Below, piece by piece: positions 1-64,000 of a stretch of 64,000 nt of DNA. The notes under the pieces were generated by a model. The model ran no database searches. It saw only the letters and a program-made list of their open reading frames with translations, and was not told the origin of the DNA. A program made the translations under genes and the position numbers. The stretch spans positions 6,308,885 through 6,372,884 of the forward strand of contig NC_049986.1 of the NCBI RefSeq assembly GCF_000003815.2, read 5' to 3'. Numbering within the stretch: position 1 is the stretch's first letter; the number at the start of each line of letters is the position of its first letter. Source of the DNA: Branchiostoma floridae. Taxonomy: Eukaryota > Chordata > Leptocardii > Amphioxiformes > Branchiostomatidae.

Positions 1-1986
1 TGGGGGAAAAGTAAGTTTGACCCAGGAGAACAGCATATTATAAGCAAGGATTGTGATATATGGAATAAACATGACCTGATATGTAACGTTATAGATAGGT
101 ATCGACTATATCAACGGTCTTCAGTAAATAATGGGCTTTCACAATTTTGCCATATATGTTGCTACCTCGTGTGCATGTAAAAATATTCTGAGAAAAAGGT
201 TAGTGCCTCCTTACTTCTTACACATTTCACGATTCTTAGGCTCTTACGTTACACAGCTAAGGTAATTCAAATAACCCAAAGACACGTTACATTCCAGGTG
301 TCTCTTTTAACACAAAAATAAATAAATCATGTCATTAAGTTCTCCTATTTTCACTGTCATTAAGCCCTGTTTACACTTTGTATAACATTTTACATGATGG
401 CAATTCGGTGAAGACCGAAGTACGTGAGGAAAATAACTCGATCTAACGCCGTAACGGTATCTAGTATATGGATCATAAGCGACCTCTATTAATCGCTTGC
501 GGTACTGCAGCATCATTTACATTGGAGTCATGCAGTACTGCAACTAATTAATAGGGGTCGCTTGCGATCCATGTAAAGATTCCAGTTTGACAAAATATCC
601 CAGCCCATACTGCAAGAACATTATAATTCTCAACGTGACTTCTACAACACCCCCATTTAATCCATTGCTTCTATTTATCATATGAATAAATCCAACAATT
701 CATGAATGAATGAACAGTCGGATATGGAGCTTTGTTGTCACTTTTGCCACAGTTCGGTTTCACAGTTGTTATAAAACGCTCCAAATATACTAGGTTTTTA
801 TAGACAATATATGACATGTAGTTATTTACGGGAGTGCTATGATGTTTTCTATTCAAATACAAGACATTACAGATCATTTTCCATTAGTCTAGTTTAAAAT
901 TACAGTATAAGTTGTTGTTTTTTCATCCATTACACCACTTGTGGTCATTTGTGCATTTGAACATGCAATAAAGATTATTATCATCATTCAGTGAATATCC
1001 CATTTCTTATTGACTTGAAAACTAATTTGGTCACCAATGCTTTCAAGTTGGTATAAATAGAAAGTAAAGAAGAAACAGAAACAATTCCCTTTGTTACTTT
1101 ATTTATTTTCCATTCCACTGCTTACAGCAAGAAATACGTTCGTTAAGAAACGATTTCACATCTGAGAAAAGCATGTCACTAAGTAAGACAACTAGAAACT
1201 TGCCTTGTATCCAAACCTACTGACTGGGCAGCTATAATAGGTCTAGATACCAAGCCATAATTAACACGACTGGTATAAATACTATACAACTGCAATCTGC
1301 TTGTTATAGCTTTGCTTGGAATGTCAGCTTTTTTTATAGTCTTTTTAATAGCTCACCTAACATGATTTCACAACTAATCATTTATCATAGAATTACTTTC
1401 TAAGGCATCATTTTAGGACCTCACATACATTCCATTCAATTTGAGTGCACTCATTGTCAAATTCTGGAAGTTGAGATTGTAACAATTGACTTCATATTTA
1501 CTAAAGGTAACACTTTTGTAGACGAATGATCGATATGCATTATGATCGATACCAACAATCGGGACAGCATTGGTTAGCAATGTCATTCACTGATGGGGCT
1601 GTATTGTGACATCGAACAGTAACTGTTACAGTCTTCTATGTTTTCAGACTACATGAATGTTGACAACATAGAATTAATGGCAGTGACATATGAGATAGTC
1701 AGTCTTACATCCACAAAGTTGGTTTCTGTTTCGAACTGCAAGAGAGGCTTTGTGTATTTTCTTTTTTTATTCCGGAAACCCACTTGTCACAATATCATTC
1801 ATGTCCTCCAAAAAGAACCCCCCGAACAAGGCCGAAGTCCCTAACTTCCGGGGTTCGTGCGCTACACGCGCGTGGAGCTGCTACTTCGGAAGAATACGCA
1901 ATCCCGGATATATCAGGCCCGGCAGACAGGACATGTATAGGTGTGCCGGATATATCCGGGTTTGGCAGTTTAAGGGTTAAGAGTTA
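1..1986. other. downstream flank of ATP13A1, no gene recognised
   Basis: AT-rich DNA with no convincing coding signal. It includes a near-palindrome at 467-573, a possible retroposon tail (CAATAAAGATTATTATC) near 965-983, and a GC-rich stretch at 1809-1975 with inverted repeats around CTTCCGGG and GGATATATC. Confidence 0.5.
467..573. repeat. 107 bp imperfect inverted repeat
   Basis: Left arm ATATGGATC...AGCGACC...CTATTAAT, right arm ATTAATAGGGGTCGCT...GATCCAT. The arms also share TGCGGTACTGCA and TGCAGTACTGCA. The near-perfect fold suggests a small MITE. Confidence 0.6.
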
Positions 1987-2366
1987 GACCATGTTGATTT
2001 GATTATATGGATGACATCCTCTGGGAATCTGAAACTGATGCGAGCGTGCAAATAAAGAAAAGAGTTTGACCAAAAAAAATATGAAATCTATGTAGTTAGG
2101 ATGGTTGAACAAATGACTGAACACACAGAATATATTAGACCAAATAATAGAGTGTTGACTTCATTTTTTTATCTTTCACATCTTCTTTGACCTTGTAATG
2201 TTTTAGACATTAGTATACCTTTTATGACATTTACCATTATAACAATTCACACCATATATTTGCTAATTTTGAAGATGCTTTGTACAATTTAGAATACGGT
2301 TGAAAACTTCTCTTTTTTTGGAAATGACCGTGCTTATGTCATCCATATAATCAAATCAACATGGCC
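1987..2366. mobile_element. PIF/Harbinger-like MITE, TTA target duplication
   Basis: The arms begin GACCATGTTGATTTG and end CAAATCAACATGGCC; 29 bp inside each arm match perfectly. TTA flanks both ends (1984-1986 and 2367-2369). The 3 bp TWA duplication and GGCC-type ends are characteristic of PIF/Harbinger. No coding capacity. Confidence 0.75.
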
Positions 2367-2499
2367 TTATAGAACAAAATGTTTTCATCTACATGTTATT
2401 GAAACTGTCTATTGAATGAAAAGTGTTTAGGAACATAATGCTACTTTGTTTGCTATTCTTTACATATGATTTGTAAATACCATTTTTTTAAAGAAATAA

Positions 2500-2505
2500 T
2501 TTATT
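2500..2505 (-). promoter_or_regulatory. candidate polyadenylation signal of ATP13A1
   Basis: AATAAA on the minus strand, about 220 bp after the stop codon. Another TTTATT cluster lies near 1100, so the true 3' end is not fixed. Confidence 0.45.
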
Positions 2506-2722
2506 CATAGAATTCCCTTCTCTCATTGGTACAAAATTGACAAAACAAAGCTGCCTTTTTTTTTTAGAAAAAAATCTGGTTCATTGCAGTCAAACCCAAA
2601 GATTTACAGTAGGGCAAAATTGCTATGCTGCTGCTGAAGATCTAATTTTGTAACACTTGACTGTAGCATCTAGGACATAAAGCAGTTCAGTTGTAGTTGT
2701 CAGTTGTGTAGATGGATGTATC

Positions 2723-2830
2723 TCAATTGGACCTTAGTGAGGCATAACCCAGTACAAACTGCAGAGCTCTGTCGATTAGAAAGGCCCCGATGAAATTGGC
2801 GGCAAAGACTTGGAGCAGCAGCATTCGGTA
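2723..2830 (-). CDS. ATP13A1: ATP13A1 exon 27, last coding exon
   Basis: Encodes [20 protein letters not shown] and [15 protein letters not shown], then TGA at 2723-2725. It is the final membrane helix, as in the family. The acceptor TTTCCCAG is 27 bp from a small MITE in the intron. Confidence 0.94.
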   Translation of the reverse strand, partial: YRMLLLQVFAANFIGAFLIDRALQFVLGYASLRSN

Positions 2831-5800
2831 CTGGGAAAGAGACGAAAACAAATCATGTACTGTAAATGCATTTACATTTGTGGGAATGTAATTCCGAGGT
2901 GGCAGGAAAAGGGCTGTTCGCAGTGGTTTTAAATTTGCAGTGCATTGGTAACACAAAAACTGCAAACATGAAACCACCGTGACGATTTCTGCATTTACAG
3001 TACAGCACATGTATAATGTCTATGTTACAGTACTTAAAAAAAAAAACATACACATTGTTACAAACAGTAATGATTTAAGCACAAAATGTCCAATCGAAGT
3101 GAAAGATCATTCAGAAACCATACACTGAAACAATGATAATTATCTATAGTGTTTTTTTTACCGTCACTTCATACTGTTGCTGCGTCACGGTGAATTTTTC
3201 TCCCTGCACGACTGATTGAGTGGTTGCTTTCAGTACCAAGGACAGGTCTGTTTGCCTGCTTGTCAGTTTCTATTCCTTTTTATATGCTTAGCCTTTATGG
3301 CATTTTAGAAAGGCCTAGTGCTGAACATCAACATATACATGTCTGTCCTTGGTGATGAACACTATCCACACACAGGTAAACACACCTGTCTCTTATACTT
3401 AACTCCTTCCATACAGAGATATACAGACCTGTCCCTAGTGCTGAACACTATCCAATCATATGCACGCAGACCTGTCCCTGGTGCTGAACACTATCCAATC
3501 ATATGCACACAGACCTGTCCCTGGTGCTGAACACTATCCAATCATATGCACACAGACCTGTCCCTGGTGCTGAACACTATCCACCCATACGCACACAGAC
3601 CTGTCCCTGGTGCTGAACACCATCCACCCATACGCACACAGACCTGTCCCTAGTGCTGAACACCATCCACCCATATGCACACAGACCTGTCCCTGGTGCT
3701 GAACACCATCCAGCCATACGCACACAGACCTGTCCCTGGTGCTGAACACCATCCACCCATACGCACACAGACCTGTCCCTGGTGCTGAACACCATCCACC
3801 CATACGCACACAGACCTGTCCCTGGTGCTGAACACCATCCACCCATACGCACACAGACCTGTCCCTGGTGCTGAACACCATCCACCCATATGCAAACAGA
3901 CCTGTCTCTGGTGCTAAACACTATCCACCCATATGCACACAGACCTGTCCCTGGTGCTGAACACTATCCACCCATATGCACACAGACCTGTCCCTGGTGC
4001 TGAACACCATTCACACACTCTTAAACTCCTTGCATACACAGATGTAGCATTTTTGCTGTTGCTTTGTACATCATAAATCACTATAACATCAATTCAGATT
4101 CAACACATTGGAATATATTTAGTAAATAGCAGGAGTGCTGCATTGCAGTTCAGACTTCAGATTGCCATTGCTTAGCCTACCTCATCTGGGAAGTCTACGA
4201 TCTCGAACTGCTGTGCGACCTCCGGCACCAGCCCCATGGTGAGTGCTGCTAGTGAGATGATGGAGAAGAAGAGGCTGTACAGGAGGGCCTTGTTTTCACG
4301 TAACGACTCCATGAACGGATGGCCCTAGGTAAGGGGACAAAACGGGATGATTAGTCAAGAAAAACCCTGCTAAGGCCTAGGTCCAAATTCCCAACCCGGG
4401 ACCCGGCTGGGTAGCTTTCGGAAACGTAAAAAAAATATGATACGAAAGGCAACAAAACACAGAACATAAACAAAATTAGTCAGGAGCATAATTTATCTTA
4501 CATTGTATGTTCCTTGGTAACCACTTTAATCTATTTTTCGTTTCTGCAAACATCACGGCAGGGCCATGTTTCAGAAATGGGACCTAAGCCTATTAGATAT
4601 GAAAGTGATCTCAGTCCAGTTAAGCTCACAGAAGAGCTGCACGTCCACTGGTCGTGATAGAGAGGACAGACGTTATGTACAGTATTTACAGGTTTGTTGT
4701 ACCAGGGAAATTCTCCTAGCTCTTTGTGACAAGCACAATGAACGGCTGACCATGGCTTAATGTCCCAAGGACTGCAGCCCTTTAATTAGTGTGAATTTCG
4801 GATGAGCGACACAGTAGAAATCAAATTCACACCCTCTAGTTTCATAGGCGGGGACGCCAACCGTTACACAATGACATGCTACAAATTCTGAACTTGTCAT
4901 ATACATGTAGGATACAATGTACCTATATGAGAATTAGAAACCTAACAAACATAAATCATCAAACAGACCAATATTTTCAACATCATAAACCCACATCCTG
5001 CTGTTTAGATTATGTAAAAGGTTTTTGAAGTAAAGAATATAATATAATGCTACAAACAAAAGTTATGTGTATTGACAGCAGGACAATGACAAAGCAGTAT
5101 GAGTGAGCTGTCCAACTGACCTTGTAGTTGACAGCAAACGTGTTGACCTGCATCATCATGCTGATGAGGTACACTGTGCTGTTCAACACGCTGGGCTCAA
5201 AGTCTTTTTCAAGGTCAACGTATTCTTCTGTCCTGTATAACACACAAGGTCAAAATGTCTTGAAACAAATCCACCATTAAACAATTGCTTTAAAGAGGAA
5301 CTCTACTCCAGATTGGAGTGTTATTTTCCATTTAATATTAATCTTAGGAGGTGCTAAATGCATACTACTTTATATTATATGATAAAGTACCCATTTGCCT
5401 CATGCTCATCTAAGGATTCAGTCTTCTACTAAACTCCCCAAGTACCCTCTAATCAATGTAAGCCTATGGATAAGTACAATGTGCCTGACTAAAGTTAGGT
5501 TACAATACTGATTCCAGGAGCGCTAAGAAAAACTTGTCTTGTTCTGCATGTGTTCTTTGATATATGGGGTCAAATTTGGCCAGTCCCTTGAGTGACCCCT
5601 ATAGAAATGTTTGACTGTATTCCAAAAACATGCACGATAAAGGGAGTTTCTGTACGTATAGAGAATGCATGGGTAGGGTCTGCATGGGTTTTGTGAGTGC
5701 CATATTGAGTGCCCAGGTACAACATCTACAAAAAAAGCCTGCATTACTCCTGTATTCTGCTAGGTTTACAAAGTGAAATAAACCACAATGTTGTAGCTCC

Positions 5801-8800
5801 CATACCTGGGCTGCAGTCTCTGTGCCTCCTGTTTTAGAAACACCAGACAAGAGAAGTGCACAGCAAACTGACACAGCACTGTCATGATGGTGTACAGGTT
5901 GAAGATGTTTGGTAGAGGGCGCTGTTTAGACAGTATCTTCAGAGGCTGTAGAGGGGATGGAAACAATATTTGAATAAGTACATTGTATGCGATGAAGGTT
6001 AGACATCCAGGTAATAAGATATGCCAAAAAGCAGTTATTAAGCAACTGGAAATGATTTTGGATATGGTCAGACGTTTCTTATAGCATTAACTATCTTTTG
6101 TCACACAGATGAAAGATAGCATCCACTACCTTGTCAGTGAAACTGACGTAAGATAGTGGATGCTATCTGAAATGTCTATGAAATATCCTATTCAGTTGCT
6201 TGAGTAACTGCTGGTGTAAGTACATTGTATGTCTGTAAATGACTGTTGAGTGATGTTTCAATCAGCCATTTGAATAAATCTTATGCACTATCATTTCTTC
6301 TTTTAAACATTCAATCAAAAATGTGTACTAAAAATAGATAATCAACAAGAGCTATGCTAAAGAACCATGACCATTGCATGACCAGAACATGAGATATTAT
6401 AATCAGACTTTCTGCTGCAGTACCATAGAAGGCCACTAGGCAATTCATTATAAAACCGGACTTTTTTCCCGACACCAAATATCATAAAGATCCAGCCTCA
6501 GCTTCTTGAATTATGGTATCCAAAAACAAACACACCCAACCACAAATGACACCGAAACATAACCTCCTTGACAAAATGCATAAAGAATGTCATACTGTGT
6601 ACCTTTGATCTTGAGATGAAGAGAAAGCACCCAGCAAGGAGCAGGCCCTGTAAGGTGGCCTGTCCGTCGCTGAACTTGATACCGTCCAGATACAGCACGC
6701 TCTGACTGTACGCTAGGATGAGCGCGTTCAGCGCCAGGATCTTAAACATCTGTAGTGTCGTCACCAAGGTGCAGCGACCCTGTTTGATGATATGACATAC
6801 TGGGCAGGGAAGGAAGAGAATATGATATGGTTATCAGGTAATTGTGAATCATCAGTGTTAAAAAGTCCTTGCACATTGCCAAGAGATCTTCATATACAGT
6901 CAAACCTGTCTATAGTGGCCACTATAGACAGGTGGCCACTATAGAGAAAATACTGATCAATTGACCATCACATTGCCTTGATCATCAACTGACCCTGCCA
7001 AAGATAAATCTATGGAAAATGATTGATATTGTCATGCAGAATGTTTGTTAATTCACCGACAAAGACTTGTACTCAAACGTTTAAGACACGTGTACTTTCC
7101 GTATAAAGTCACAGTAAATTACAGGAATTTCAGCTAAACCAAACCAAAGTTAGCCTGAGTACCATCCTCAGAAGCAGGCTTTTAGCCAGGCATGCGTCAA
7201 CGCGTCATCTGGACGCACTTTTCTTAGAATAACAAGAAATTTGATCCCCCTGGACGCCCTATACTGGGGAGAAAATCCTCTGACAAGCATGAAATTCTGA
7301 TTGACCAGGGATGCTACCAGGTCATCTGTGGTCACAGTCTTCTACTGTGACATCTGTAACAGTATTCTTGCCTCTTTGGATACCTTAGAATGCACTGTTT
7401 TAATTTAAAATCATCAAAAACTCTGCACCATGGAAGGTGGATGCCCCCAGACCCCCCTACAATAGTCACTTACCGCGACTCACCAATAAGTTTGGACTCC
7501 CTATTATAAAATCCTAGCTAAAAGCCTGCTCCGAAGTGACCACTGGCTCAATACATTTGCTTGCTTACCACAGTGGTTAGCAAGCAAAAGAAATGAGCGT
7601 GCAGTGACTAAGGAGGATGGTACTCAGGCTAAACCAAGGTGGCTTGCTTCAATGATAACTTAAGCTCGAAATTTTGTTTGTTTGTACGATATTTGCTGAG
7701 AAATTGTTCATGGTACTAAGACATATAAGATATCATATAGCTATACTTTATGGCTCAAATTGTCAATAAAATACAGATTATCGTTCAGTGCAAAACGAGA
7801 CTGTTCAGACATGTAGAAAGATGCTAGTAACAATATCGACATCATCCTAAAACGAAGATTGTGCAAAGGCCCCTTACCACATTGTATACTGGACAGTTTG
7901 TAAGTGAAGGGAGAGGCTATGCTGGCATGATTGTATGAAGGTCTTTACCACATTGTAAACTGCAGAGTTTATAAGTGAAGGGAGAGGCTATGCTGGCATG
8001 ATTGTATGAAGGTCCTTACCACATTGTATACTGGAGAGTTTATAAGTGAAGGGAGAGGCTATACTGGCATGATTGTATGAAGGTCTTTACCACATTGTAA
8101 ACTGCAGAGTTTATAAGTGAAGGGAGAGGCTATGCTGGCATGATTGTATGAAGGTCCTTACCACATTGTATACTGGAGAGTTTATAAGTGAAGGGAGAGG
8201 CTATACTGGCATGATTGTATGAAGGTCCTTACCACATTGTATACTGGAGAGTTTATAAGTGAAGGGAGAGGCTATACTGGCATGATTGTATGAAGGTCCT
8301 TACCACATTGTATACTGGAGAGTTTATAAGTGAAGGGAGAGGCTATGCTGGCATGACTGTATGAAGGTCCTTACCACATTGTATACTGGACAGTTTATAA
8401 GTGAAGGGAGAGGCTATGCTGGCATGATTGTATGAAGGTCCTTACCACATTGTATACTGGACAGTTTATAAGTGAAGGGAGAGGCTATGCTGGCATGATT
8501 GTATGAAGGTCCTTACCACATTGTATACTGGAGAGTTTATAAGTGAAGGGAGAGGCTATGCTGGCATGACTGTATGAAGGTCCTTACCACATTGTATACT
8601 GGACAGTTTATAAGTGAAGGGAGAGGCTATGCTGGCATGATTGTATGAAGGTCCTTACCACATTGTATACTGGAGAGTTTGTAAGTGAAGGGAGAGGCTA
8701 TGCTGGCATCTCCTAACTTGACGACTGCTGCTGCCTCCTGTTCATCTATCTCCTTCAGCATCTGCTCCAGCTTTTTCTGCATCTGAGCACTCTGGAGAAA

Positions 8801-11800
8801 AACATAAACAAGAGCTGTTGTAAAAAGCTAGCCAGTGAGAACCAGTGAAACAACAAGGGAGTGGAAAAAAAAGAAACAACATGCCGACACCCGGGATCGA
8901 ACCCGGGGCGGCAGATCACAAATCCAACGTGTAAACCGTTTGGCCAAAAGGCTTAAGCTATTTGTCGTCTTCAGTTTACCAGTTGTTGATTTTGAACCCC
9001 ACTGTTACAGAGTGAATGAAGTATCCAAAGACATATATGTGTTGTTTTTGCCCTGCATCTTAAGTTTGTAATACTAGTCTCAGCAATGAGATTCAAAATG
9101 TCCCTTTTTTTAGAAAACAAACTCACTGCATAGACTGCTAGTATCGTACATGTGTACTAGATTAAAAATTCTAACTAATTCAATCTATACATTAACCAGT
9201 ACCTTGCTTCCTGCTAAATTTTCCCCTCTGGCTATAGCTCTGTTCTTGGCAGCTCTGCTGCTCCCCCTAGGGGCTGACTGGGGGTGGTGCAGCTTGTTGT
9301 TTACTGGTTTATTGTCTTTTGGCTCCTATTAAAGAAAGGAGGGAAAAATGGTACAAAATGTTATTCATTCTAATAGTTTTTATTTATACATACCAATTGT
9401 TGAAAAAATTCAATTCTGTCCCAAAATATGGTTAGAAAAGACAAATTTAATGTTGATGGCCATCAGGTAAATAAAAGCAATTTCATCTAACTTACTTTTT
9501 CTTTGTCCTCCTTGCGTGATCTGTCTGGCATCCTCTCAGGTGCGTTAGATAGGAGGGCAACACCTGGGAAGGTGAAGGTGACAAAATTATACAAAAACAT
9601 CTCAGGCCACACCAATTTAATTTCTTGGTTCACGGATTTTTCCATAAAAATATGGAGCGAGAGGGCGAAATAAAAATAAAAATAAAAATTGTAAAATGGT
9701 TGGGGTAAAGGTAATGGCTAATCCAAAACATAAAGAAAAAAAGTTTTCAGCTTGAAAAAAGTACAAAAACACTATTTTTGTACAGTAACAGCACCTGTAC
9801 CCACACTTTAAGGCGCTTATAATATAAAGGCCAATTTGCTTCACCAGAAAGTTGGTGAATGGTTTCATTCATGGTGAAAATTCGCTGAGTGGTAATTTTT
9901 TTTTTTTTTTTTCAAAAAAATAGGAGCGAGCGAATCCGTGAACCAAGAAATTAAATCGGTGTGGCCTCAGAATGAATAAATATTATGAGATTGACAAACA
10001 ATTACATACTATTAGAATATTTTCAAAGACTACATTGTACATCTGTATTATTTCAGCACTTACCAACATGTGCATGTTTGAGTGCCCCGACATCGTTTGT
10101 ACCATCTCCACACATCAGGGTGGTGTAGCCTAGACTCTTCAGGGTGGTGATCACATACTCCTGAAAACAACACAAATTTTATCATGACGAAAAACTAGTC
10201 CAGAAAACATGTTTGTAACCATTTCTTGGTTCTATCGTTGACAAGTATAAAAGACAATCCCTCGGAGTAAGATAGGACATTAAATGTCAGTCCCCTGTTT
10301 AAGGACAGCCACACATTGAGCATGTTAAAGAACCCAACGCACATATCGAAAATAGTATATATGTGTTTGTCCTGGTGCGAGCGGTTTGAAACGTACCACC
10401 CTATGGCTGCATCTGGTGCAACAACTGTCGTATTGAGGTCACCTGAGTTAGCACTGAATGGCAGAAGTTCCAATTTAGCCCCACATACATGTACAATGTA
10501 CATATTCTAAGCTCCTTGCAAATCTGTAGTACTTGGTCCAAAGTAACAACTATTATAAATAGATGTCTAAACTGACCTTCTGTTTGGGTGCCACTCTTGC
10601 AAACACTTTCACGTGTGGCAAAATCTTCTGGAAAAACTTCTCATTCACAGTTTTTAGCTGGGTCAGGGCCTAAAAAAAACAGGTTAAATAGCAGTACATC
10701 AGATTTGATCCAGTGGGTGGGTACCAGTACAGAAAATTCAGGTACGGGTAGAGTCCAGGTTCAGGGATCAGGTCCAGGTCCGGACCTGAACCTGGACCTA
10801 ATTATCTGTGAAAACTTATGAATGGGCAATACTCAGTCAATGGTCCATATTGCTACAAAGGAATCCGTTCGGTGGAGTATCCAACATCCATTGTTGTTTT
10901 AAAATCCAATCTTCATGTAAACAACAATTATAGCTGCTTTTGTTTTATACAAGGTTTGACTGTAGAAACTTGGTAAAAATGACTATCAACTCTCCTCTAA
11001 TTCGCTTTTGTTATTTTCTTGGGCCTGTAAGCCCTGCTGATATAATCTGTTCATTTTTAAATCGGTCCAACATCCGGTTCAGTGATTTTTTCAGGTCCTG
11101 TTTTTTACGGGACCGGTCCAACAAGAAGAAATGGTTTTGTACCAGTATCCGTCCCTAGCAATCAATAATCATAGCACACCCAGAAATTGAACTATTAGGT
11201 AGGAAAGGATATAGTGGTATCGTGTGTATATGTCAGTACCATTGAAAAATGACTTAGAATCATTGAGTCAGACCATAAACAAATGCTTGACACTGATTCT
11301 ATGATTTCTCATATATGTATGTTATCAAACCACTGACCTCTCCTGTAAGGCAAAGGTCATATTTGCCAATCAGCTCCTTGGCGCCCTGCTGTGGCACCAT
11401 GGGAAGGGTGACCTTTTCATCCACAGACAGCCAGTGCCACTCTGAATCTACGACAAAACAAGGGGATGATACATAACACTTGCCTAACACTTTCACTGGT
11501 ATCCAAAATTATATTTTAGGACCAACAATCTGACAACAGTCAAATCTATCTAAGGCCCCATTCATGATGCAAAAATCCATGCAGATGCATCCGCATGTGC
11601 TTACATCCGACCACGATCCGAATGCAAACAGTTTACATTTTGTGTTCATGATGGCCACGAGCAAACTGTTTCAGATCCAGATGATTTTGCATTTCTCATC
11701 TAGAGGTCAGAGGTTGAGGTCAAGGAACAATGCTCAAGTTTCCCTTCCCAGCTCTTCTGGGTGTTCTGGGCCATAACAAAATTTCACGATCATGACAGTA

Positions 11801-14800
11801 ACGGCTAAAACATTTCAATTCCCCGCGCTATGACCCCGCGGTACCCGGATGTAATGCGGATTTACGCCGCATTTGCATTCATGATGACAATTCACAAATG
11901 CGGATTTAAAAAATCCATTTCAAATCCACCTCCCGAGCTGGTCCCGAAAAATCTGCATCAAATCCGTTTCGGAGCATTCATGATGAGAAATTTATCCGCA
12001 TCGGCCAAAAATGCGGATGCATCCGCATGAATTTTTGCATCATGAACGGGGCCTAATAGTATAATGACCACTCCTGGAAAATTGTAATAGTAGAAAGGTG
12101 ACCAAATTATCATTAGAAAGTATTCTTAAATGCTTGACAATACATGTAAATCAATTATAGGAAAATGTACTTTCGCATCGCTATACAGTTCAATTGCCTG
12201 TTTCCAAGTCCTTTTAAACCTTCTAAGTTCTATCTCCAGACAGCCAAATTATGGAACTCTCTCAACAACGCCTGTTTCCTTCCTATTTACAACTTATCAG
12301 CCTTCAAAACAATTGTCCAGCGCTATCTCCATGTACAATTATCATTTCCAACTTCTTATCTTTTTTCATTGCCTTGAAGTGATCTAATGACCTTGCTCTG
12401 AACAATCTTGTTTAAAAAAAAAATCAGGACAAAGAAGAAGTGTACATGACTCTCTACAAAATTAACTATTGTAAAAGCCAATGAAAAATGTTGTAATTGC
12501 TGTATAGATTCTTCTTCTTGCTACACTATTCGTCATTATCCTAGAAGAACTACTGTAACAGTCAAACCTGTCTATAGCGGCAACTCAAGGGACCGGACAA
12601 ATTTGGCCACTATAGACAGGTGGCCCCTGTATAGAGGTGGTAACTTGTAGATAAAATACCCAAGGGACAGACAAAAAGTGGCCACTATGGACAGGTGGCC
12701 CCTCTGTAGAGGTGGCCCCTAATACAGGTTTGACTGTATGTGTAATTGTACCATTTTTACCAATAGACCCACCTTGATCGACAGGTGGAGTGAGAACGAG
12801 AGTCTTGGGACACCTGGTGAAGCGCAGCTCCCTAGCCACGTGACAGGCTGTCAGGGGGTTATCACCTGTGATCATACACACCTGGTATGGACAGGTGAGA
12901 AAAAACAACAGGTCAGTACAATGTGGAGATACTGGAACAACAAATAGGATGGCAATTCTGTATCCAGGGCTCGAAATACATTATGCAGGTTAGTGCAGAT
13001 AAAATTGCCGCAGTGTAGGTATTTCTGGTGTCTACCTGCACCTAACCTGCACTGGTCCATGTACAGGGTTTTATACATAATAGTCCTATGATGTAGGTGC
13101 ATGTGGATTGTTGTTAACTGCATTGATTGTTACCAACTATAAAGTAGAAAAGAAAAAAATTGCAATTATGGTTTCTGAACAATTTTAGTATGATCCATAC
13201 TTCCTAACTTCCTAAAGTGGTGCAGGTAAAATTTGCTTGGGCCAGGTAATTTTCAATGTACATGTAACCAGTGCAGGTATAGAGATAAAGGATTTCAAGC
13301 ACTAGTACCACATGTAATTTTGATAGGGGATGCTCCTATTTTCACTTGGTTTGCTGGTTTACAGCTATCAAGTTAGTTTTTTTTTTTAAAGAAAGGGGGA
13401 AAGGATCAAATTTAGAAAGATTGGGCTCAAATTTTGAAGCATTACAGATAAGGGAAATGTCTCTAGCCCTTCCCCTATAAACAGCAAAATATGAACTTTA
13501 ACATTGTATCAAAATCTTACTTTTGCTTAAGACTTTACAGGAAACAATAAGATAGTGTTCTAGCCAGCCTGAAATTTTTCCGTCCCCTGGATTTTGAATT
13601 GAAATCCTGTCAAAGGTACGTCGATCCTTGGGGGCCCGGTAGTATGATCCCTGGAAAAATTTTGAAATCTAGACCGTCTGAAATGCAATTTCCTTTATTT
13701 TGAGGGGCAAATTTTGCTGGTAGAATCAGCTTGGTTTAATAAGAATCTATACATGCCGGTTTTTGTCCGTCACAGGGGACGGAATGGGCAAAATTCTTGT
13801 CCATCCCCAGCAGCAAAATTCCATCAAAGGATGGAAGGACGGTTGGTGGCTAGAACCCGGCAAAACAGGGCATACAAATTAAAGCAGGGCTCGAAATACC
13901 ACCTGCATAGGCAGATAAGTGCAGGTAATATAAAATTGGAGCTGTGCACCAGCTATTCTTGTGCATGTCTACCTGCACCTTACCTGCACTGATCCATGTA
14001 CTGGGTTTTATATAGTGACATAAATGTCATATGATATAGGTGTATGTGGATTGTTTTTAACTATTGGTTGTTACTAATTTCATGTATTAAAAGTACAAAT
14101 TTAAAGAAAAAAATAGCAATCATAATGGTTCCTGAGCAATTTTAGTATGATCAATACTTCTTAAATTCAGAGTGGTGCAGGTAAAATTTGTCTGTTGCAG
14201 GTAATTTTCAATTTTACCTGCAGTGCAGTGCAGGTATGCAGAAAAAAAGTATTTCAAGCCCTGAAAAGGTATTATGAGTTATACATTTGTACATGATGTA
14301 CGTCTGTGTACTTCAGGGCTTTCAGCTCGAATTTTTTTTCCGTCAGCCAATTACAATCGTCGCGAAAACCGCGAAAATTAATTAGCTGAGACCTTGAAAA
14401 ACGGGTTTTAATGAGATTATCGTATGCGAAAGGGCACCGAACACATTGTCAACAATCATAACAATAGCAAAACAAACAGTGTGTGGCTTTTACGGCCGTG
14501 GACAGCGTCCCCAAGCCGCCTGTAGCTTCCACCAAGGATTTTTGTCCGTCAAGGTTGACGGATTGGTTTTAAAATTTTTCCGTCAGACGCAGCACATTTC
14601 CGTCAATTGACGGAAAAACGGACGCTGGCTAGAGCCCTGGTGTACTTACATGGTGGGAGGCATGTATGATCTCCTTCACAGTAGCCTTGGAGTCAGCCTT
14701 GAGCGGGCAGGAGATGATGACAAACCCTGCAAAGTGTAGGTCCTTCTCTACATCATCTCTGGTCAGGTCACGCAGCTAAAACACAAACACACAACATCCA

Positions 14801-17800
14801 CATCATCTCTGGTCAGGTCACGCAGCTAGAACACAAACACACAACAACTACATCATCTCTGGTCAGGTCACGCAGCTAAAACACAAACACACAACATCCA
14901 CATCATCTCTGGTCAGGTCACACAGCTAGAACACAAACACACAACATCCACATCATCTCTGGTCAGGTCACGCAGCTAGAACACAAACACACAACAACCA
15001 CATCATCTCTGGTCAGGTCACGCAGCTAGAACACAAACACACAACAACCACATCATCTCTGGTCAGGTCACGCAGCTAGAACACAAACACACAACAACTA
15101 CATCATCTCTGGTCAGGTCACGCAGCTAAAACACAAACACACAACATCCACATCATCTCTGGTCAGGTCATGCAGCTAGAACACAAACACACAACATCCA
15201 CATCATCTCTGGTCAGGTCACACAGCTAAAACACAAACACACAACATCCACATCATCTCTGGTCAGGTCACGCAGCTAAAACACAAACACACAACATCCA
15301 CATCATCTCTGGTCAGGTCACGCAGCTAAAACACAAACACACAACATCCACATCATCTCTGGTCAGGTCACGCAGCTAAAACACAAACACACAACATCCA
15401 CATCATCTCTGGTCAGGTCACGTAGCTAAAACACAAACACACAACATCCACATCATCTCTGGTCAGGTCACGCAGCTAAAACACAAACACACAACATCCA
15501 CATCATCTCTGGTCAGGTCACGCAGCTAAAACACAAACAACAGCACTGTTCAAATGTGATTCAATCTCTACAACTGGATAAAAAATGGAGATTTAATTCC
15601 GGACGTTTCAAGTGACATCCATCACTCTTCTTCAGCATCACTAGAATGAAGTGGCAGGGCAATTCAATACAAATAGCTTACTAGAAAAACTGGTTGAACA
15701 TGTCAATTTGTTAACTCCTATGGATCGTATACAAATGTCACTGTTTGTTTGTTTGTTTTATTAGGATCTCCATTAGCGATACCACCGAAGTGGTACCGCT
15801 ATTCTTCCTGGAGTCGGAAACTTATATATATTTGCATAGACCCTATGGTAAGACAATACAGTCAAACCTGCCCGAGCGACCACCTCTTCTCAGCGACCAC
15901 CTGGCCATTTCGACCGCTTTTTCTCGGTCCCGATTTATTTTCCCATTGACGTAAACATTAAGCTACTATATCTCAACGACCATCTGGCCAACGCGACCAT
16001 GACCGGCCCAAATTGGGACCCATAACGACCGCATCATTTTCAAAATTGAGGTTTTCGTCGATTTTTTATGATAACTAGCGCGATTTTGTGCCGAAATCGG
16101 CCAGTTTGCGTCAGATTTTGGGGTTAAATTTACAGTTTACAGTGTGCGTGTTGTATTTGACATTAAAGACCTCGCTTCTTTGCGTGCGTGCAGTGTGCTT
16201 GCTATTTGCCATCAAGCACAACGGAAACCATTTATACTTTGCATCGGGCATGTTTTGAGTCGATACTCTTCTCAGCGACCACCTGTCCAAATCGACCGCT
16301 TTTTTCCGGTCCCCCGGGTGGTCGTTTTGGGCAGGTTTGACTGTACCATAGGAAAAGTCCAAGAATAAATCTCTGTTTTTTATCCAGCTGTAGAGAATGA
16401 ATTGTAATTGAATATTGTTTACCTGGATGTCTAACCTTCACAAACATGTTCTCATAGTGGCCCTTCAAATAATAGATTCTCTACATACTTGATGGCAACT
16501 GTCACAGTATGCTGGAGGAATCTCATGACTCATCAAATGTGTCCAATCATCCCTTCCTGTCACTCATTGGTGAACACAGATAAACAAACATGGACTGTCA
16601 TGTCGGATTAATGACTAGCTCTACCACCACTGAACTCTTCTACTTCTTGCCACTCTGGCACGTCTGACCTTTGCCATCATCTTCCAACTCACTGACTTGT
16701 GCCACTCCACTGATAGTGCATCAAGTATTACTAATTAATAGATAATATATACCAACCCAAACAAACATGTTAACCGTTTATGAAGACTATATAAGTGTAG
16801 ATCAATTACTGATGTTAGGTAGTTAAAGAGTTTGAGCTTATGTTTGCCATTGGTTATCATGCAGGGCTCGAAATACTGGGTGCATGTGCACCCAGGTGCA
16901 CCCAAAATTGGAGCTGTGCACCCAATTATTTTCTGTGGGTGCACAGGGTGCACCCAAATATTTTCTTAGGTTGTGTATGTTAAGATATTATAGTATACTT
17001 AAATATATCATATTCTTGACATCCAAGTGTTAGAAAGATAATAAAAATGTCTATCATGGTACTTGTTTAAGAATTTGATAGCTTGTAACTAAGTTTTATT
17101 ACTAGGTTATTACTTCAATTTAAAGTGGTGCACCCCATTTCTTAAGCTGGGTGCACCAGTGCACCTAATCCCAAAAATGAATTTCGAGCCCTGTCATGCC
17201 ATGGTTCCTATCCACACTGTTCTTTTCTTCCATTCTGAGTGTCTGAGTTTCTACCATAGTGTCTCCTTTCCTTACATGTTGAGGGGACATTGTGCCCAGT
17301 TTCTTGTACCCCAGAGCCAGGACCCGGGCGCCCTGCCGGGACATCTCCTGGTGCACCTCATCATAGTTGTCTGGGACACTGGAGTACTGTCATAACACAA
17401 AAAGAGAGAGAGATAGGACTTACAAACAAGGCAATGGCACAGAAGCTAACATAAAAGTACATACAATGTAGTGTAACAGTGGGGTTCAAGGACTGCTAAA
17501 CTGACCACGCCAAACGGCTTTAAGTCTTTGGGACGAACAGTTAAGCGTCTGAGTTTGTGGGCTGGCAGCCCAGGATCAGTGCGGGTTTGAATCCAGGGTG
17601 TCCGTTCGGCCAAAAGGCTTAAAGCCATTTGGCGTGGTCAGTTTAGCAGTCCTTGAATCCCACAGTTACAGTAGTACTGAATATACTATGAAGAGCAATA
17701 CAACCACCTTGTATTTCCTTTCCGATTACAAGTATTCATGTTCGAAATTCCATTGCAACTATGGTCAGGCTTTTAGCTAGGATTTTATAATAGGGAGTCC

Positions 17801-20800
17801 AAACTTATTGATGAGTCGCTGTAAGTGACCGTCGTAGGTATGGTCTGGAGGCATGCACCTTCCATGGTGCAGAGTTTTGATGGTTTTAAGTTAAAACAGT
17901 GCATTCTAAGGTATCCCAAGAGGCAAAAATACTGTTACAGATGTCACAGTAGAAGACTGTGACCACAGATGACCTTGTAGCATCCCTGGTCAATTAGAAT
18001 TTCATGATTTTCAGACAATTTTCTCCCCAGTATAGGGCGTCCAGGGGCATCAAATTTCTTGTTATTCTAAAAAAAGGGCGTCCAGATGACGCGTTGACGC
18101 ATGCCTGTCTAAAAGACTGACTATGGTACATCGAATGATCGATGGTTGCCTGTACTTCACTCACTGCCCATATCAATGAAGCAGGCAGGTTCTGCATCTT
18201 AATGCTGTATTATTACGTTTCCAGAGGAAAACATATGGTTTCTCCTGCATGGCCTACTGGCCTGGTGTTCTTTTTGTTTATATTGCAGGGCTCGAAATTC
18301 ATTTTTGGGATTAGGTGCACTGGTGCACCCAGCTTAAAAAATTGGGTGCACCAAAAAAATTTTGGGTGCACCACTTAAATTGAAGTAATAACCTAATAAT
18401 AAAACTTAGTTACAAGCTATCAAATTCTTAAACATCAGACATTTTTATTATCTTTCTAACACTTAGATGTCAAGAATATGATGTACATGTATACTAAGTA
18501 TACTTTGATATCTTTACATACATAAACCTAAGAAAATATTTGGGTGCACCCTGTGCACCCAGAGAAAATAATTAGGTGCACAGCTCCAATTTTGGGTGCA
18601 CCTGGGTGCACATGCACCCAGTATTTCGAGCCCTGTATTGTCAGCCAACCAGTCAATCTTATGCCACCGTAGGATCTGCTTGGAGATTAAGTACAGTGTA
18701 CAATGCAGGGTTTTAGCCAGTGCCCGTCCTTCTGTCCTTTGAAGGAATTTTGCAGCTGGGGACAGAAAATATTTTGCCCATTCCATCCTCTGTGATGGAC
18801 AAAAATCTATATGTTAAGTCAGTAAAGGTATTAAAAAAACTGTCTTCTTGCATAATTGCTACGGCTGCGTGGCGCGTTGGTACACCCGATCCCTCGATCT
18901 CGGAAGTTAAGCAACGTGCGGTCCGGTTAGTGCTTGGATGGGGGACCAACCAAGGACGTCCGGATTGCTGTAGCCTCACGAAGCTTTCCACGAAATCGTC
19001 TTCCGGGAGGGACATAAAACGGGGGTCCCGTGCTCGAGGAGGTGCTTCTTCGACCACGTTAAACAGCCTCATTACTCATACTTGGGGTACCTACTGGCTG
19101 GCAAAATACACCAGATGATAATATTTCACCAAAACAGCTTAATCTACCAGCAAAATCTACACCTCAAAATGCAGGAAATGAGGTTTCAGAGGGTCTAGAT
19201 TTCAAAATTTGCCCCCAGTTCCCCCTAAGAACGTCATGCCTTCAGCTCGACGTCTTGTTCTTTCGGATGCAAAATCGAGGGGACGGAAAATGATTTCAGG
19301 CTGGCTACAACCCTGGTACAATGTATAAGGTACTTGACAATGTCATACAAAATGTACAACATAAAGCACCAGTAGCTATAGGATCTCACCATGGCCCGAA
19401 GTGTCTCCGGCGAGCCCTTGACCATGGCCATGTACAGGTTCTCCACCAATCTACAATACTCACATTGTAGCTGTGAATCTCAGTTCTAAGAAATTTGGAC
19501 CCCCTATAATATAATCCTAGCTAAAAGCCTGAGTAGGATCTCACCATGGCCCGAAGTGTCTCCGGCGAGCCCTTGACCATGGCCATGTACAGGTTCTCCA
19601 CCAATCTACAATACTCACATTGTAGCTGTGAATCTCAGTTCTAAGAAATTTGAACCCCCTATAATATAATCCTAGCTAAAAGCCTGAGTAGGATCTCACC
19701 ATGGCCCGTAGCGTCTCCGGCGAGCCCTTGACCATAGCCATGTACAGGTTCTCCACCAATCTACAATACTCACATTGTAGCTGTGAATCTCAGTTCTAAG
19801 AAATTTGGACCCCCTATAATATAATCCTAGCTAAAAGCCTGAGTAGGATCTCACCATGGCCCGTAGTGTCTCCGGCGCGCCCTTGACCATGGCCATGTAC
19901 AGGTTCTCCATCAATCTACAATACTTTTTGTAGCTGTGAATCTCAGTTCTAAGAAATTTGGACCCCCTATAATATAATCCTAGCTAAAAGCCTGAGTAGG
20001 ATCTCACCATGGCCCGTAGCGTCTCCGGCGCGCCCTTGACCATGGCCATGTACAGGTTCTCCACCGAGCCCTGCTGCTCCTGGGACGTGATGACGGACAT
20101 GCGCTTCAGCGCGCTGGAGAAGTGGAACCGCTGCATGATCTTCATCGCTTTCCCCGGTTTTCCACGCGGTGGGATCACAGCATCGCCTAGGGATGAGTTT
20201 TCAAGAATGTTTTATCTATCAACACCATCCAAAGTTGATAATACTATTCATTTTTTCCTCATACAAGCAACAAGTAGGAGCGAAATACCAGACTATGTAC
20301 GCTTGCACAGACACCTACAAATTTTCATTTTTTCCTACAACTATTCCAGAATGAAATGCCCTGCCTGGCACAGTGGTGGTTACTCCCACCATTGAGTTTT
20401 TCCATGCCATGCCTAACCGGGGACCTCAACTCCCCCAACCCTTTTGGGGGCTATTTTTTTGGAGGGGGGGACCCTTGTGTGTGGATGTAGAAGGATATGA
20501 GCACTTTCTACTGGAAAACTACAAGTTAAACTGCCCTTCCTAATATTGCCGTTCAAAACAACAGTGCAAAGACCAAAAAGTCCACAACACGCCAAGTAGG
20601 AAAATCCTTGGTGGGAAAGATTCGGTTTTATTTCAGTTGGCCTGGCATGTAACATATCAAAAATATTCACATGAAATGCACTGCACATGAGTGGCTACTT
20701 TATAGAAATAGACTTAGCTAAAAAAACAAGTTCACATTTAGTTTCAAAAATTTGATACAGGCTGCTTAAAATATAGATTTATGACAGTATATAGAATATA

Positions 20801-23800
20801 GCTCACACAAAAAAAATCACCATGAAATCAAATGATGAGAAAGCTAAAAGATGAGTACTATTTTCCTTAGATTCTTGATCATACCTTTGGTGAGGTTGTA
20901 TTCTACTGCAGTTAGCGTGGCCTTCTCTAGGGGGTCTCCTACCAGTCCATCCTCCATCTGTACCACTGAGTGACAGGATGCCAGCACCTGTACAGTCTCC
21001 AGTGGAACCTCAGAGATGGGACACACCTTATCCTTACCTCTGTACAGGGAACATGGAGATAGTGAGAGGGAGAGGGGGGTTAGTGTGTCTATGAGTGTAC
21101 AGTATGTCAGCACCTGTACAGTCTCCAGTGGAACCTCAGAGATGGGACACACCTTATCCTTACCCCTGTACAGGGAACATGGAGATAGTGAGAGGGAGAG
21201 TAAGTGTGTCTATGAGTGTACAGTATGTCAGCACCTGTACTGTCTCCAGTGGAACCTCAGAGATGGGACACACCTTATCCTTACCTCTGTACAGGGAACA
21301 TGGAGATAGTGAGAGGGAAAAGGGGGTAAGTGTGTCTATGAGTGTACAGTATGTCAGCACCTGTACTGTCTCCAGTGGAACCTCCGAGATGGGACACACC
21401 TTCTCCTTACCTCTGTACAGGGAACNNNNNNNNNNNNNNNNNNNNNNNNNNNNNNNNNNNNNNNNNNNNNNNNNNNNNNNNNNNNNNNNNNNNNNNNNNN
21501 NNNNNNNNNNNNNNNNNNNNNNNNNTGAGAGGGAGAGGGGGGTTAGTGTGTCTATGAGAGTACAGTATGTCAGCACCTGTACTGTCTCCAGTGGAACCTC
21601 TGAGATGGGACACATCTTATCCTTAGCTCTGTACAGGTAACATGGAGATAGTGAGAGGGAGAGGGGGGTTAGTGTGTCTATGAGTGTACAGTATGTCAGC
21701 ACCTGTACTGTCTCCAGTGGAACCTCCGAGATGGGACACACCTTCTCCTTACCTCTGTACAGGGAACATGTGGAGATAGTGAGAGGGAGAGGGGGGTTAG
21801 TGTGTCTGAGTGTACAGTATGTCAACACCTGTACTGTCTCCAGTGGAACCTCAGAGATGGGACACACCTTATCCTTACCTCTGTACAGGGAACATGGAGA
21901 TAGTGAGAGGGAGAGTAAGTGTGTCTATGAGTGTACAGTATGTCAACACCTGTACTGTCTCCAGTGGAACCTCCGAGATGGGACACACCTTCTCCTTACC
22001 TCTGTACAGGGAACATGTGGAGATAGTGAGAGGGAGAGGGGGGTTAGTGTGTCTATGAGTGTACAGTATGTCAACACCTGTACTGTCTCCAGTGGAACCT
22101 CAGAGATGGGACACACCTTCTCCTTACCTCTGTACAGGGAACATGCAGATAGTGAGAGGGAGAGGGGGGTTAGTGTGTCTATGAGTGTACAGTATGTCAA
22201 CACCTGTACTGTCTCCAGTGGAACCTCAGAGATGGGACACACCTTCTCCTTACCTCTGTACAGGGAACATGGAGATAGTGAGAGGGAGAGGGGGGTTAGT
22301 GTGTCTATGAGTGTACAGTATGTCAGCACCTGTACTGTCTCCAGTGGAACCTCAGAGATGGGACACACCTTATCCTTACCTCTGTACAGGGACATGGAGA
22401 TAGTGAGAGGGAGAGGGGGGTTAGTGTGTCTATGAGAGTACAGTATGTCAGCACCTGTACTGTCTCCAGTGGAACCTCTGAGATGGGACACACCTTATCC
22501 TTACCTCTGTACAGGGAACATGGAGATAGTGAGAGGGAGAGGGGGGTTAGTGTGTCTATGAGAGTACAGTATGTCAGCACCTGTACTGTCTCCAGTGGAA
22601 CCTCTGAGATGGGACACACCTTATCCTTACCTCTGTACAGGGAACATGGAGATAGTGAGAGGGAGAGGGGGGTTAGTGTGTCTATGAGTGTACAGTATGT
22701 CAGCACCTGTACTGTCTCCAGTGGAACCTCCGAGATGGGACACACCTTCTCTTTACCTCTGTACAGGGAACATGTGGAGATAGTGATAGGGAGGTTAGTG
22801 TGTCTATGAGTGTACAGTATGTCAGCACCTGTACTGTCGCCAGTGGAACCTCAGAGATGGGACACACCTTATCCTTACCTCTGTACAGGGAACATGGAGA
22901 TAGTGAGAGGGAGAGTAAGTGTGTCTATGAGTGTACAGTATGTCAACACCTGTACTGTCTCCAGTGGAACCTCCGAGATGGGACACACCTTATCCTTACC
23001 TCTGTACAGGGAACATGGAGATAGTGATAGGGAGAGGGGGGTTAGTGTGTCTATGAGTGTACAGTATGCCAGCACCTGTACTGTCTCCAGTGGAACCTCA
23101 GAGATGGGACACACCTTCTCTTTACCTCTGTACAGGGAACATGTGGAGATAGTGAGAGGGAGAGGGGGGTTAGTGTGTCTATGAGAGTACAGTATGTCAA
23201 CACCTGTACTGTCTCCAGTGGAACCTCAGAGATGGGACACACCTTATCCTTACCTCTGTACAGGGAACATGGAGATAGTGAGAGGGAGAGTAAGTGTGTC
23301 TATGAGTGTACAGTATGTCAGCACCTGTACTGTCTCCAGTGGAACCTCAGAGATGGGACACACGTTCTCTTTACCTCTGTACATGGAGAGTGAGTGAGAC
23401 AGTGAGAGAATGAGAGTGTGAGTGAGTGAGTGAGTGAGTGAGTGAGAGAGTGAGTGAATGAGTGAGTGAGTGAGTGAGTGAGAGTGAATGAGTGAGTGAG
23501 TGAGAGAATGAGAGAGTGAGTGAATGAGTGAGTGAGTGAGTGAGTGAATGAGTGAGCCAGTGAGTGAGTGAGTGGTCGAGTGAACGAGCAAGTGAGTGAG
23601 TGAGCCAGTGAGTGAGTGAATGGTCGAGTGAGCAAGTTTGACAGTCCCTGTACATAACATTTATACACAAATGACATNNNNNNNNNNNNNNNNNNNNNNN
23701 NNNNNNNNNNNNNNNNNNNNNNNNNNNNNNNNNNNNNNNNNNNNNNNNNNNNNNNNNNNNNNNNNNNNNNNNNNNNNNNNNNNNNNNNNNNNNNNNNNNN

Positions 23801-26800
23801 NNNNNNNNNNNNNNNNNNNNNNNNNNNNNNNNNNNNNNNNNNNNNNNNNNNNNNNNNNNNNNNNNNNNNNNNNNNNNNNNNNNNNNNNNNNNNNNNNNNN
23901 NNNNNNNNNNNNNNNNNNNNNNNNNNNNNNNNNNNNNNNNNNNNNNNNNNNNNNNNNNNNNNNNNNNNNNNNNNNNNNNNNNNNNNNNNNNNNNNNNNNN
24001 NNNNNNNNNNNNNNNNNNNNNNNNNNNNNNNNNNNNNNNNNNNNNNNNNNNNNNNNNNNNNNNNNNNNNNNNNNNNNNNNNNNNNNNNNNNNNNNNNNNN
24101 NNNNNNNNNNNNNNNNNNNNNNNNNNNNNNNNNNNNNNNNNNNNNNNNNNNNNNNNNNNNNNNNNNNNNNNNNNNNNNNNNNNNNNNNNNNNNNNNNNNN
24201 NNNNNNNNNNNNNNNNNNNNNNNNNNNNNNNNNNNNNNNNNNNNNNNNNNNNNNNNNNNNNNNNNNNNNNNNNNNNNNNNNNNNNNNNNNNNNNNNNNNN
24301 NNNNNNNNNNNNNNNNNNNNNNNNNNNNNNNNNNCACTTTAAAGAACCCACTCTACTTATCGAAAAGAGTAGGGGACCTTTCCGGCGTGAGTGGATCAAA
24401 TGAATTTGTCTGGATATGCAGCTTGAACTGTTTAGTCCAAACTGGTGTGTAACGCCATGAGGCAGTTTACCAGGTATGCAAAACAAACAAACAAACATGA
24501 AAACAAACAGTTTTACTTACTCAAGCCCTGCCACCCCCTCCACAGTGAGCTTGTCTGAAGTCAGGGTCCCAGTCTTGTCAAAACAGCAGATGTCAACCTT
24601 CCCTGCAAACGGGATCCTGAAGGGCTCCGTACAGAACACATCTGAGAAAAGACATCAGGGTTGAACAAGTTTTCTAAAATCCACTTGTCCTATCGGGCAA
24701 GCACATAAAAAATGTACTTGCCCGAACCAAATTTTCACTTGCCCAAAATTCAAATGTCACGGTTACTACTACTAGTATATGCATTTTCACTTCCAGCCAT
24801 CAAATAGACAATTGCTTGATGTCATGACTGTAAAAAGTAACAAGTATATCAAAATTGCACTAAAATCAATGGAAAAATCTTACTTGCCCGATCGGACAAG
24901 TGGGGTAGGACATGCACTTGCCCGAACAGCACTTCCACTTGCCCTGGACAATAGGGCTAGTGGACTTGTTTATCCCTGGACATCAAGAAATACTTCAAAT
25001 AGTGAAGACAAAACTTGTGGTAGTATAGTAGTTTTTGCAACCTGACTCAAAAGCCAGATTGCGGCATCAACATTTTAGGTTGCACGACTTTCAAGATATT
25101 TCCTTCTTGAAATGAGCTAATATCCATTATCTTTTCTGACTTCCAGTTACATGAACCTTGACCAGTCGTTAACGTCTGGAATTGTCCAAATTTTGGACAG
25201 GGGCACTGATTGGTCCCTACACATGAGTGAATTAAGGCAATGGGTTCAAGCGCTCATTTAAACAGGCGTTCCAACTCCCAAAAGCCCTCTGTCCACTTCA
25301 AGGAGAGCCTGTTGTCATTGAGCAATCGCTCTAGAACCCATTCTTTAATTTGCTCTTTAACTGATGTTAGCACTTAACATTTGAATGTGCAGGTCTCCAG
25401 AAGGGAAGCAGAAGTAAACATAGGAGAAACTACTACCCGGATGGTACCCAGGCTATAACTATGTTTTATCTTATCAATGTAATAAATACAAAACCTTATG
25501 CATGTATATAGGTGGGGAAAAGCGTTGTACAGTTCTGATTGCAACATTTTGGGTTATGCACTGCACTTACTCTAAATACGTTTAAATTAAAATCAAGTTG
25601 CACCTAGCAAAATATGGTTGCATTTGCAAGTGTGGTATTTCAAGCATTGCCCTATACCATGTGGTAGTACTTACAAAGTTTGGAGAGAGCCAGTAGAGAT
25701 GTGTTGACAGCCAGTGACAGTTCAATAGGCAGTTCTGGTGGAACCACTGAGGTCAGGATCAAGGTGCACTCCAGAAACAACTTGTACCTGTTCCTCTTTG
25801 GGTCCTCAGTACCTGGCAGGGAATAAAGAACTTGTTTAAGTGTAATCGAAACAAGATTATATACAGATAACATAAATATAAAATGTTTACTTATAAGTTT
25901 ACTTTAAAAAATTTATTTCGAATCACATAATAGAACTGCTTAGTTGACTCCAACAGTCCCAAATGTTCACCCCTTAGCAACTGGAGGCATTATTGCAATT
26001 CTCTCCTTTTGAGTGGTAACAGGACCTTGGACACACTTGCTCTAATCTTTTGATGAGTTAAAAGTTAAAGCTGCCCGTACATTTGTAACAGATGCTTAGG
26101 GGTGGTGCCCATCTCCATTTCTGTAGCCCTTAGGCCACACATTTGTGAAGCCACTACAGCAGCAGTGTCTAGTCTGCAGGGAGTGATGTGTGTTTAACTC
26201 CCATATACTCTTCCTCATTAGTGCTGAGTGCTAAGCAGAGAAAGCAGCATGTACTATTTTTAGAGTCTTTGGTATGACTCGACCGGGGATCGAACTCACA
26301 ACCTATATATCTACCGCGTGCAAGGCAAACACTCTACCCACTCGGCCATTGCACCTGCAGCTATCTTTGAATAAAGGATCGAAAAATGTATGTAAACATG
26401 TATGTAGTATTCTCTACTTGTAACAGTCTTAAACAGACCTTTAATCCACACATAAGAAGCTGCAGCGATGGCAAACACAAGCAGGAACAGGATGAAGAAG
26501 AAAGTCTCTAGGTTGTTGGCTGTCACTCGCTTCACTCCAAACAGGATGGTTCTCAACAGCTTACCCTGTAAAATTCAAAATGTATATAATTTCTTCTACG
26601 TACATTTAGGGGTGGTTACCAGTACTGAAAATTCAGGTCCAGGTACGGTCCAGGTCCAGAGGTTCAGGTCTAGGTCTGGACCTCAACCTGGACCTACTTG
26701 TTTGTGAATGGGCAATACTACAAAACAAAGCCTGGTAAAGAAAGGACAGGATGTTTAGTCCTCTGGCCTGGCTGTATTTCTTTTCCTGGTCTTTTTTTTT

Positions 26801-29800
26801 GCCCTTGTGCATTAGTTTTGGGGTCTCCAGAGGATGTCATCCATAAAATGTGGCCTAATATCAGAACTCGAATAAAACTTTTTGTACATCACATTGCAAA
26901 AGAGTTGACTAAGAATGTGTACTCACCTGAGAGGTGTTAAACCCTGTCCTCAGCACATATGCAATACAGCCATTGTCAGGAGCTGGAAATCACAATCAAT
27001 GGTAAATTAAGGACATTACACATAACGCTAGTTCACCTTTATCCGTGGGGTAACCTACATTCGTTGCTTTTCAAAACAGCACATGTAGGGATATCAAGTG
27101 GACGTACGGTTGTTTCAAATTGTAATATTTTCAAAATATAGCAGTTTGAACCCACATTTCGTCCGCATGATAGCCCTAAATGCGCTGCTTTTGAAAACAA
27201 CGGAGATAGGTTACCCCGCGGATAAAGGTGAACTAGCATTAGGTAGGGTGAGTGTATACCTGTCAACAAATGTTTAGCGGGATGATTATGATTACTTTGA
27301 GAAGTTTGACAATTGTAAACACTTGACAACTGTAGGAGGAACTATAATACAGCAGTCAAAGTGTTCTTGCCAGGCCTTTTCAACATAGGGGGCTCCTATG
27401 CTGTGATTTGGATCCTCTGTGTATGCTATGATTTGGGTCCCTACACTGTGATTTGGGCCCCTATGTTGTGTTTCAACATAAGAAGGTGACTTTTCTGTTT
27501 TGTAACCCATCTTTATTACAAGGCTTTATTTCACTATAATATTGTTTCTAAGGGTTATGAATTTAAAATTTTTAGGGGGAGGATTCCCCAAGACTCCCTA
27601 CCATGTTAACACCTGCATGGTGTACCACATTAGCTTTGCTGCACTGAGATGCTCCTATATTATATATGCCGTGAAAAAATTCTGGTGAGAACAGTGAGTC
27701 ATATAATCTAAGGGGAAAGTAACAGTAAGAAAGTAGAACATTCAGCCTCACATTTCAGTCCTGCTGCAGTTTTCCCAGGAGGGGTGTGTTGTACCACCTT
27801 GGTGCCTCCAAAGATGATGTGCAGCTTTCCATCTACATCAGGATCCAGGACATAGTCTGGCTCCAGGCTTTCCACAGGCTCCTGACAAAACAACAGTACT
27901 TCATCATTCTGTACCTAGGCTACCATAAGGGTGTTTCACAAGAACTTCGTGAAGAGGCATGTGTTATACTACTAATTGTAATTGTAATTGTAATTGTAAT
28001 TAGCAGTGGTTTGGTAGTTTTCGTCACAACACACCACAAACGTGCTTATTGTTGTTGCAACTATCAAATTAAAACACTGCAAAAATATTTCTCTACAAAC
28101 TAGGGGTGGGTACTGGTACAAAAAAAAACTTTTTTTCTTGTTGGACCTGTCTAAAAAAAAAAAACAGATCAAAAAAAGTTTTGGTGCTTACTGGTTCAAG
28201 GAAATAGCAAGAGCGAAGTACAGACAACAGTAGACAGAGTTAATAGTCATTTCTGCGAAGTTTCTACAGTCAAACTTACAGAGTTTACATGGAGACAGGA
28301 TTCTAAAATGCCAGTGGGTGTTGGATAGTCTGCGAAACAGATTCTTTTGTAGAAAACTGGACCATTCTTTTGAGTATCGCCCATTCATAAGTTTTCACAA
28401 ACAATTAGGTCCATGTCCAAGTTCAGGTCCGGATGTGGACCTGATACTCAGGACCTGAACCACACCGGTATCCGAATTTTCTGTACAGGTACCCAACCCT
28501 ACTATGAAAAACGCAGTACCTTCATCTGTGGTACAGACTCCCCAGTCAGCATTGCCTCATCCACAATACATGGGCCCCTCAACAGTAACAGGTCACATGG
28601 CACAGGGTTGTCATGTTGGGAACGTCCTGTTTACACAAGAAAAACATGAACACAACTGTTACTCAAATTCTTATTGCATCTACACTATTCTTAGCACTAT
28701 GTATGTAGATGAATATGTGGTAAGCTGGTGGCCTAACAGTTACAGTATTGGGCTCAGAACCAATTGGTTCCAAGTTCAATACTCAATGTTGTGATCTATG
28801 ATCTTGTGAACTTTCCCTGACAGTGGAGTGATACCCACTGAGCTCCTAGCCTTAATTGTGTCTATCTCTACCTGAAGTGTGAAAAATCTGCACATCATGT
28901 GGCGCAATGCAGCAGGGTGTTCTATTCAAAACCGAGAGGTTCTAGGTTTGAATCAGTTGTTGTGCCACCGATATTGTGCCCTTGGGAAAGGCACTTTGCA
29001 TGACTTTCCTCACTTCACTCTGGTGGAAATGAGTACCTAGCTTAGGTCAGGGCTATCCCTCAGATAGGACGTTAAATGGAGGTCACACGTTTGAGGAGAG
29101 TCACATTTTGAGCACATTAAAGAACCTACAGCACTTATTTGAAAAGAGTAGGGGTCTTTCCCAGTGTGAGTGGATCAAACCATTCCCACTCAAAATGGGG
29201 TAGGGAATCTCCCGAGCAGCCTCGTAACCCCTGCCTCTCCTATTGAGTCAGTGAAGTCAAGCTTGCCTATGCTTCATGTTTCTGACTTAGGGAGAAGAAA
29301 TTTTGCTACAGTTATCCCTATTGGCCACTCTTCATCTTCATGATGATCTTCATCAGGCCCTTCGAACTTGATTTTTAAAATAAAAATGAGGGAATGAATG
29401 ATTCACCTATAGAACAGATGTCTCCCGGCACCAGTTCATCACTGTTGATGGGTCTCCACTTGCGGTTCCTGTACACCTGGATGAGGAAGGGTTTGTTCCC
29501 CATCTTTCTGATCTCTGACATGTTCCTCATCTGCTGCTGGACCAGTGTTGCCTCGAACGCCACCAGCATAAACAGGGTGAAGATACTGAAACAGGGAGAA
29601 AACATCAGCCACCAGCATGAACAGGGTGAAGATACTGAAACAGGGAGAAAACATCAGCCACCAGCATGAACAGGGTGAAGATACTGAAACAGGGAGAAAA
29701 CATCAGCCACCAGCATGAACAGGGTGAAGATACTGAAACAGGGAGAAAACATCAGCCACCAGCATGAACAGGGTGAAGATACTGAAACAGGGAGAAAACA

Positions 29801-32800
29801 TCAGCCACCAGCATAATCAGGGTGAAGATACTGAAACAGGGAGAAAACATTAGCCACCAGCATGAACAGGGTGAAGATACTGAAACAGGGAGAAAACATC
29901 AGACGCCAGCATGAACAGGGTGAAGATACTGAAACAGGGAGAAAACATTAGCATTGACCGTGGGATGGCCGAGTGGGTATAGTGTTGGCCTTGCATTTGG
30001 TACGTTGTGAGTTCGATCCCCACCAAGTCATACCTCAGCTCCCCCCCCCCACCCCCACGATGCCCCACGTGGGGCTATTTGGGGGTACCCTATGCAGATG
30101 CAGATACCAAAGACTTTAAAATTGGTACAGCTGCTTTCTCTGCTTAGCACTCAGCATTCAGGAAAGAGTGTGGATCCGAAGTTGAACACATACCACTATC
30201 AGTGGACTAGCCCCCTGCTGTAGTGATTGCACAAAAGTTGTATGGCCCAGGGCTCCTAAAATGGAGATGGGTGCTGCCCTATTCACCATCAGGCATGGGA
30301 AGGACTTTGACTTTGATCCAGGGGCATCCACCTTCCATGGTGCAGAGTTTTAGAGAATTCAACCGAAGAATGTGACCACAAGTGACCTAGTAGCATCCCT
30401 GGTCAATCAGGAATTTTAAGCTGGTTAGCTAGTACATCCCAATATCTGATCATTTTGAGAACAGTGCATCCAAATGATGCCTGAATGCATGCCTGGCTAA
30501 AAGCCTACTGCAGATCATAAGTATTTTGTTGTATTCCCTGTACCTTACCTGTAGTACCAGTACTCATCCAGACACCACAGTCCCAAACAGTGTACCTACC
30601 TGTAGTACCAGTACTCATCCAGACACCACAGTCCCACACTGTGTACCTACCTGTAGTACCAGTACTCATCCAGATACCACAGCCCCACACAGTGTACCTA
30701 CCTGTAGTACCAGTACTCATCCAGACACCACAGTCCCACACAGTGTGCCTACCTGTAGTACCAGTACTCATCCAGATACCACAGCCCCACACAGTGTACC
30801 TACCTGTAGTACCAGTACTCATCCAGACACCACAGCCCCACACAGTGTACCTACCTGTAGTACCAGTACTCATCCAGACACCACAGCCCCACACAGTGTA
30901 CCTACCTGTAGTACCAGTACTCATCCAGACACCACAGCCCCACACAGTGTACCTACCTGTAGTACCAGTACTCATCCAGACACCACAGCCCCACACAGTG
31001 TACCTACCTGTAGTACCAGTACTCATCCAGACACCACAGCCCCACACAGTGTGCCTACCTGTAGTACCAGTACTCATCTAGACACCACAGCCCCACACAG
31101 TGTGCCTACCTGTAGTACCAGTACTCATCTAGACACCACAGCCGCACACAGAACACCTGTACCTACCTGTAGTACCAGTACTCATCTAGACACCACAGCC
31201 GCACACAGAACACCTGTACCTACCTGTAGTACCAGTACTCATCCAGACACCACAGCCCCACACAGAACACCTGGAACACGAAGAAAGGAGCTGTGGCTCT
31301 CTCCTTAAACAGCTCCGCAAAGTCTGGAACAACCATCTGGACTCTGCGAACACAAAAATGAACAACGATATGAGTAAACTTGAAGATCTAAAGAGCACAA
31401 CAAGGCCTCTCTGCATTTCAACCACTTTGATCCCTGAAATGAAATACAAAATTCTGTTTCCTAGCATGGCAGCAACTTTGTCATGCTGATTTAGATATTA
31501 CCTCCACACTTGCACGAAATCAGGTTTTAACACTGCCTGTAAGATATAAGTTTAGTCAGAATTTCATGATTGTCAGAGGATTTACTCCCTAGTGAAAGGG
31601 AGTCTAGTGCGTCCAATTTCAGATTACTTTTAGAACAGCGTGTCCAAATGACACCTAGACACATGCCTGACTAAAAGCCTGATTGTGATATGGTTAGACT
31701 ACTTTGAAAGCAAACGATTGAAGAGATTTAGTAGTAGTTGCAAGCAGTGTTTTTTCCATCCCCTGGATTTTGAATGTAAATCCTGTCAAAGGTGCAACAA
31801 TCCAAAGGTGCCTGAGTGCATGCTCCCCCAGGAAAATTTTGAAATCAAGACCCTCTGAAACACTATTTCCTTTATTTTCAGGGGCAAATTTTGCTGGTAG
31901 ACTTTGTTTGGTTCAACTAATGCCTTTATATGCCAATTATTCTCCATCACAGAGTATAGAATGGGCAAAATATTTGTTCGTCTCCATCTGCAAATTCCGG
32001 CAAAGGACAGAAGGACCGATGCTGGCTAGAACACTGAGTCAAGTACTCAGGGCTCGAAGTACCACCTGCATATGCAGGTTAATGCAGGTAAAATTGGAGC
32101 TGTGCAGATATTTCTGGTATACCTGCACCTAGCCTGCACAGGTCCATGTACTGGGTTTTATACATATATCACATATGTCCTATGATGTAGGTATATATGG
32201 AATATTAGCTGCATTGAATGTTATCACCTTAGTGACCTATAAAGAATATAAGAATAAATAGCAATGGTTCCTGAACAATTCTAGTATGAACCATACTTCC
32301 TAGTTAAGAGTGGTGCAGGTAAAATTTGTCTACTGCAGGTAATCTTAAATTTTAGTTTTTGTTACCTGCACCAGTGCACTTTTGCAGAAAAAAGTATTTT
32401 GAGCCCTGAGTACTGTTACAGTAGTATAATGTGTTTTACTACATGTACGTACTCATTTTTCCCAAATTTGGCGCTGGCCCTGCTGATGTCAGCCTCGTCC
32501 TGGTACCCTCGGCAGGCCTGGTACGCCTTCATCGGCAGGTCCACGGGAAACTCCACCGCTCGGAACTGCTTCTTCTCCTCGCTGTCGTACACATACTTGA
32601 TCTTCTGGAAGTTGAACCAGATCTGCTCTGCTCCAGAGGCGTTGTCCTAAAAATCAAAGGCAAAAACTTGTGTAAAGACTCTTTAAGTTTAAACCACTGT
32701 GAATACATTCCTGTCATACCTGGGCCACCATAACATTAAGGTGTTCCAGACAAGATGATAAATTTCCGTATCACACGGGCTTCTTAGTTGTATCACACAG

Positions 32801-34932
32801 GCTTCCATCAATTAGATAGAACATGCTCACAGGTGCAAGAGTTCTTTTGTTCAAACTTTGTCGAAGATGTTCTTAAAGAATAATGTTGTTGGCGCAGGTT
32901 GAAACTTGAAACACATTGTGTAAAATTTCATCTTTTTTGTGAGTAGTTTGGCAATTGAATAAGTGTTATCCTCAGTCCCAGCCCTCCAGCTCCAGCGGGT
33001 CGGATTGCCCTCTGGCCTTCAGGTGATCTGACCCGCAGTCGGGCTGGCACCTCAGGTGATATGGAATTATATATATACTGTGTTGTATTCTATATACTAG
33101 TATATAGTATTCTTGACTATACATGCAGTTGTACAAGTTTGAGAGGTAGGCATAAGAACTGTTTCTTGAGTATAGTGACTGTACTGATGGGGGTATGGGC
33201 ATAAGAAATGATTCTGCAGTATAGTTGTACAAATGGGGAGGGGGACAGTACTGAAACTATAAATATAATAATGTGGTGAAGTAGTGGGGGGGGGGGCACG
33301 TGGCATGTTTTATATATAGTGGTATTAGTGGTTACAACCTACCGTACATGTGTTTTGTCCATTTGCCCATGCTTTTGCACGTAGAGTGCATGCAGTTGCA
33401 CGTACGGTGGGTTGTGACCTGGGCTTTAGGTAATGTAAAGGTAGGGAGGGGGGAAAGTGATCGCTGTATCTAACACAAAGGAAACCACAGTCCAACGATA
33501 CTATATCCACTGTATGGCCGACTTCAACCCATAGAATGGTATCACTAACATGTGCTAAATATCCCAATCACAGAAGTCCCATTACCTTGTCATGATGTAG
33601 TCTGACCAGTTCAGCTGATCCATTGTTGGGAGTGGGGACAACCTTCACCCACCCAGCCTTACTGGGATCATACGCCTGTGGAAAGGAAATCCACATCTAG
33701 TTAATTCAAATAATGAAATGGTAGTTTTCTCAATTTCTGTGTCTAATATACAAGTTGTGGGCTTTTGTTTTAAAATGTGCAGGTGTGTGTTTTGAAAGGT
33801 GCACTGTTGTCATGCCAGTTTCAGTGCTTGCAAACAAATACTGAGGCAAGAAAAGAGATACTTTTTTTTCAATGTTTTTCTGTCTTGAAACATAAATCTG
33901 CACAAATACCGTAAATGCAGAAATGTTTGCGGTTTACGCAAGGCAGTCTTACCGCAACCTTTAATTCACCGCAAACATTTTTCCATTACAGTATGTGATT
34001 AGTTACAGTGTAAGGAACTACCGCTAACTTAAAACCAACACAAACACTCCACTTTCCCACTAATACCAAATTAAATCCCTGCGAACTTAACTGCATTAAT
34101 TTTACAGTACTCCGTGAGTACAGTAGAAATCATTTCCAGAATCAGAAACCTTATGATATCATAAATGCCCATTAAAATAAAAAGTTACATATGCTGCATT
34201 AGCAAACATTTTGATACCACTCATCTTTAACTATGATTGCAACCTGTCCATTTGATCATGTTCCTTTCTTTATATACGAAAACCGCATTCTTAACATATT
34301 TCTTCTACCTCACAAACGTAACGTGGTACGGTCCAACCTGTACGTGTGACATATGGTCAAGCCCCCCCCCCCCTGCNNNNNNNNNNNNNNNNNNNNNNNN
34401 NNNNNNNNNNNNNNNNNNNNNNNNNNNNNNNNNNNNNNNNNNNNNNNNNNNNNNNNNNNNNNNNNNNNNNNNNNNNNNNNNNNNNNNNNNNNNNNNNNNN
34501 NNNNNNNNNNNNNNNNNNNNNNNCCCCCTGCACCCCCCCACCCCCATCCAAAGTTACATGCTGCTACAAATCATAACATAATCATCTTAGACAGTATTCT
34601 GTACGAACATTCGTAATAACAGGAAGCAAATCAACAGAAATCAAGACAACATTTTGACAACGTAAAATTATCCTCACCTTGTTACATATAAATGAACACC
34701 TGACGTGGACCGACCAGTGGCAAAACAGACACGACAAAATCTGCACGATGCCGATCACGGCTAGAGCGATCAAACCGGCCTCAAAATACTCTCCAACGCC
34801 GTAAACTCCCAGCCAAACGTACAGCCAGACGGCGTAGATGACTAGGAAAGGCGCCACGTATAAATGCAAGAGGAACGGGCGCAGATTGTAGAGGGAAACC
34901 CGCTGCACTAAATCGTCAATGGATGGCGCCAT
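2723..34932 (-). CDS. ATP13A1: P5A-type ATPase, ATP13A1/Spf1 family, 27 coding exons, complete
   Basis: The protein is a multi-span ER membrane P-type ATPase. The family (human ATP13A1, yeast Spf1) is known to pull mis-inserted helices out of the ER membrane and to affect ER ion balance. The 27 exons, 5' to 3' on the minus strand, run from 34932 to 2723; each is listed separately. Their lengths sum to 3522 nt (1173 residues plus stop; human about 1204) and all phases join cleanly with GT-AG introns. Visible motifs are the TGES loop (exon 6), the P5A membrane signature PPELPIELS (exon 10), the phosphorylation motif DKTGTLT (exon 11), KGAPE (exon 13), [10 protein letters not shown] (exon 16) and [16 protein letters not shown] (exon 19). 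The start is the ATG at 34932, which gives an N-terminus collinear with the human protein. Six exon ends are duplicated in minisatellites. Family identification is near certain; a few exon boundaries could shift by some bases. Confidence 0.96.
2858..3002. mobile_element. small MITE with TACTGTAAATGCA ends
   Basis: Inverted ends TACTGTAAATGCA and TGCATTTACAGTA. The same ends or body occur near 33905-34115 and 37195-37385. TA at the tips fits a Tc1/mariner-type duplication. Confidence 0.7.
3418..4013. repeat. 43 bp minisatellite, about 14 units, intron 26
   Basis: The unit contains ACCTGTCCCTGGTGCTGAAC; unit starts are 43 bp apart (for example 3600 and 3643). Unlike the other arrays of this gene it contains no exon sequence. 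Open frames across it on the minus strand (a repeated peptide with [13 protein letters not shown]) are by-products of the repeat. Confidence 0.95.
4181..4324 (-). CDS. ATP13A1: ATP13A1 exon 26 (residues 1091-1138)
   Basis: Encodes [20 protein letters not shown] and a helix [15 protein letters not shown], then FEIVDFPDE. 144 nt, phase 0. Confidence 0.95.
5121..5232 (-). CDS. ATP13A1: ATP13A1 exon 25 (residues 1053-1090)
   Basis: Encodes [20 protein letters not shown] and [17 protein letters not shown], matching the conserved FEPSLVNSTVY region. 112 nt. Confidence 0.97.
5806..5945 (-). CDS. ATP13A1: ATP13A1 exon 24 (residues 1007-1053)
   Basis: Encodes [20 protein letters not shown] and a membrane helix with [14 protein letters not shown]. 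140 nt, donor CCCAG|GTATGG. Confidence 0.96.
6115..6169. repeat. hairpin in intron 23
   Basis: AGATAGCATCCACTA and TAGTGGATGCTATCT form a perfect 15 bp stem around about 25 bases. Confidence 0.7.
6603..6799 (-). CDS. ATP13A1: ATP13A1 exon 23 (residues 941-1006)
   Basis: Encodes [40 protein letters not shown] and a following helix ending FLFISRSK: two membrane segments almost identical to human. 197 nt. Confidence 0.97.
6897..6955. mobile_element. pogo-like MITE end with 28 bp perfect palindrome
   Basis: Begins CAGTCAAACCTGTCTATAG after TA, like the elements at 12559 and 15859. Bases 6905-6932 are a perfect palindrome (half CCTGTCTATAGTGG). The right end with TTTGACTG is missing, so this is a truncated copy. 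Confidence 0.65.
7150..7632. mobile_element. outer MITE with 20 bp perfect inverted ends
   Basis: Ends TTAGCCTGAGTACCATCCTC and its exact complement at 7613-7632. It is interrupted by the hAT-like element at 7175-7528; without that insert the host would be about 129 bp. Confidence 0.7.
7175..7528. mobile_element. hAT-like MITE (CAGGCTTTTAGC ends), nested
   Basis: Ends CAGGCTTTTAGCCAGG and CTAGCTAAAAGCCTG. Flanks are CTCAGAAG and CTCCGAAG, an 8 bp duplication with one mismatch, as in hAT transposons. The same family lies at 17766-18119, in fragments at 30299-30512 and 31521-31682, and in pieces inside the exon 13 array. Confidence 0.75.
7866..8706. repeat. 71 bp minisatellite over the exon 22 donor, about 12 units
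   Basis: Each unit carries the last 45-50 nt of exon 22, its donor GTAAGG and about 20 nt of intron. Unit starts are 71 bp apart (8224 and 8295). The true exon end is the last unit on the plus strand (8659). All copies keep the donor consensus. Confidence 0.95.
8659..8791 (-). CDS. ATP13A1: ATP13A1 exon 22 (residues 897-941)
   Basis: Encodes a short predicted coiled coil ([20 protein letters not shown]) and then [20 protein letters not shown], strongly conserved. Its last 45-50 nt and the donor TGTG|GTAAGG are copied in a 71 bp array downstream. Confidence 0.95.
8876..9010 (-). mobile_element. tRNA-like sequence, probable SINE head
   Basis: On the minus strand, CCCCGGGTTCGATCCCGGG forms an intact T arm followed by TGTCGGCA. 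Upstream, GACGACA could pair with TGTCGGC with one mismatch. A GGCCAAACGGTTTA stretch resembles a D arm. It shares GGCTTAAGC and TTGAACCCCACTGTTACAG with the element at 17473, which argues for a retroposon rather than a working tRNA gene. Confidence 0.5.
9203..9325 (-). CDS. ATP13A1: ATP13A1 exon 21 (residues 856-896), variable loop
   Basis: Encodes a polar, basic, low-conservation stretch ([20 protein letters not shown] and following). It corresponds in position to the serine/arginine-rich loop of the human protein. It is supported by phase and splice sites (AATAG, CAAG|GTACTG) more than by similarity. Confidence 0.85.
9496..9563 (-). CDS. ATP13A1: ATP13A1 exon 20 (residues 833-855)
   Basis: A 68 nt exon encoding [20 protein letters not shown], the start of the variable charged insert that follows the P domain. 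It restores the phase between exons 19 and 21. Confidence 0.92.
9605..9966. mobile_element. MITE with ~34 bp inverted ends (GGCCACACC)
   Basis: Ends GGCCACACCAATTTAATTTC and the near-exact complement at 9933-9966; TCA flanks both sides. Looks like a PIF/Harbinger-type derivative. No open frame of note. Confidence 0.7.
10064..10160 (-). CDS. ATP13A1: ATP13A1 exon 19 (residues 801-833), hinge motif GDGTND
   Basis: Encodes [20 protein letters not shown] then [19 protein letters not shown] is the hinge motif of the P domain. The residue before VG is histidine, where human ATP13A1 has aspartate; I recall histidine at this place in yeast Spf1, so this is probably normal. Confidence 0.96.
10250..10490 (+). 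mobile_element. SINE fragment (GGACATTAAATG...TTAAAGAACCC type)
   Basis: Contains AGATAGGACATTAAATG and TGTTAAAGAACCCAACGCAC, the body shared with the SINE at 28870-29300, the piece after the gap at 24335 and the inverted piece near 53100. No tRNA-like head is visible. Confidence 0.55.
10577..10669 (-). CDS. ATP13A1: ATP13A1 exon 18 (residues 770-800)
   Basis: Encodes [20 protein letters not shown] and [11 protein letters not shown], matching the conserved [11 protein letters not shown] of the P domain. 93 nt, phase 0. Confidence 0.96.
10715..11158 (+). mobile_element. MITE family with GGGTGGGTACC ends and GGTCC clusters
   Basis: Begins GTGGGTGGGTACCAGTACAG and contains clustered AGGTCC/GGACCT words, then the body shared with copies at 28103 and 37636. 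The right end is TTTGTACCAGTATCCGTCCC. Confidence 0.65.
11338..11447 (-). CDS. ATP13A1: ATP13A1 exon 17 (residues 733-769)
   Basis: Encodes [20 protein letters not shown] and [13 protein letters not shown]. 110 nt joining phase 1 to phase 0; acceptor GTCGTAG, donor GAGAG|GTCAGT. Confidence 0.94.
11554..12053. mobile_element. 500 bp PIF/Harbinger-like MITE, TAA duplication
   Basis: Arms of about 45 bp, beginning GGCCCCATTCATGATGC and ending GCATCATGAACGGGGCC, flanked by TAA on both sides (11551-11553, 12054-12056). The interior repeats GCGGATGCATCCGCA words. Confidence 0.8.
12559..12736. mobile_element. pogo/mariner-like MITE (CAGTCAAACCTG ends)
   Basis: Ends CAGTCAAACCTGTC and CAGGTTTGACTG, TA on the right (12737-12738). 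Inside are several GGTGGCC and CTATAGACAGG words. Lies in intron 16 right after exon 16. Confidence 0.75.
12773..12881 (-). CDS. ATP13A1: ATP13A1 exon 16 (residues 697-733), TGD motif
   Basis: Encodes [20 protein letters not shown], the P-domain TGD motif that helps bind ATP, then [10 protein letters not shown]. 109 nt, acceptor ATACCAG, donor TCAAG|GTGGGT. Confidence 0.96.
12965..13304. mobile_element. CAGGGCTCGAAATA MITE, diverged copy
   Basis: Left end CAGGGCTCGAAATACA, right end GATTTCAAGCACTAG (decayed). The interior has GCAGGT words in both orientations, as in 13885-14263 and 32048-32408. No clean duplication remains. Confidence 0.6.
13556..13856 (+). mobile_element. hAT-like MITE, TTCTAGCCAGCCTG family
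   Basis: Begins GTTCTAGCCAGCCTGAAAT and ends GGTGGCTAGAACC; the body is shared with 18706-19315 and 31751-32037, including GGGCAAATTTTGCTGGTAGA. Inferred hAT from the copy at 18706, which has an 8 bp duplication. Confidence 0.7.
13885..14263. mobile_element. CAGGGCTCGAAATA MITE, near-complete copy
   Basis: Ends CAGGGCTCGAAATACC and GTATTTCAAGCCCTG. Flanks TAAAG and AAAAG agree at 4 of 5 positions. The interior is rich in TGCAGGT words in both orientations. Confidence 0.75.
14314..14639. mobile_element. hAT-like MITE next to the exon 15 donor
   Basis: Ends CAGGGCTTTCAGC and GCTGGCTAGAGCCCTG; GTGTACTT flanks both sides exactly (14306-14313 and 14640-14647), an 8 bp hAT-type duplication. The right duplication is intron positions +3 to +10 of the exon 15 donor (GT at 14649-14648). 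Confidence 0.85.
14650..14775 (-). CDS. ATP13A1: ATP13A1 exon 15 (residues 655-696)
   Basis: Encodes [20 protein letters not shown] and [20 protein letters not shown]. The acceptor TTTTAG|CTGCG and the first 25-27 nt are copied in a regular 50 bp array upstream (14777-15540). The donor GT is immediately followed by the target-site duplication of a hAT-like insertion. Confidence 0.96.
14751..15540. repeat. 50 bp minisatellite over the exon 15 acceptor, 16 units
   Basis: Starts of CATCATCTCT fall every 50 bp exactly from 14751 to 15501. Each unit carries the acceptor TTTTAG and the first ~25 nt of exon 15 (on the minus strand). The true junction is the first unit (14775/14776). Confidence 0.97.
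15545..16410. mobile_element. inverted pair of retroelement ends, possibly Penelope-like
   Basis: Left: CAATCTCTACAACTGGATAA, with GTTTCAAGTGACATCCATCA further in. Right: TTTTTATCCAGCTGTAGAGA in the opposite orientation. Such mirrored ends and the CTGAAGAAG...GAAACGTCC word are typical of Penelope-like elements as I recall. A pogo-like MITE (15859-16343) sits inside. Confidence 0.4.
15859..16343. mobile_element. pogo/Tigger-like MITE, TA duplication
   Basis: Ends CAGTCAAACCTGCCCGAGCG and CGTTTTGGGCAGGTTTGACTG's first 20 bases in reverse; TA on both sides (15857-15858, 16344-16345). GCGACCACCT words recur near both ends. No transposase. Confidence 0.8.
16862..17193 (+). mobile_element. CAGGGCTCGAAATA MITE, GTGCACCC type, 5 bp duplication
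   Basis: Ends CAGGGCTCGAAATACTGGG and AATTTCGAGCCCTG; TCATG flanks both sides (16857-16861, 17194-17198). GGTGCACCCA words fill the two arms. The same sub-family is inverted at 18286-18635. Confidence 0.85.
17276..17386 (-). CDS. ATP13A1: ATP13A1 exon 14 (residues 618-654)
   Basis: Encodes [20 protein letters not shown] and [13 protein letters not shown], matching the family segment [15 protein letters not shown]. 111 nt, phase 0 at both ends, donor CAACAT|GTAAGG. Confidence 0.96.
17473..17669. mobile_element. tRNA-like core flanked by ~50 bp inverted repeats
   Basis: The arms (GTAACAGTGGGGTTCAAGG and its partner CCTTGAATCCCACAGTTAC, then GACTGCTAAACTGACCACGC in the left arm) surround a core with GCGGGTTTGAATCCAGGG, a good B box. 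Shares arm sequence with 8876-9010. Possibly a fold-back made from two SINE copies. Confidence 0.5.
17766..18119 (-). mobile_element. hAT-like MITE (CAGGCTTTTAGC), 8 bp duplication
   Basis: Ends CAGGCTTTTAGCTAGG and CTAAAAGACTG; ACTATGGT flanks both sides exactly (17758-17765, 18120-18127). Inverted relative to 7175-7528. A TGACGCGTTGACGCATGCC word is shared by both copies. Confidence 0.85.
18286..18635 (-). mobile_element. CAGGGCTCGAAATA MITE, GTGCACCC type, inverted copy
   Basis: Ends CAGGGCTCGAAATTC and GTATTTCGAGCCCTG; TATTG flanks both sides (18281-18285, 18636-18640). Same body as 16862-17193 in the opposite orientation. Confidence 0.85.
18706..19315 (-). mobile_element. hAT-like MITE with 8 bp duplication, interrupted by 5S-derived insert
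   Basis: Ends CAGGGTTTTAGCCAG and GGCTGGCTACAACCCTG; GTACAATG flanks both sides exactly (18698-18705, 19316-19323). Body as at 13556 and 31751, but split by a ~270 bp insert (about 18825-19100) absent from those copies. Confidence 0.85.
18858..18976 (+). ncRNA. 5S rRNA-like sequence, probable SINE3-type head or 5S pseudogene
   Basis: 119 nt, the length of 5S rRNA. GCTACGGC at the 5' end pairs with GCTGTAGC at the 3' end. ATCTCGGAAGTTAAGCAACG matches the box A region and GGTTAGTGCTTGGATGGGGG the intermediate element and box C. It is followed by about 110 nt (GGGACATAAAACGGGGGTCC, CACGTTAAA) like SINE bodies, so a 5S-derived SINE is more likely than a 5S gene. Confidence 0.7.
19376..20007. repeat. 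155 bp tandem array: exon 13 end plus MITE end
   Basis: GGATCTCACCATGGCCCG starts at 19381, 19536, 19691, 19846 and 19999. Each unit carries the last ~65 nt of exon 13, its donor, and an intron part ending CCTAGCTAAAAGCCTG, the right end of the hAT-like family seen at 7175 and 17766. The fifth, rightmost copy is the true exon. Confidence 0.93.
20008..20186 (-). CDS. ATP13A1: ATP13A1 exon 13 (residues 558-617), N domain
   Basis: Encodes [20 protein letters not shown] and later [16 protein letters not shown]. The lysine of KGAPE contacts ATP in P-type ATPases. The exon is GC-rich. Its 3' end and donor ATG|GTGAGA are repeated four more times downstream (19376-20007). Confidence 0.95.
20200..20884. 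other. intron 12, nothing recognised
   Basis: No repeat family or gene seen, apart from a short G-rich tract near 20460-20470. Confidence 0.5.
20885..21039 (-). CDS. ATP13A1: ATP13A1 exon 12 (residues 506-558), N domain
   Basis: Encodes [40 protein letters not shown] and [11 protein letters not shown], the start of the nucleotide-binding domain. The acceptor TGTACAG|A and about the first 58 nt are repeated some 20 times upstream in the array at 21040-23389; only this copy continues into the full exon. 155 nt. Confidence 0.93.
20975..23389. repeat. 121-126 bp tandem array over the exon 12 acceptor, ~20 units
   Basis: Units carry the first ~58 nt of exon 12, the acceptor and about 65 nt of intron with GATAGTGAGAGGGAGAG. 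Spacing varies (126, then 121). Only the unit ending at 21039 continues into the full exon. A 100 N gap lies inside, so the copy number is not known. Long open frames on both strands here are repeat artefacts. Confidence 0.95.
21426..21525. other. assembly gap, exactly 100 N
   Basis: The round size suggests a gap of unknown length inside the exon 12 array. Confidence 0.99.
23390..23632. repeat. (TGAG)n microsatellite
   Basis: About 240 bp of GTGAGTGAGTGAGTGA with TGAATG and GAGAG variants, continuing from the GTGAGAGGGAGAG part of the exon 12 array. Confidence 0.97.
23678..24334. other. assembly gap, 657 N, intron 11
   Basis: Sized gap next to microsatellite and SINE sequence. No exon is missing here: exons 11 and 12 join in phase. 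Confidence 0.99.
24335..24475 (+). mobile_element. SINE 3' fragment
   Basis: CACTTTAAAGAACCCACTCT, AAAAGAGTAGGGG and GTGAGTGGATCAAA match the tail of the SINE at 28870-29300. Its head is lost in the gap. Confidence 0.6.
24478..24510. repeat. (AAAC)n microsatellite beside the exon 11 donor
   Basis: CAAAACAAACAAACAAACAT and following, 10 bp beyond the exon 11 donor. Confidence 0.85.
24521..24641 (-). CDS. ATP13A1: ATP13A1 exon 11 (residues 466-506), phosphorylation site
   Basis: Encodes [20 protein letters not shown] followed by [18 protein letters not shown]. The aspartate of DKTGTLT is the residue phosphorylated in the catalytic cycle. The donor CTTGA|GTAAGT is followed by an AAAC microsatellite. 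Confidence 0.97.
24656..24978. mobile_element. CAGGG-ended MITE with 5 bp duplication
   Basis: Ends CAGGGTTGAACAAG and CTTGTTTATCCCTG; GACAT flanks both sides (24651-24655, 24979-24983). The interior has CACTTGCCCGA words in both orientations. The same tip and duplication size as the CAGGGCTCGAAATA elements suggest a related transposase. Confidence 0.8.
25020..25650. other. intron 10, no clear element
   Basis: Contains ATTTTAGGTTGCAC near 25070 and GTTGCACCTAGC in the same orientation near 25598, perhaps the remains of a MITE, but no clean ends. Confidence 0.4.
25675..25812 (-). CDS. ATP13A1: ATP13A1 exon 10 (residues 420-466), P5A signature in M4
   Basis: Encodes [20 protein letters not shown] followed by [22 protein letters not shown] is the membrane motif that marks P5A pumps and lines the substrate pocket. 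138 nt, donor CTTT|GTAAGT. Confidence 0.97.
26056..26355 (-). mobile_element. tRNA-derived SINE, family 1
   Basis: On the minus strand: ATGGCCGAGTGGGTAGAGTG (box A), CCTTGCA, GAGTTCGATCCCCGG (box B), then GTCATACCAAAGACT and a body ending GGGCAGCTTTAACTTT. The tRNA part looks most like tRNA-Ala(TGC). Other copies: 29955, 35846 and 46259. Confidence 0.85.
26439..26565 (-). CDS. ATP13A1: ATP13A1 exon 9 (residues 378-420), M3 region
   Basis: Encodes [20 protein letters not shown] followed by a membrane helix [19 protein letters not shown]. Acceptor TTTACAG, donor TTAAAG|GTCTGT, 127 nt. Confidence 0.95.
26606..26718 (+). mobile_element. fragment of the GGTCC-cluster MITE family
   Basis: AGGGGTGGTTACCAGTACTG, then AGGTCCAGGTACGGTCC words and TGAATGGGCAATACT, as in 10715 and 37636; only the left part is present. 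Confidence 0.6.
26927..26982 (-). CDS. ATP13A1: ATP13A1 exon 8 (residues 359-377)
   Basis: A 56 nt microexon encoding [19 protein letters not shown]. Too short to recognise alone, but it restores the phase between exons 7 and 9 and matches the family. Donor CTCAG|GTGAGT. Confidence 0.94.
27021..27246. mobile_element. MITE with AACGCTAGTTCACC ends
   Basis: Arms of ~35 bp: TAACGCTAGTTCACCTTTAT near the left and ATAAAGGTGAACTAGCATTA at the right, with GGGGTAACCTA and TAGGTTACCCC inside. Related copies at 42296-42562 and 60250-60717. Confidence 0.75.
27752..27881 (-). CDS. ATP13A1: ATP13A1 exon 7 (residues 316-359)
   Basis: Encodes actuator-domain sequence including [19 protein letters not shown], closely matching the family. 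Acceptor TTGTCAG, donor AAAT|GTGAGG, 130 nt, phase 1 at the end. Confidence 0.95.
27972..28003. repeat. (TAATTG)n short repeat
   Basis: Five units of TAATTG in intron 6, 90 bp from exon 7. Confidence 0.85.
28103..28502 (-). mobile_element. GGTCC-cluster MITE, full-length inverted copy
   Basis: Ends TAGGGGTGGGTACTGGTAC and GTACAGGTACCCAACCCTA. The interior has TTTTTCTTGTTGGACC and AGGTCCATGTCCAAGTTCAG, as in 37636-38074. It stops 18 bp before exon 6. Confidence 0.7.
28520..28626 (-). CDS. ATP13A1: ATP13A1 exon 6 (residues 280-315), actuator TGES
   Basis: Encodes [20 protein letters not shown] followed by [12 protein letters not shown] is the actuator-domain loop that dephosphorylates the enzyme. 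107 nt, acceptor AAACAG, donor AAG|GTACTG. Confidence 0.96.
28870..29300 (+). mobile_element. tRNA-derived SINE, family 2
   Basis: Head with GTTCTAGGTTTGAATC (B box), then CCCTTGGGAAAGGCACTTTG, GATAGGACGTTAAATGGAGG, CATTAAAGAACC and AAAAGAGTAGGGG. Fragments of the same body are at 10250, 24335 and (inverted) 53090. The central GGACGTTAAA part resembles a domain that I recall as widely shared among invertebrate SINEs. Confidence 0.7.
29407..29585 (-). CDS. ATP13A1: ATP13A1 exon 5 (residues 220-280)
   Basis: Encodes [19 protein letters not shown] and the following [19 protein letters not shown], the entry to the actuator domain. The acceptor TTTCAG|TATC lies in the last unit of a 49 bp array made of this same junction. 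179 nt, ending in phase 1. Confidence 0.94.
29570..29953. repeat. 49 bp minisatellite over the exon 5 acceptor, ~8 units
   Basis: AACAGGGTGAAGATACTGAA recurs every 49 bp. On the minus strand each unit holds the acceptor CTGTTTCAG and the first ~25 nt of exon 5. The true junction is the first unit (29585/29586). The array ends at a SINE (29955). Confidence 0.95.
29955..30298 (+). mobile_element. tRNA-derived SINE, family 1
   Basis: GGATGGCCGAGTGGGTATAG, CCTTGCATTTGG and GAGTTCGATCCCCACC are tRNA-like; the body has TTAGCACTCAGCATTC and TGGAGATGGGTGCTGCC. A C-run (CCCCCCCCCC) near 30040 interrupts it. Confidence 0.8.
30299..30512 (-). mobile_element. hAT-like MITE fragment (CAGGCTTTTAGC family)
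   Basis: Contains CACCTTCCATGGTGCAGAG, AGCATCCCTGGTCAATCAGG and the end GCATGCCTGGCTAAAAGCC; matches 17766-18119 but truncated. Confidence 0.65.
30545..31223. repeat. 51 bp minisatellite over the exon 4 donor, ~14 units
   Basis: GTAGTACCAGTACTCATCCA recurs about every 51 bp. On the minus strand each unit carries the end of exon 4 (GATGAGTACTGGTACTACAG) and donor GTAGGT. Because 51 is divisible by 3, open frames with a 17-residue period run across it on both strands; they are not genes. Reading the real exon frame past the donor meets TAG at once. Confidence 0.96.
31224..31343 (-). CDS. ATP13A1: ATP13A1 exon 4 (residues 180-220)
   Basis: Encodes [20 protein letters not shown] and then [15 protein letters not shown], the start of a membrane segment. 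The donor is TACAG|GTAGGT. The last part of the exon and this donor are copied in the 51 bp array that follows; only the copy at 31224 joins the rest of the exon. Confidence 0.93.
31521..31682 (-). mobile_element. hAT-like MITE fragment (CAGGCTTTTAGC family)
   Basis: Starts CAGGTTTTAAC and ends CATGCCTGACTAAAAGCCTG; the body resembles 17766-18119 with an internal deletion. Confidence 0.6.
31751..32037 (+). mobile_element. hAT-like MITE, TTCTAGCCAGC family
   Basis: Starts CAGTGTTTTTTCC (near 31746) and ends GATGCTGGCTAGAACACTG; body TGGATTTTGAATGTAAATCC and GGGGCAAATTTTGCTGGTAG as at 13556. An uninterrupted copy for comparison with 18706-19315. Confidence 0.7.
32048..32408. mobile_element. 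CAGGGCTCGAAATA MITE, 6 bp duplication
   Basis: Ends CAGGGCTCGAAGTACC and GTATTTTGAGCCCTG; AGTACT flanks both sides (32042-32047, 32409-32414). Stops about 45 bp before the exon 3 donor. Confidence 0.8.
32453..32646 (-). CDS. ATP13A1: ATP13A1 exon 3 (residues 116-180)
   Basis: Encodes the cytosolic segment with [19 protein letters not shown], as in the family before the second N-terminal membrane region. GC content is higher than in the surrounding introns. It is 194 nt long and ends in phase 2 at AATGA|GTACGT. Confidence 0.95.
33330..33425. repeat. fold-back repeat in intron 2
   Basis: GGTTACAACCTACCGTAC and GTACGGTGGGTTGTGACC are complementary with few mismatches; the loop has GCATGCAGTTGCACGT. 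Probably a tiny MITE. Confidence 0.65.
33586..33675 (-). CDS. ATP13A1: ATP13A1 exon 2 (residues 86-115)
   Basis: Encodes [20 protein letters not shown] and following residues, collinear with the human stretch that begins YDPSKA. Acceptor CACAG, donor AAG|GTAATG, 90 nt, phase 0 at both ends. Confidence 0.95.
33905..34115. mobile_element. MITE of the TACTGTAAATGCA / CGCGGT family, diverged
   Basis: Starts ATACCGTAAATGCAG and ends TTAATTTTACAGTAC, with TTTGCGGTTTACGC and ACCGCAA words; a decayed relative of 37195-37385. Confidence 0.55.
34377..34523. other. assembly gap, 147 N, between C-runs
   Basis: Flanked by GCCCCCCCCCCCCCTGC and CCCCCTGCACCCCCCC; a homopolymer stretch probably stopped the assembly. 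It lies in intron 1. Confidence 0.98.
34678..34932 (-). CDS. ATP13A1: ATP13A1 exon 1 (residues 1-85)
   Basis: Starts [10 protein letters not shown] and encodes the first hydrophobic hairpin of the P5A-specific N-terminal region (residues about 20-70), ending [14 protein letters not shown]. The donor AACAAG|GTGAGG leaves phase 0. The ATG lies just downstream of a short GC-rich stretch containing TTCCGCGGAA. Confidence 0.93.
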
Positions 34933-35845
34933 GTTGGATGTTCCGCGGAAATGATGGAGCTGACCTTTGACCCAAGAAGTAGTAGAGTATGAGCCAACTG
35001 TAATCTATCTTCGTGGAGGATAAACCCTTCCCTAAGTAAGTAATGAAGACTTAGCCAACCATCCGAAACGCAGACTTTCGGAATTCCAAATGGGTGGCTT
35101 TAACATCGTCTTGGCTTGTAGATTCAAGTATATTTGAGAACAAATGATGGTGATGTTATGAACTTTGACGTTAAATTGTCTTGTTGTTTTTATGTCAAGA
35201 GATATAACTCTACTCATAACGTTACCGCCGATATGCCTTGGAATTAATTCAAAGTAAAAGAGGCGATTAGAAAAACACACATGTTGAAGACTTGTTGGTT
35301 GAGATATGTTGAAATGATGAACAATCCTCTGACCATCACCTTGTAATACTAAAGTCTGTCGATAGGTGACCTTACTGCAACCTATGGATACAAAGTCATG
35401 CCCCTAGTGGCTTGATTTTATAGCGACCAATATATACGGAGTACCCCAGCTTAGATCTAGGCATCACCAAACAAATTTGTTATGGGTATTCCTCTGAGGA
35501 CGGGTGAGTAAGGAAAGATATCACCTTAATGAAGTCTCCATTCTATTAAAGGTGACAAAACCACTTCCATGTCTACCTGTTGCTACCCACCAGAAGTTTT
35601 CTAAAAGATCATTCAAAATCTGTATCAAAATGATATCAGATCCTTTAAGGTTTCAATGTCTAAAGAAGCTGGCTGCCTTTTGTAGATTCAAGTTCTGAAT
35701 TCTGTTTTAACATGTTCATTATCCACCATTTGGGATTTCACCTGTTTTTGCGTGATGCTCTCGATGCTAGCTCTTTTTGAAAGAATTTACGTATTATGTA
35801 CATACTTAGTCACCAGGTAACTATTTCTATTAAAATTGCACTACA
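34933..35845. other. upstream flank of ATP13A1, no element recognised
   Basis: Must contain the 5' UTR and promoter of ATP13A1. The first 30 bp upstream of the ATG are GC-rich with TTCCGCGGAA. No TATA box or neighbouring divergent exon could be supported. Confidence 0.5.
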
Positions 35846-36130
35846 ACGGATTCTATGGCCAAATGGGTAGAGTGTTCGCCTTGCATTCGGTAGGTCGACG
35901 TCCTGATCAAGTTCGATCCCCGGCCGAGTCATACAAAGACTTTAAAAATGATACACTGCTTAGCACTCCGCATTTATTTGGAAGACACACATAAGCTACC
36001 AGCGGATTGGCCTCTTGTTGCAGTGGCTTGCACAGATGTATGGCCCATGGGCTACAGAAATGGAGATGGGCACCACCCCTAAGCATCTGTTACAGATTTA
36101 CGGGCAACTTTAACTTTGACTTTCACTATA
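35846..36130 (+). mobile_element. tRNA-derived SINE, family 1
   Basis: CTATGGCCAAATGGGTAGAG, GCCTTGCATTCGGTAGGTCG and CAAGTTCGATCCCCGGCCG form the tRNA-like head; the body has GAGATGGGCACCACCCC and ends GGCAACTTTAACTTTGAC. Confidence 0.85.
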
Positions 36131-36639
36131 ACGGACCATTAACTAGAACACATCCTTACCATATAGAAATGATTTTTACAGTAGACCGACTACTGGTGGC
36201 TCGACTATGTGTATTCCATTACAACGGATCTATACGCCACGGGCTGCTCTTTTATTAGGCCACTCATCCAAGGTAATGGAGAAACCATTACCAGTTGTTG
36301 CCTTACATTTGTCTGAATACGCTCCAAATCAGCTATTCATTTGTGATAATTGTGTCGCACAATAGACGCAGATTTCATATTGATTTTTCTCCAACTACAA
36401 AAGAAGGCAAAACAGCATTGCGCGTGACCTTTTGGGTCAGCTACAGTATTTTACTGAGGAGAGAAGTTATTATCTGAACAGTGCTTGGATCGATATCAGC
36501 ACGCCTGTTACTTTTCATGCTCATTGGATGGGTCACAGTTTCTGTTGACATTTGCTGCTCTTTTGTAAATTTGAAAGTTCTCCAAGACTATACCCTTCAA
36601 TTGTGTTATAACTATATCTATTAACTTGAAAATTCATCT

Positions 36640-36980
36640 GTGTTGGTAGAAGTCATTCTTGAACTAGTTGAATTCATGAACTGCAAAATCCAACACAAAA
36701 ATTGGACCAAATTTTCGATTAAAGAAGCCATCTTTATCACTGCCTTACAATCATCCCTGAACAGAAACAAACGGTGGGCGAAATAGACTTCCTGAAACCT
36801 ATGATCCACTTGTCACCGAGTCACGTGTTCTATCTGCCTAACGTGACGTCACGGCAGCAGTGGATTATTCATTCCTTGACAAAGACTGGTGCTGTTCTGT
36901 CGAAAATGTGCACGTGGGTAAGACTAATTTTTGTGTTGGATTTTACAGTTCAACTAGTTCAAGAACTATGTTTGTTTTTG
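36640..36980. mobile_element. MITE with TTCTTGAACTAGTTGAA ends
   Basis: Inverted ends TTCTTGAACTAGTTGAA and GTTCAACTAGTTCAAGAA plus ATCCAACACAAAAATTGGAC and its partner. The interior GACAAAGACTGGTGCTGTTC is shared with 43898-44125. Confidence 0.75.
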
Positions 36981-37194
36981 TTGATTTCATGTGAATAATG
37001 TCTTTCATGTCTTAGCAATTCTAGCAAAAATATGACACTTTGTACTCACATTTCTTCCTCCAAAAATGTAGGTTTTAAGCAGAGGAAACGTATACATCTT
37101 TACCAGTCACATAATCAGGACAAAAACCAATAGTCTTCATATTAAGTTAATTTCAAGCATTATGCTGCATTCATGGTACAAGGGGAAATCTTTG

Positions 37195-37385
37195 GATACT
37201 GTAAATGCATTTAAGTTCGCGGGGATTTAATTTCGCGGTAGCGGGAAAATGGACTTTTCGCGGTGGTTTTAATTTCGCGGTAGCACCATGCACTGTAGTC
37301 TCTTACTGTTATGGAAAAAATGTTCGCGGTGTTTTTAGATTCGCGGTGAAGCGGCCGCCGCGAAAACCGCGAACATTAATCCACT
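37195..37385. mobile_element. MITE with TACTGTAAATGCA start and CGCGGT words
   Basis: Begins TACTGTAAATGCATTTAAG and contains several TTCGCGGT or ACCGCGAA words. The right end GAACATTAATCCA is less clear. CpG-rich against its surroundings. Confidence 0.65.
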
Positions 37386-37635
37386 ATTTCGAAATTTGTC
37401 TTCGATTATCATTGGAAACCTCGTATTGACCTGCACATATTCGTATCTAACTTAGATATGAATATATACAAGTCATTATGAAGTTCCCCATGTGAATTTG
37501 GAGTTTGGATTACTTTGCAACGTTTCCTTTGAAGATTTCTTTGATGGTAGCTATAAAATCACCCGACAGCAAGATAAATGTGTAACATCGTATCAGATTG
37601 GAATATTTGAGCGATATGGAAGGTTCTGTAGTATA

Positions 37636-38074
37636 GGGGTGGGTACCGGTACAGAAGATTTAGGGACAGGTCTGGTTCAGGCCAGAGGATCAGGTCCGGA
37701 CCTGAACCTGGACCTAATCCTAGATGAAAACATGTGAATGGGCAATACTCAAAACAACGGTCCATTTTGCTACGAAGGTTCCCGTTTGGTGGAATATCTG
37801 ACGTTCATTGGCGAATTTATCCAAGTCATGTAAACAACGCTGCCTCTACTTTAGACCAAGTTTGACCGTAGAAGCCTGGTCAAATGACTATCAACTCTCC
37901 TCTACTTCACTCTTCTTCTTTTCTTGGACCTATAAGCCTGAAAACGTGTGAACGCCTGCCGGTATAATCTGTTCATTTTGTTGAACTGATTTTTTCAGAT
38001 CCAGTTTTTCTGAACCGGTCCAACAAGAAAAAAATGGGTTTGTACTGGTACACCGTACCGGTACCCACCCCTAT
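37636..38074 (+). mobile_element. GGTCC-cluster MITE, full-length
   Basis: Ends AGGGGTGGGTACCGGTACAG and CCGTACCGGTACCCACCCCT are near-exact complements. The interior has AGGTCCGGACCTGAACCTGG and TTTGACCGTAGAAGCC. Lies in the 3' flank of the 38.4 kb gene. Confidence 0.75.
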
Positions 38075-38268
38075 TCTATAGCTGCGTTGACTCGTTTGTA
38101 TTTGCCTTGTTGGCACTATAGAACGACCATATCTGTCTAGCAATATATACTCCTTTATGATTATTCATTGTTATTGCACTGTATCCTATATAAAAACATT
38201 TGGAGTATAGGCCGAATTGAAGTGGGACATAAAATAACCGGAGGGCTCAGATCATATATTCAACAACG

Positions 38269-38274
38269 TTTATT
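38269..38274 (-). promoter_or_regulatory. candidate polyadenylation signal
   Basis: AATAAA on the minus strand about 170 bp past the stop of the 38442-40357 exon. A second TTTATT near 38375 is closer to the stop. Confidence 0.45.
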
Positions 38275-38441
38275 GATATGTACTGAATAAAAATCAAGAT
38301 CCATCAAGAAAAATGAAATTGTATATAAAAATCAATTTATGATTAAAACAGAATATGATCACATTTTCCATTGGCATTTATTGATTTGTGACTAGTTTCA
38401 GATATATACGACAAGGATTCGATAGATTTGTATGCGCGATA

Positions 38442-40357
38442 CTACTTGTGTATCACATAAACTCCCTTTGGCTTCTTCTGTCTTCTCAAATATCTACTAT
38501 TCCATGGAAATCCTGTAAAAACTTTGTCAGCAAAATATTTGTGCAACACCATGTTTAGGGCCGCCATGTTGCAAATGTTCTTGGCCTTTGGGTTGACCCC
38601 GTCGAGTACAAAGGTCAATTTCTCCAGAAGTTGCATGACAAGATGGCGGGGGCCACCTATTACTCCTGCGTTATAGACATAAGGCATCTGTGTCAGGGTG
38701 GGAAATTCTTTACTCTGGGCGAAAAAATGTCCAAAACATTCTTCTAAACGTCTAGTAAGCCACGCCATTGACGCAATGTTGGGGTATATGTCCACATCTG
38801 TTCCTACGTACAAACGGTCGCCTAACAAATCCATTAGCTCAAATGGGTTCCTTTGAAACCGTACGTCAGAGTTGTCCGTCAGAATCACCCTTCCGACGTC
38901 AGGATGCGCTGAGAGATAGTCTAAGAATGCGAAAAACTTGGCACTTTTGGTGAATTCGTTCATGTTGACACGGTAGAAAGTCAGGTTCCTGTCAGATACT
39001 CTTCTAACGTAGGACTCCCGTAATCCCCCGTGAAGCACCGCGGCTTTTAAACCGTTATTTTTCAAACCCCAGTACCACATTTTCGTGATCTCGAACCTGC
39101 TGCTTTTCTTACGGGAGTTCCTGAAGTTCACAAACTGGCATGATAGCACCAGGTTAACTTTTCTGTCTGCACAGTTGACAGCCTTCCCGTTGGGGTCTCT
39201 TTTATTTTGTACTTCTTCTCTGACGTTATCTGCGTCGTTCTTATTGGTATTTCTTTCCCCCACATGCTCAGACCCTTGTAAGGCGTCATCAGAAGACTTA
39301 TATGAACAACCGCGACTTGTTTCTCTGATATGAGTGGATCTGGAGACATCTATATGAGACGCGACGTCATCTGGCGCGTTGTGTAGTGATTTTATCCCGC
39401 TTTTGGAGAGAATCGCAATTTTGTTCTTCCGAACGTATCCGTTGCCGTTGCCTTGAGCAAATTTTACTTTTCCTCTGACTAGTCTGTCTCTTGTTCCAGA
39501 GAAATCCACAAGTATTCTGTAGTTAGAGCACAAGTGTCTTATCCTCAATATCGCCGCCAGCTTCGGAACAATTTCTGCAACTACGTCTCTCTTCACATCT
39601 GCTTCAGTACTGAGATCTTTTGAACCATCCGAAGTCTCTCCATCCGCCCCGACTGTTCCACAGCGACGGTCATAATTGTAGCTTTGATGAAATTCACGCG
39701 AACAGAGTCCGTATTTGTCTCTGGTTACTACTTTCAGTGCTACAGTTGTAACCGTCAAGTCATAGACGTTCCTGTAGATATTGAACGCTATCCCCTGCCC
39801 TTCGCGGACAGCATGTGTAACTGCTGATATTTCAGTACCCCGGAGAGTCCCAGTATTGGATTCCTTGACAGGTCCACTAGAAATAACATCCTCATCTTGG
39901 CTGGTGCTCTCTATCCCTAGCGTAACGACCCGTATACCCTGGAAGTTTCTGGCAGCCTCTAGTATATTAGTTGCACAACTTAGTCTCCTTACTAAGTCCT
40001 TATTTGGACCGGGTTCTGTACATTCGTCCACGTGTGAAATCAGTACATAGGTCGGTATATACAAGCTGAAAACATGCTTCAAGAAGCCTTGGTCACAAAT
40101 TTGACCGGTGATATGTGAAAATTTTCCACCAGGAATCCTTTCTGAATCGTTTCGATGTCTTCTGACTATGGCAGCCAGGTAACTGTCGTCTGCATCACCA
40201 ACCATGGTCACGTGGTCACCTTGTTCAGCCAATCCCCTGCTGAGGTTGTATCCCAGGTACCCGGCGCGGTTCAAGATAACTATTCTTCTTCTCTGATTGG
40301 TTGATCCTAATAACGCTTCTGATGCTGTGGTGCAGTGACTTTCGATGTTAAAGGGTT
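38442..40357 (-). CDS. last exon of SDR-like/GT-A-like fusion protein (partial gene)
   Basis: An open exon of 1916 nt ends at TAG (38442-38444). Its acceptor TTTTTCTTTTTCAG at 40358 is strong and the phase is 1, so at least one upstream exon exists. Residues are counted from the in-frame TTG at 40274. Residues about 1-190 look like an extended SDR (NDP-sugar epimerase/dehydratase): IVILNRAGYLGYNL for the dinucleotide loop, SHVDECTEPGPNKDLV, NILEAARN, VVTLG. The first loop glycine is replaced by N and no YxxxK pair is visible, so catalysis is doubtful. Residues 200-370 are a polar linker. Residues 370-610 look like a GT-A glycosyltransferase: VILTDNSDVRFQRNPF (DxD-like), GTDVDIYPN, YVYNAGVIGG and a terminal VIHK with the expected metal-binding histidine. 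Likely secretory, with the signal or anchor on a missing exon. I do not know a named orthologue. Confidence 0.8.
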
Positions 40358-40559
40358 CTGAAAAAGAAAAAGAAAAAACATTACGTCTTTATGTATATAA
40401 AAAGTTTAACTTTGACATTCAAAAGGGTTAGAAGACTACAAAAAGCCTATTTATTGGTCGCACGTATTTGGCGATACAAATGAACGGTGACTTTATATGC
40501 TGCACTTAGCTTCATATCTGATCACAAATGAACAATGACAGTGCATTCTTACGCATTAC

Positions 40560-40865
40560 AGTCCACGGGTCGTGTACCTTCCTCGACAGCTCCAGCTCTG
40601 TAGAGGAAAGAAAAGGTGACTGCAAATTAGACTTGCCACAATCATTTCATAGAGCAACAATAGATTGGAACATATATTTGCCGGCTTTTTTATTTCTTAC
40701 AGAACCGACACCTAGGTTTACTATACCGAGTATTATCTGTCAGTATTGCCCTGAGGAAGGTTATAGACGTCCTTCGAAGCGTCGACTAGCAACAAAAAAG
40801 ACACATGGTTGTGTACAAAGAACTTTCATAAATCTCGGATGTAAGTTCATCTGTAACGGTAATTA
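40560..40865 (+). mobile_element. possible retroelement tail (Penelope/LINE-like)
   Basis: CCTGAGGAAGGTTATAGACG followed by TCCTTCGAAGCGTCG resembles the CTGAAGAAG...TCGAAACGTC word near the 3' end of many Penelope-like or LINE copies. A 112-codon open frame spans it but shows no family I know. Confidence 0.35.
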
Positions 40866-40959
40866 ACATTGTGATACAATTTAAACTTAATATAAACCGT
40901 ATACAAATATACAAAATCAAAGCGCGTATTTCTATCATTCCTCTGATCCTTTTGGAGTT

Positions 40960-41104
40960 GTAATGACCCAAAGCCTATGTCACACCTCCAGACCAACTTT
41001 CCCTCAACTGTGACGGGGGCCGATACCGACTTTCATGCACTTTTGACCTTTTGCTGACATCACAATTCTGGTCTAGATGTGTGACATAGGCTTTGAGTCA
41101 TTAC
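40960..41104. mobile_element. 145 bp MITE with ~26 bp inverted ends
   Basis: Ends GTAATGACCCAAAGCCTATG and CATAGGCTTTGAGTCATTAC, continuing GTCACAC/GTGTGAC. No internal coding. Confidence 0.8.
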
Positions 41105-41783
41105 TGTAACATAACTTGTAAAGATTCAGAGGACACATTTTAGAGAGCTTGTGAGTGATCGCTTTAATTTTCTGTACGGTTATAAAGTTAAGAATTGTAT
41201 CATAATTTCCTAAACCCTGTCTTTACCACCAGCTTCTACGACACAGAAAACAGGGTATTTTTAAGTCGACTTCGCATCAGATCTTTTTGAGAAAATTTGA
41301 TAATGTCAACAATTTTCTTGAATCGCACCCACGTCGAACAACATGAACCGAAACTAGGACAGAAGCTTAACATTATTTATGTTCCAATTACCGAAGGACT
41401 TTATAGTCAGCGAAATAGCTTTTCTCTGCCATTAATTTACACTCGGTCATTCCTCACGTGCAGATAAAGAAGTAAAACGTACATTATACCCGCGTGCTTT
41501 TTGACAGCCTGGACTAGATTTGGAATTACAAAGCTGTGTATCCCATTACTAGACGCAATTTATACCGAAAACAGTCTGAATGTGGTGGTTCAATGTAGGA
41601 GCGTATTGTTTGGGAGGCGACAATATTTCTGAAGTTGCAATTGTTTGGTATAGAAGACGAATCCCATTAAACGAACATCAATTTTGGCATCTAATAAAAT
41701 AGGCGGGTGTTATTAGTGATGCGTCAGTACGTGATTGCCAAAGGCGTGAACTGTCTATACATTAAAAAAGACATATACTAATA

Positions 41784-42232
41784 GTGGTGCGTACCTAATG
41801 CCCGGACTTGATCTTGGACCTAAAAATGTTTAGGTCCAAGTCCAAAAAAAAAACCCGGAATGTCCGGAGCCAAGTCCGGACTTGCAAAAAGCTATCTGTT
41901 ACTTATTTTCCTTTTTTTTTTGTTCTAAACCATCTAAAGCCTTCCATAGACAGTGAAATTTGCACTGTGAAAACTTTCAAAAAGACAAAAAACAGTTCGT
42001 GTTTACACTGGCTGTATGTAATTTGCATGCATTTTTCACAGTGCATTTCAATTCATGCTGACGTATAATTTTATATGCACCATCCCCTCTCCTCAAAAAA
42101 GAACACTTTCTAGCCAGTGCACACAATATGCAATGATAGGTTCAGGTCCGGACTTAAAGTCCGGACCTGAACCTGAAGTGCTGGACCTGAATCCGGACCT
42201 GAACCTGAATATGAGTTTAGGTACGCACCCCT
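41784..42232 (+). mobile_element. MITE with GTGCGTACCTA ends and GGTCCGGA clusters
   Basis: Ends AGTGGTGCGTACCTAA and TTTAGGTACGCACCCCT; ATATACTAATA (11 bp) is repeated exactly at both flanks (41773-41783, 42233-42243). The interior has GGTCCGGACTTAAAGTCCGG and a poly-A/T-rich middle. Related in style to the 37636 family. Confidence 0.7.
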
Positions 42233-42295
42233 ATATACTAATATAAAAAATGTGTACACGCTTGCAGAAGTCAGTATTTACTGAAATGTCTTGTG

Positions 42296-42562
42296 CTGTT
42301 GTGACAATACAGTTAGATCACGTTTATCCGTTTGGTGACCTATATCCGTTATTTTTAGTTAGGGGTATCGCGTCGAACGCTGTGGTTTCCAACTGGTACA
42401 GACGGATACATACAACGGTACACTGGTCAAACGGATACATAGAACGAACAAAATTTGCATGTACACATTGTGTATTGCAATCTGTTGCCACAGTCCTTCG
42501 ACTTGATATCCCTAAATATCATGTTTTCAGAAACAATAGAGGTGAATTAGCGTTATACAAGC
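42296..42562. mobile_element. diverged MITE of the CTAGTTCACCTTTATCC family
   Basis: Left TTAGATCACGTTTATCCG with GGTGACCTATATCCG; right GGTGAATTAGCGTTATAC; internal GATATCCCTAAATA. Compare 27021-27246 and 60250-60717. Confidence 0.5.
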
Positions 42563-43897
42563 AACAGTTACAGTAGTTAAGGCCATGTTCATAGGGAATG
42601 AAATTGATACAGATGAATGAAACATAGCATGCCGCAGTTAGTTGTATAATGTACGATCGAAAATCCTCCTTGCGATTCATGTATGACGCAATCCAGCCTA
42701 GAATATACATGTAATCCTATGTTTTGCAATACAACGATTTCTTAAGCTTATATGTTTTTCAATGTTTCGAGATTTAGAATCCACACAAAATTGTCAGCTT
42801 TGAAAAAAAAAACAGACGAAAATTTCATTCTCGCCTTTTTTAAAACAGAAGGAAAGTGACTCATGCTCATTGAATAGACTGAAACTTATTAGCAACAGTA
42901 TTGTACATGCATCTATAAGTAGGTGATATATGCTGCAAAAATGCAGTTTTTTATGAAATACGCCCCTAGAAATAAGGAGACGGTCCATCTGAATATGAAA
43001 ATGTAAAAAATATGGTAAATCTTTGATTGCTACCCCCCTGTACATACCCCCTGAATTAGACAATGTACTGAACTAGTATAAATATATACTACCAAACACG
43101 CTTAAATTAGAGGGTAGTATGCGGCATAGTTACTACAAAAGGCACCAAACGGCAAGCAAGAATTCGAATTCAGGCTATGATTTACAAGCAAAAATATGTA
43201 TCGATAATGATCTTCGTTCCATGTAAATGACTGATACACAATTCATTCTAGGAGATCCTAACAGAAACTAATTGTGAACAGCTAAAGATACGAGACGTAT
43301 AGCATGATATACGAGATTCTTACTCCACACTTAAGGACGGATTCCTTTCCCTAGGGGATAAAGATCCCATCACTTTTAGTGACTAATGTATCATTAGTAA
43401 TCTATGTACTGTGGGATATTACATACACCAAGATGGAACAGAAGATTTCAAAAATTACAATGTCTGCACGTATTAGCTAGAATCTAATCCGCTTGGGTTG
43501 CGCATACAGAATACGTTTTTATTGAAATATGGTCTTGCATGTATTTCGCTATCAATTACTTCCGGAGAATACACGCAGTGCAAAATTAAATTTCAAAATC
43601 GTAATAGAAAAACGACACATTCCCGCAGGAAAGCATTGATATCAGTCGCACTGTTAATTAGGAAATATTATTGCTAGCAATAATATCAACTGGAACGGAG
43701 TCAATTATGCCAAAGCAAAGTTTCATTACCGAACTCAAGGCAGCTTGATGATATATTGTTAATAAATTACACCGAGGTCGTAACTTTATTCACACCATAT
43801 GCTGAAAAATTGCATAAAAGAAGCAAGCAAAAACGAGCCAAGAAACAATAATGTTAAAACGAAGACTCTTGAAGAAGTTTAAACTATAATATCCAAC
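42563..43897. other. intergenic, nothing recognised
   Basis: AT-rich, no repeat family or coding signal that I can support. Confidence 0.5.
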
Positions 43898-44125
43898 AAA
43901 AAAATTGGACTCACCCAAATTTTAGACTGAACAGCTCCAGTCTTTGTCACGGAAAAAACAGAGACGGTGGGCGCCATAGACTTTCTGCAACTTATGATCC
44001 ACTGCTCACTAAGTCACGTGTTCTATCTACAGTCGATTGTTCATTCCTTGACAAAGACTGGTGCTGTTCAGTCGAAAATTTGGGCGAGTCCAATTTTTGT
44101 GTTGGATATTTACTAGTTCAAGAAT
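43898..44125. mobile_element. MITE with ATCCAACA ends
   Basis: ATCCAACAAAAAAATTGGAC at the left and GTCCAATTTTTGTGTTGGAT at the right; interior GACAAAGACTGGTGCTGTTC as in 36640-36980. Confidence 0.75.
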
Positions 44126-44351
44126 GACTACTTCAAGACTAACATATTCTACTGATTTTACTCGAAAAACAGCCTTGTGAAAGCAGCCATGATAAGTGTT
44201 GTCATTAGTACGACTAAATTAGAATGGATTGTACGAGACGTAGTCCACCATGTATCGTAGTTATCGTTGTTATTAGATCTAGCCTTCAGCGCAGAGAGAG
44301 TACAATTTAACTTTGTATTCTCACGTGAATCCAGAGGATAATGCTTTAAGG

Positions 44352-44607
44352 TTAAGGTGGTATCTCACTGCACATGGGGCACCGCTGCGGCACTGCGGGG
44401 TTCGAAAGATCACTCAACGAATTCCAGAGATAAAGAGTTTTCTAACGTTTTGTGTATTTTGCTGTCTTCTAAGTCACACGTTTACGTATTATTACGCAAT
44501 ATCTAAATTATGAAAAAAAATGGGCGAAAACAACACAACAGTGACGCAGTGAGCGAACCCCACAGTGCCGCACCGGTGCCCCAAGTGCAGTGAGATATCA
44601 TCTTTAC
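44352..44607. mobile_element. MITE with CTCACTGCACATGGGGCACC arms
   Basis: TTAAGGTGGTATCTCACTGC at the left, GCAGTGAGATATCATCTTTA at the right; GGGGTTCG and CGAACCCC inside. A second copy is at 60718-60947. Confidence 0.8.
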
Positions 44608-45429
44608 TGTCGACGGATACTTCAAGGGCAATTTGCTCCATCTTTCCTGAGCAGTTTGTGTGACGAATATGAGGTAATTGGTGGGATACGCTACACAACG
44701 CTACGGTTAAAGAAAGATTACCACCAAAGAATAATACAGTCTGGTATAAAACTTGTGTGGAATGGCGGCAGGGTATGGCATACGGGGGAAAGAAACTAAG
44801 GAGAACATATGGAAAATAGACTAAACCTTCACCCTGAAAATACCTAAACGACGTACGACAATCTGTTAAAGCATATCAGCGTGTTTATATCAAGTCAAAC
44901 ACCCTGTGGTTTGTGTATATAGTAGAAACGCTCATTAGATGCTATTTAGTAATATCTGTCACAATATCAGCCTGCTGTTCACCATGTATTGTATTTGTCT
45001 CAACCTGAATAGTCAAAGTTATATCAAAATCAGAGGTCGTATTGTACATATATCACAAAGAAAACGAAATTTATGAAAGAAATGTCATTTTTCTTGGTGA
45101 TTTGCTTCCCAAAATGCCAAGAGAATTTCTTTCGGCGAAAAACATAAAAGAACACATTCGGCCACGCTAACAGATGTAATGGCCCTGTGCTAAGCAGGGT
45201 AATGGTAGGATGTTCTAAAAGATGGTCTACCTCGTTACCCTTGCGAGTCTTATCTTAGGAACACATTTTTGCGCAACAGAAAAGTTTCCTTTGATTCCTA
45301 TACTTAAGGGATTTGGAACGTCAGAAGGAGATTGATGACCATTATGTTGAAAGTGTGTAAAGAGCGTCTGATGTTGAGCAGAGTGCCCGTTCCACGGACG
45401 GGTAATGGCCCGTCTTATCCTTCGGGCAT
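44608..45429. other. intergenic, nothing recognised
   Basis: No element or gene supported. Confidence 0.45.
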
Positions 45430-47755
45430 GGGAAGGTCTTAACGGCTTTGCACCTTCCAGCTTTCAGCCGTACTTAAAGTAAGAAATATGGCAGCGGAGG
45501 CAGAATGAATCGTGAAAGATTCGGGGGGAAGGAACGGGCTACTTTCTAGGGAGTTGCGTAAGAGCAACGGATGACAAGAAATTCGTTCCTTCGGTAAATT
45601 CAATGACAACGGGAATTTTTCAAACAGCATTGAGTTGCGAATACATGCTAGTAACGCATGCAGAGTTCAAAAGAGATTTAGGATAAAAACTGTCAAATAT
45701 GAGTTCTTGAAAGAATTAATCGGGCCGAATAAACCGTGAAAGATTCGGGGAGAAAGAACGAGCTAGTTTCTAGGGAGTTATGCAAGAGCGAGAGATTACA
45801 AGAAATTCTTAAAAACGTAAAACTCAATGACAACGGTAATCTTTCAAACAGAATTGAGTTGCGAATACATGCTAGTAACGCATGTAGAGTTCAAAAGAGA
45901 TTTAGGATAAAAACTGTCAAATATGAGTTCTTGAAAGAATGAATCGGGCCGAATAAACCGTGAAAGATTCGGGGGGAAAGAACGAGCTAGTTTCTAGGGA
46001 GTTATGCAAGAGCAAGAGATTACAAGAAATTCTTAAAAACGTAAAACTCAATGACAACGGTAATCTTTCAAACAGCATTGCGTTTCGGATATATGCTAAT
46101 AACTGCAGAATTCAAATAAGAGCTTTACACACTGTCAAATATAAGTTCTTGAAAGCTGTCAGGATTATTTTCAAGTTCCTTCAGACACTCAATGACAACG
46201 GCAATCTTTCGAAGAACATTGAGATGCGGATATATGCTGGTAACGGCAGAACTCAAAGTTAAAGTTAAAGTTAAAGTTTGCCCATGCATCTACAGACGCG
46301 TAGGGTGGCGCCCATCCCCACTTCGAAGCCCTTGGGCCACACATGTGCAAGCCACTACAGCAGGGGGCTGGTCCGCTGGTAGTGATTTGTGTTTAACTTC
46401 CATACTCTTCCTCATTAGTGCTGAGTGCTTAGCAGAGAAAGAAGCATGTACCATTTTTAGAGTCTTTGGTATGACTCGGCCGGGGATCGAACTCACGACC
46501 TACCGAATGCAAGGCCACTCTACCCACTAGGCCATTGTACCGGTTAGAACTCAAAGAAGCGTTAGGATAAACTCTGTCAAATATGAGTTCATGGAAACTG
46601 TCAAGCTCTCATATTTGACAGAGTTTAGAACTCAAAGAAGCGTTAGGATAAACTCTGTCAAATATGAGTTCATGGAAGCTGTCAAGATTATAATAAAGAC
46701 AACTTCAAGTTCCTTCGGTAAGGCCAAAGACAACGCCAATCTTTCAAACAGTATTGAGTTGTGGATATATGCTGGTAACGGCAGAACTCAAAGGAGCGTT
46801 AGGATAAACTCTGTCAAATATGAGTTCTTGGAAGCTGTCAAGATTATAATTAAGACAACTTCAAGTTCCTTCGGTAAGGCCAAAGACAACGGCAATCTTT
46901 CGGCAATCAAACAGCATTGAGTTGCGGATATATGCTAGTAATTGCAGAATTCAAATAAGAGCTTTACACATTGTCAAATATGAGTTCTTGAAAGCTGTCA
47001 ATATTATAAGACAACTTCAAGTTCCTTCGGTAAACTCAATGACAACGGCAATCTTTCAAACAGCATTGAGTTGCGGATATATGCTAGTAATTGCAAAATT
47101 CAAATAAGAGCTTTACACACTGTCAAATATAAGTTCTTGAAAGCTGTCAAGATTATTTTCAAGTTCCTTCAGACACTCAATGACAACGGCAATCTTTCGA
47201 AGAGCATTGAGTTGCGGATATAAGCTGTCAAGATTATAATTAAGACAACTTCAAGTTCCTTCGGTAAGGCCAAAGACAATGGCAATCTTTCAAACAGTAT
47301 TGAGTTGCGGATATATGCTGGTAACGGCAGAACTCAAAGGAGCGTTAGGATAAACTCTGTCAAATATAAGTTCTTGGAAGCTGTCAAGATCATAATTAAG
47401 ACAACTTCAAGTTCCTTCGGTAAGGCCAAAGACAACGTACGGCAATCTTTCAAACAGTATTGAGTTGCGGATATATGTAGTAACTGCAGAATTCAAAAGA
47501 GCTTTAGAACTGATGATCTGTCAAATGTGAGTTCTTGAAAAGAGTCATATGCAGGATTATTATAAGACAATTTCAAGTTCCTTCGGTAAACTCAATGACA
47601 ACGAGTTCTTGTAAGCTTGTCAAGATTTCTTGGAAGCCTGTCAAGATTATAATTAAGACAACTTCAGGAAAGCCTTTTGACAGCATCATGCAGAATCATA
47701 CCGGAGTTGTGAGAGCTTTAGGATAGAAAATGTCAAATATGAAAAGTTTGATCTC
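45430..47755. repeat. 2.3 kb degenerate satellite
   Basis: Built from words CAATGACAACGGCAATCTTTC, ATTGAGTTGCGGATATATGC, AACTCTGTCAAATATGAGTT and GACAACTTCAAGTTCCTTCG in shifting order, units about 160-240 bp. Early units carry GTGAAAGATTCGGGG. A SINE is inserted at 46259-46545. Short open frames inside follow the repeat. Confidence 0.85.
46259..46545 (-). mobile_element. tRNA-derived SINE with 11 bp duplication, family 1
   Basis: AGAACTCAAAG flanks both sides (46248-46258, 46546-46556). On the minus strand it begins with GGTACAATGGCCTAGTGGG, has GAGTTCGATCCCCGGCCGAG, and ends in a (CTTTAA)n tail. The best-preserved example of the family in the window. Confidence 0.9.
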
Positions 47756-48169
47756 CGACTTACGTTTATAGCCCAGCTTGGTCGTTTGAAACGATTAGCA
47801 TATTCATGAGGTTCTTACGGTCTTTTTTTTTATCAGCCTTGTAGCAACATAAAGCAACATTTAGGGCTAATCAATAGAATTCCTGAGATATATTGATCCA
47901 TACTCTAATCCGTTGAGATACTTTAATCTACGTTCACATCTGCCACGGGATTTGGGCCTAAGTAGGTTGAACAAAGTAGGCCCACGGGCTATCATAAAAT
48001 CCCTACCAGGGATTCATATCAAAGGAAGAGTAAACGAAGAGGCATCATATTTCAATTAAAGGCTATTGGACTCCCGAAAGTGTCGAGAGGTCTTGAGTTT
48101 AGAATTTTATGGCATACTCACGAGAGTATTCGTAAAGAATGAATGTCAATATATTCTGAATGTTTTAAC

Positions 48170-48400
48170 CTTGACCGAAATATCACGACAAGAAATTCAC
48201 CTCATCTATATCAAACTTCGAAATTCATAAATCCATAACATAGTTAAGAATCAGTAGTAATAAATTGAATATTGAAACAGGAAAATACCACAATGTAGCC
48301 CCCGACCAAATGTTCTGCCCATTTTGTTGAAAGTAAATTGAAAATGAATTTCATTTCATCGTAGAGTGCCCTATGTAACGTTATATGTTACGCAATAAGT
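48170..48400 (+). pseudogene. decayed LINE C-terminal fragment
   Basis: In frame from 48253: SSNKLNIETGKYHNVAPDQM, FCPFC, two stops, then IENEFHFIVECPM. This is the cysteine/histidine pattern CxxC...HFxxxC at the C-terminus of many non-LTR retrotransposon proteins. Upstream coding is unreadable. Retroposon origin is inferred from the motif alone. Confidence 0.65.
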
Positions 48401-48759
48401 TATTCACATTACCATTTCTTAATACTACAGATTTCAAGATACTAGATACCAGAATTAGATATGACTATATCTTTGAATACGACAGCTATTATAATGCTAA
48501 GATGGTAACTACATAAAAGATTGCTTTGTAATTAGAAAAGATAGTGACACTCAAGTTTAGCCCTACCTGATTGTATGGAGATTTTATCATCATGCTACAT
48601 TGTCTAATAATTAAATTTTATTATCCTATATTGTTTAATTAGTAGAATTTTAATATCTATTCTGTATTTTTTTTGTAGTTTATAGTGGACCAAACAAAAG
48701 CCACTGTACTTTTTATCGGGTATTTTTTATCGACATTAAGATCATTGCGCAAGCTTTGG

Positions 48760-50308
48760 GCTAGATTTAGAAAAAAAATAGGTATGTAGATATTCTTAGA
48801 GATTCTCACCCATAGACGTATATGCTAATGCCATAGCCGGTATGTCTTGTAAAGTAATGTTACTGATGCTACCGCTAAAGCTGCTCATCGACAACGGTAA
48901 GGCAGGGGGGTTTAACTTACAACATATACTGTAAGAACACCCCATTAACATCTAAGCACAAGCAGACGATAAGTACACCGAAGATGCCAAGGACTTACGG
49001 TTAATAGGATGAGAGCAGACGCTATTAGCTATTAGAAACGAAAAGTAGACAGGGATATTATTAGCAACACGATTGCCGTCAAATGTATTTCTTTGCCTAC
49101 GTTGTACAACAGATTTGTATAGATTCGATACCACAAGCATTTCTAAATATATCTCACAATGTAGAAATAGACAAATACATTAAATATTCAGATAATAAAC
49201 ACGGAAACACCGAGACCATTAGTCCCAACTGATACAACACGATATTACAGGTTTTTTTTGATTGTGTTAGCCATCATCATTCAGTAAGTAGAATTTAACG
49301 ATCATATATCTTGTACTCCTACTTTGTCATAGCTTGTAGTTGACCGCGTGACTACTTTAGGTTTTTGAAGCAAATAAAAGAATTTTTCGTCATAGACAAT
49401 CTCCAAAATATGAACGTGTATACCTGAGGTTACCTCCTGGGGACTTTAATTTTATTTTATTTGATGGCGATATGTCACCTTTGGGGCTCTGGTAAAATAA
49501 ATAAGCAAGCAAACAAACAAACACACATCATACTGCTGTGATCAGTTGAACTATACTGAAAAACTTAATGGGTTCCAAAAGAAAATCACATAACTATATC
49601 ACGCCCCTCCCTCTTCGGTTGTGTCAGCTAGGCGGTTCAGGTTGGTGATTACTATACATCTCTATACATCAGCCGTTCGGATCTATCGACACGTAGGACG
49701 AATACCGCCCTGGGCGAAATGACACTTCCGTGACCTCTATAAGCACCCATTAATTACAATTTACGACAGTATCACGACAGTTACACGGAACACGGCATTA
49801 TCTGTAATCCCGAATGGCGACATTAGACTCGGGTCACACGAAGATTACCGACCTTACGGGTACCGTGGACATAATCTCTTCAACCAGAGTCGTTTTTGCT
49901 GACTTTTGCTCTTTTCTATTCCAGGTAACACAATTAGTTTTGTGTATCAAAGGCGATCGAAAAAACTTCTTATCTGTTTCGCTGGCGCAAATTGTGAAAT
50001 CTTTGTAGCTATCGAATGAGCCTTGCATTGCCGTCAAAGAAGTAACCGTCGTCCCAAGAGGAGGAAGTATAAATATGCTGACGTCTATGTTCATTTGATA
50101 GCACAGGCAACACTGGGCGCATTGCGTCTCGGCATTACTGTAGGTTACAACCTGACGAGACCGTTATAAAAACAAATTTGAATTGATTCGACCGTTAGGT
50201 CTCATCAAGGTTTATGTTGATTGGTAATGATTCATTTGTGGCGATGAAGTATTTTGTGTCGACGACATGTAAGTTGTATATTTTAAAACCTACTGGCTCT
50301 ATAGGTAA
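48760..50308. other. intergenic, no gene supported
   Basis: Near 49445 GATGGCGATATGTCACCTTT, followed by TAAAATAAATAAGCAAGCAA, looks like a retroposon tail. Overlapping open frames on both strands at 49814-50094 (64 and 86 codons) cannot be told apart from chance. Confidence 0.4.
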
Positions 50309-50395
50309 GGCCACAGCATTTTATGGATGACATCCTATGCAGAGGGCAAAAATAATGAGACAGCGCGAAAAAAATCAAGATGGATAAAAAACTAG

Positions 50396-51466
50396 AGTTC
50401 GGCGACCTCATACCTCCATGAAAATTTAGAGTTTTCGTAAATTTCATGCAATTGATTAACACATTAACATAATTTATGCATGGTGTTGTTCATCATTGAC
50501 TAACGTACACATGTCACAATTATAAAATTCCCATTATTAATCATAAAGCGGTTTTGCAATTTTTACATAAATTATGCAAATAAGTTCCTCATTACCATAT
50601 TTGGTATCTGCTTATATTCCACCTATCATAATTAACAAGTGTTACATTTATTGAAGTCCAGTTATTGCAAACAATGGAATTATACAATTTTCTCATTAAT
50701 TATGCAAATTAAGCCCTCATTTGCATAGGATGCATATCATTATGAACATCTTTGCCCAAGCTACCTGCATACCTAAAATGCAGGCAATCCGTCGTTCCTT
50801 TCTGCAGTTATCCTCTTTGGAGTGTCTTGACAAAAACACCCCTGCAGTTCCACAATTAAACGTTAGGGGAATGAAACTAGCCCCACTTTGTCATGATGCT
50901 AAAAGCTATCTACCACCAAAATGTGTCGACCATATCACGTCCGGGACAAGAGATACATTGAAAAAACTGCTATGATAGAATGTTCTCATTAATTATGCAA
51001 ATGTATTCCTATTTTGCATAATTAGTATTTTATCTTGTACAACATTGTCTACGGTACCTACATACCAAAAATCATGCAAATCCGTTGTTCCCTTCTTGAG
51101 TTATCGTCTTCAGAAGTTTTTGACAAAAATGCCCCTGCTATCCCAAAACTAGACGCTAGGGGGCCCAAACTTATGTCATTTTTTCCTGAACACAAGAGCT
51201 ATCTAATACTCAAAAATCGTGACCATAGCATGTTAAGAACACCGAGATAGCAAAACCGGAAGTTGCGCTGCAGTACCAAGGGGAGCCGCTAGGTGGCCCA
51301 AAATCTAATCATTTCCAGCTTTCATCACACCCTACCAACACACCAAGTATGAAACCAATCCATCCAGCCGTTCTTGAGTTATCTTGTTTACACACACACA
51401 GACAGACAGACAGACAGACAAACGCTGGGTAAAATATAACCTCCATGACATTTCATGGAGGTAACA
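50396..51466. mobile_element. TTACCTCCATGAAA-ended repeat with internal ~300 bp tandem units
   Basis: ACCTCCATGAAA near the left and TTTCATGGAGGTAAC at the right. Inside, two or more related units (50718-50990, 51030-51250) share ATGCAAATCCGT, TTGACAAAAATGCCCC and GGGG words; then ACACACAGACAGACAGACAG. A related piece is at 55563-55930. Confidence 0.6.
51394..51422. repeat. (CAGA)n microsatellite
   Basis: ACACACAGACAGACAGACAG near the right end of the 50396-51466 element; a weaker version is at 55880-55910. Confidence 0.85.
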
Positions 51467-51580
51467 AAATGGCTACATTTTCAAAATAGACACCATAAAC
51501 GTCGTAACATGATTTGAAGTGACAAAACGTGCCATCACAACTACTAAGGCATTCATTCCTGTATCAAAGAAGTGAACTAC

Positions 51581-52157
51581 GAGGGGCGTGCAATAAGTAA
51601 TGGTCCTGACCCACTTCCAGTTGTCTGATCTAAATGAAATTTTGTATGTGTAATAATTCATATCTCTATGGGTTATGTTGCAAAAGACAGCTCTGAACTA
51701 ATTGTGGTTTCTGATTTACTGGTGTTTGAACTTAGTCAGGTGCGAAATGGACCAGGTGTGAAATGGAACCAGTTGAGTGTCGCGCAGTGATCCGGTTTTA
51801 GTATTTGAAAGGACGCACACCAAAGAAGACTTTTGATGAAATAAATGAAACTTATGGTGATGATGCCCCATCATATGACCTTGTAAAACGCTGGCATCCT
51901 GAATTCAAACGTGGCTGGAAGTCTGTGGAAACAGCTCCCAGACCTGGTCGTCCCTCTTGTGCCATTGATGAGGCATCAGTTGGAGGACCAACCTGGGGTG
52001 TCCTACAAAATCGGTGTCCAGAGCTGCATCAAACGATGGGAGAAATGCATAACTCTGGGTGATTCCTATGAAGAGAAAGACTAATAACTGTGCCAAGTTT
52101 CATTAATCTCCTGCTATGGGAAATGGGTCAGGACCATTACTAATTGCACGCCCCTCG
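51581..52157 (+). mobile_element. deleted mariner element, TA duplication
   Basis: Inverted ends of ~32 bp: CGAGGGGCGTGCAATAAGTA and the complement of TAATTGCACGCCCCTCG; TA at both flanks (51579-51580, 52158-52159). At 577 bp it is under half the usual ~1.3 kb; only the first third of the transposase remains. Confidence 0.9.
51763..52062 (+). pseudogene. mariner transposase N-terminal fragment, broken
   Basis: The frame opens at ATG 51763, meets TAG at 51799-51801, then continues with KGRTPKKTFDEINETYGDDA, PSYDLVKRWHPEFKRG and APRPGRPS. This matches the paired helix-turn-helix DNA-binding part of mariner transposases, with the GRPS linker. The catalytic DD(34)D part is deleted, so it cannot be active. 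Confidence 0.85.
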
Positions 52158-52479
52158 TAGTGTAGTAAAAGTGATACTAGTGTACATGTGATACACTGGT
52201 ATCACTTGCCAAGTTGGCAACTACATTCATGGCTTCCATCTTGGTGGCACTTTTACAACTATCCAATAAGTTGCACTTCTGCATCTATAGTCATGGCTAC
52301 CTCCCTAGCGTCACTTCTACAAGTATTATTATTAGGCTACAACACAACATGTTTGCCTGTTTTGGTCTATTTGACCATCCCCGAGGACGAAAAAAATTTC
52401 TTTCTTTTTTCTTAAACCAGGCAAAAACTAATAGAGCTGATGTCATAAAAATTTCTTGCTGTGGACTAATTGATGCTGA

Positions 52480-52900
52480 TTAAGCTACAATAATTAAATC
52501 GTATTCTCGATTCCCAGTCTAGTACGGGCCTCTTCATTCATGAAGCGTTCTATTGGATATTTTTACCACGTGTTCCACTAAATTGACCGCACAGTTAATT
52601 GTTTTAAGGTTGAACAAAGGTCCCCAAATTCACCGAGTTTGAAACGATCGATAAAATAATCAATAATGATGTATTCTCGTTCAAGGACAACGTACAGAGC
52701 CAATGTTTAGACTAATGAACAGAAGGGAGCATTTCGTATGTGCTAGACTGAGCCAAAACCTTCGCCATAGAATTCGCATTGGAATCTATTCTTTAGGATA
52801 GTATAATAGTATAATCTCAATGCAAACGGTATTCTTGAGATTTTCATCATTTATTTTTATTTATTTATGATTCTCCATATACGATGATAATAGAGGGTAT
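52480..52900. other. intergenic, nothing recognised
   Basis: No element or gene supported. Confidence 0.45.
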
Positions 52901-52904
52901 GGCG

Positions 52905-53220
52905 AAACAGGTGTCAAAGGTCACCTCTTCAAAGCCGCCATACACATGTTCGCACATGTTTACACACGGCGGGGTCATACCGCCCCTTACGAGGTGACAT
53001 ACCCTTTCGCTGGCTAATTACAAGACGGGGATGCGCCAGGTTTCCCGTCCGTGTGATTTGAAGTGAATCACCAACTGCAGACAGAAGGGTTTGCTCCATC
53101 TCACACCGCACCATCGCACGTGTAGGGGTTCTTTAACGTGCATGTGGTGTGACTCTCCCCATACAAGGGACCTCCATTTAACGTCCTATCCGAGGGATCC
53201 ATCATGATCACGCATGCGCT
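52905..53220 (-). mobile_element. SINE-like element, family 2 body, inverted
   Basis: On the minus strand: TCGGATAGGACGTTAAATGG, GGGGAGAGTCACACCACATG, CACGTTAAAGAACCCC, then CCGTCTTGTAATTAGCC and GGTATGACCCCGCCG. Shares the GGACGTTAAA and TTAAAGAACCC blocks with 28870-29300; the head is not clear. Confidence 0.55.
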
Positions 53221-55562
53221 CAATAGAATATGAGATTGTACATACATATTAATTGTATTCTGTCAACTGAAAAAAAAAAAAACAGACAAATAAATAACGA
53301 CAAACAGGAAAGAAAATGTAGCCCTGCTATTATTGATAGCTTACCAGTACAAGGAATGTACTTGTTTATCATAACACTGGCACTGACCAATGCAATGTGA
53401 TAGATAGCCAGAGTCTAACATCTTTTTAGGGATTCCTCTACCGCGCGACAGCTGTTCTGTACATTAGACAACACATATCCCCCATATCTGCTTGGAGATA
53501 AACTAATTACCAAACCCAGGAACTGATCCACTATATACCGAGAATATAGGGGTGATTTCTGAAATTATTACATCGATTATAAGAATAGCTACCGCGTTAA
53601 AAGCGCAGCATCGCGCAACCGAGTGCATATACCCCCCCCCCCCCCCTCACATTATATACGATCTTCGGACGTACTTCGCGATCGCAGGAAGGTCGGCTGA
53701 CTATAAGATCTTAAGATGGTCTTGCGTATTTTTCGCCCAAAATCTGCCCCCCTAACATATAAGCGAGTCTTGTGCGATCGACGGTGAATAAATCTATGAT
53801 AATACTCCCATGAACTCTTGCACTCGGACAAGGGAACAAAAAACGTTCCTCAAAAAAGGCAAGAGATCAATAACTGTTGCTTATTTTGTTGTCGAAATCT
53901 TTTTAGCCAATGAATGGAATGCGCGGGCATAATAGAAATGACACAAGAAAGGAAAGTGTGTCAAAAAGCCAGCCTACATATTGCCACAGGGGCCACAATG
54001 TTAGAATTACTCTCATATTCCCAGAAATTCAATATTTGTAAACAATCGGAAGTCGGGTGAACGTCGCCCGAACGTCGCCCGACTAACGGGCGTTCGCCAT
54101 CCGATTTGCGCTCGATGATTAATAACTATGTCTGTGCTCGCCTATCGGTCTTCAATCGTTGGATTGACGCAAGACTATTGACCGATACCCTTGCGAGGTA
54201 CGCACGATTTGCACGCACGATCTGCGACTCGGTAACGAACTCTGCGATCTCGGAGATCTCCTGCGACTTGTCGCTTATGCTAAGAACATGTTTCGCTGCA
54301 CTGCGACCGTTGTAAGACTCCTGAAAATTGCCGGCGATTCCTAAAAACCGCAAGATGATCGTGAGAACTCCGGACGTCTTACTCACGAAAATGTCATTCA
54401 GAGCTCGTAAACTAGTCTTCCGATCGAATCGCGCCTAATGTGAGGGGGGTAATACAACATGCCAAACTACATATGAATATGCGGAATAGGGAACATAGAG
54501 ATACAGATGCGAACACTCATCACATCTACCGATTACAATACTCTGTTGTCGGAGGTTACCCTTCGTCACAGAGTAAAAAGGAACTTACTGTATCAAAGGT
54601 TCATTGCCTAGCAATCGCAATGGACATTCACCGAGGGATTGCCCAGTCCAATCACTGTATTGATTGCATTATAGCTACAGGTGAGTGCGTAATGTTGGAC
54701 GTATTGCAATGTTGATCAAGTAACCGGTATACGATACGGTGATTGGACATTTGATTGCAAATCAGCAAAGAAAGGAACATGTGGGCAACGACCTAACTAA
54801 AGTAGAGTACACATTTACAACGCGCTGGACCAAAGTCATGTAACAACACAACATCTAGTCAGAAATGCTAAGAATAAAATTTCTGACCTCTAGATCTTAA
54901 CCGCTCTCCTGACAATTTGAGCTTCGATGCCACATCGTATTCTACACGGAAGTTGTATAACACTAGCATGCCTTCTCGTACACTATTTGTGAAAATTATC
55001 TTCTTTGCTTTTAATGGCTGAAACCAAAATCACATGCATGAATACCTTTTCTAAAAAGTGTTATGTACCATTGACTCTCTCCTTTCTGCCTGTGATGCCA
55101 TGTGTATTCATGTATCTTCAGGGCATCAATACGCACCAATTGCTCATTTGACCTCTTCCAGAATGGGTTTGTCCTCAGCATACCTTACCAAAAAGACCTG
55201 TTAACGTGGAGCAATTGCTGAGATCTTCCACAGTAAAAGTCAAAGCAAGGCGTCGATGATTTGCAGCTGTGATATTACAATTGTCAACAGTTTCAGAGGA
55301 GTGTTTGGGCTTTTCACAGCTTACCTGAAATTCTGTCTCTTCGTCATTCTGAGAGTTGAGCACTAAAGTACGCAAGTTTCTGTTGTGCTAGAAGGGGTTG
55401 GTATTATTACATTGTTGTTCGTGGACAGACTTCATCAATGTTTATATAGTTGCAGTACCAAGTAAAGCATCAACCTATGATGCAAGCGAACGATTGATTG
55501 ATTGATTGATTGCTAGGAGACTTTGAAATGTATAGCTACAGTCTTTCAACACTTGTCCACAT
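53220..55562. other. intergenic, no gene supported
   Basis: Has a 17-18 base C-run near 53630-53647 and a CpG-rich stretch at 54040-54435 with TCGCCCGAACGTCGCCCGAC and many CGAT words, perhaps a MITE (left AATCGGAAGTC, right CTTCCGATCGAATCG). (GATT)n near 55494-55512. Confidence 0.4.
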
Positions 55563-55930
55563 AACAACTATCTTTAAATCCAGTCATGGAAACTACCCCC
55601 AGAAAAAAGTCCGTCGTTCCTATGTTCTGTTATGCTCATTATGAGGTTCTCACAAAAATTCCCGTACAGTTCCAGAGGAAGCTATCTGCCATAAAAACAA
55701 GACCATAGCATGTCCAGGTCAAAAGATACAAAACTTGAAGTTCTGTTGCAGTACCAAGGTCAAATACCAGGGGCCCAAAATCGACCTTGACCTTCGTCTT
55801 TCCAACCTCTACCCACATACCAAACATCATTGTAATACATTCAGCAGTTCTAGAGTTATGCTGACTACAAATATCTGGACACACAGACACACAAACAGAC
55901 ACGCCAAAAAATATATCTCAATTTTCATGG
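55563..55930. mobile_element. diverged relative of the 50396-51466 repeat
   Basis: Shares GACCATAGCATGT, GTTGCAGTACCAAGG, GGGGCCCAAAATC and TTCTAGAGTTATGCTG-like words with that element, in the same order, ending in ACACACAGACACACAAACAG. Confidence 0.55.
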
Positions 55931-55999
55931 TGATGATAAACTGTGCCCACACAAATACACTCACTGAAAGAACAGCCTACGTTTCACAAAGGTACTGCA

Positions 56000-56050
56000 A
56001 TGAAGTTTATTTGCAAGTTCGTGCCCGAGGGCTAATTGCAAGTACATGGT
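56000..56050 (+). repeat. dispersed GCCCGAGGGCTAATTGCA repeat, copy 1
   Basis: GTTTATTTGCAAGTTCGTGC then CCGAGGGCTAATTGCAAGTA. Similar at 59650-59692 (changed middle) and 63019-63060. Confidence 0.6.
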
Positions 56051-56279
56051 ATAAATATAGCAGATGTGACAATGGACAGTTATGAACAATATTCTACTGT
56101 AATACTAGTGTTGGCTATTTCTAAACAGGTTGGGATTGACTTCTTTATTAATAACCCTGTGCACAGTAAAATATTACGTGACAGACCTTCTGAAATCACG
56201 GGTGGCTCGGGTAGTCATGTTGATTTAAAGCTCCTTATCAACATATTGGCCCTTCATCGAGTTTGACCGGCCATCTGAT

Positions 56280-58670
56280 ACTTAAAGGTTGAGGCACTCC
56301 GTTTTATATTTACTCTTTGTGTGCCATTTGCCACACGTCTACATAGTTTTCTACACGTGTCTCTTATTTCCAGCTTGACAAATCATATTTGGCTGATCTG
56401 TTTGAAAGGTGAATTCTGTAAGACATTTTGAGCTCCAGAAAGCTAACCAATCGAATGCCCTTATCGTTAATCAAAATTGCCATACATTGTACCTTGTGTG
56501 ATTGTTGAGCAATAAAATTCATTCATCCATTCATTAATCAGGCACATCAAATGCCAACTACAAGATCAGAACCAGCACCAAAAACATAAGCTTTTTCTTT
56601 TTCCTTAAAGGAAACGGTGCATATATATGAAATGACAATATTTTAACTGCCATTCTATATAAAAATGCCACCTAAAACTTCAGAAACAGCACGGAAAACT
56701 TAAGCTTGATCTTTTTCTACAAAGGTTACGATGAATATATATGACATGGCAATACCTGTACTGCAATTCCATACTTAACATAAGATGTACGTCAAGGTTT
56801 CGGCGCTTCTTTTTTCATCTCCACATAAAAGCAGATCCGTCTTCATCAGCTATACCAGGACCTTCCGCCCACCCTTCGTTACCAGGTGCTGCCGCCTTCA
56901 GGATGAAGGACAAATCACCTCCCGGCGGAGTCTTCTGTCTTGATTAGCTAGTCTTTGGCCGATTAGCCGAGACATTAAAAGCCTCGCACGCCGAAAAAGA
57001 GGTAACCTAGGGTCGAGGACTTAGCCTTGAGGAACGGCAACTGTTAATGTGGAGGTGACATTCACGCCTCGGAGAACAAAACTCCCTGGAAGTGTTGAAA
57101 TGAAATCGTGTAAAGCCATTCTGGTGTGATGTTCCACTTGGTAATAACTTTGCCAGCCTCCGTTAGCTTCCCCTTGGGGCAAACTTCGCGAATGAATCCT
57201 ACAGCGCAGTGAATGGGGTGGATTCAAAACATATAGCCTCTTACTAGGCGTGAGAGACAATATAGTAAAATGTATATGAATCAGTCTATGTGATGTTGGG
57301 ATTTATCATGTTGACAGGTTTGATTGTCGTTGAGCCAAGACTGTGGGATGTATTTTCTCAATTATAAAGAGCTGATGAAACAGCAAGCTTCGCTCTCCCA
57401 AGAGGATTTTAGTTATCAAGCACGGCCGTCAGTCAAGCCCAGAGACCGCCCGACCCCGTCAGGAGGTGAGGGAAGTACACTGCGAGCTCTGACAGAGATG
57501 TATCTCAGATAATTATCACCTTGTTGACCTGCTGACGCTCATTCCCCAACCAGCCTTAGTGTTGTGGCTTGTCTCACGGCGCATTCATATTTGGCGAGCC
57601 CCCGGGGATAGAGGAAGAAGATGCGCGTGGGGTTAGAGAGAAGGCTCCCGGTTGGGTGTCAGGGAGGTTATGGATTCCTAATGGCTATTTGAGGAGTGAA
57701 ATGAATCAATAAACAGCGCAGGGTGAAGTTAGTCGTTTATTGCAATATTTCATGACTTTAAAGTTTATATATCGACGTCACAGTGAGATTTGTGCTTGTA
57801 CTACCCCCTGTTTAACAGTTGCAAAAGCACGTCTGGTGTATGCATCACCAGAGGCGGCATCAGACAGAAACGTGAGCTGACGATTTACTCTTTACTATAT
57901 GGAGATAAGAACGGCGTTAGTAGGAAGTGAGAGGTTTCTAAAAATACAAGCAACGACGCATGCACTCAATCCTATGACATATTGAGAAACAGTTTCGACT
58001 GTTAATGCCTAAAGTTTGCGCAAATCAACTGACACTCACAAAGAGAGGCAAGAGCTCGAAAATGATGCGGATCCAAAAATTCGTGTCTGGATACACTGCC
58101 AAAAAGGACTTTTCTTGTATGCTTACCCCATCGACTGTATCTGTATCTATATAGCCGGTATAACCGCCCTTCGGCGTAACACGTGGACAATTCTTATATG
58201 AAGAAAACTATTCTTGCAGGAAGAAAATGTAGAATAAAATTCAAGCAAAACATGAAACTACAAAAAGATTTCTGGAAATTTAAGCAAAATCTTCTACTTT
58301 TTTCTTATAATGCAAGAGAAAAATAGGAACTCTTGCTTTTTTTATAACAAAATTCAACTTACATTTTCCCATCAGCATCTTTCTTCCTGAAAGATTATAT
58401 TTCTTTGAGAGTAAGCAAATCAAGATGAACAAGAAAAAGCATTTAGCAGTGTAAGAAAACAAATCTCAAATCTTCTCAAAAACTTAGCAAGCTAAAGTTT
58501 GCTTGCCCCATGGACAAGCACGTTTTTCTAAGATTTCTTGGGGACAGAATAATTTTCTTCCTGGAAGATAGATTTTCTGTGAGGAAGCAAAACAAGACAG
58601 GCATTTTGGGCAGTATGACCCATTGCCCATTCGAGTACTGATGTATCGTGTCTAATGGACCCAGCACATA
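56280..58670. other. intergenic; GC-richer non-repetitive block at 56800-57720
   Basis: Short open frames occur on both strands (for example 56741-56947 plus, 57021-57260 minus, 57324-57512 plus) and a donor-like GGAG|GTGAGG at 57463, but no family is recognised. No repeat seen in the block; it could hold unannotated exons or a conserved non-coding element. Confidence 0.35.
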
Positions 58671-58671
58671 A

Positions 58672-59387
58672 TCAGTCCGTCAATACGTTTTGAGGGGCCG
58701 TAAATGAAATTTTGAAGGGCAATTTTCCGGTCCACTTCTGGTAAAAGCTCTGGACAGCGTCCATACGCCTGCGGGGTCGAAATATGGGCAAGGGCGGCGT
58801 GTAGGTACTAAATTGCGGGCGAAATGCACATTTAATGGTCGGTAGTCGTTCCAGACCGCAGTAATGCCGCAACAAGAACTGAAAACTCCATTTGGTCAAG
58901 TGCAGAACGTAGAATGATGAAGTGTATTCGAAATGTGGGAACCATACACTCTTCAGCAAAGAAATCATGACACCCAATGCTGTGACAAGAAAGAGGCGGG
59001 TGTGTTGAATCAGTTGTGACCTTTTCGTAAATTCCCAGTTGCCTGTCATGAAGTATGGACGTGGCAATCCTTTGTTACTGGCCCTTGTTTGCTTTATTTT
59101 CATTCAAAGCGTCGTTCCCATCTGTATCGTTCCGAATCGCTGACTACAAATGTCAGCATAGCGCGTCTACTAAAAGGGGTGGCTAGCAGAATCTGACAGC
59201 CAACATCTCCTGGGATGAGTGTATATATGCCGGGTGTCCCAGAGGTTGTCAGTTTTGTGGTGAAAGCTATTGGCAAACAAGTTTTACAGACGGATGAACT
59301 CATCCCCGGTGGAGTTAGGACTTGAATCGTGTCAATATACAGGCCTGGTGTATGTGTGAACGTTTTACAGAACGACAAATGCAACAA
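58672..59387 (-). other. two adjacent open frames, unassigned
   Basis: A 95-codon frame (59387-59100) is followed, with a 4 bp overlap, by a 143-codon frame (59103-58672). The second has a hydrophobic stretch LFLVTALGVMISLL. 143 codons is only slightly above what chance gives in a window this size. If real, it could be exons of the minus-strand gene at 38.4 kb or an old transposon. Confidence 0.2.
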
Positions 59388-59399
59388 CTTTTACAAAGA

Positions 59400-60249
59400 G
59401 GACAAAATAGAGGTACAAAATAAAGCTTAAAGCCCTTATCCTGCTGAGCCTTTATATATATACGGATGCACATATTTAACCCTTGTCGTGCTGAGCTGTA
59501 TTTCTATGGGTTTATGTTTTTTCTCATGTAAAAGATGTATAACACCGCAAAGTCCATCGAATGGGGGAGTAAATCAACAGCAGCAGCACAGAACATGTCA
59601 AGTTTTACTGATCTGATGAAGCCAGCAGTTCTTTGGAGGTTAAATTGGAGTTTTATTTGCAAGCTCTTACCAGCGGACTAATTGCAACATGGAACATACA
59701 GAATATAAAGTAAACATACAGAAAATAAAAGACTTTGAAATAGAGAACAATGATGACAAGTGGAAACAAGTGATTATTCTAGTAATAATATGGACTGCTG
59801 AAAGCTACAGTCTAAGCATTTGGGGTTTGACTTCTGTTCTGGAAGCAATGGAAGACGAAGTGTCCCGTGTTTTCTATAATGAGTGGGTTATGTGGTTTTA
59901 ACAGTCAGGTTATAGTTTTGTCAAACGAGGGGTACACATACACATTTGTCGCGTATTCAGAAAAGGATGATCAGAAAGTTAGCATGTCGTCTTCCTTTTA
60001 GGACGTATTACTCTATAATGGATACGGTCTGCGTTTCCATCAATTTCACTGATCTTTGCATCATTTACTTCAATTACTCGCACGACTAGGGCATAAATCG
60101 AGATGTAATCACCTAATATGCTGCATGTACATATGAATGCAAATGAGTTTTTTTCGAATGTGGTGTTTTATTTTTGAAGCTTGTAAAATTGAACATGGCA
60201 AAGGCACTGTGCTAGTTTGATACATTTTGATGACAATGCACATGGTGCC
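59400..60249. other. intergenic, nothing beyond a dispersed repeat copy
   Basis: TTTTATTTGCAAGCTCTTAC then GGACTAATTGCAACATGG at 59650-59692 is a copy of the repeat at 56000. No gene supported. Confidence 0.45.
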
Positions 60250-60717
60250 ATGTAACGCTAGTTCACATTTTCCCGCGGGGTACCCTATATCCGTTGTTGT
60301 ATCAAACTGCAATATTTACAAATATTGGGGTAACCTATATCCGTTACTATATCAAACTGCAACATTTTCAATACATTGTAGTTTGAAACCACCGTCCGTC
60401 AGCTGAAGTTAATTAAGGGTTAATGACCCGCCCCGAGGTGTATATGGTGTCATAACGCCTGGTCCTTTGCTATAACCACCGAATCAAACCACCGAGTGAG
60501 CGAAGCGGCACCGGTGTCGATTTATTCTGACCAATCGGAAGGCCCCGTTCCACGTTGGTTATGACGCCGTAACACAAAGATTCCGGTCAGGCCGGTGTGT
60601 ATCCCTTTTCTGATTGGTCCGCGCCGCCTGGCTATATGATAATATCCCTAAATACCCTGTTTTTGAGAAAAACGGATATACGTTACGTTGCGGATAAAGG
60701 TGAAATAGCGTCATACG
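60250..60717. mobile_element. MITE of the CTAGTTCACCTTTATCC family with inserted middle
   Basis: AACGCTAGTTCACATTTTCC with GGGGTACCCTATATCCG at the left; CGGATAAAGGTGAAATAGCG at the right. The middle (about 60410-60610) has TGGTGTCATAACGCC and GGTTATGACGCC in opposite orientations, suggesting a second nested fold-back element. Confidence 0.65.
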
Positions 60718-60947
60718 TTAAGATGGACTCTCACTGCACTTGGGGAACCGGTGCAGCATTGTGGGGTTCATTCACTGTGGCACTGTTTTATTTTTCGCGA
60801 TTTTTAATAATTGATATATGCCGTAATACGTAAGAGTGTGACTTAGAAGACAAAGAGATACACAAAACGGAAGAAAATTCGTTGAGTCATCTACGAAACC
60901 CGCAGTGCCGTACCGGTACCCCAAGTGCAGTGAGACACCACCTTTAC
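60718..60947. mobile_element. MITE with CTCACTGCACTTGGGG arms
   Basis: TTAAGATGGACTCTCACTGC at the left and GCAGTGAGACACCACCTTTA at the right; same family as 44352-44607. Abuts the preceding MITE. Confidence 0.75.
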
Positions 60948-62014
60948 TGCGACGTCCCCACGTATTTCAGCCAGCACGGGGTCCTTTACAGATTGCCGTT
61001 TTTGTCAGCTTAGATACGTTATTCTGTAATCATAGGATTCCCAGCGTGGCAGGTGGTCCGTCCGTTTTCCCATAAGACAGGTGCCACATGGTGAATAATA
61101 CATTAGGGAACGTGTAACTTGTACCAAAACCGCATGAAGCTCTGACAACTTCGATTGATGGCAAGTTCGAACAAGTTCTGAGAGCGCGTTTCACACTATA
61201 GCTATGTCAGCAATTTTATCATATTATTTATCATAAATGTTTGTTTTTTGTTGAGAACATATAGTTCAAAATGTGTGGACAGTATCAGCCGGTCGGCTGA
61301 ACTGATGTCAGACCCGACAGCTTCATACTACGGTACGAAATATGACTGTACAATAAACAATTACGTATTTGTAATTGTAACAGTCTAATCTCAAGAGGAT
61401 ATATGCTTGTACGTTGGTGCCAAATTTCAACTCTTTCGATGAAGAAAATGAGCCTGTTATAAAACCAATGCCATAACTTCTTGCTCTTAGAATAAAGCAC
61501 TTCAATCTTTTTAGTCATATTTTAGTTTACTGACAAAAGCATTGCATTACAAGCGACGAACGTAAGTACTGCGCTTCTTAAAAAGGAAATCGTGACGGAA
61601 AACCCTGAAAATTGAAATAAAAAGGACTAAATCTCGCCTCTACATATTTGTCGTTTCTGTTGCTTACTAATCATTGCTTCGTCTCTGGGTTTCTGCAACA
61701 TCTATTCACCTGATGTAAATTGAACAGGTAATGAGATCTACGAAGACAGACCATAAATAATAACCACCAAATCCAAGCTATCAAATTCCCGTTATGAATG
61801 TGCATTATACGAACTCCATCATGAATTTCATTTGCCTCGCAGTATTTCAATAATCTATCACAGAAATTGGAACGCGATATCAATCTTTTCTAAAGGTCAT
61901 ATGATGGAATATCTGGAACAGACATCAGGAAAGGTTCTGTTTATTTTATAACGAAAGAAGCGTATGTGTCTGACAATTTTTGGATAGAACTTTGATGTAT
62001 TGATGGCAGGATTA
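60948..62014. other. intergenic, nothing recognised
   Basis: No element or gene supported. Confidence 0.45.
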
Positions 62015-62534
62015 GGCCACGGCAAGTAAATTTCATGGATGACATCAGCGCGCTTATTAATTTTTGCATGATTTCAGAAGAAAAAACAAGAATTTTTTTC
62101 CTCTTCGGGGATGGTCAGATAGACCAAAATAGGCAAACATGCTGTGTTGTAGCCCAATAATCATACTTGTAAAAGTGACACAAGGGAGGTAGCCATGACT
62201 ATAGTTGCAGTAGTGAAACTTTTTGGATAGTTGTAAAAGTGCCACCAATAAGTAAGGAAACCATGACTGTAGTTGCCAGCTTGGCATGTGATACCAGTTT
62301 ATCACACTAGCATCACTTTTACTACACTAGTTCACTTCTTTCATACAGGAATAAATGCCTTGTTAACTGTGATGGCACGTTTTGTCACTTAAAATCTTGT
62401 TACGACGTTTATGGTGTCTATTTTGAAAATTTAGCCATCTTGTTTTTTTTACCCATCTGTTTTTTTTTTTGCGCTATCTCTTTATTTTTGCCTTCTGCAT
62501 AGGATGTCATCCACAAAAATTACTTGCTGTGGCC
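62015..62534. mobile_element. PIF/Harbinger-like MITE, uninterrupted copy
   Basis: Ends GGCCACGGCAAGTAAATTTC and TTACTTGCTGTGGCC; flanks TTA and TAA. Both ends carry GGATGACATC or GATGTCATCC. Collinear with the pieces of 50309-52466, so it shows the state before the two insertions. Confidence 0.8.
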
Positions 62535-63580
62535 TAATCGCCATAGAGAGTACATCAGTCAACGGTTGTAGTGCCATATGGTAGTCTGAATAATGGATAA
62601 GGACGTCCATAAGGTAATGAATTGGACCAATTACCAACAGTCCTTAGGAATTAATCAATCACAAAGTACGAGTCCAGCGAAGTACCGATGAGTCGCATAA
62701 AACAGAGAATAGACAGGTGTGAAGAATGCACTTTCAGGGCAATGAACGTAAAAGCGTCAACAGAGTGCAATGATGTCCTCAAGAGTTATGGTCTAGGACA
62801 CCATACCCATTTGGAAATCACTTTTTAGATAAGACCTCCGAATGTAATGTTATTACACCAATTCAGCCGCGAGGCTGCAATCTGTACGACATATGTTGAC
62901 AAGTTGACAAATAAACCATTATTTAATAATTCAACAAAATCTGGACAGATCTGATTTTGTTGGAAAGTTGCAGAGTAGGTCGAAGATTTTCTTTATAATA
63001 ACATAAAATGTATACATAGTTTATTGCAAATTCATGCCCGAGGGCTAATTGCAGGTAATATGAAAGGAGACAAACAAATATTGTAGAACAGTATAGAATG
63101 CGTCTACTCCAGTTTAAAAGCTAAATACAAACATACATTCTCCTGATTTGCCCTGATAGTATGCCGGTCAATAACAGCAACAATAACTCAAAGAAATCGT
63201 TGAATATGTTATGATTAAGTTATTTCTTTGTATTTCGTATAGCACTGAAACATTCAAAAACCAAGAGATGACCTTACTCAATGTGATATCAAACTGCAGA
63301 ACGCAAGGTCAGCATTTTGGCAAGATCCCCAAACAGCGATTCAGATAATCACATATAATGCACCTGCGCGCCAACTTGGAAGACAAAAGACCAGGATCAG
63401 TCGCACAAGTGCGGTTTTTCTCCACCAGATCGCGGAAGAATGCATCTTTAAAGACGTTTATTGGGTAGACATTACCTGGTCAATGGACCATAGGGTCATC
63501 ATAACGCCGTGAGACGCCCATTAAATCTGCTCCAATCTATAAAGCAAATTATTCAGGAGAACGATCGATAGGAAAGCCGG
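62535..63580. other. intergenic, dispersed repeat copy near 63020
   Basis: GTTTATTGCAAATTCATGCC then CGAGGGCTAATTGCAGGTA at 63019-63060 is the third copy of the repeat at 56000. Otherwise nothing supported. Confidence 0.45.
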
Positions 63581-63599
63581 GGCGGGGGAACTTTGTGCT

Positions 63600-64000
63600 G
63601 ACCCGCGGCGGGTACTAGGACTACCCGGGGGAGGGGAGTGGAGCTGCTCCGGGTTAGACCGGTACTTTGATGTCGGTTTGGGCATCGGTCATCAGCTATC
63701 TCATTCTGGCTTACGTTATATCAATGAGATAAAAAAAGATAGGAACTTACACCACAATAGGATATTACACCACAACAGGATATAGAAACCCTCACGTTTT
63801 ACGTAAGGCATGGAAGCTAGCAGTTGGTAGTAGGACTACCCGGGGGGATGGTAGTAAAGCTGCCCAACGTTAGACCGGTACTTTGATGTGGGTTTGGGCA
63901 TCGGTCATCAAGTATCTCATTTTGGCTTACGTTGTATCAATGAGATAAACAAAAGATAGGAACTTAAGGCACAACAGGATACGGACACCCTCACGTTTTA
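63600..64000. repeat. ~215 bp tandem repeat running off the right edge
   Basis: AGGACTACCCGGGG at 63617 and again at 63832; both units share GACCGGTACTTTGATGT, TTTGGGCATCGGTCATCA and ATCAATGAGATAAA. Each unit can fold through TATCTCATT and AATGAGATA. The number of units is unknown. Confidence 0.8.

Follow-up and report, generated by a model that had tools for sequence, protein, structure and literature searches.

The ATP13A1 gene of Branchiostoma floridae carries tandem arrays at six of its splice junctions. Most likely these are six independent minisatellites of the kind called "mirage" in amphioxus, in each of which the copy next to the exon is productive while the other copies are decoys that are removed together with the intron. 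Splice-junction arrays are moreover over-represented throughout this genome relative to matched motifs. The array kind was already known; new here are the measured genome-wide enrichment and the occurrence of six arrays in one gene.

The gene lies on the minus strand of the window, i.e. of the whole 64-kb stretch of DNA that was analysed, and all array and exon coordinates for ATP13A1 are positions in it. The translated 27-exon model of this orthologue contains a single stop at its end. An earlier 1141-aa draft of the protein matched PDB 9jbz with 1490 bits (phmmer); the chain is titled "Endoplasmic reticulum transmembrane helix translocase", and we take it to be human ATP13A1. The gene rests on its model together with the phmmer match to PDB 9jbz, the arrays on TRF together with the gene model:

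2723..34932, minus strand: ATP13A1 orthologue, coding part, 27 exons, 1173 aa
30539..31265, minus strand: array at the donor of exon 4 (exon end 31224), 51 bp x 14.0, 14 copies
29559..29952, minus strand: array at the acceptor of exon 5 (exon start 29585), 49 bp x 8.0, 8 copies
20967..23387, minus strand: array at the acceptor of exon 12 (exon start 21039), 121-126 bp, about 20 units
19379..20065, minus strand: array at the donor of exon 13 (exon end 20008), 155 bp x 4.4, 5 donor copies
14750..15539, minus strand: array at the acceptor of exon 15 (exon start 14775), 50 bp x 15.8, 16 copies
7872..8709, minus strand: array at the donor of exon 22 (exon end 8659), 71 bp x 11.8, 12 donor copies
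3423..4014, minus strand: seventh array, entirely within the last intron, 43 bp x 13.8, internal control

Each of the six junction arrays (three donors, three acceptors) has one edge within the exon and the other within the adjoining intron. Every unit holds a complete splice signal, its intronic part measuring no fewer than 9 bases at donors and 22 at acceptors. In the exon-4 donor array the unit is 51 bp, but 57 bp in the two copies nearest the exon, with 42 exonic bases per unit, and the unit of the exon-5 acceptor array consists of 27 exonic and 22 intronic bases. The exon-12 array was found by TRF in two parts (20967-21425 and 21526-23387) with a 100-N assembly gap at 21426-21525 between them, and has 19 readable acceptor copies. 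A first-pass annotation had placed arrays at these same six junctions and had given the same unit sizes (51, 155, 71, 49, 121-126 and 50 bp for the donors of exons 4, 13 and 22 and the acceptors of exons 5, 12 and 15), in agreement with our model and TRF. The seventh array was absent from its list.

With uniform array placement across the ATP13A1 span, wholly exonic placements being excluded, 0.87 of seven arrays are expected at junctions by chance, while six were observed (P(>=6) = 1.4e-5). Chance placement is thereby ruled out. The same holds for the spreading of one shared repeat among the six junctions: as the first-pass annotation had maintained, the units are unrelated, and no match between any two of the six arrays was found with blastn at E 1e-4. 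The 43-bp array is not a counter-example, since it is intronic yet part of a dispersed repeat, having 71% identity to an array in another genomic stretch (L046). It also overlaps Rfam mir-2060 matches.

According to the available text of two reports (PMC3087553, PMC3902484), amphioxus mirage minisatellites occur in Adh3, the globin genes BflGb6 and BflGb9 and PGBD5, further loci being cited for troponin C and two other genes. Their units range from 10 to about 160 bp, AG/GT is retained in many copies, and regular splicing is described as undisturbed (the last in PMC3087553). The accessible portions of PMC4527844 and PMC2206037 report no junction arrays. The link to mirages that the first-pass annotation had drawn for ATP13A1 is well founded: all six arrays are tandem segments of an exon-intron boundary, either a donor or an acceptor. 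Unlike the published cases, ATP13A1 combines six independent arrays of up to about 20 units in a single gene. Length polymorphism and somatic instability are further features by which mirages are recognised. The human IFI6 (6-16) minisatellite is likewise a tandem repeat with several donors at one exon end; downstream units are reportedly used, giving three mRNAs, and the part of the source available to us mentions no acceptor counterpart (PMC4526556).

The arrays are very improbably an artefact of assembly. The gap within the exon-12 array marks a region that is hard to assemble, and copy numbers of the lancelet PGBD5 arrays differ between two genome versions, but the same source, as far as available, backs those arrays with re-examined Sanger data as well as new Illumina data (PMC3902484). 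In our data the copies carry different substitutions, so that between 4 and 16 different units occur in each array, and arrays are found in several unrelated genes.

Upon translation, an open frame at the conserved protein length was obtained with the exon-proximal copy only, in all six arrays. A premature stop arose with 67 of the 68 decoys, although in three of the 67 (exon 12) the reading passes over the 100-N gap, which makes them unsafe. The sole decoy that keeps the frame is the exon-12 copy 126 nt upstream, which adds 42 codons. The productive copy would thus be the one adjoining the unique part of the exon, as judged from the protein, while the remaining copies would sit in the intron as decoys and be spliced out along with it. 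Exon definition, in which the acceptor and the donor that bound the shortest exon get paired, is established in other animals and is the most likely basis of site choice. Such pairing would select the exon-proximal copy in donor and acceptor arrays alike. Since each array repeats either the used donor or the used acceptor and never both, no spurious mini-exon formed by the two is expected inside an array.

The dinucleotide GT or AG is present in all 74 copies that could be read (14, 8, 19, 5, 16 and 12 for exons 4, 5, 12, 13, 15 and 22), which bears out the earlier statement that the splice consensus persists. This retention is no evidence of constraint on the extra copies: substitutions affect 12 of 466 cells in the splice core and 106 of 4983 elsewhere in the unit (Fisher p 0.50), such that selection on decoy splice cores is unsupported across the six arrays. 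Because the core varies as much as the rest, the retained consensus needs no selection on decoys. It is accordingly improbable that the extra copies are functional and kept by selection, for slow splicing or for regulated poison isoforms. Complete dinucleotide retention, the nearly universal premature stops, an excess of synonymous changes among copies (see below) and the reported use of two downstream IFI6 units as donors (PMC4526556, in the part available) would suit such a role. However, with a mean identity among copies of 93-97% across arrays, retention may reflect youth alone, and one array on contig C1 has units with AGGAAAGT instead of AGGTGAGT.

Decoys that are removed with the intron would have arisen by tandem duplication of a short segment holding one complete splice signal and adjacent exon, with putative breakpoints. 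The gene survives such a duplication only if the unit contains the whole signal, so that copies begin with full consensus even if decoys are unselected. Growth may then have proceeded by slippage or unequal exchange among adjacent copies. Neighbouring copies were more alike in three of the six arrays (permutation p 0.003, 0.047 and 0.042), the similarity in the other three being below significance (p 0.15, 0.17 and 0.33). Differences between copies comprise 17 nonsynonymous and 15 synonymous changes, the latter being above expectation (p 0.003 to 0.022). This synonymous excess is unpredicted by pure decoy decay and suggests that the array may exchange sequence with the productive copy.

Tandem duplication involving splice signals is also the starting point of the Rogers model of intron gain, in which an exonic AGGT site is duplicated, and mirages have been proposed as seeds of new introns (PMC3087553, in its available text). 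For ATP13A1 an intron birth of this kind is very improbable. In the Rogers model both intron ends derive from the same segment, whereas each ATP13A1 array touches one intron end only. Intron 4 alone among the ATP13A1 introns has an array at either end; there the exon-4 donor array and the exon-5 acceptor array do not match, and unique sequence lies between them.

A genome-wide enrichment check had been proposed earlier. We carried out a form of it by counting motif triplets over 513 Mb on 431 contigs, and junction motifs proved enriched over controls. The donor motif AGGTRAGT formed 2407 triplets compared to 117 for the reversed pattern, and 544 compared to 90 at wider spacing. The mutated controls AGCTRAGT and AGGARAGT gave 334 and 188 triplets. 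As single sites AGGTRAGT is not more frequent than these controls: in 180 kb there were 10 for AGGTRAGT, 13 for its reverse, 10 for AGCTRAGT and 33 for AGGARAGT. For the acceptor pattern TTTTNCAGG 137 triplets were found genome-wide against 6 reversed, with single sites of similar frequency (13 and 15 in 180 kb). Among the matches listed, 47 of 100 for AGGTRAGT belong to one dispersed 50-bp family, and 84 of 100 for AGCTRAGT to one dispersed 47-bp family. Reversed controls can therefore mislead: the AGCTRAGT excess (334 against 3 reversed) comes largely from the latter family. The bare AGG core is rejected as a cause, the AGGARAGT count being close to its reversed control (159). For AGGTRACT, a third control, 454 triplets were counted compared to 92 for its reverse, with 4 single sites in 180 kb. 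It is partly splice-like and cannot serve as a clean control, as AG followed by GTRACT also suits exon starts behind an acceptor; one of its five loci on contig C1 (230978-231549) coincides with a dynein acceptor array (stretch L003). Although unclean, this control narrows the contrast for AGGTRAGT. No earlier report of a genome-wide enrichment of such arrays was found in the literature searched.

Junction arrays were also found in other genes. In a random sample of 180 kb on 18 randomly drawn contigs, each of at least 17 Mb, six longer arrays were detected. Two are homology-confirmed junction arrays and one more is a probable one. The confirmed arrays lie at an acceptor of CCDC138 (Pfam 2.3e-14) and at the donor end of an exon resembling DOCK6; the PDB match of that exon stops at the last residue before GT. 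A donor array in TALPID3 has a homology match that likewise stops at the junction. Six arrays in one gene, flagged in the first-pass annotation as striking, are indeed extreme but not unique in kind, since the dynein heavy-chain region on contig C1 has four junction arrays in about 12 kb, two of them at opposite ends of one intron. Two donor arrays and one acceptor array were identified there by direct match. For the further acceptor array in L003 the exon start GDSGVGKS lengthens a Pfam AAA_7 match gap-free, the score rising from 27 to 44 bits once joined to the preceding exon. The array at L043:7787-8489 resembles a donor array, but neither Pfam nor PDB gave a match for its exon. For a donor array in L022 that resembles E2F8 the match is weak (E 0.0037), and higher-scoring polyubiquitin matches contained no stretch that passed independently. 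For the donor-pattern arrays of L012, L013, L019 and L022 no exon was assigned with Pfam (two frames for L019, one for each of the others); in the one frame of L013 all matches were under the curated cut-offs. A search for the Adh3 locus gave two exon matches in the genome.

Why junctions carry this excess may be explained in two ways, each of which we hold as a tentative candidate. Duplications may originate preferentially at junctions, as the first-pass annotation had suggested, promoted for example by transcription-coupled breaks, R-loops or splicing-dependent exposure of germ-line DNA. Both donor and acceptor motifs are enriched as tandem triplets despite having little sequence in common. 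In the window and the random sample, non-dispersed arrays with a unit of at least 25 bp, at least 2.4 copies and 80% identity also lie mostly at junctions. Six of them are in ATP13A1 and three in the random sample (two confirmed, one probable), compared to a single non-junction complex at 45499-47226 of the window. An even origin with survivors only would give many intronic arrays, given that introns make up about 89% of the ATP13A1 span (exonic fraction 0.109). On the other hand the mechanism is putative, the random sample is small, and intronic arrays may have diverged below our cut-offs, as illustrated by the single-locus array L039:5047-5532 with 73% identity, below the 80% cut. It is possible to a like degree that most duplications occur within exons or at exon edges, owing for instance to sequence composition. 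Wholly exonic ones would then be purged because they lengthen the protein, while those containing a full splice signal would survive as the extra copies get spliced out. The complete splice signal in every unit and the ordinary conservation of decoy splice cores, no higher than in the rest of the unit, fit this explanation, which however requires a scarcity of intronic duplications that it leaves unexplained. The excess at junctions is evident and would follow from a biased origin as well as from a biased survival.

Assuming that the sampled parts represent the genome, the random sample extrapolates to about 5,700 junction arrays from the two confirmed cases (95% Poisson 700-21,000), and to about 8,600 when the probable array is included (three cases; 1,800-25,000). 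Splice-junction minisatellites, a rarely studied peculiarity of amphioxus, look common across this genome. It is conceivable, though somewhat doubtful, that thousands of them arose by a mutational process favouring junctions of germline-transcribed genes, and that the productive copy exchanges with its array, placing the array partly under coding constraint. In lancelet gene annotation, false extra exons and frame breaks are to be expected at junction arrays. With three donor and three acceptor arrays within one transcript, ATP13A1 makes site choice directly testable. If junctions are duplication hot spots, the lancelet would offer perhaps thousands of natural experiments in which the spliceosome has to choose among as many as 20 near-identical sites. 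This would also bear on how new intron boundaries arise in a living chordate.

The ATP13A1 orthologue was modelled by placing 26 introns from splice signals and from alignment to the PDB structures 9jbz and 9jbm, whose entry name is 'Endoplasmic reticulum transmembrane helix translocase' and which we take to be human ATP13A1. The model comprises 3522 nt, encodes 1173 aa and contains no stop other than the terminal one; an 1141-aa draft matched 9jbz with 1490 bits over almost the full length. The window corresponds to C8:6308885-6372884. Tandem repeats in it were mapped with TRF, and 28 rows reached the minimum score, set to 50. Seven long arrays lie within the gene and six of them cover exactly one splice junction each:

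Window 34932 to 2723, minus strand: ATP13A1 orthologue
Exon 4: donor array, unit 51 bp, 14 copies
Exon 5: acceptor array, unit 49 bp, 8 copies
Exon 12: acceptor array, unit 121-126 bp, 19 readable acceptor copies, one 100-N gap
Exon 13: donor array, unit 155 bp, 5 donor copies
Exon 15: acceptor array, unit 50 bp, 16 copies
Exon 22: donor array, unit 71 bp, 12 copies
Window 3423-4014: seventh array, inside the last intron

The first-pass annotation had placed six junctions of this gene in tandem arrays without a common sequence. Repeat finder and gene model agree on three donors and three acceptors, and the six arrays showed no match when compared with one another; the exon-13 array has short matches (~45 bp) elsewhere within the window. 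To estimate chance overlap, a unit of each length was slid along the gene span, leaving out wholly exonic placements. The probability of covering a junction was 0.07 to 0.22 per array, such that 0.87 of 7 are expected and P(at least 6) = 1.4e-5, which is not a genome-wide probability because ATP13A1 was chosen for looking striking. The junction arrays of ATP13A1 are real and exceed chance.

The seventh array shares 71% identity with an array in a randomly drawn stretch (L046) and is regarded as a dispersed repeat. In or beside this 43-bp intronic minisatellite, at 3331-4021 on the minus strand, Rfam gives four mir-2060 matches (55-65 bits); in the L046 array no mir-2060 match reached the gathering threshold. 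The miRNA family annotated as mir-2060 may instead represent a dispersed minisatellite. A 5S rRNA match (18857-18976, plus strand, 54 bits) lies in the intron between exons 13 and 14. Elsewhere, the window holds an intronless open frame of 648 aa (38445-40388, minus strand), weakly NAD-dependent sugar epimerase-like (GDP_Man_Dehyd 8e-4, under the curated cut-off), two long arrays with units of 224 and 156 bp and sequence in common (45499-47226), and a fragment resembling the Mos1 transposase HTH domain (51802-52059, plus strand, 4.9e-7).

The splice consensus had been described as kept across copies, and indeed GT or AG is present in 74/74 readable copies of the six arrays. Mean identity among copies is 93 to 97%, so that youth of the arrays can account for this retention. 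Changed alignment cells, which are not independent events, amount to 12/466 in the splice core, 74/2764 in exonic and 32/2219 in intronic parts (core versus rest, p 0.50). A youth-only reading fits less simply with the excess of synonymous changes: the exonic parts hold 17 nonsynonymous and 15 synonymous distinct differences, for a neutral expectation of 71 to 77% nonsynonymous (p 0.003 to 0.022, varying with the assumed transition bias). Four of these 32 differences also occur in the productive copy. Copies appear either to have once occupied the coding position or to have undergone exchange with it. Neighbouring copies are significantly more similar in 3/6 arrays, as local duplication predicts.

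Each array junction was then swapped in turn for each other copy (n = 68) and the result translated. A premature stop appeared with 67 of these decoys, three of which, all at exon 12, meet it only past the 100-N gap, where the frame is uncertain. The sole open-frame decoy is the exon-12 acceptor 126 nt upstream, which adds 42 codons. In all six arrays the conserved protein length results from the exon-proximal copy only. By a splice-site score built from the gene's own sites, the array junctions did not stand out in strength (donors rank 5, 21 and 16 of 26, acceptors 10, 11 and 22 of 26). Our best inference for the splicing rule is that the spliceosome would use the exon-proximal copy, i.e. 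the one giving the shortest exon.

A random sample comprised 18 script-drawn stretches of 10 kb at positions 0.2-14 Mb of contigs C1-C19, i.e. 18 of the 20 places first listed, leaving out the place on C8 and a second one on C1; each of the 18 sampled contigs has 17 Mb or more. It contains 15 arrays with a unit of at least 25 bp and an identity of at least 80%. Fourteen of them have at least 1.9 copies and six reach at least 2.4. These cuts remove low-identity or two-copy arrays (e.g. L039:5047-5532 at 73%). Among the six, two are junction arrays by homology, one is probable and three are dispersed repeats. A CCDC138 exon (Pfam 2.3e-14) has its acceptor in an array, and a DOCK6-like exon its donor, the PDB match stopping at the last codon preceding GT. 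The probable donor array, in stretch L043, adjoins a putative exon for which a homology search gave no match. A dispersed tandem family with a ~163 bp unit was seen in several random stretches (L034:8963, L039:9061, L044:2305, also L040 and L047).

The enrichment at splice sites that the annotation had proposed to test was found in the form of motif triplets, which tally copies rather than arrays, over the 513-Mb genome (431 contigs). The donor core AGGTRAGT gave 2407 tandem triplets versus 117 for the reversed pattern at gaps of 25-55, and 544 versus 90 at gaps of 56-86. Reversal by itself controls poorly, as the mutated core AGCTRAGT (GT to CT) shows: it gave 334 versus 3, and 84/100 of the matches listed belong to one dispersed 47-bp family. 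AGGARAGT (GT to GA) gave 188 versus 159 and AGGTRACT (final AGT to ACT) 454 versus 92; the latter can also fit the beginning of an exon, and its five loci on contig C1 include a dynein acceptor array (L003, see below). Acceptor triplets (TTTTNCAGG) numbered 137 versus 6, with the reversed pattern as the only control. As single sites in the 180 kb of randomly drawn sequence, AGGTRAGT occurs 10, AGCTRAGT 10, AGGARAGT 33, AGGTRACT 4, TGARTGGA (the reversed donor motif) 13, TTTTNCAGG 13 and its reverse 15 times. One dispersed 50-bp family supplies 47/100 of the AGGTRAGT matches listed; the remaining 53 fall, by eye, into at least 12 distinct places in the first 29.3 of the 35.3 Mb of C1. Over the whole of C1, no AGCTRAGT place falls outside the 47-bp family, AGGARAGT has 2 places, one within a donor array, and AGGTRACT has 5, known by position alone. 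A dispersed 50-51 bp tandem family was observed on C1 near 8.05, 9.48, 20.23 and 29.24 Mb; its unit has donor-like and acceptor-like signals, and the strand of the listed matches flips within the locus at 20.2 and 29.2 Mb.

Seven distinct C1 regions were fetched via the donor pattern and the exon ending at the array was checked for homology, which was found in three:

C1: donor array, dynein heavy chain, PDB 9e-6
C1: donor array, dynein AAA_7, Pfam 1.7e-7
C1: donor array, TALPID3, homology match ends at the junction

The other four (L012, L013, L019, L022) gave no exon homology in the one or two reading frames tested each. In the L019 array (C1:2403380-2403859) units vary, some being AGGTGAGT and others AGGAAAGT, and only part of the copies carry the donor motif. 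Neighbouring arrays outside the donor-motif choice include a dynein acceptor array (L001:1-124, exon Pfam AAA_6 3.1e-8), an E2F8-like donor array in L022 (weak match), and an acceptor array in L003 beginning the exon GDSGVGKS. Joining this exon to the preceding one extends the AAA_7 match without gap from profile 4-39 (27 bits) to 4-47 (44 bits). L003:1497-1998 (donor) and L003:2486-3094 (acceptor), with different units, thus belong to one dynein heavy-chain intron with arrays at both ends, like ATP13A1 intron 4. The dynein region (C1:220311-231564) holds four junction arrays.

The suggested link to the mirage minisatellites of amphioxus was borne out; the kind is already known. PMC3902484 presents PGBD5 as a further case and cites troponin C, and PMC4526556 describes a human IFI6 minisatellite that presents several donors. 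ATP13A1 is an extreme member of this known kind. A literature search, mostly without subscription papers, found no genome-wide measurement of junction arrays. That junctions are hit more often and that junction arrays merely survive better are explanations of about equal weight. The new part is the genome-wide enrichment of junction arrays.
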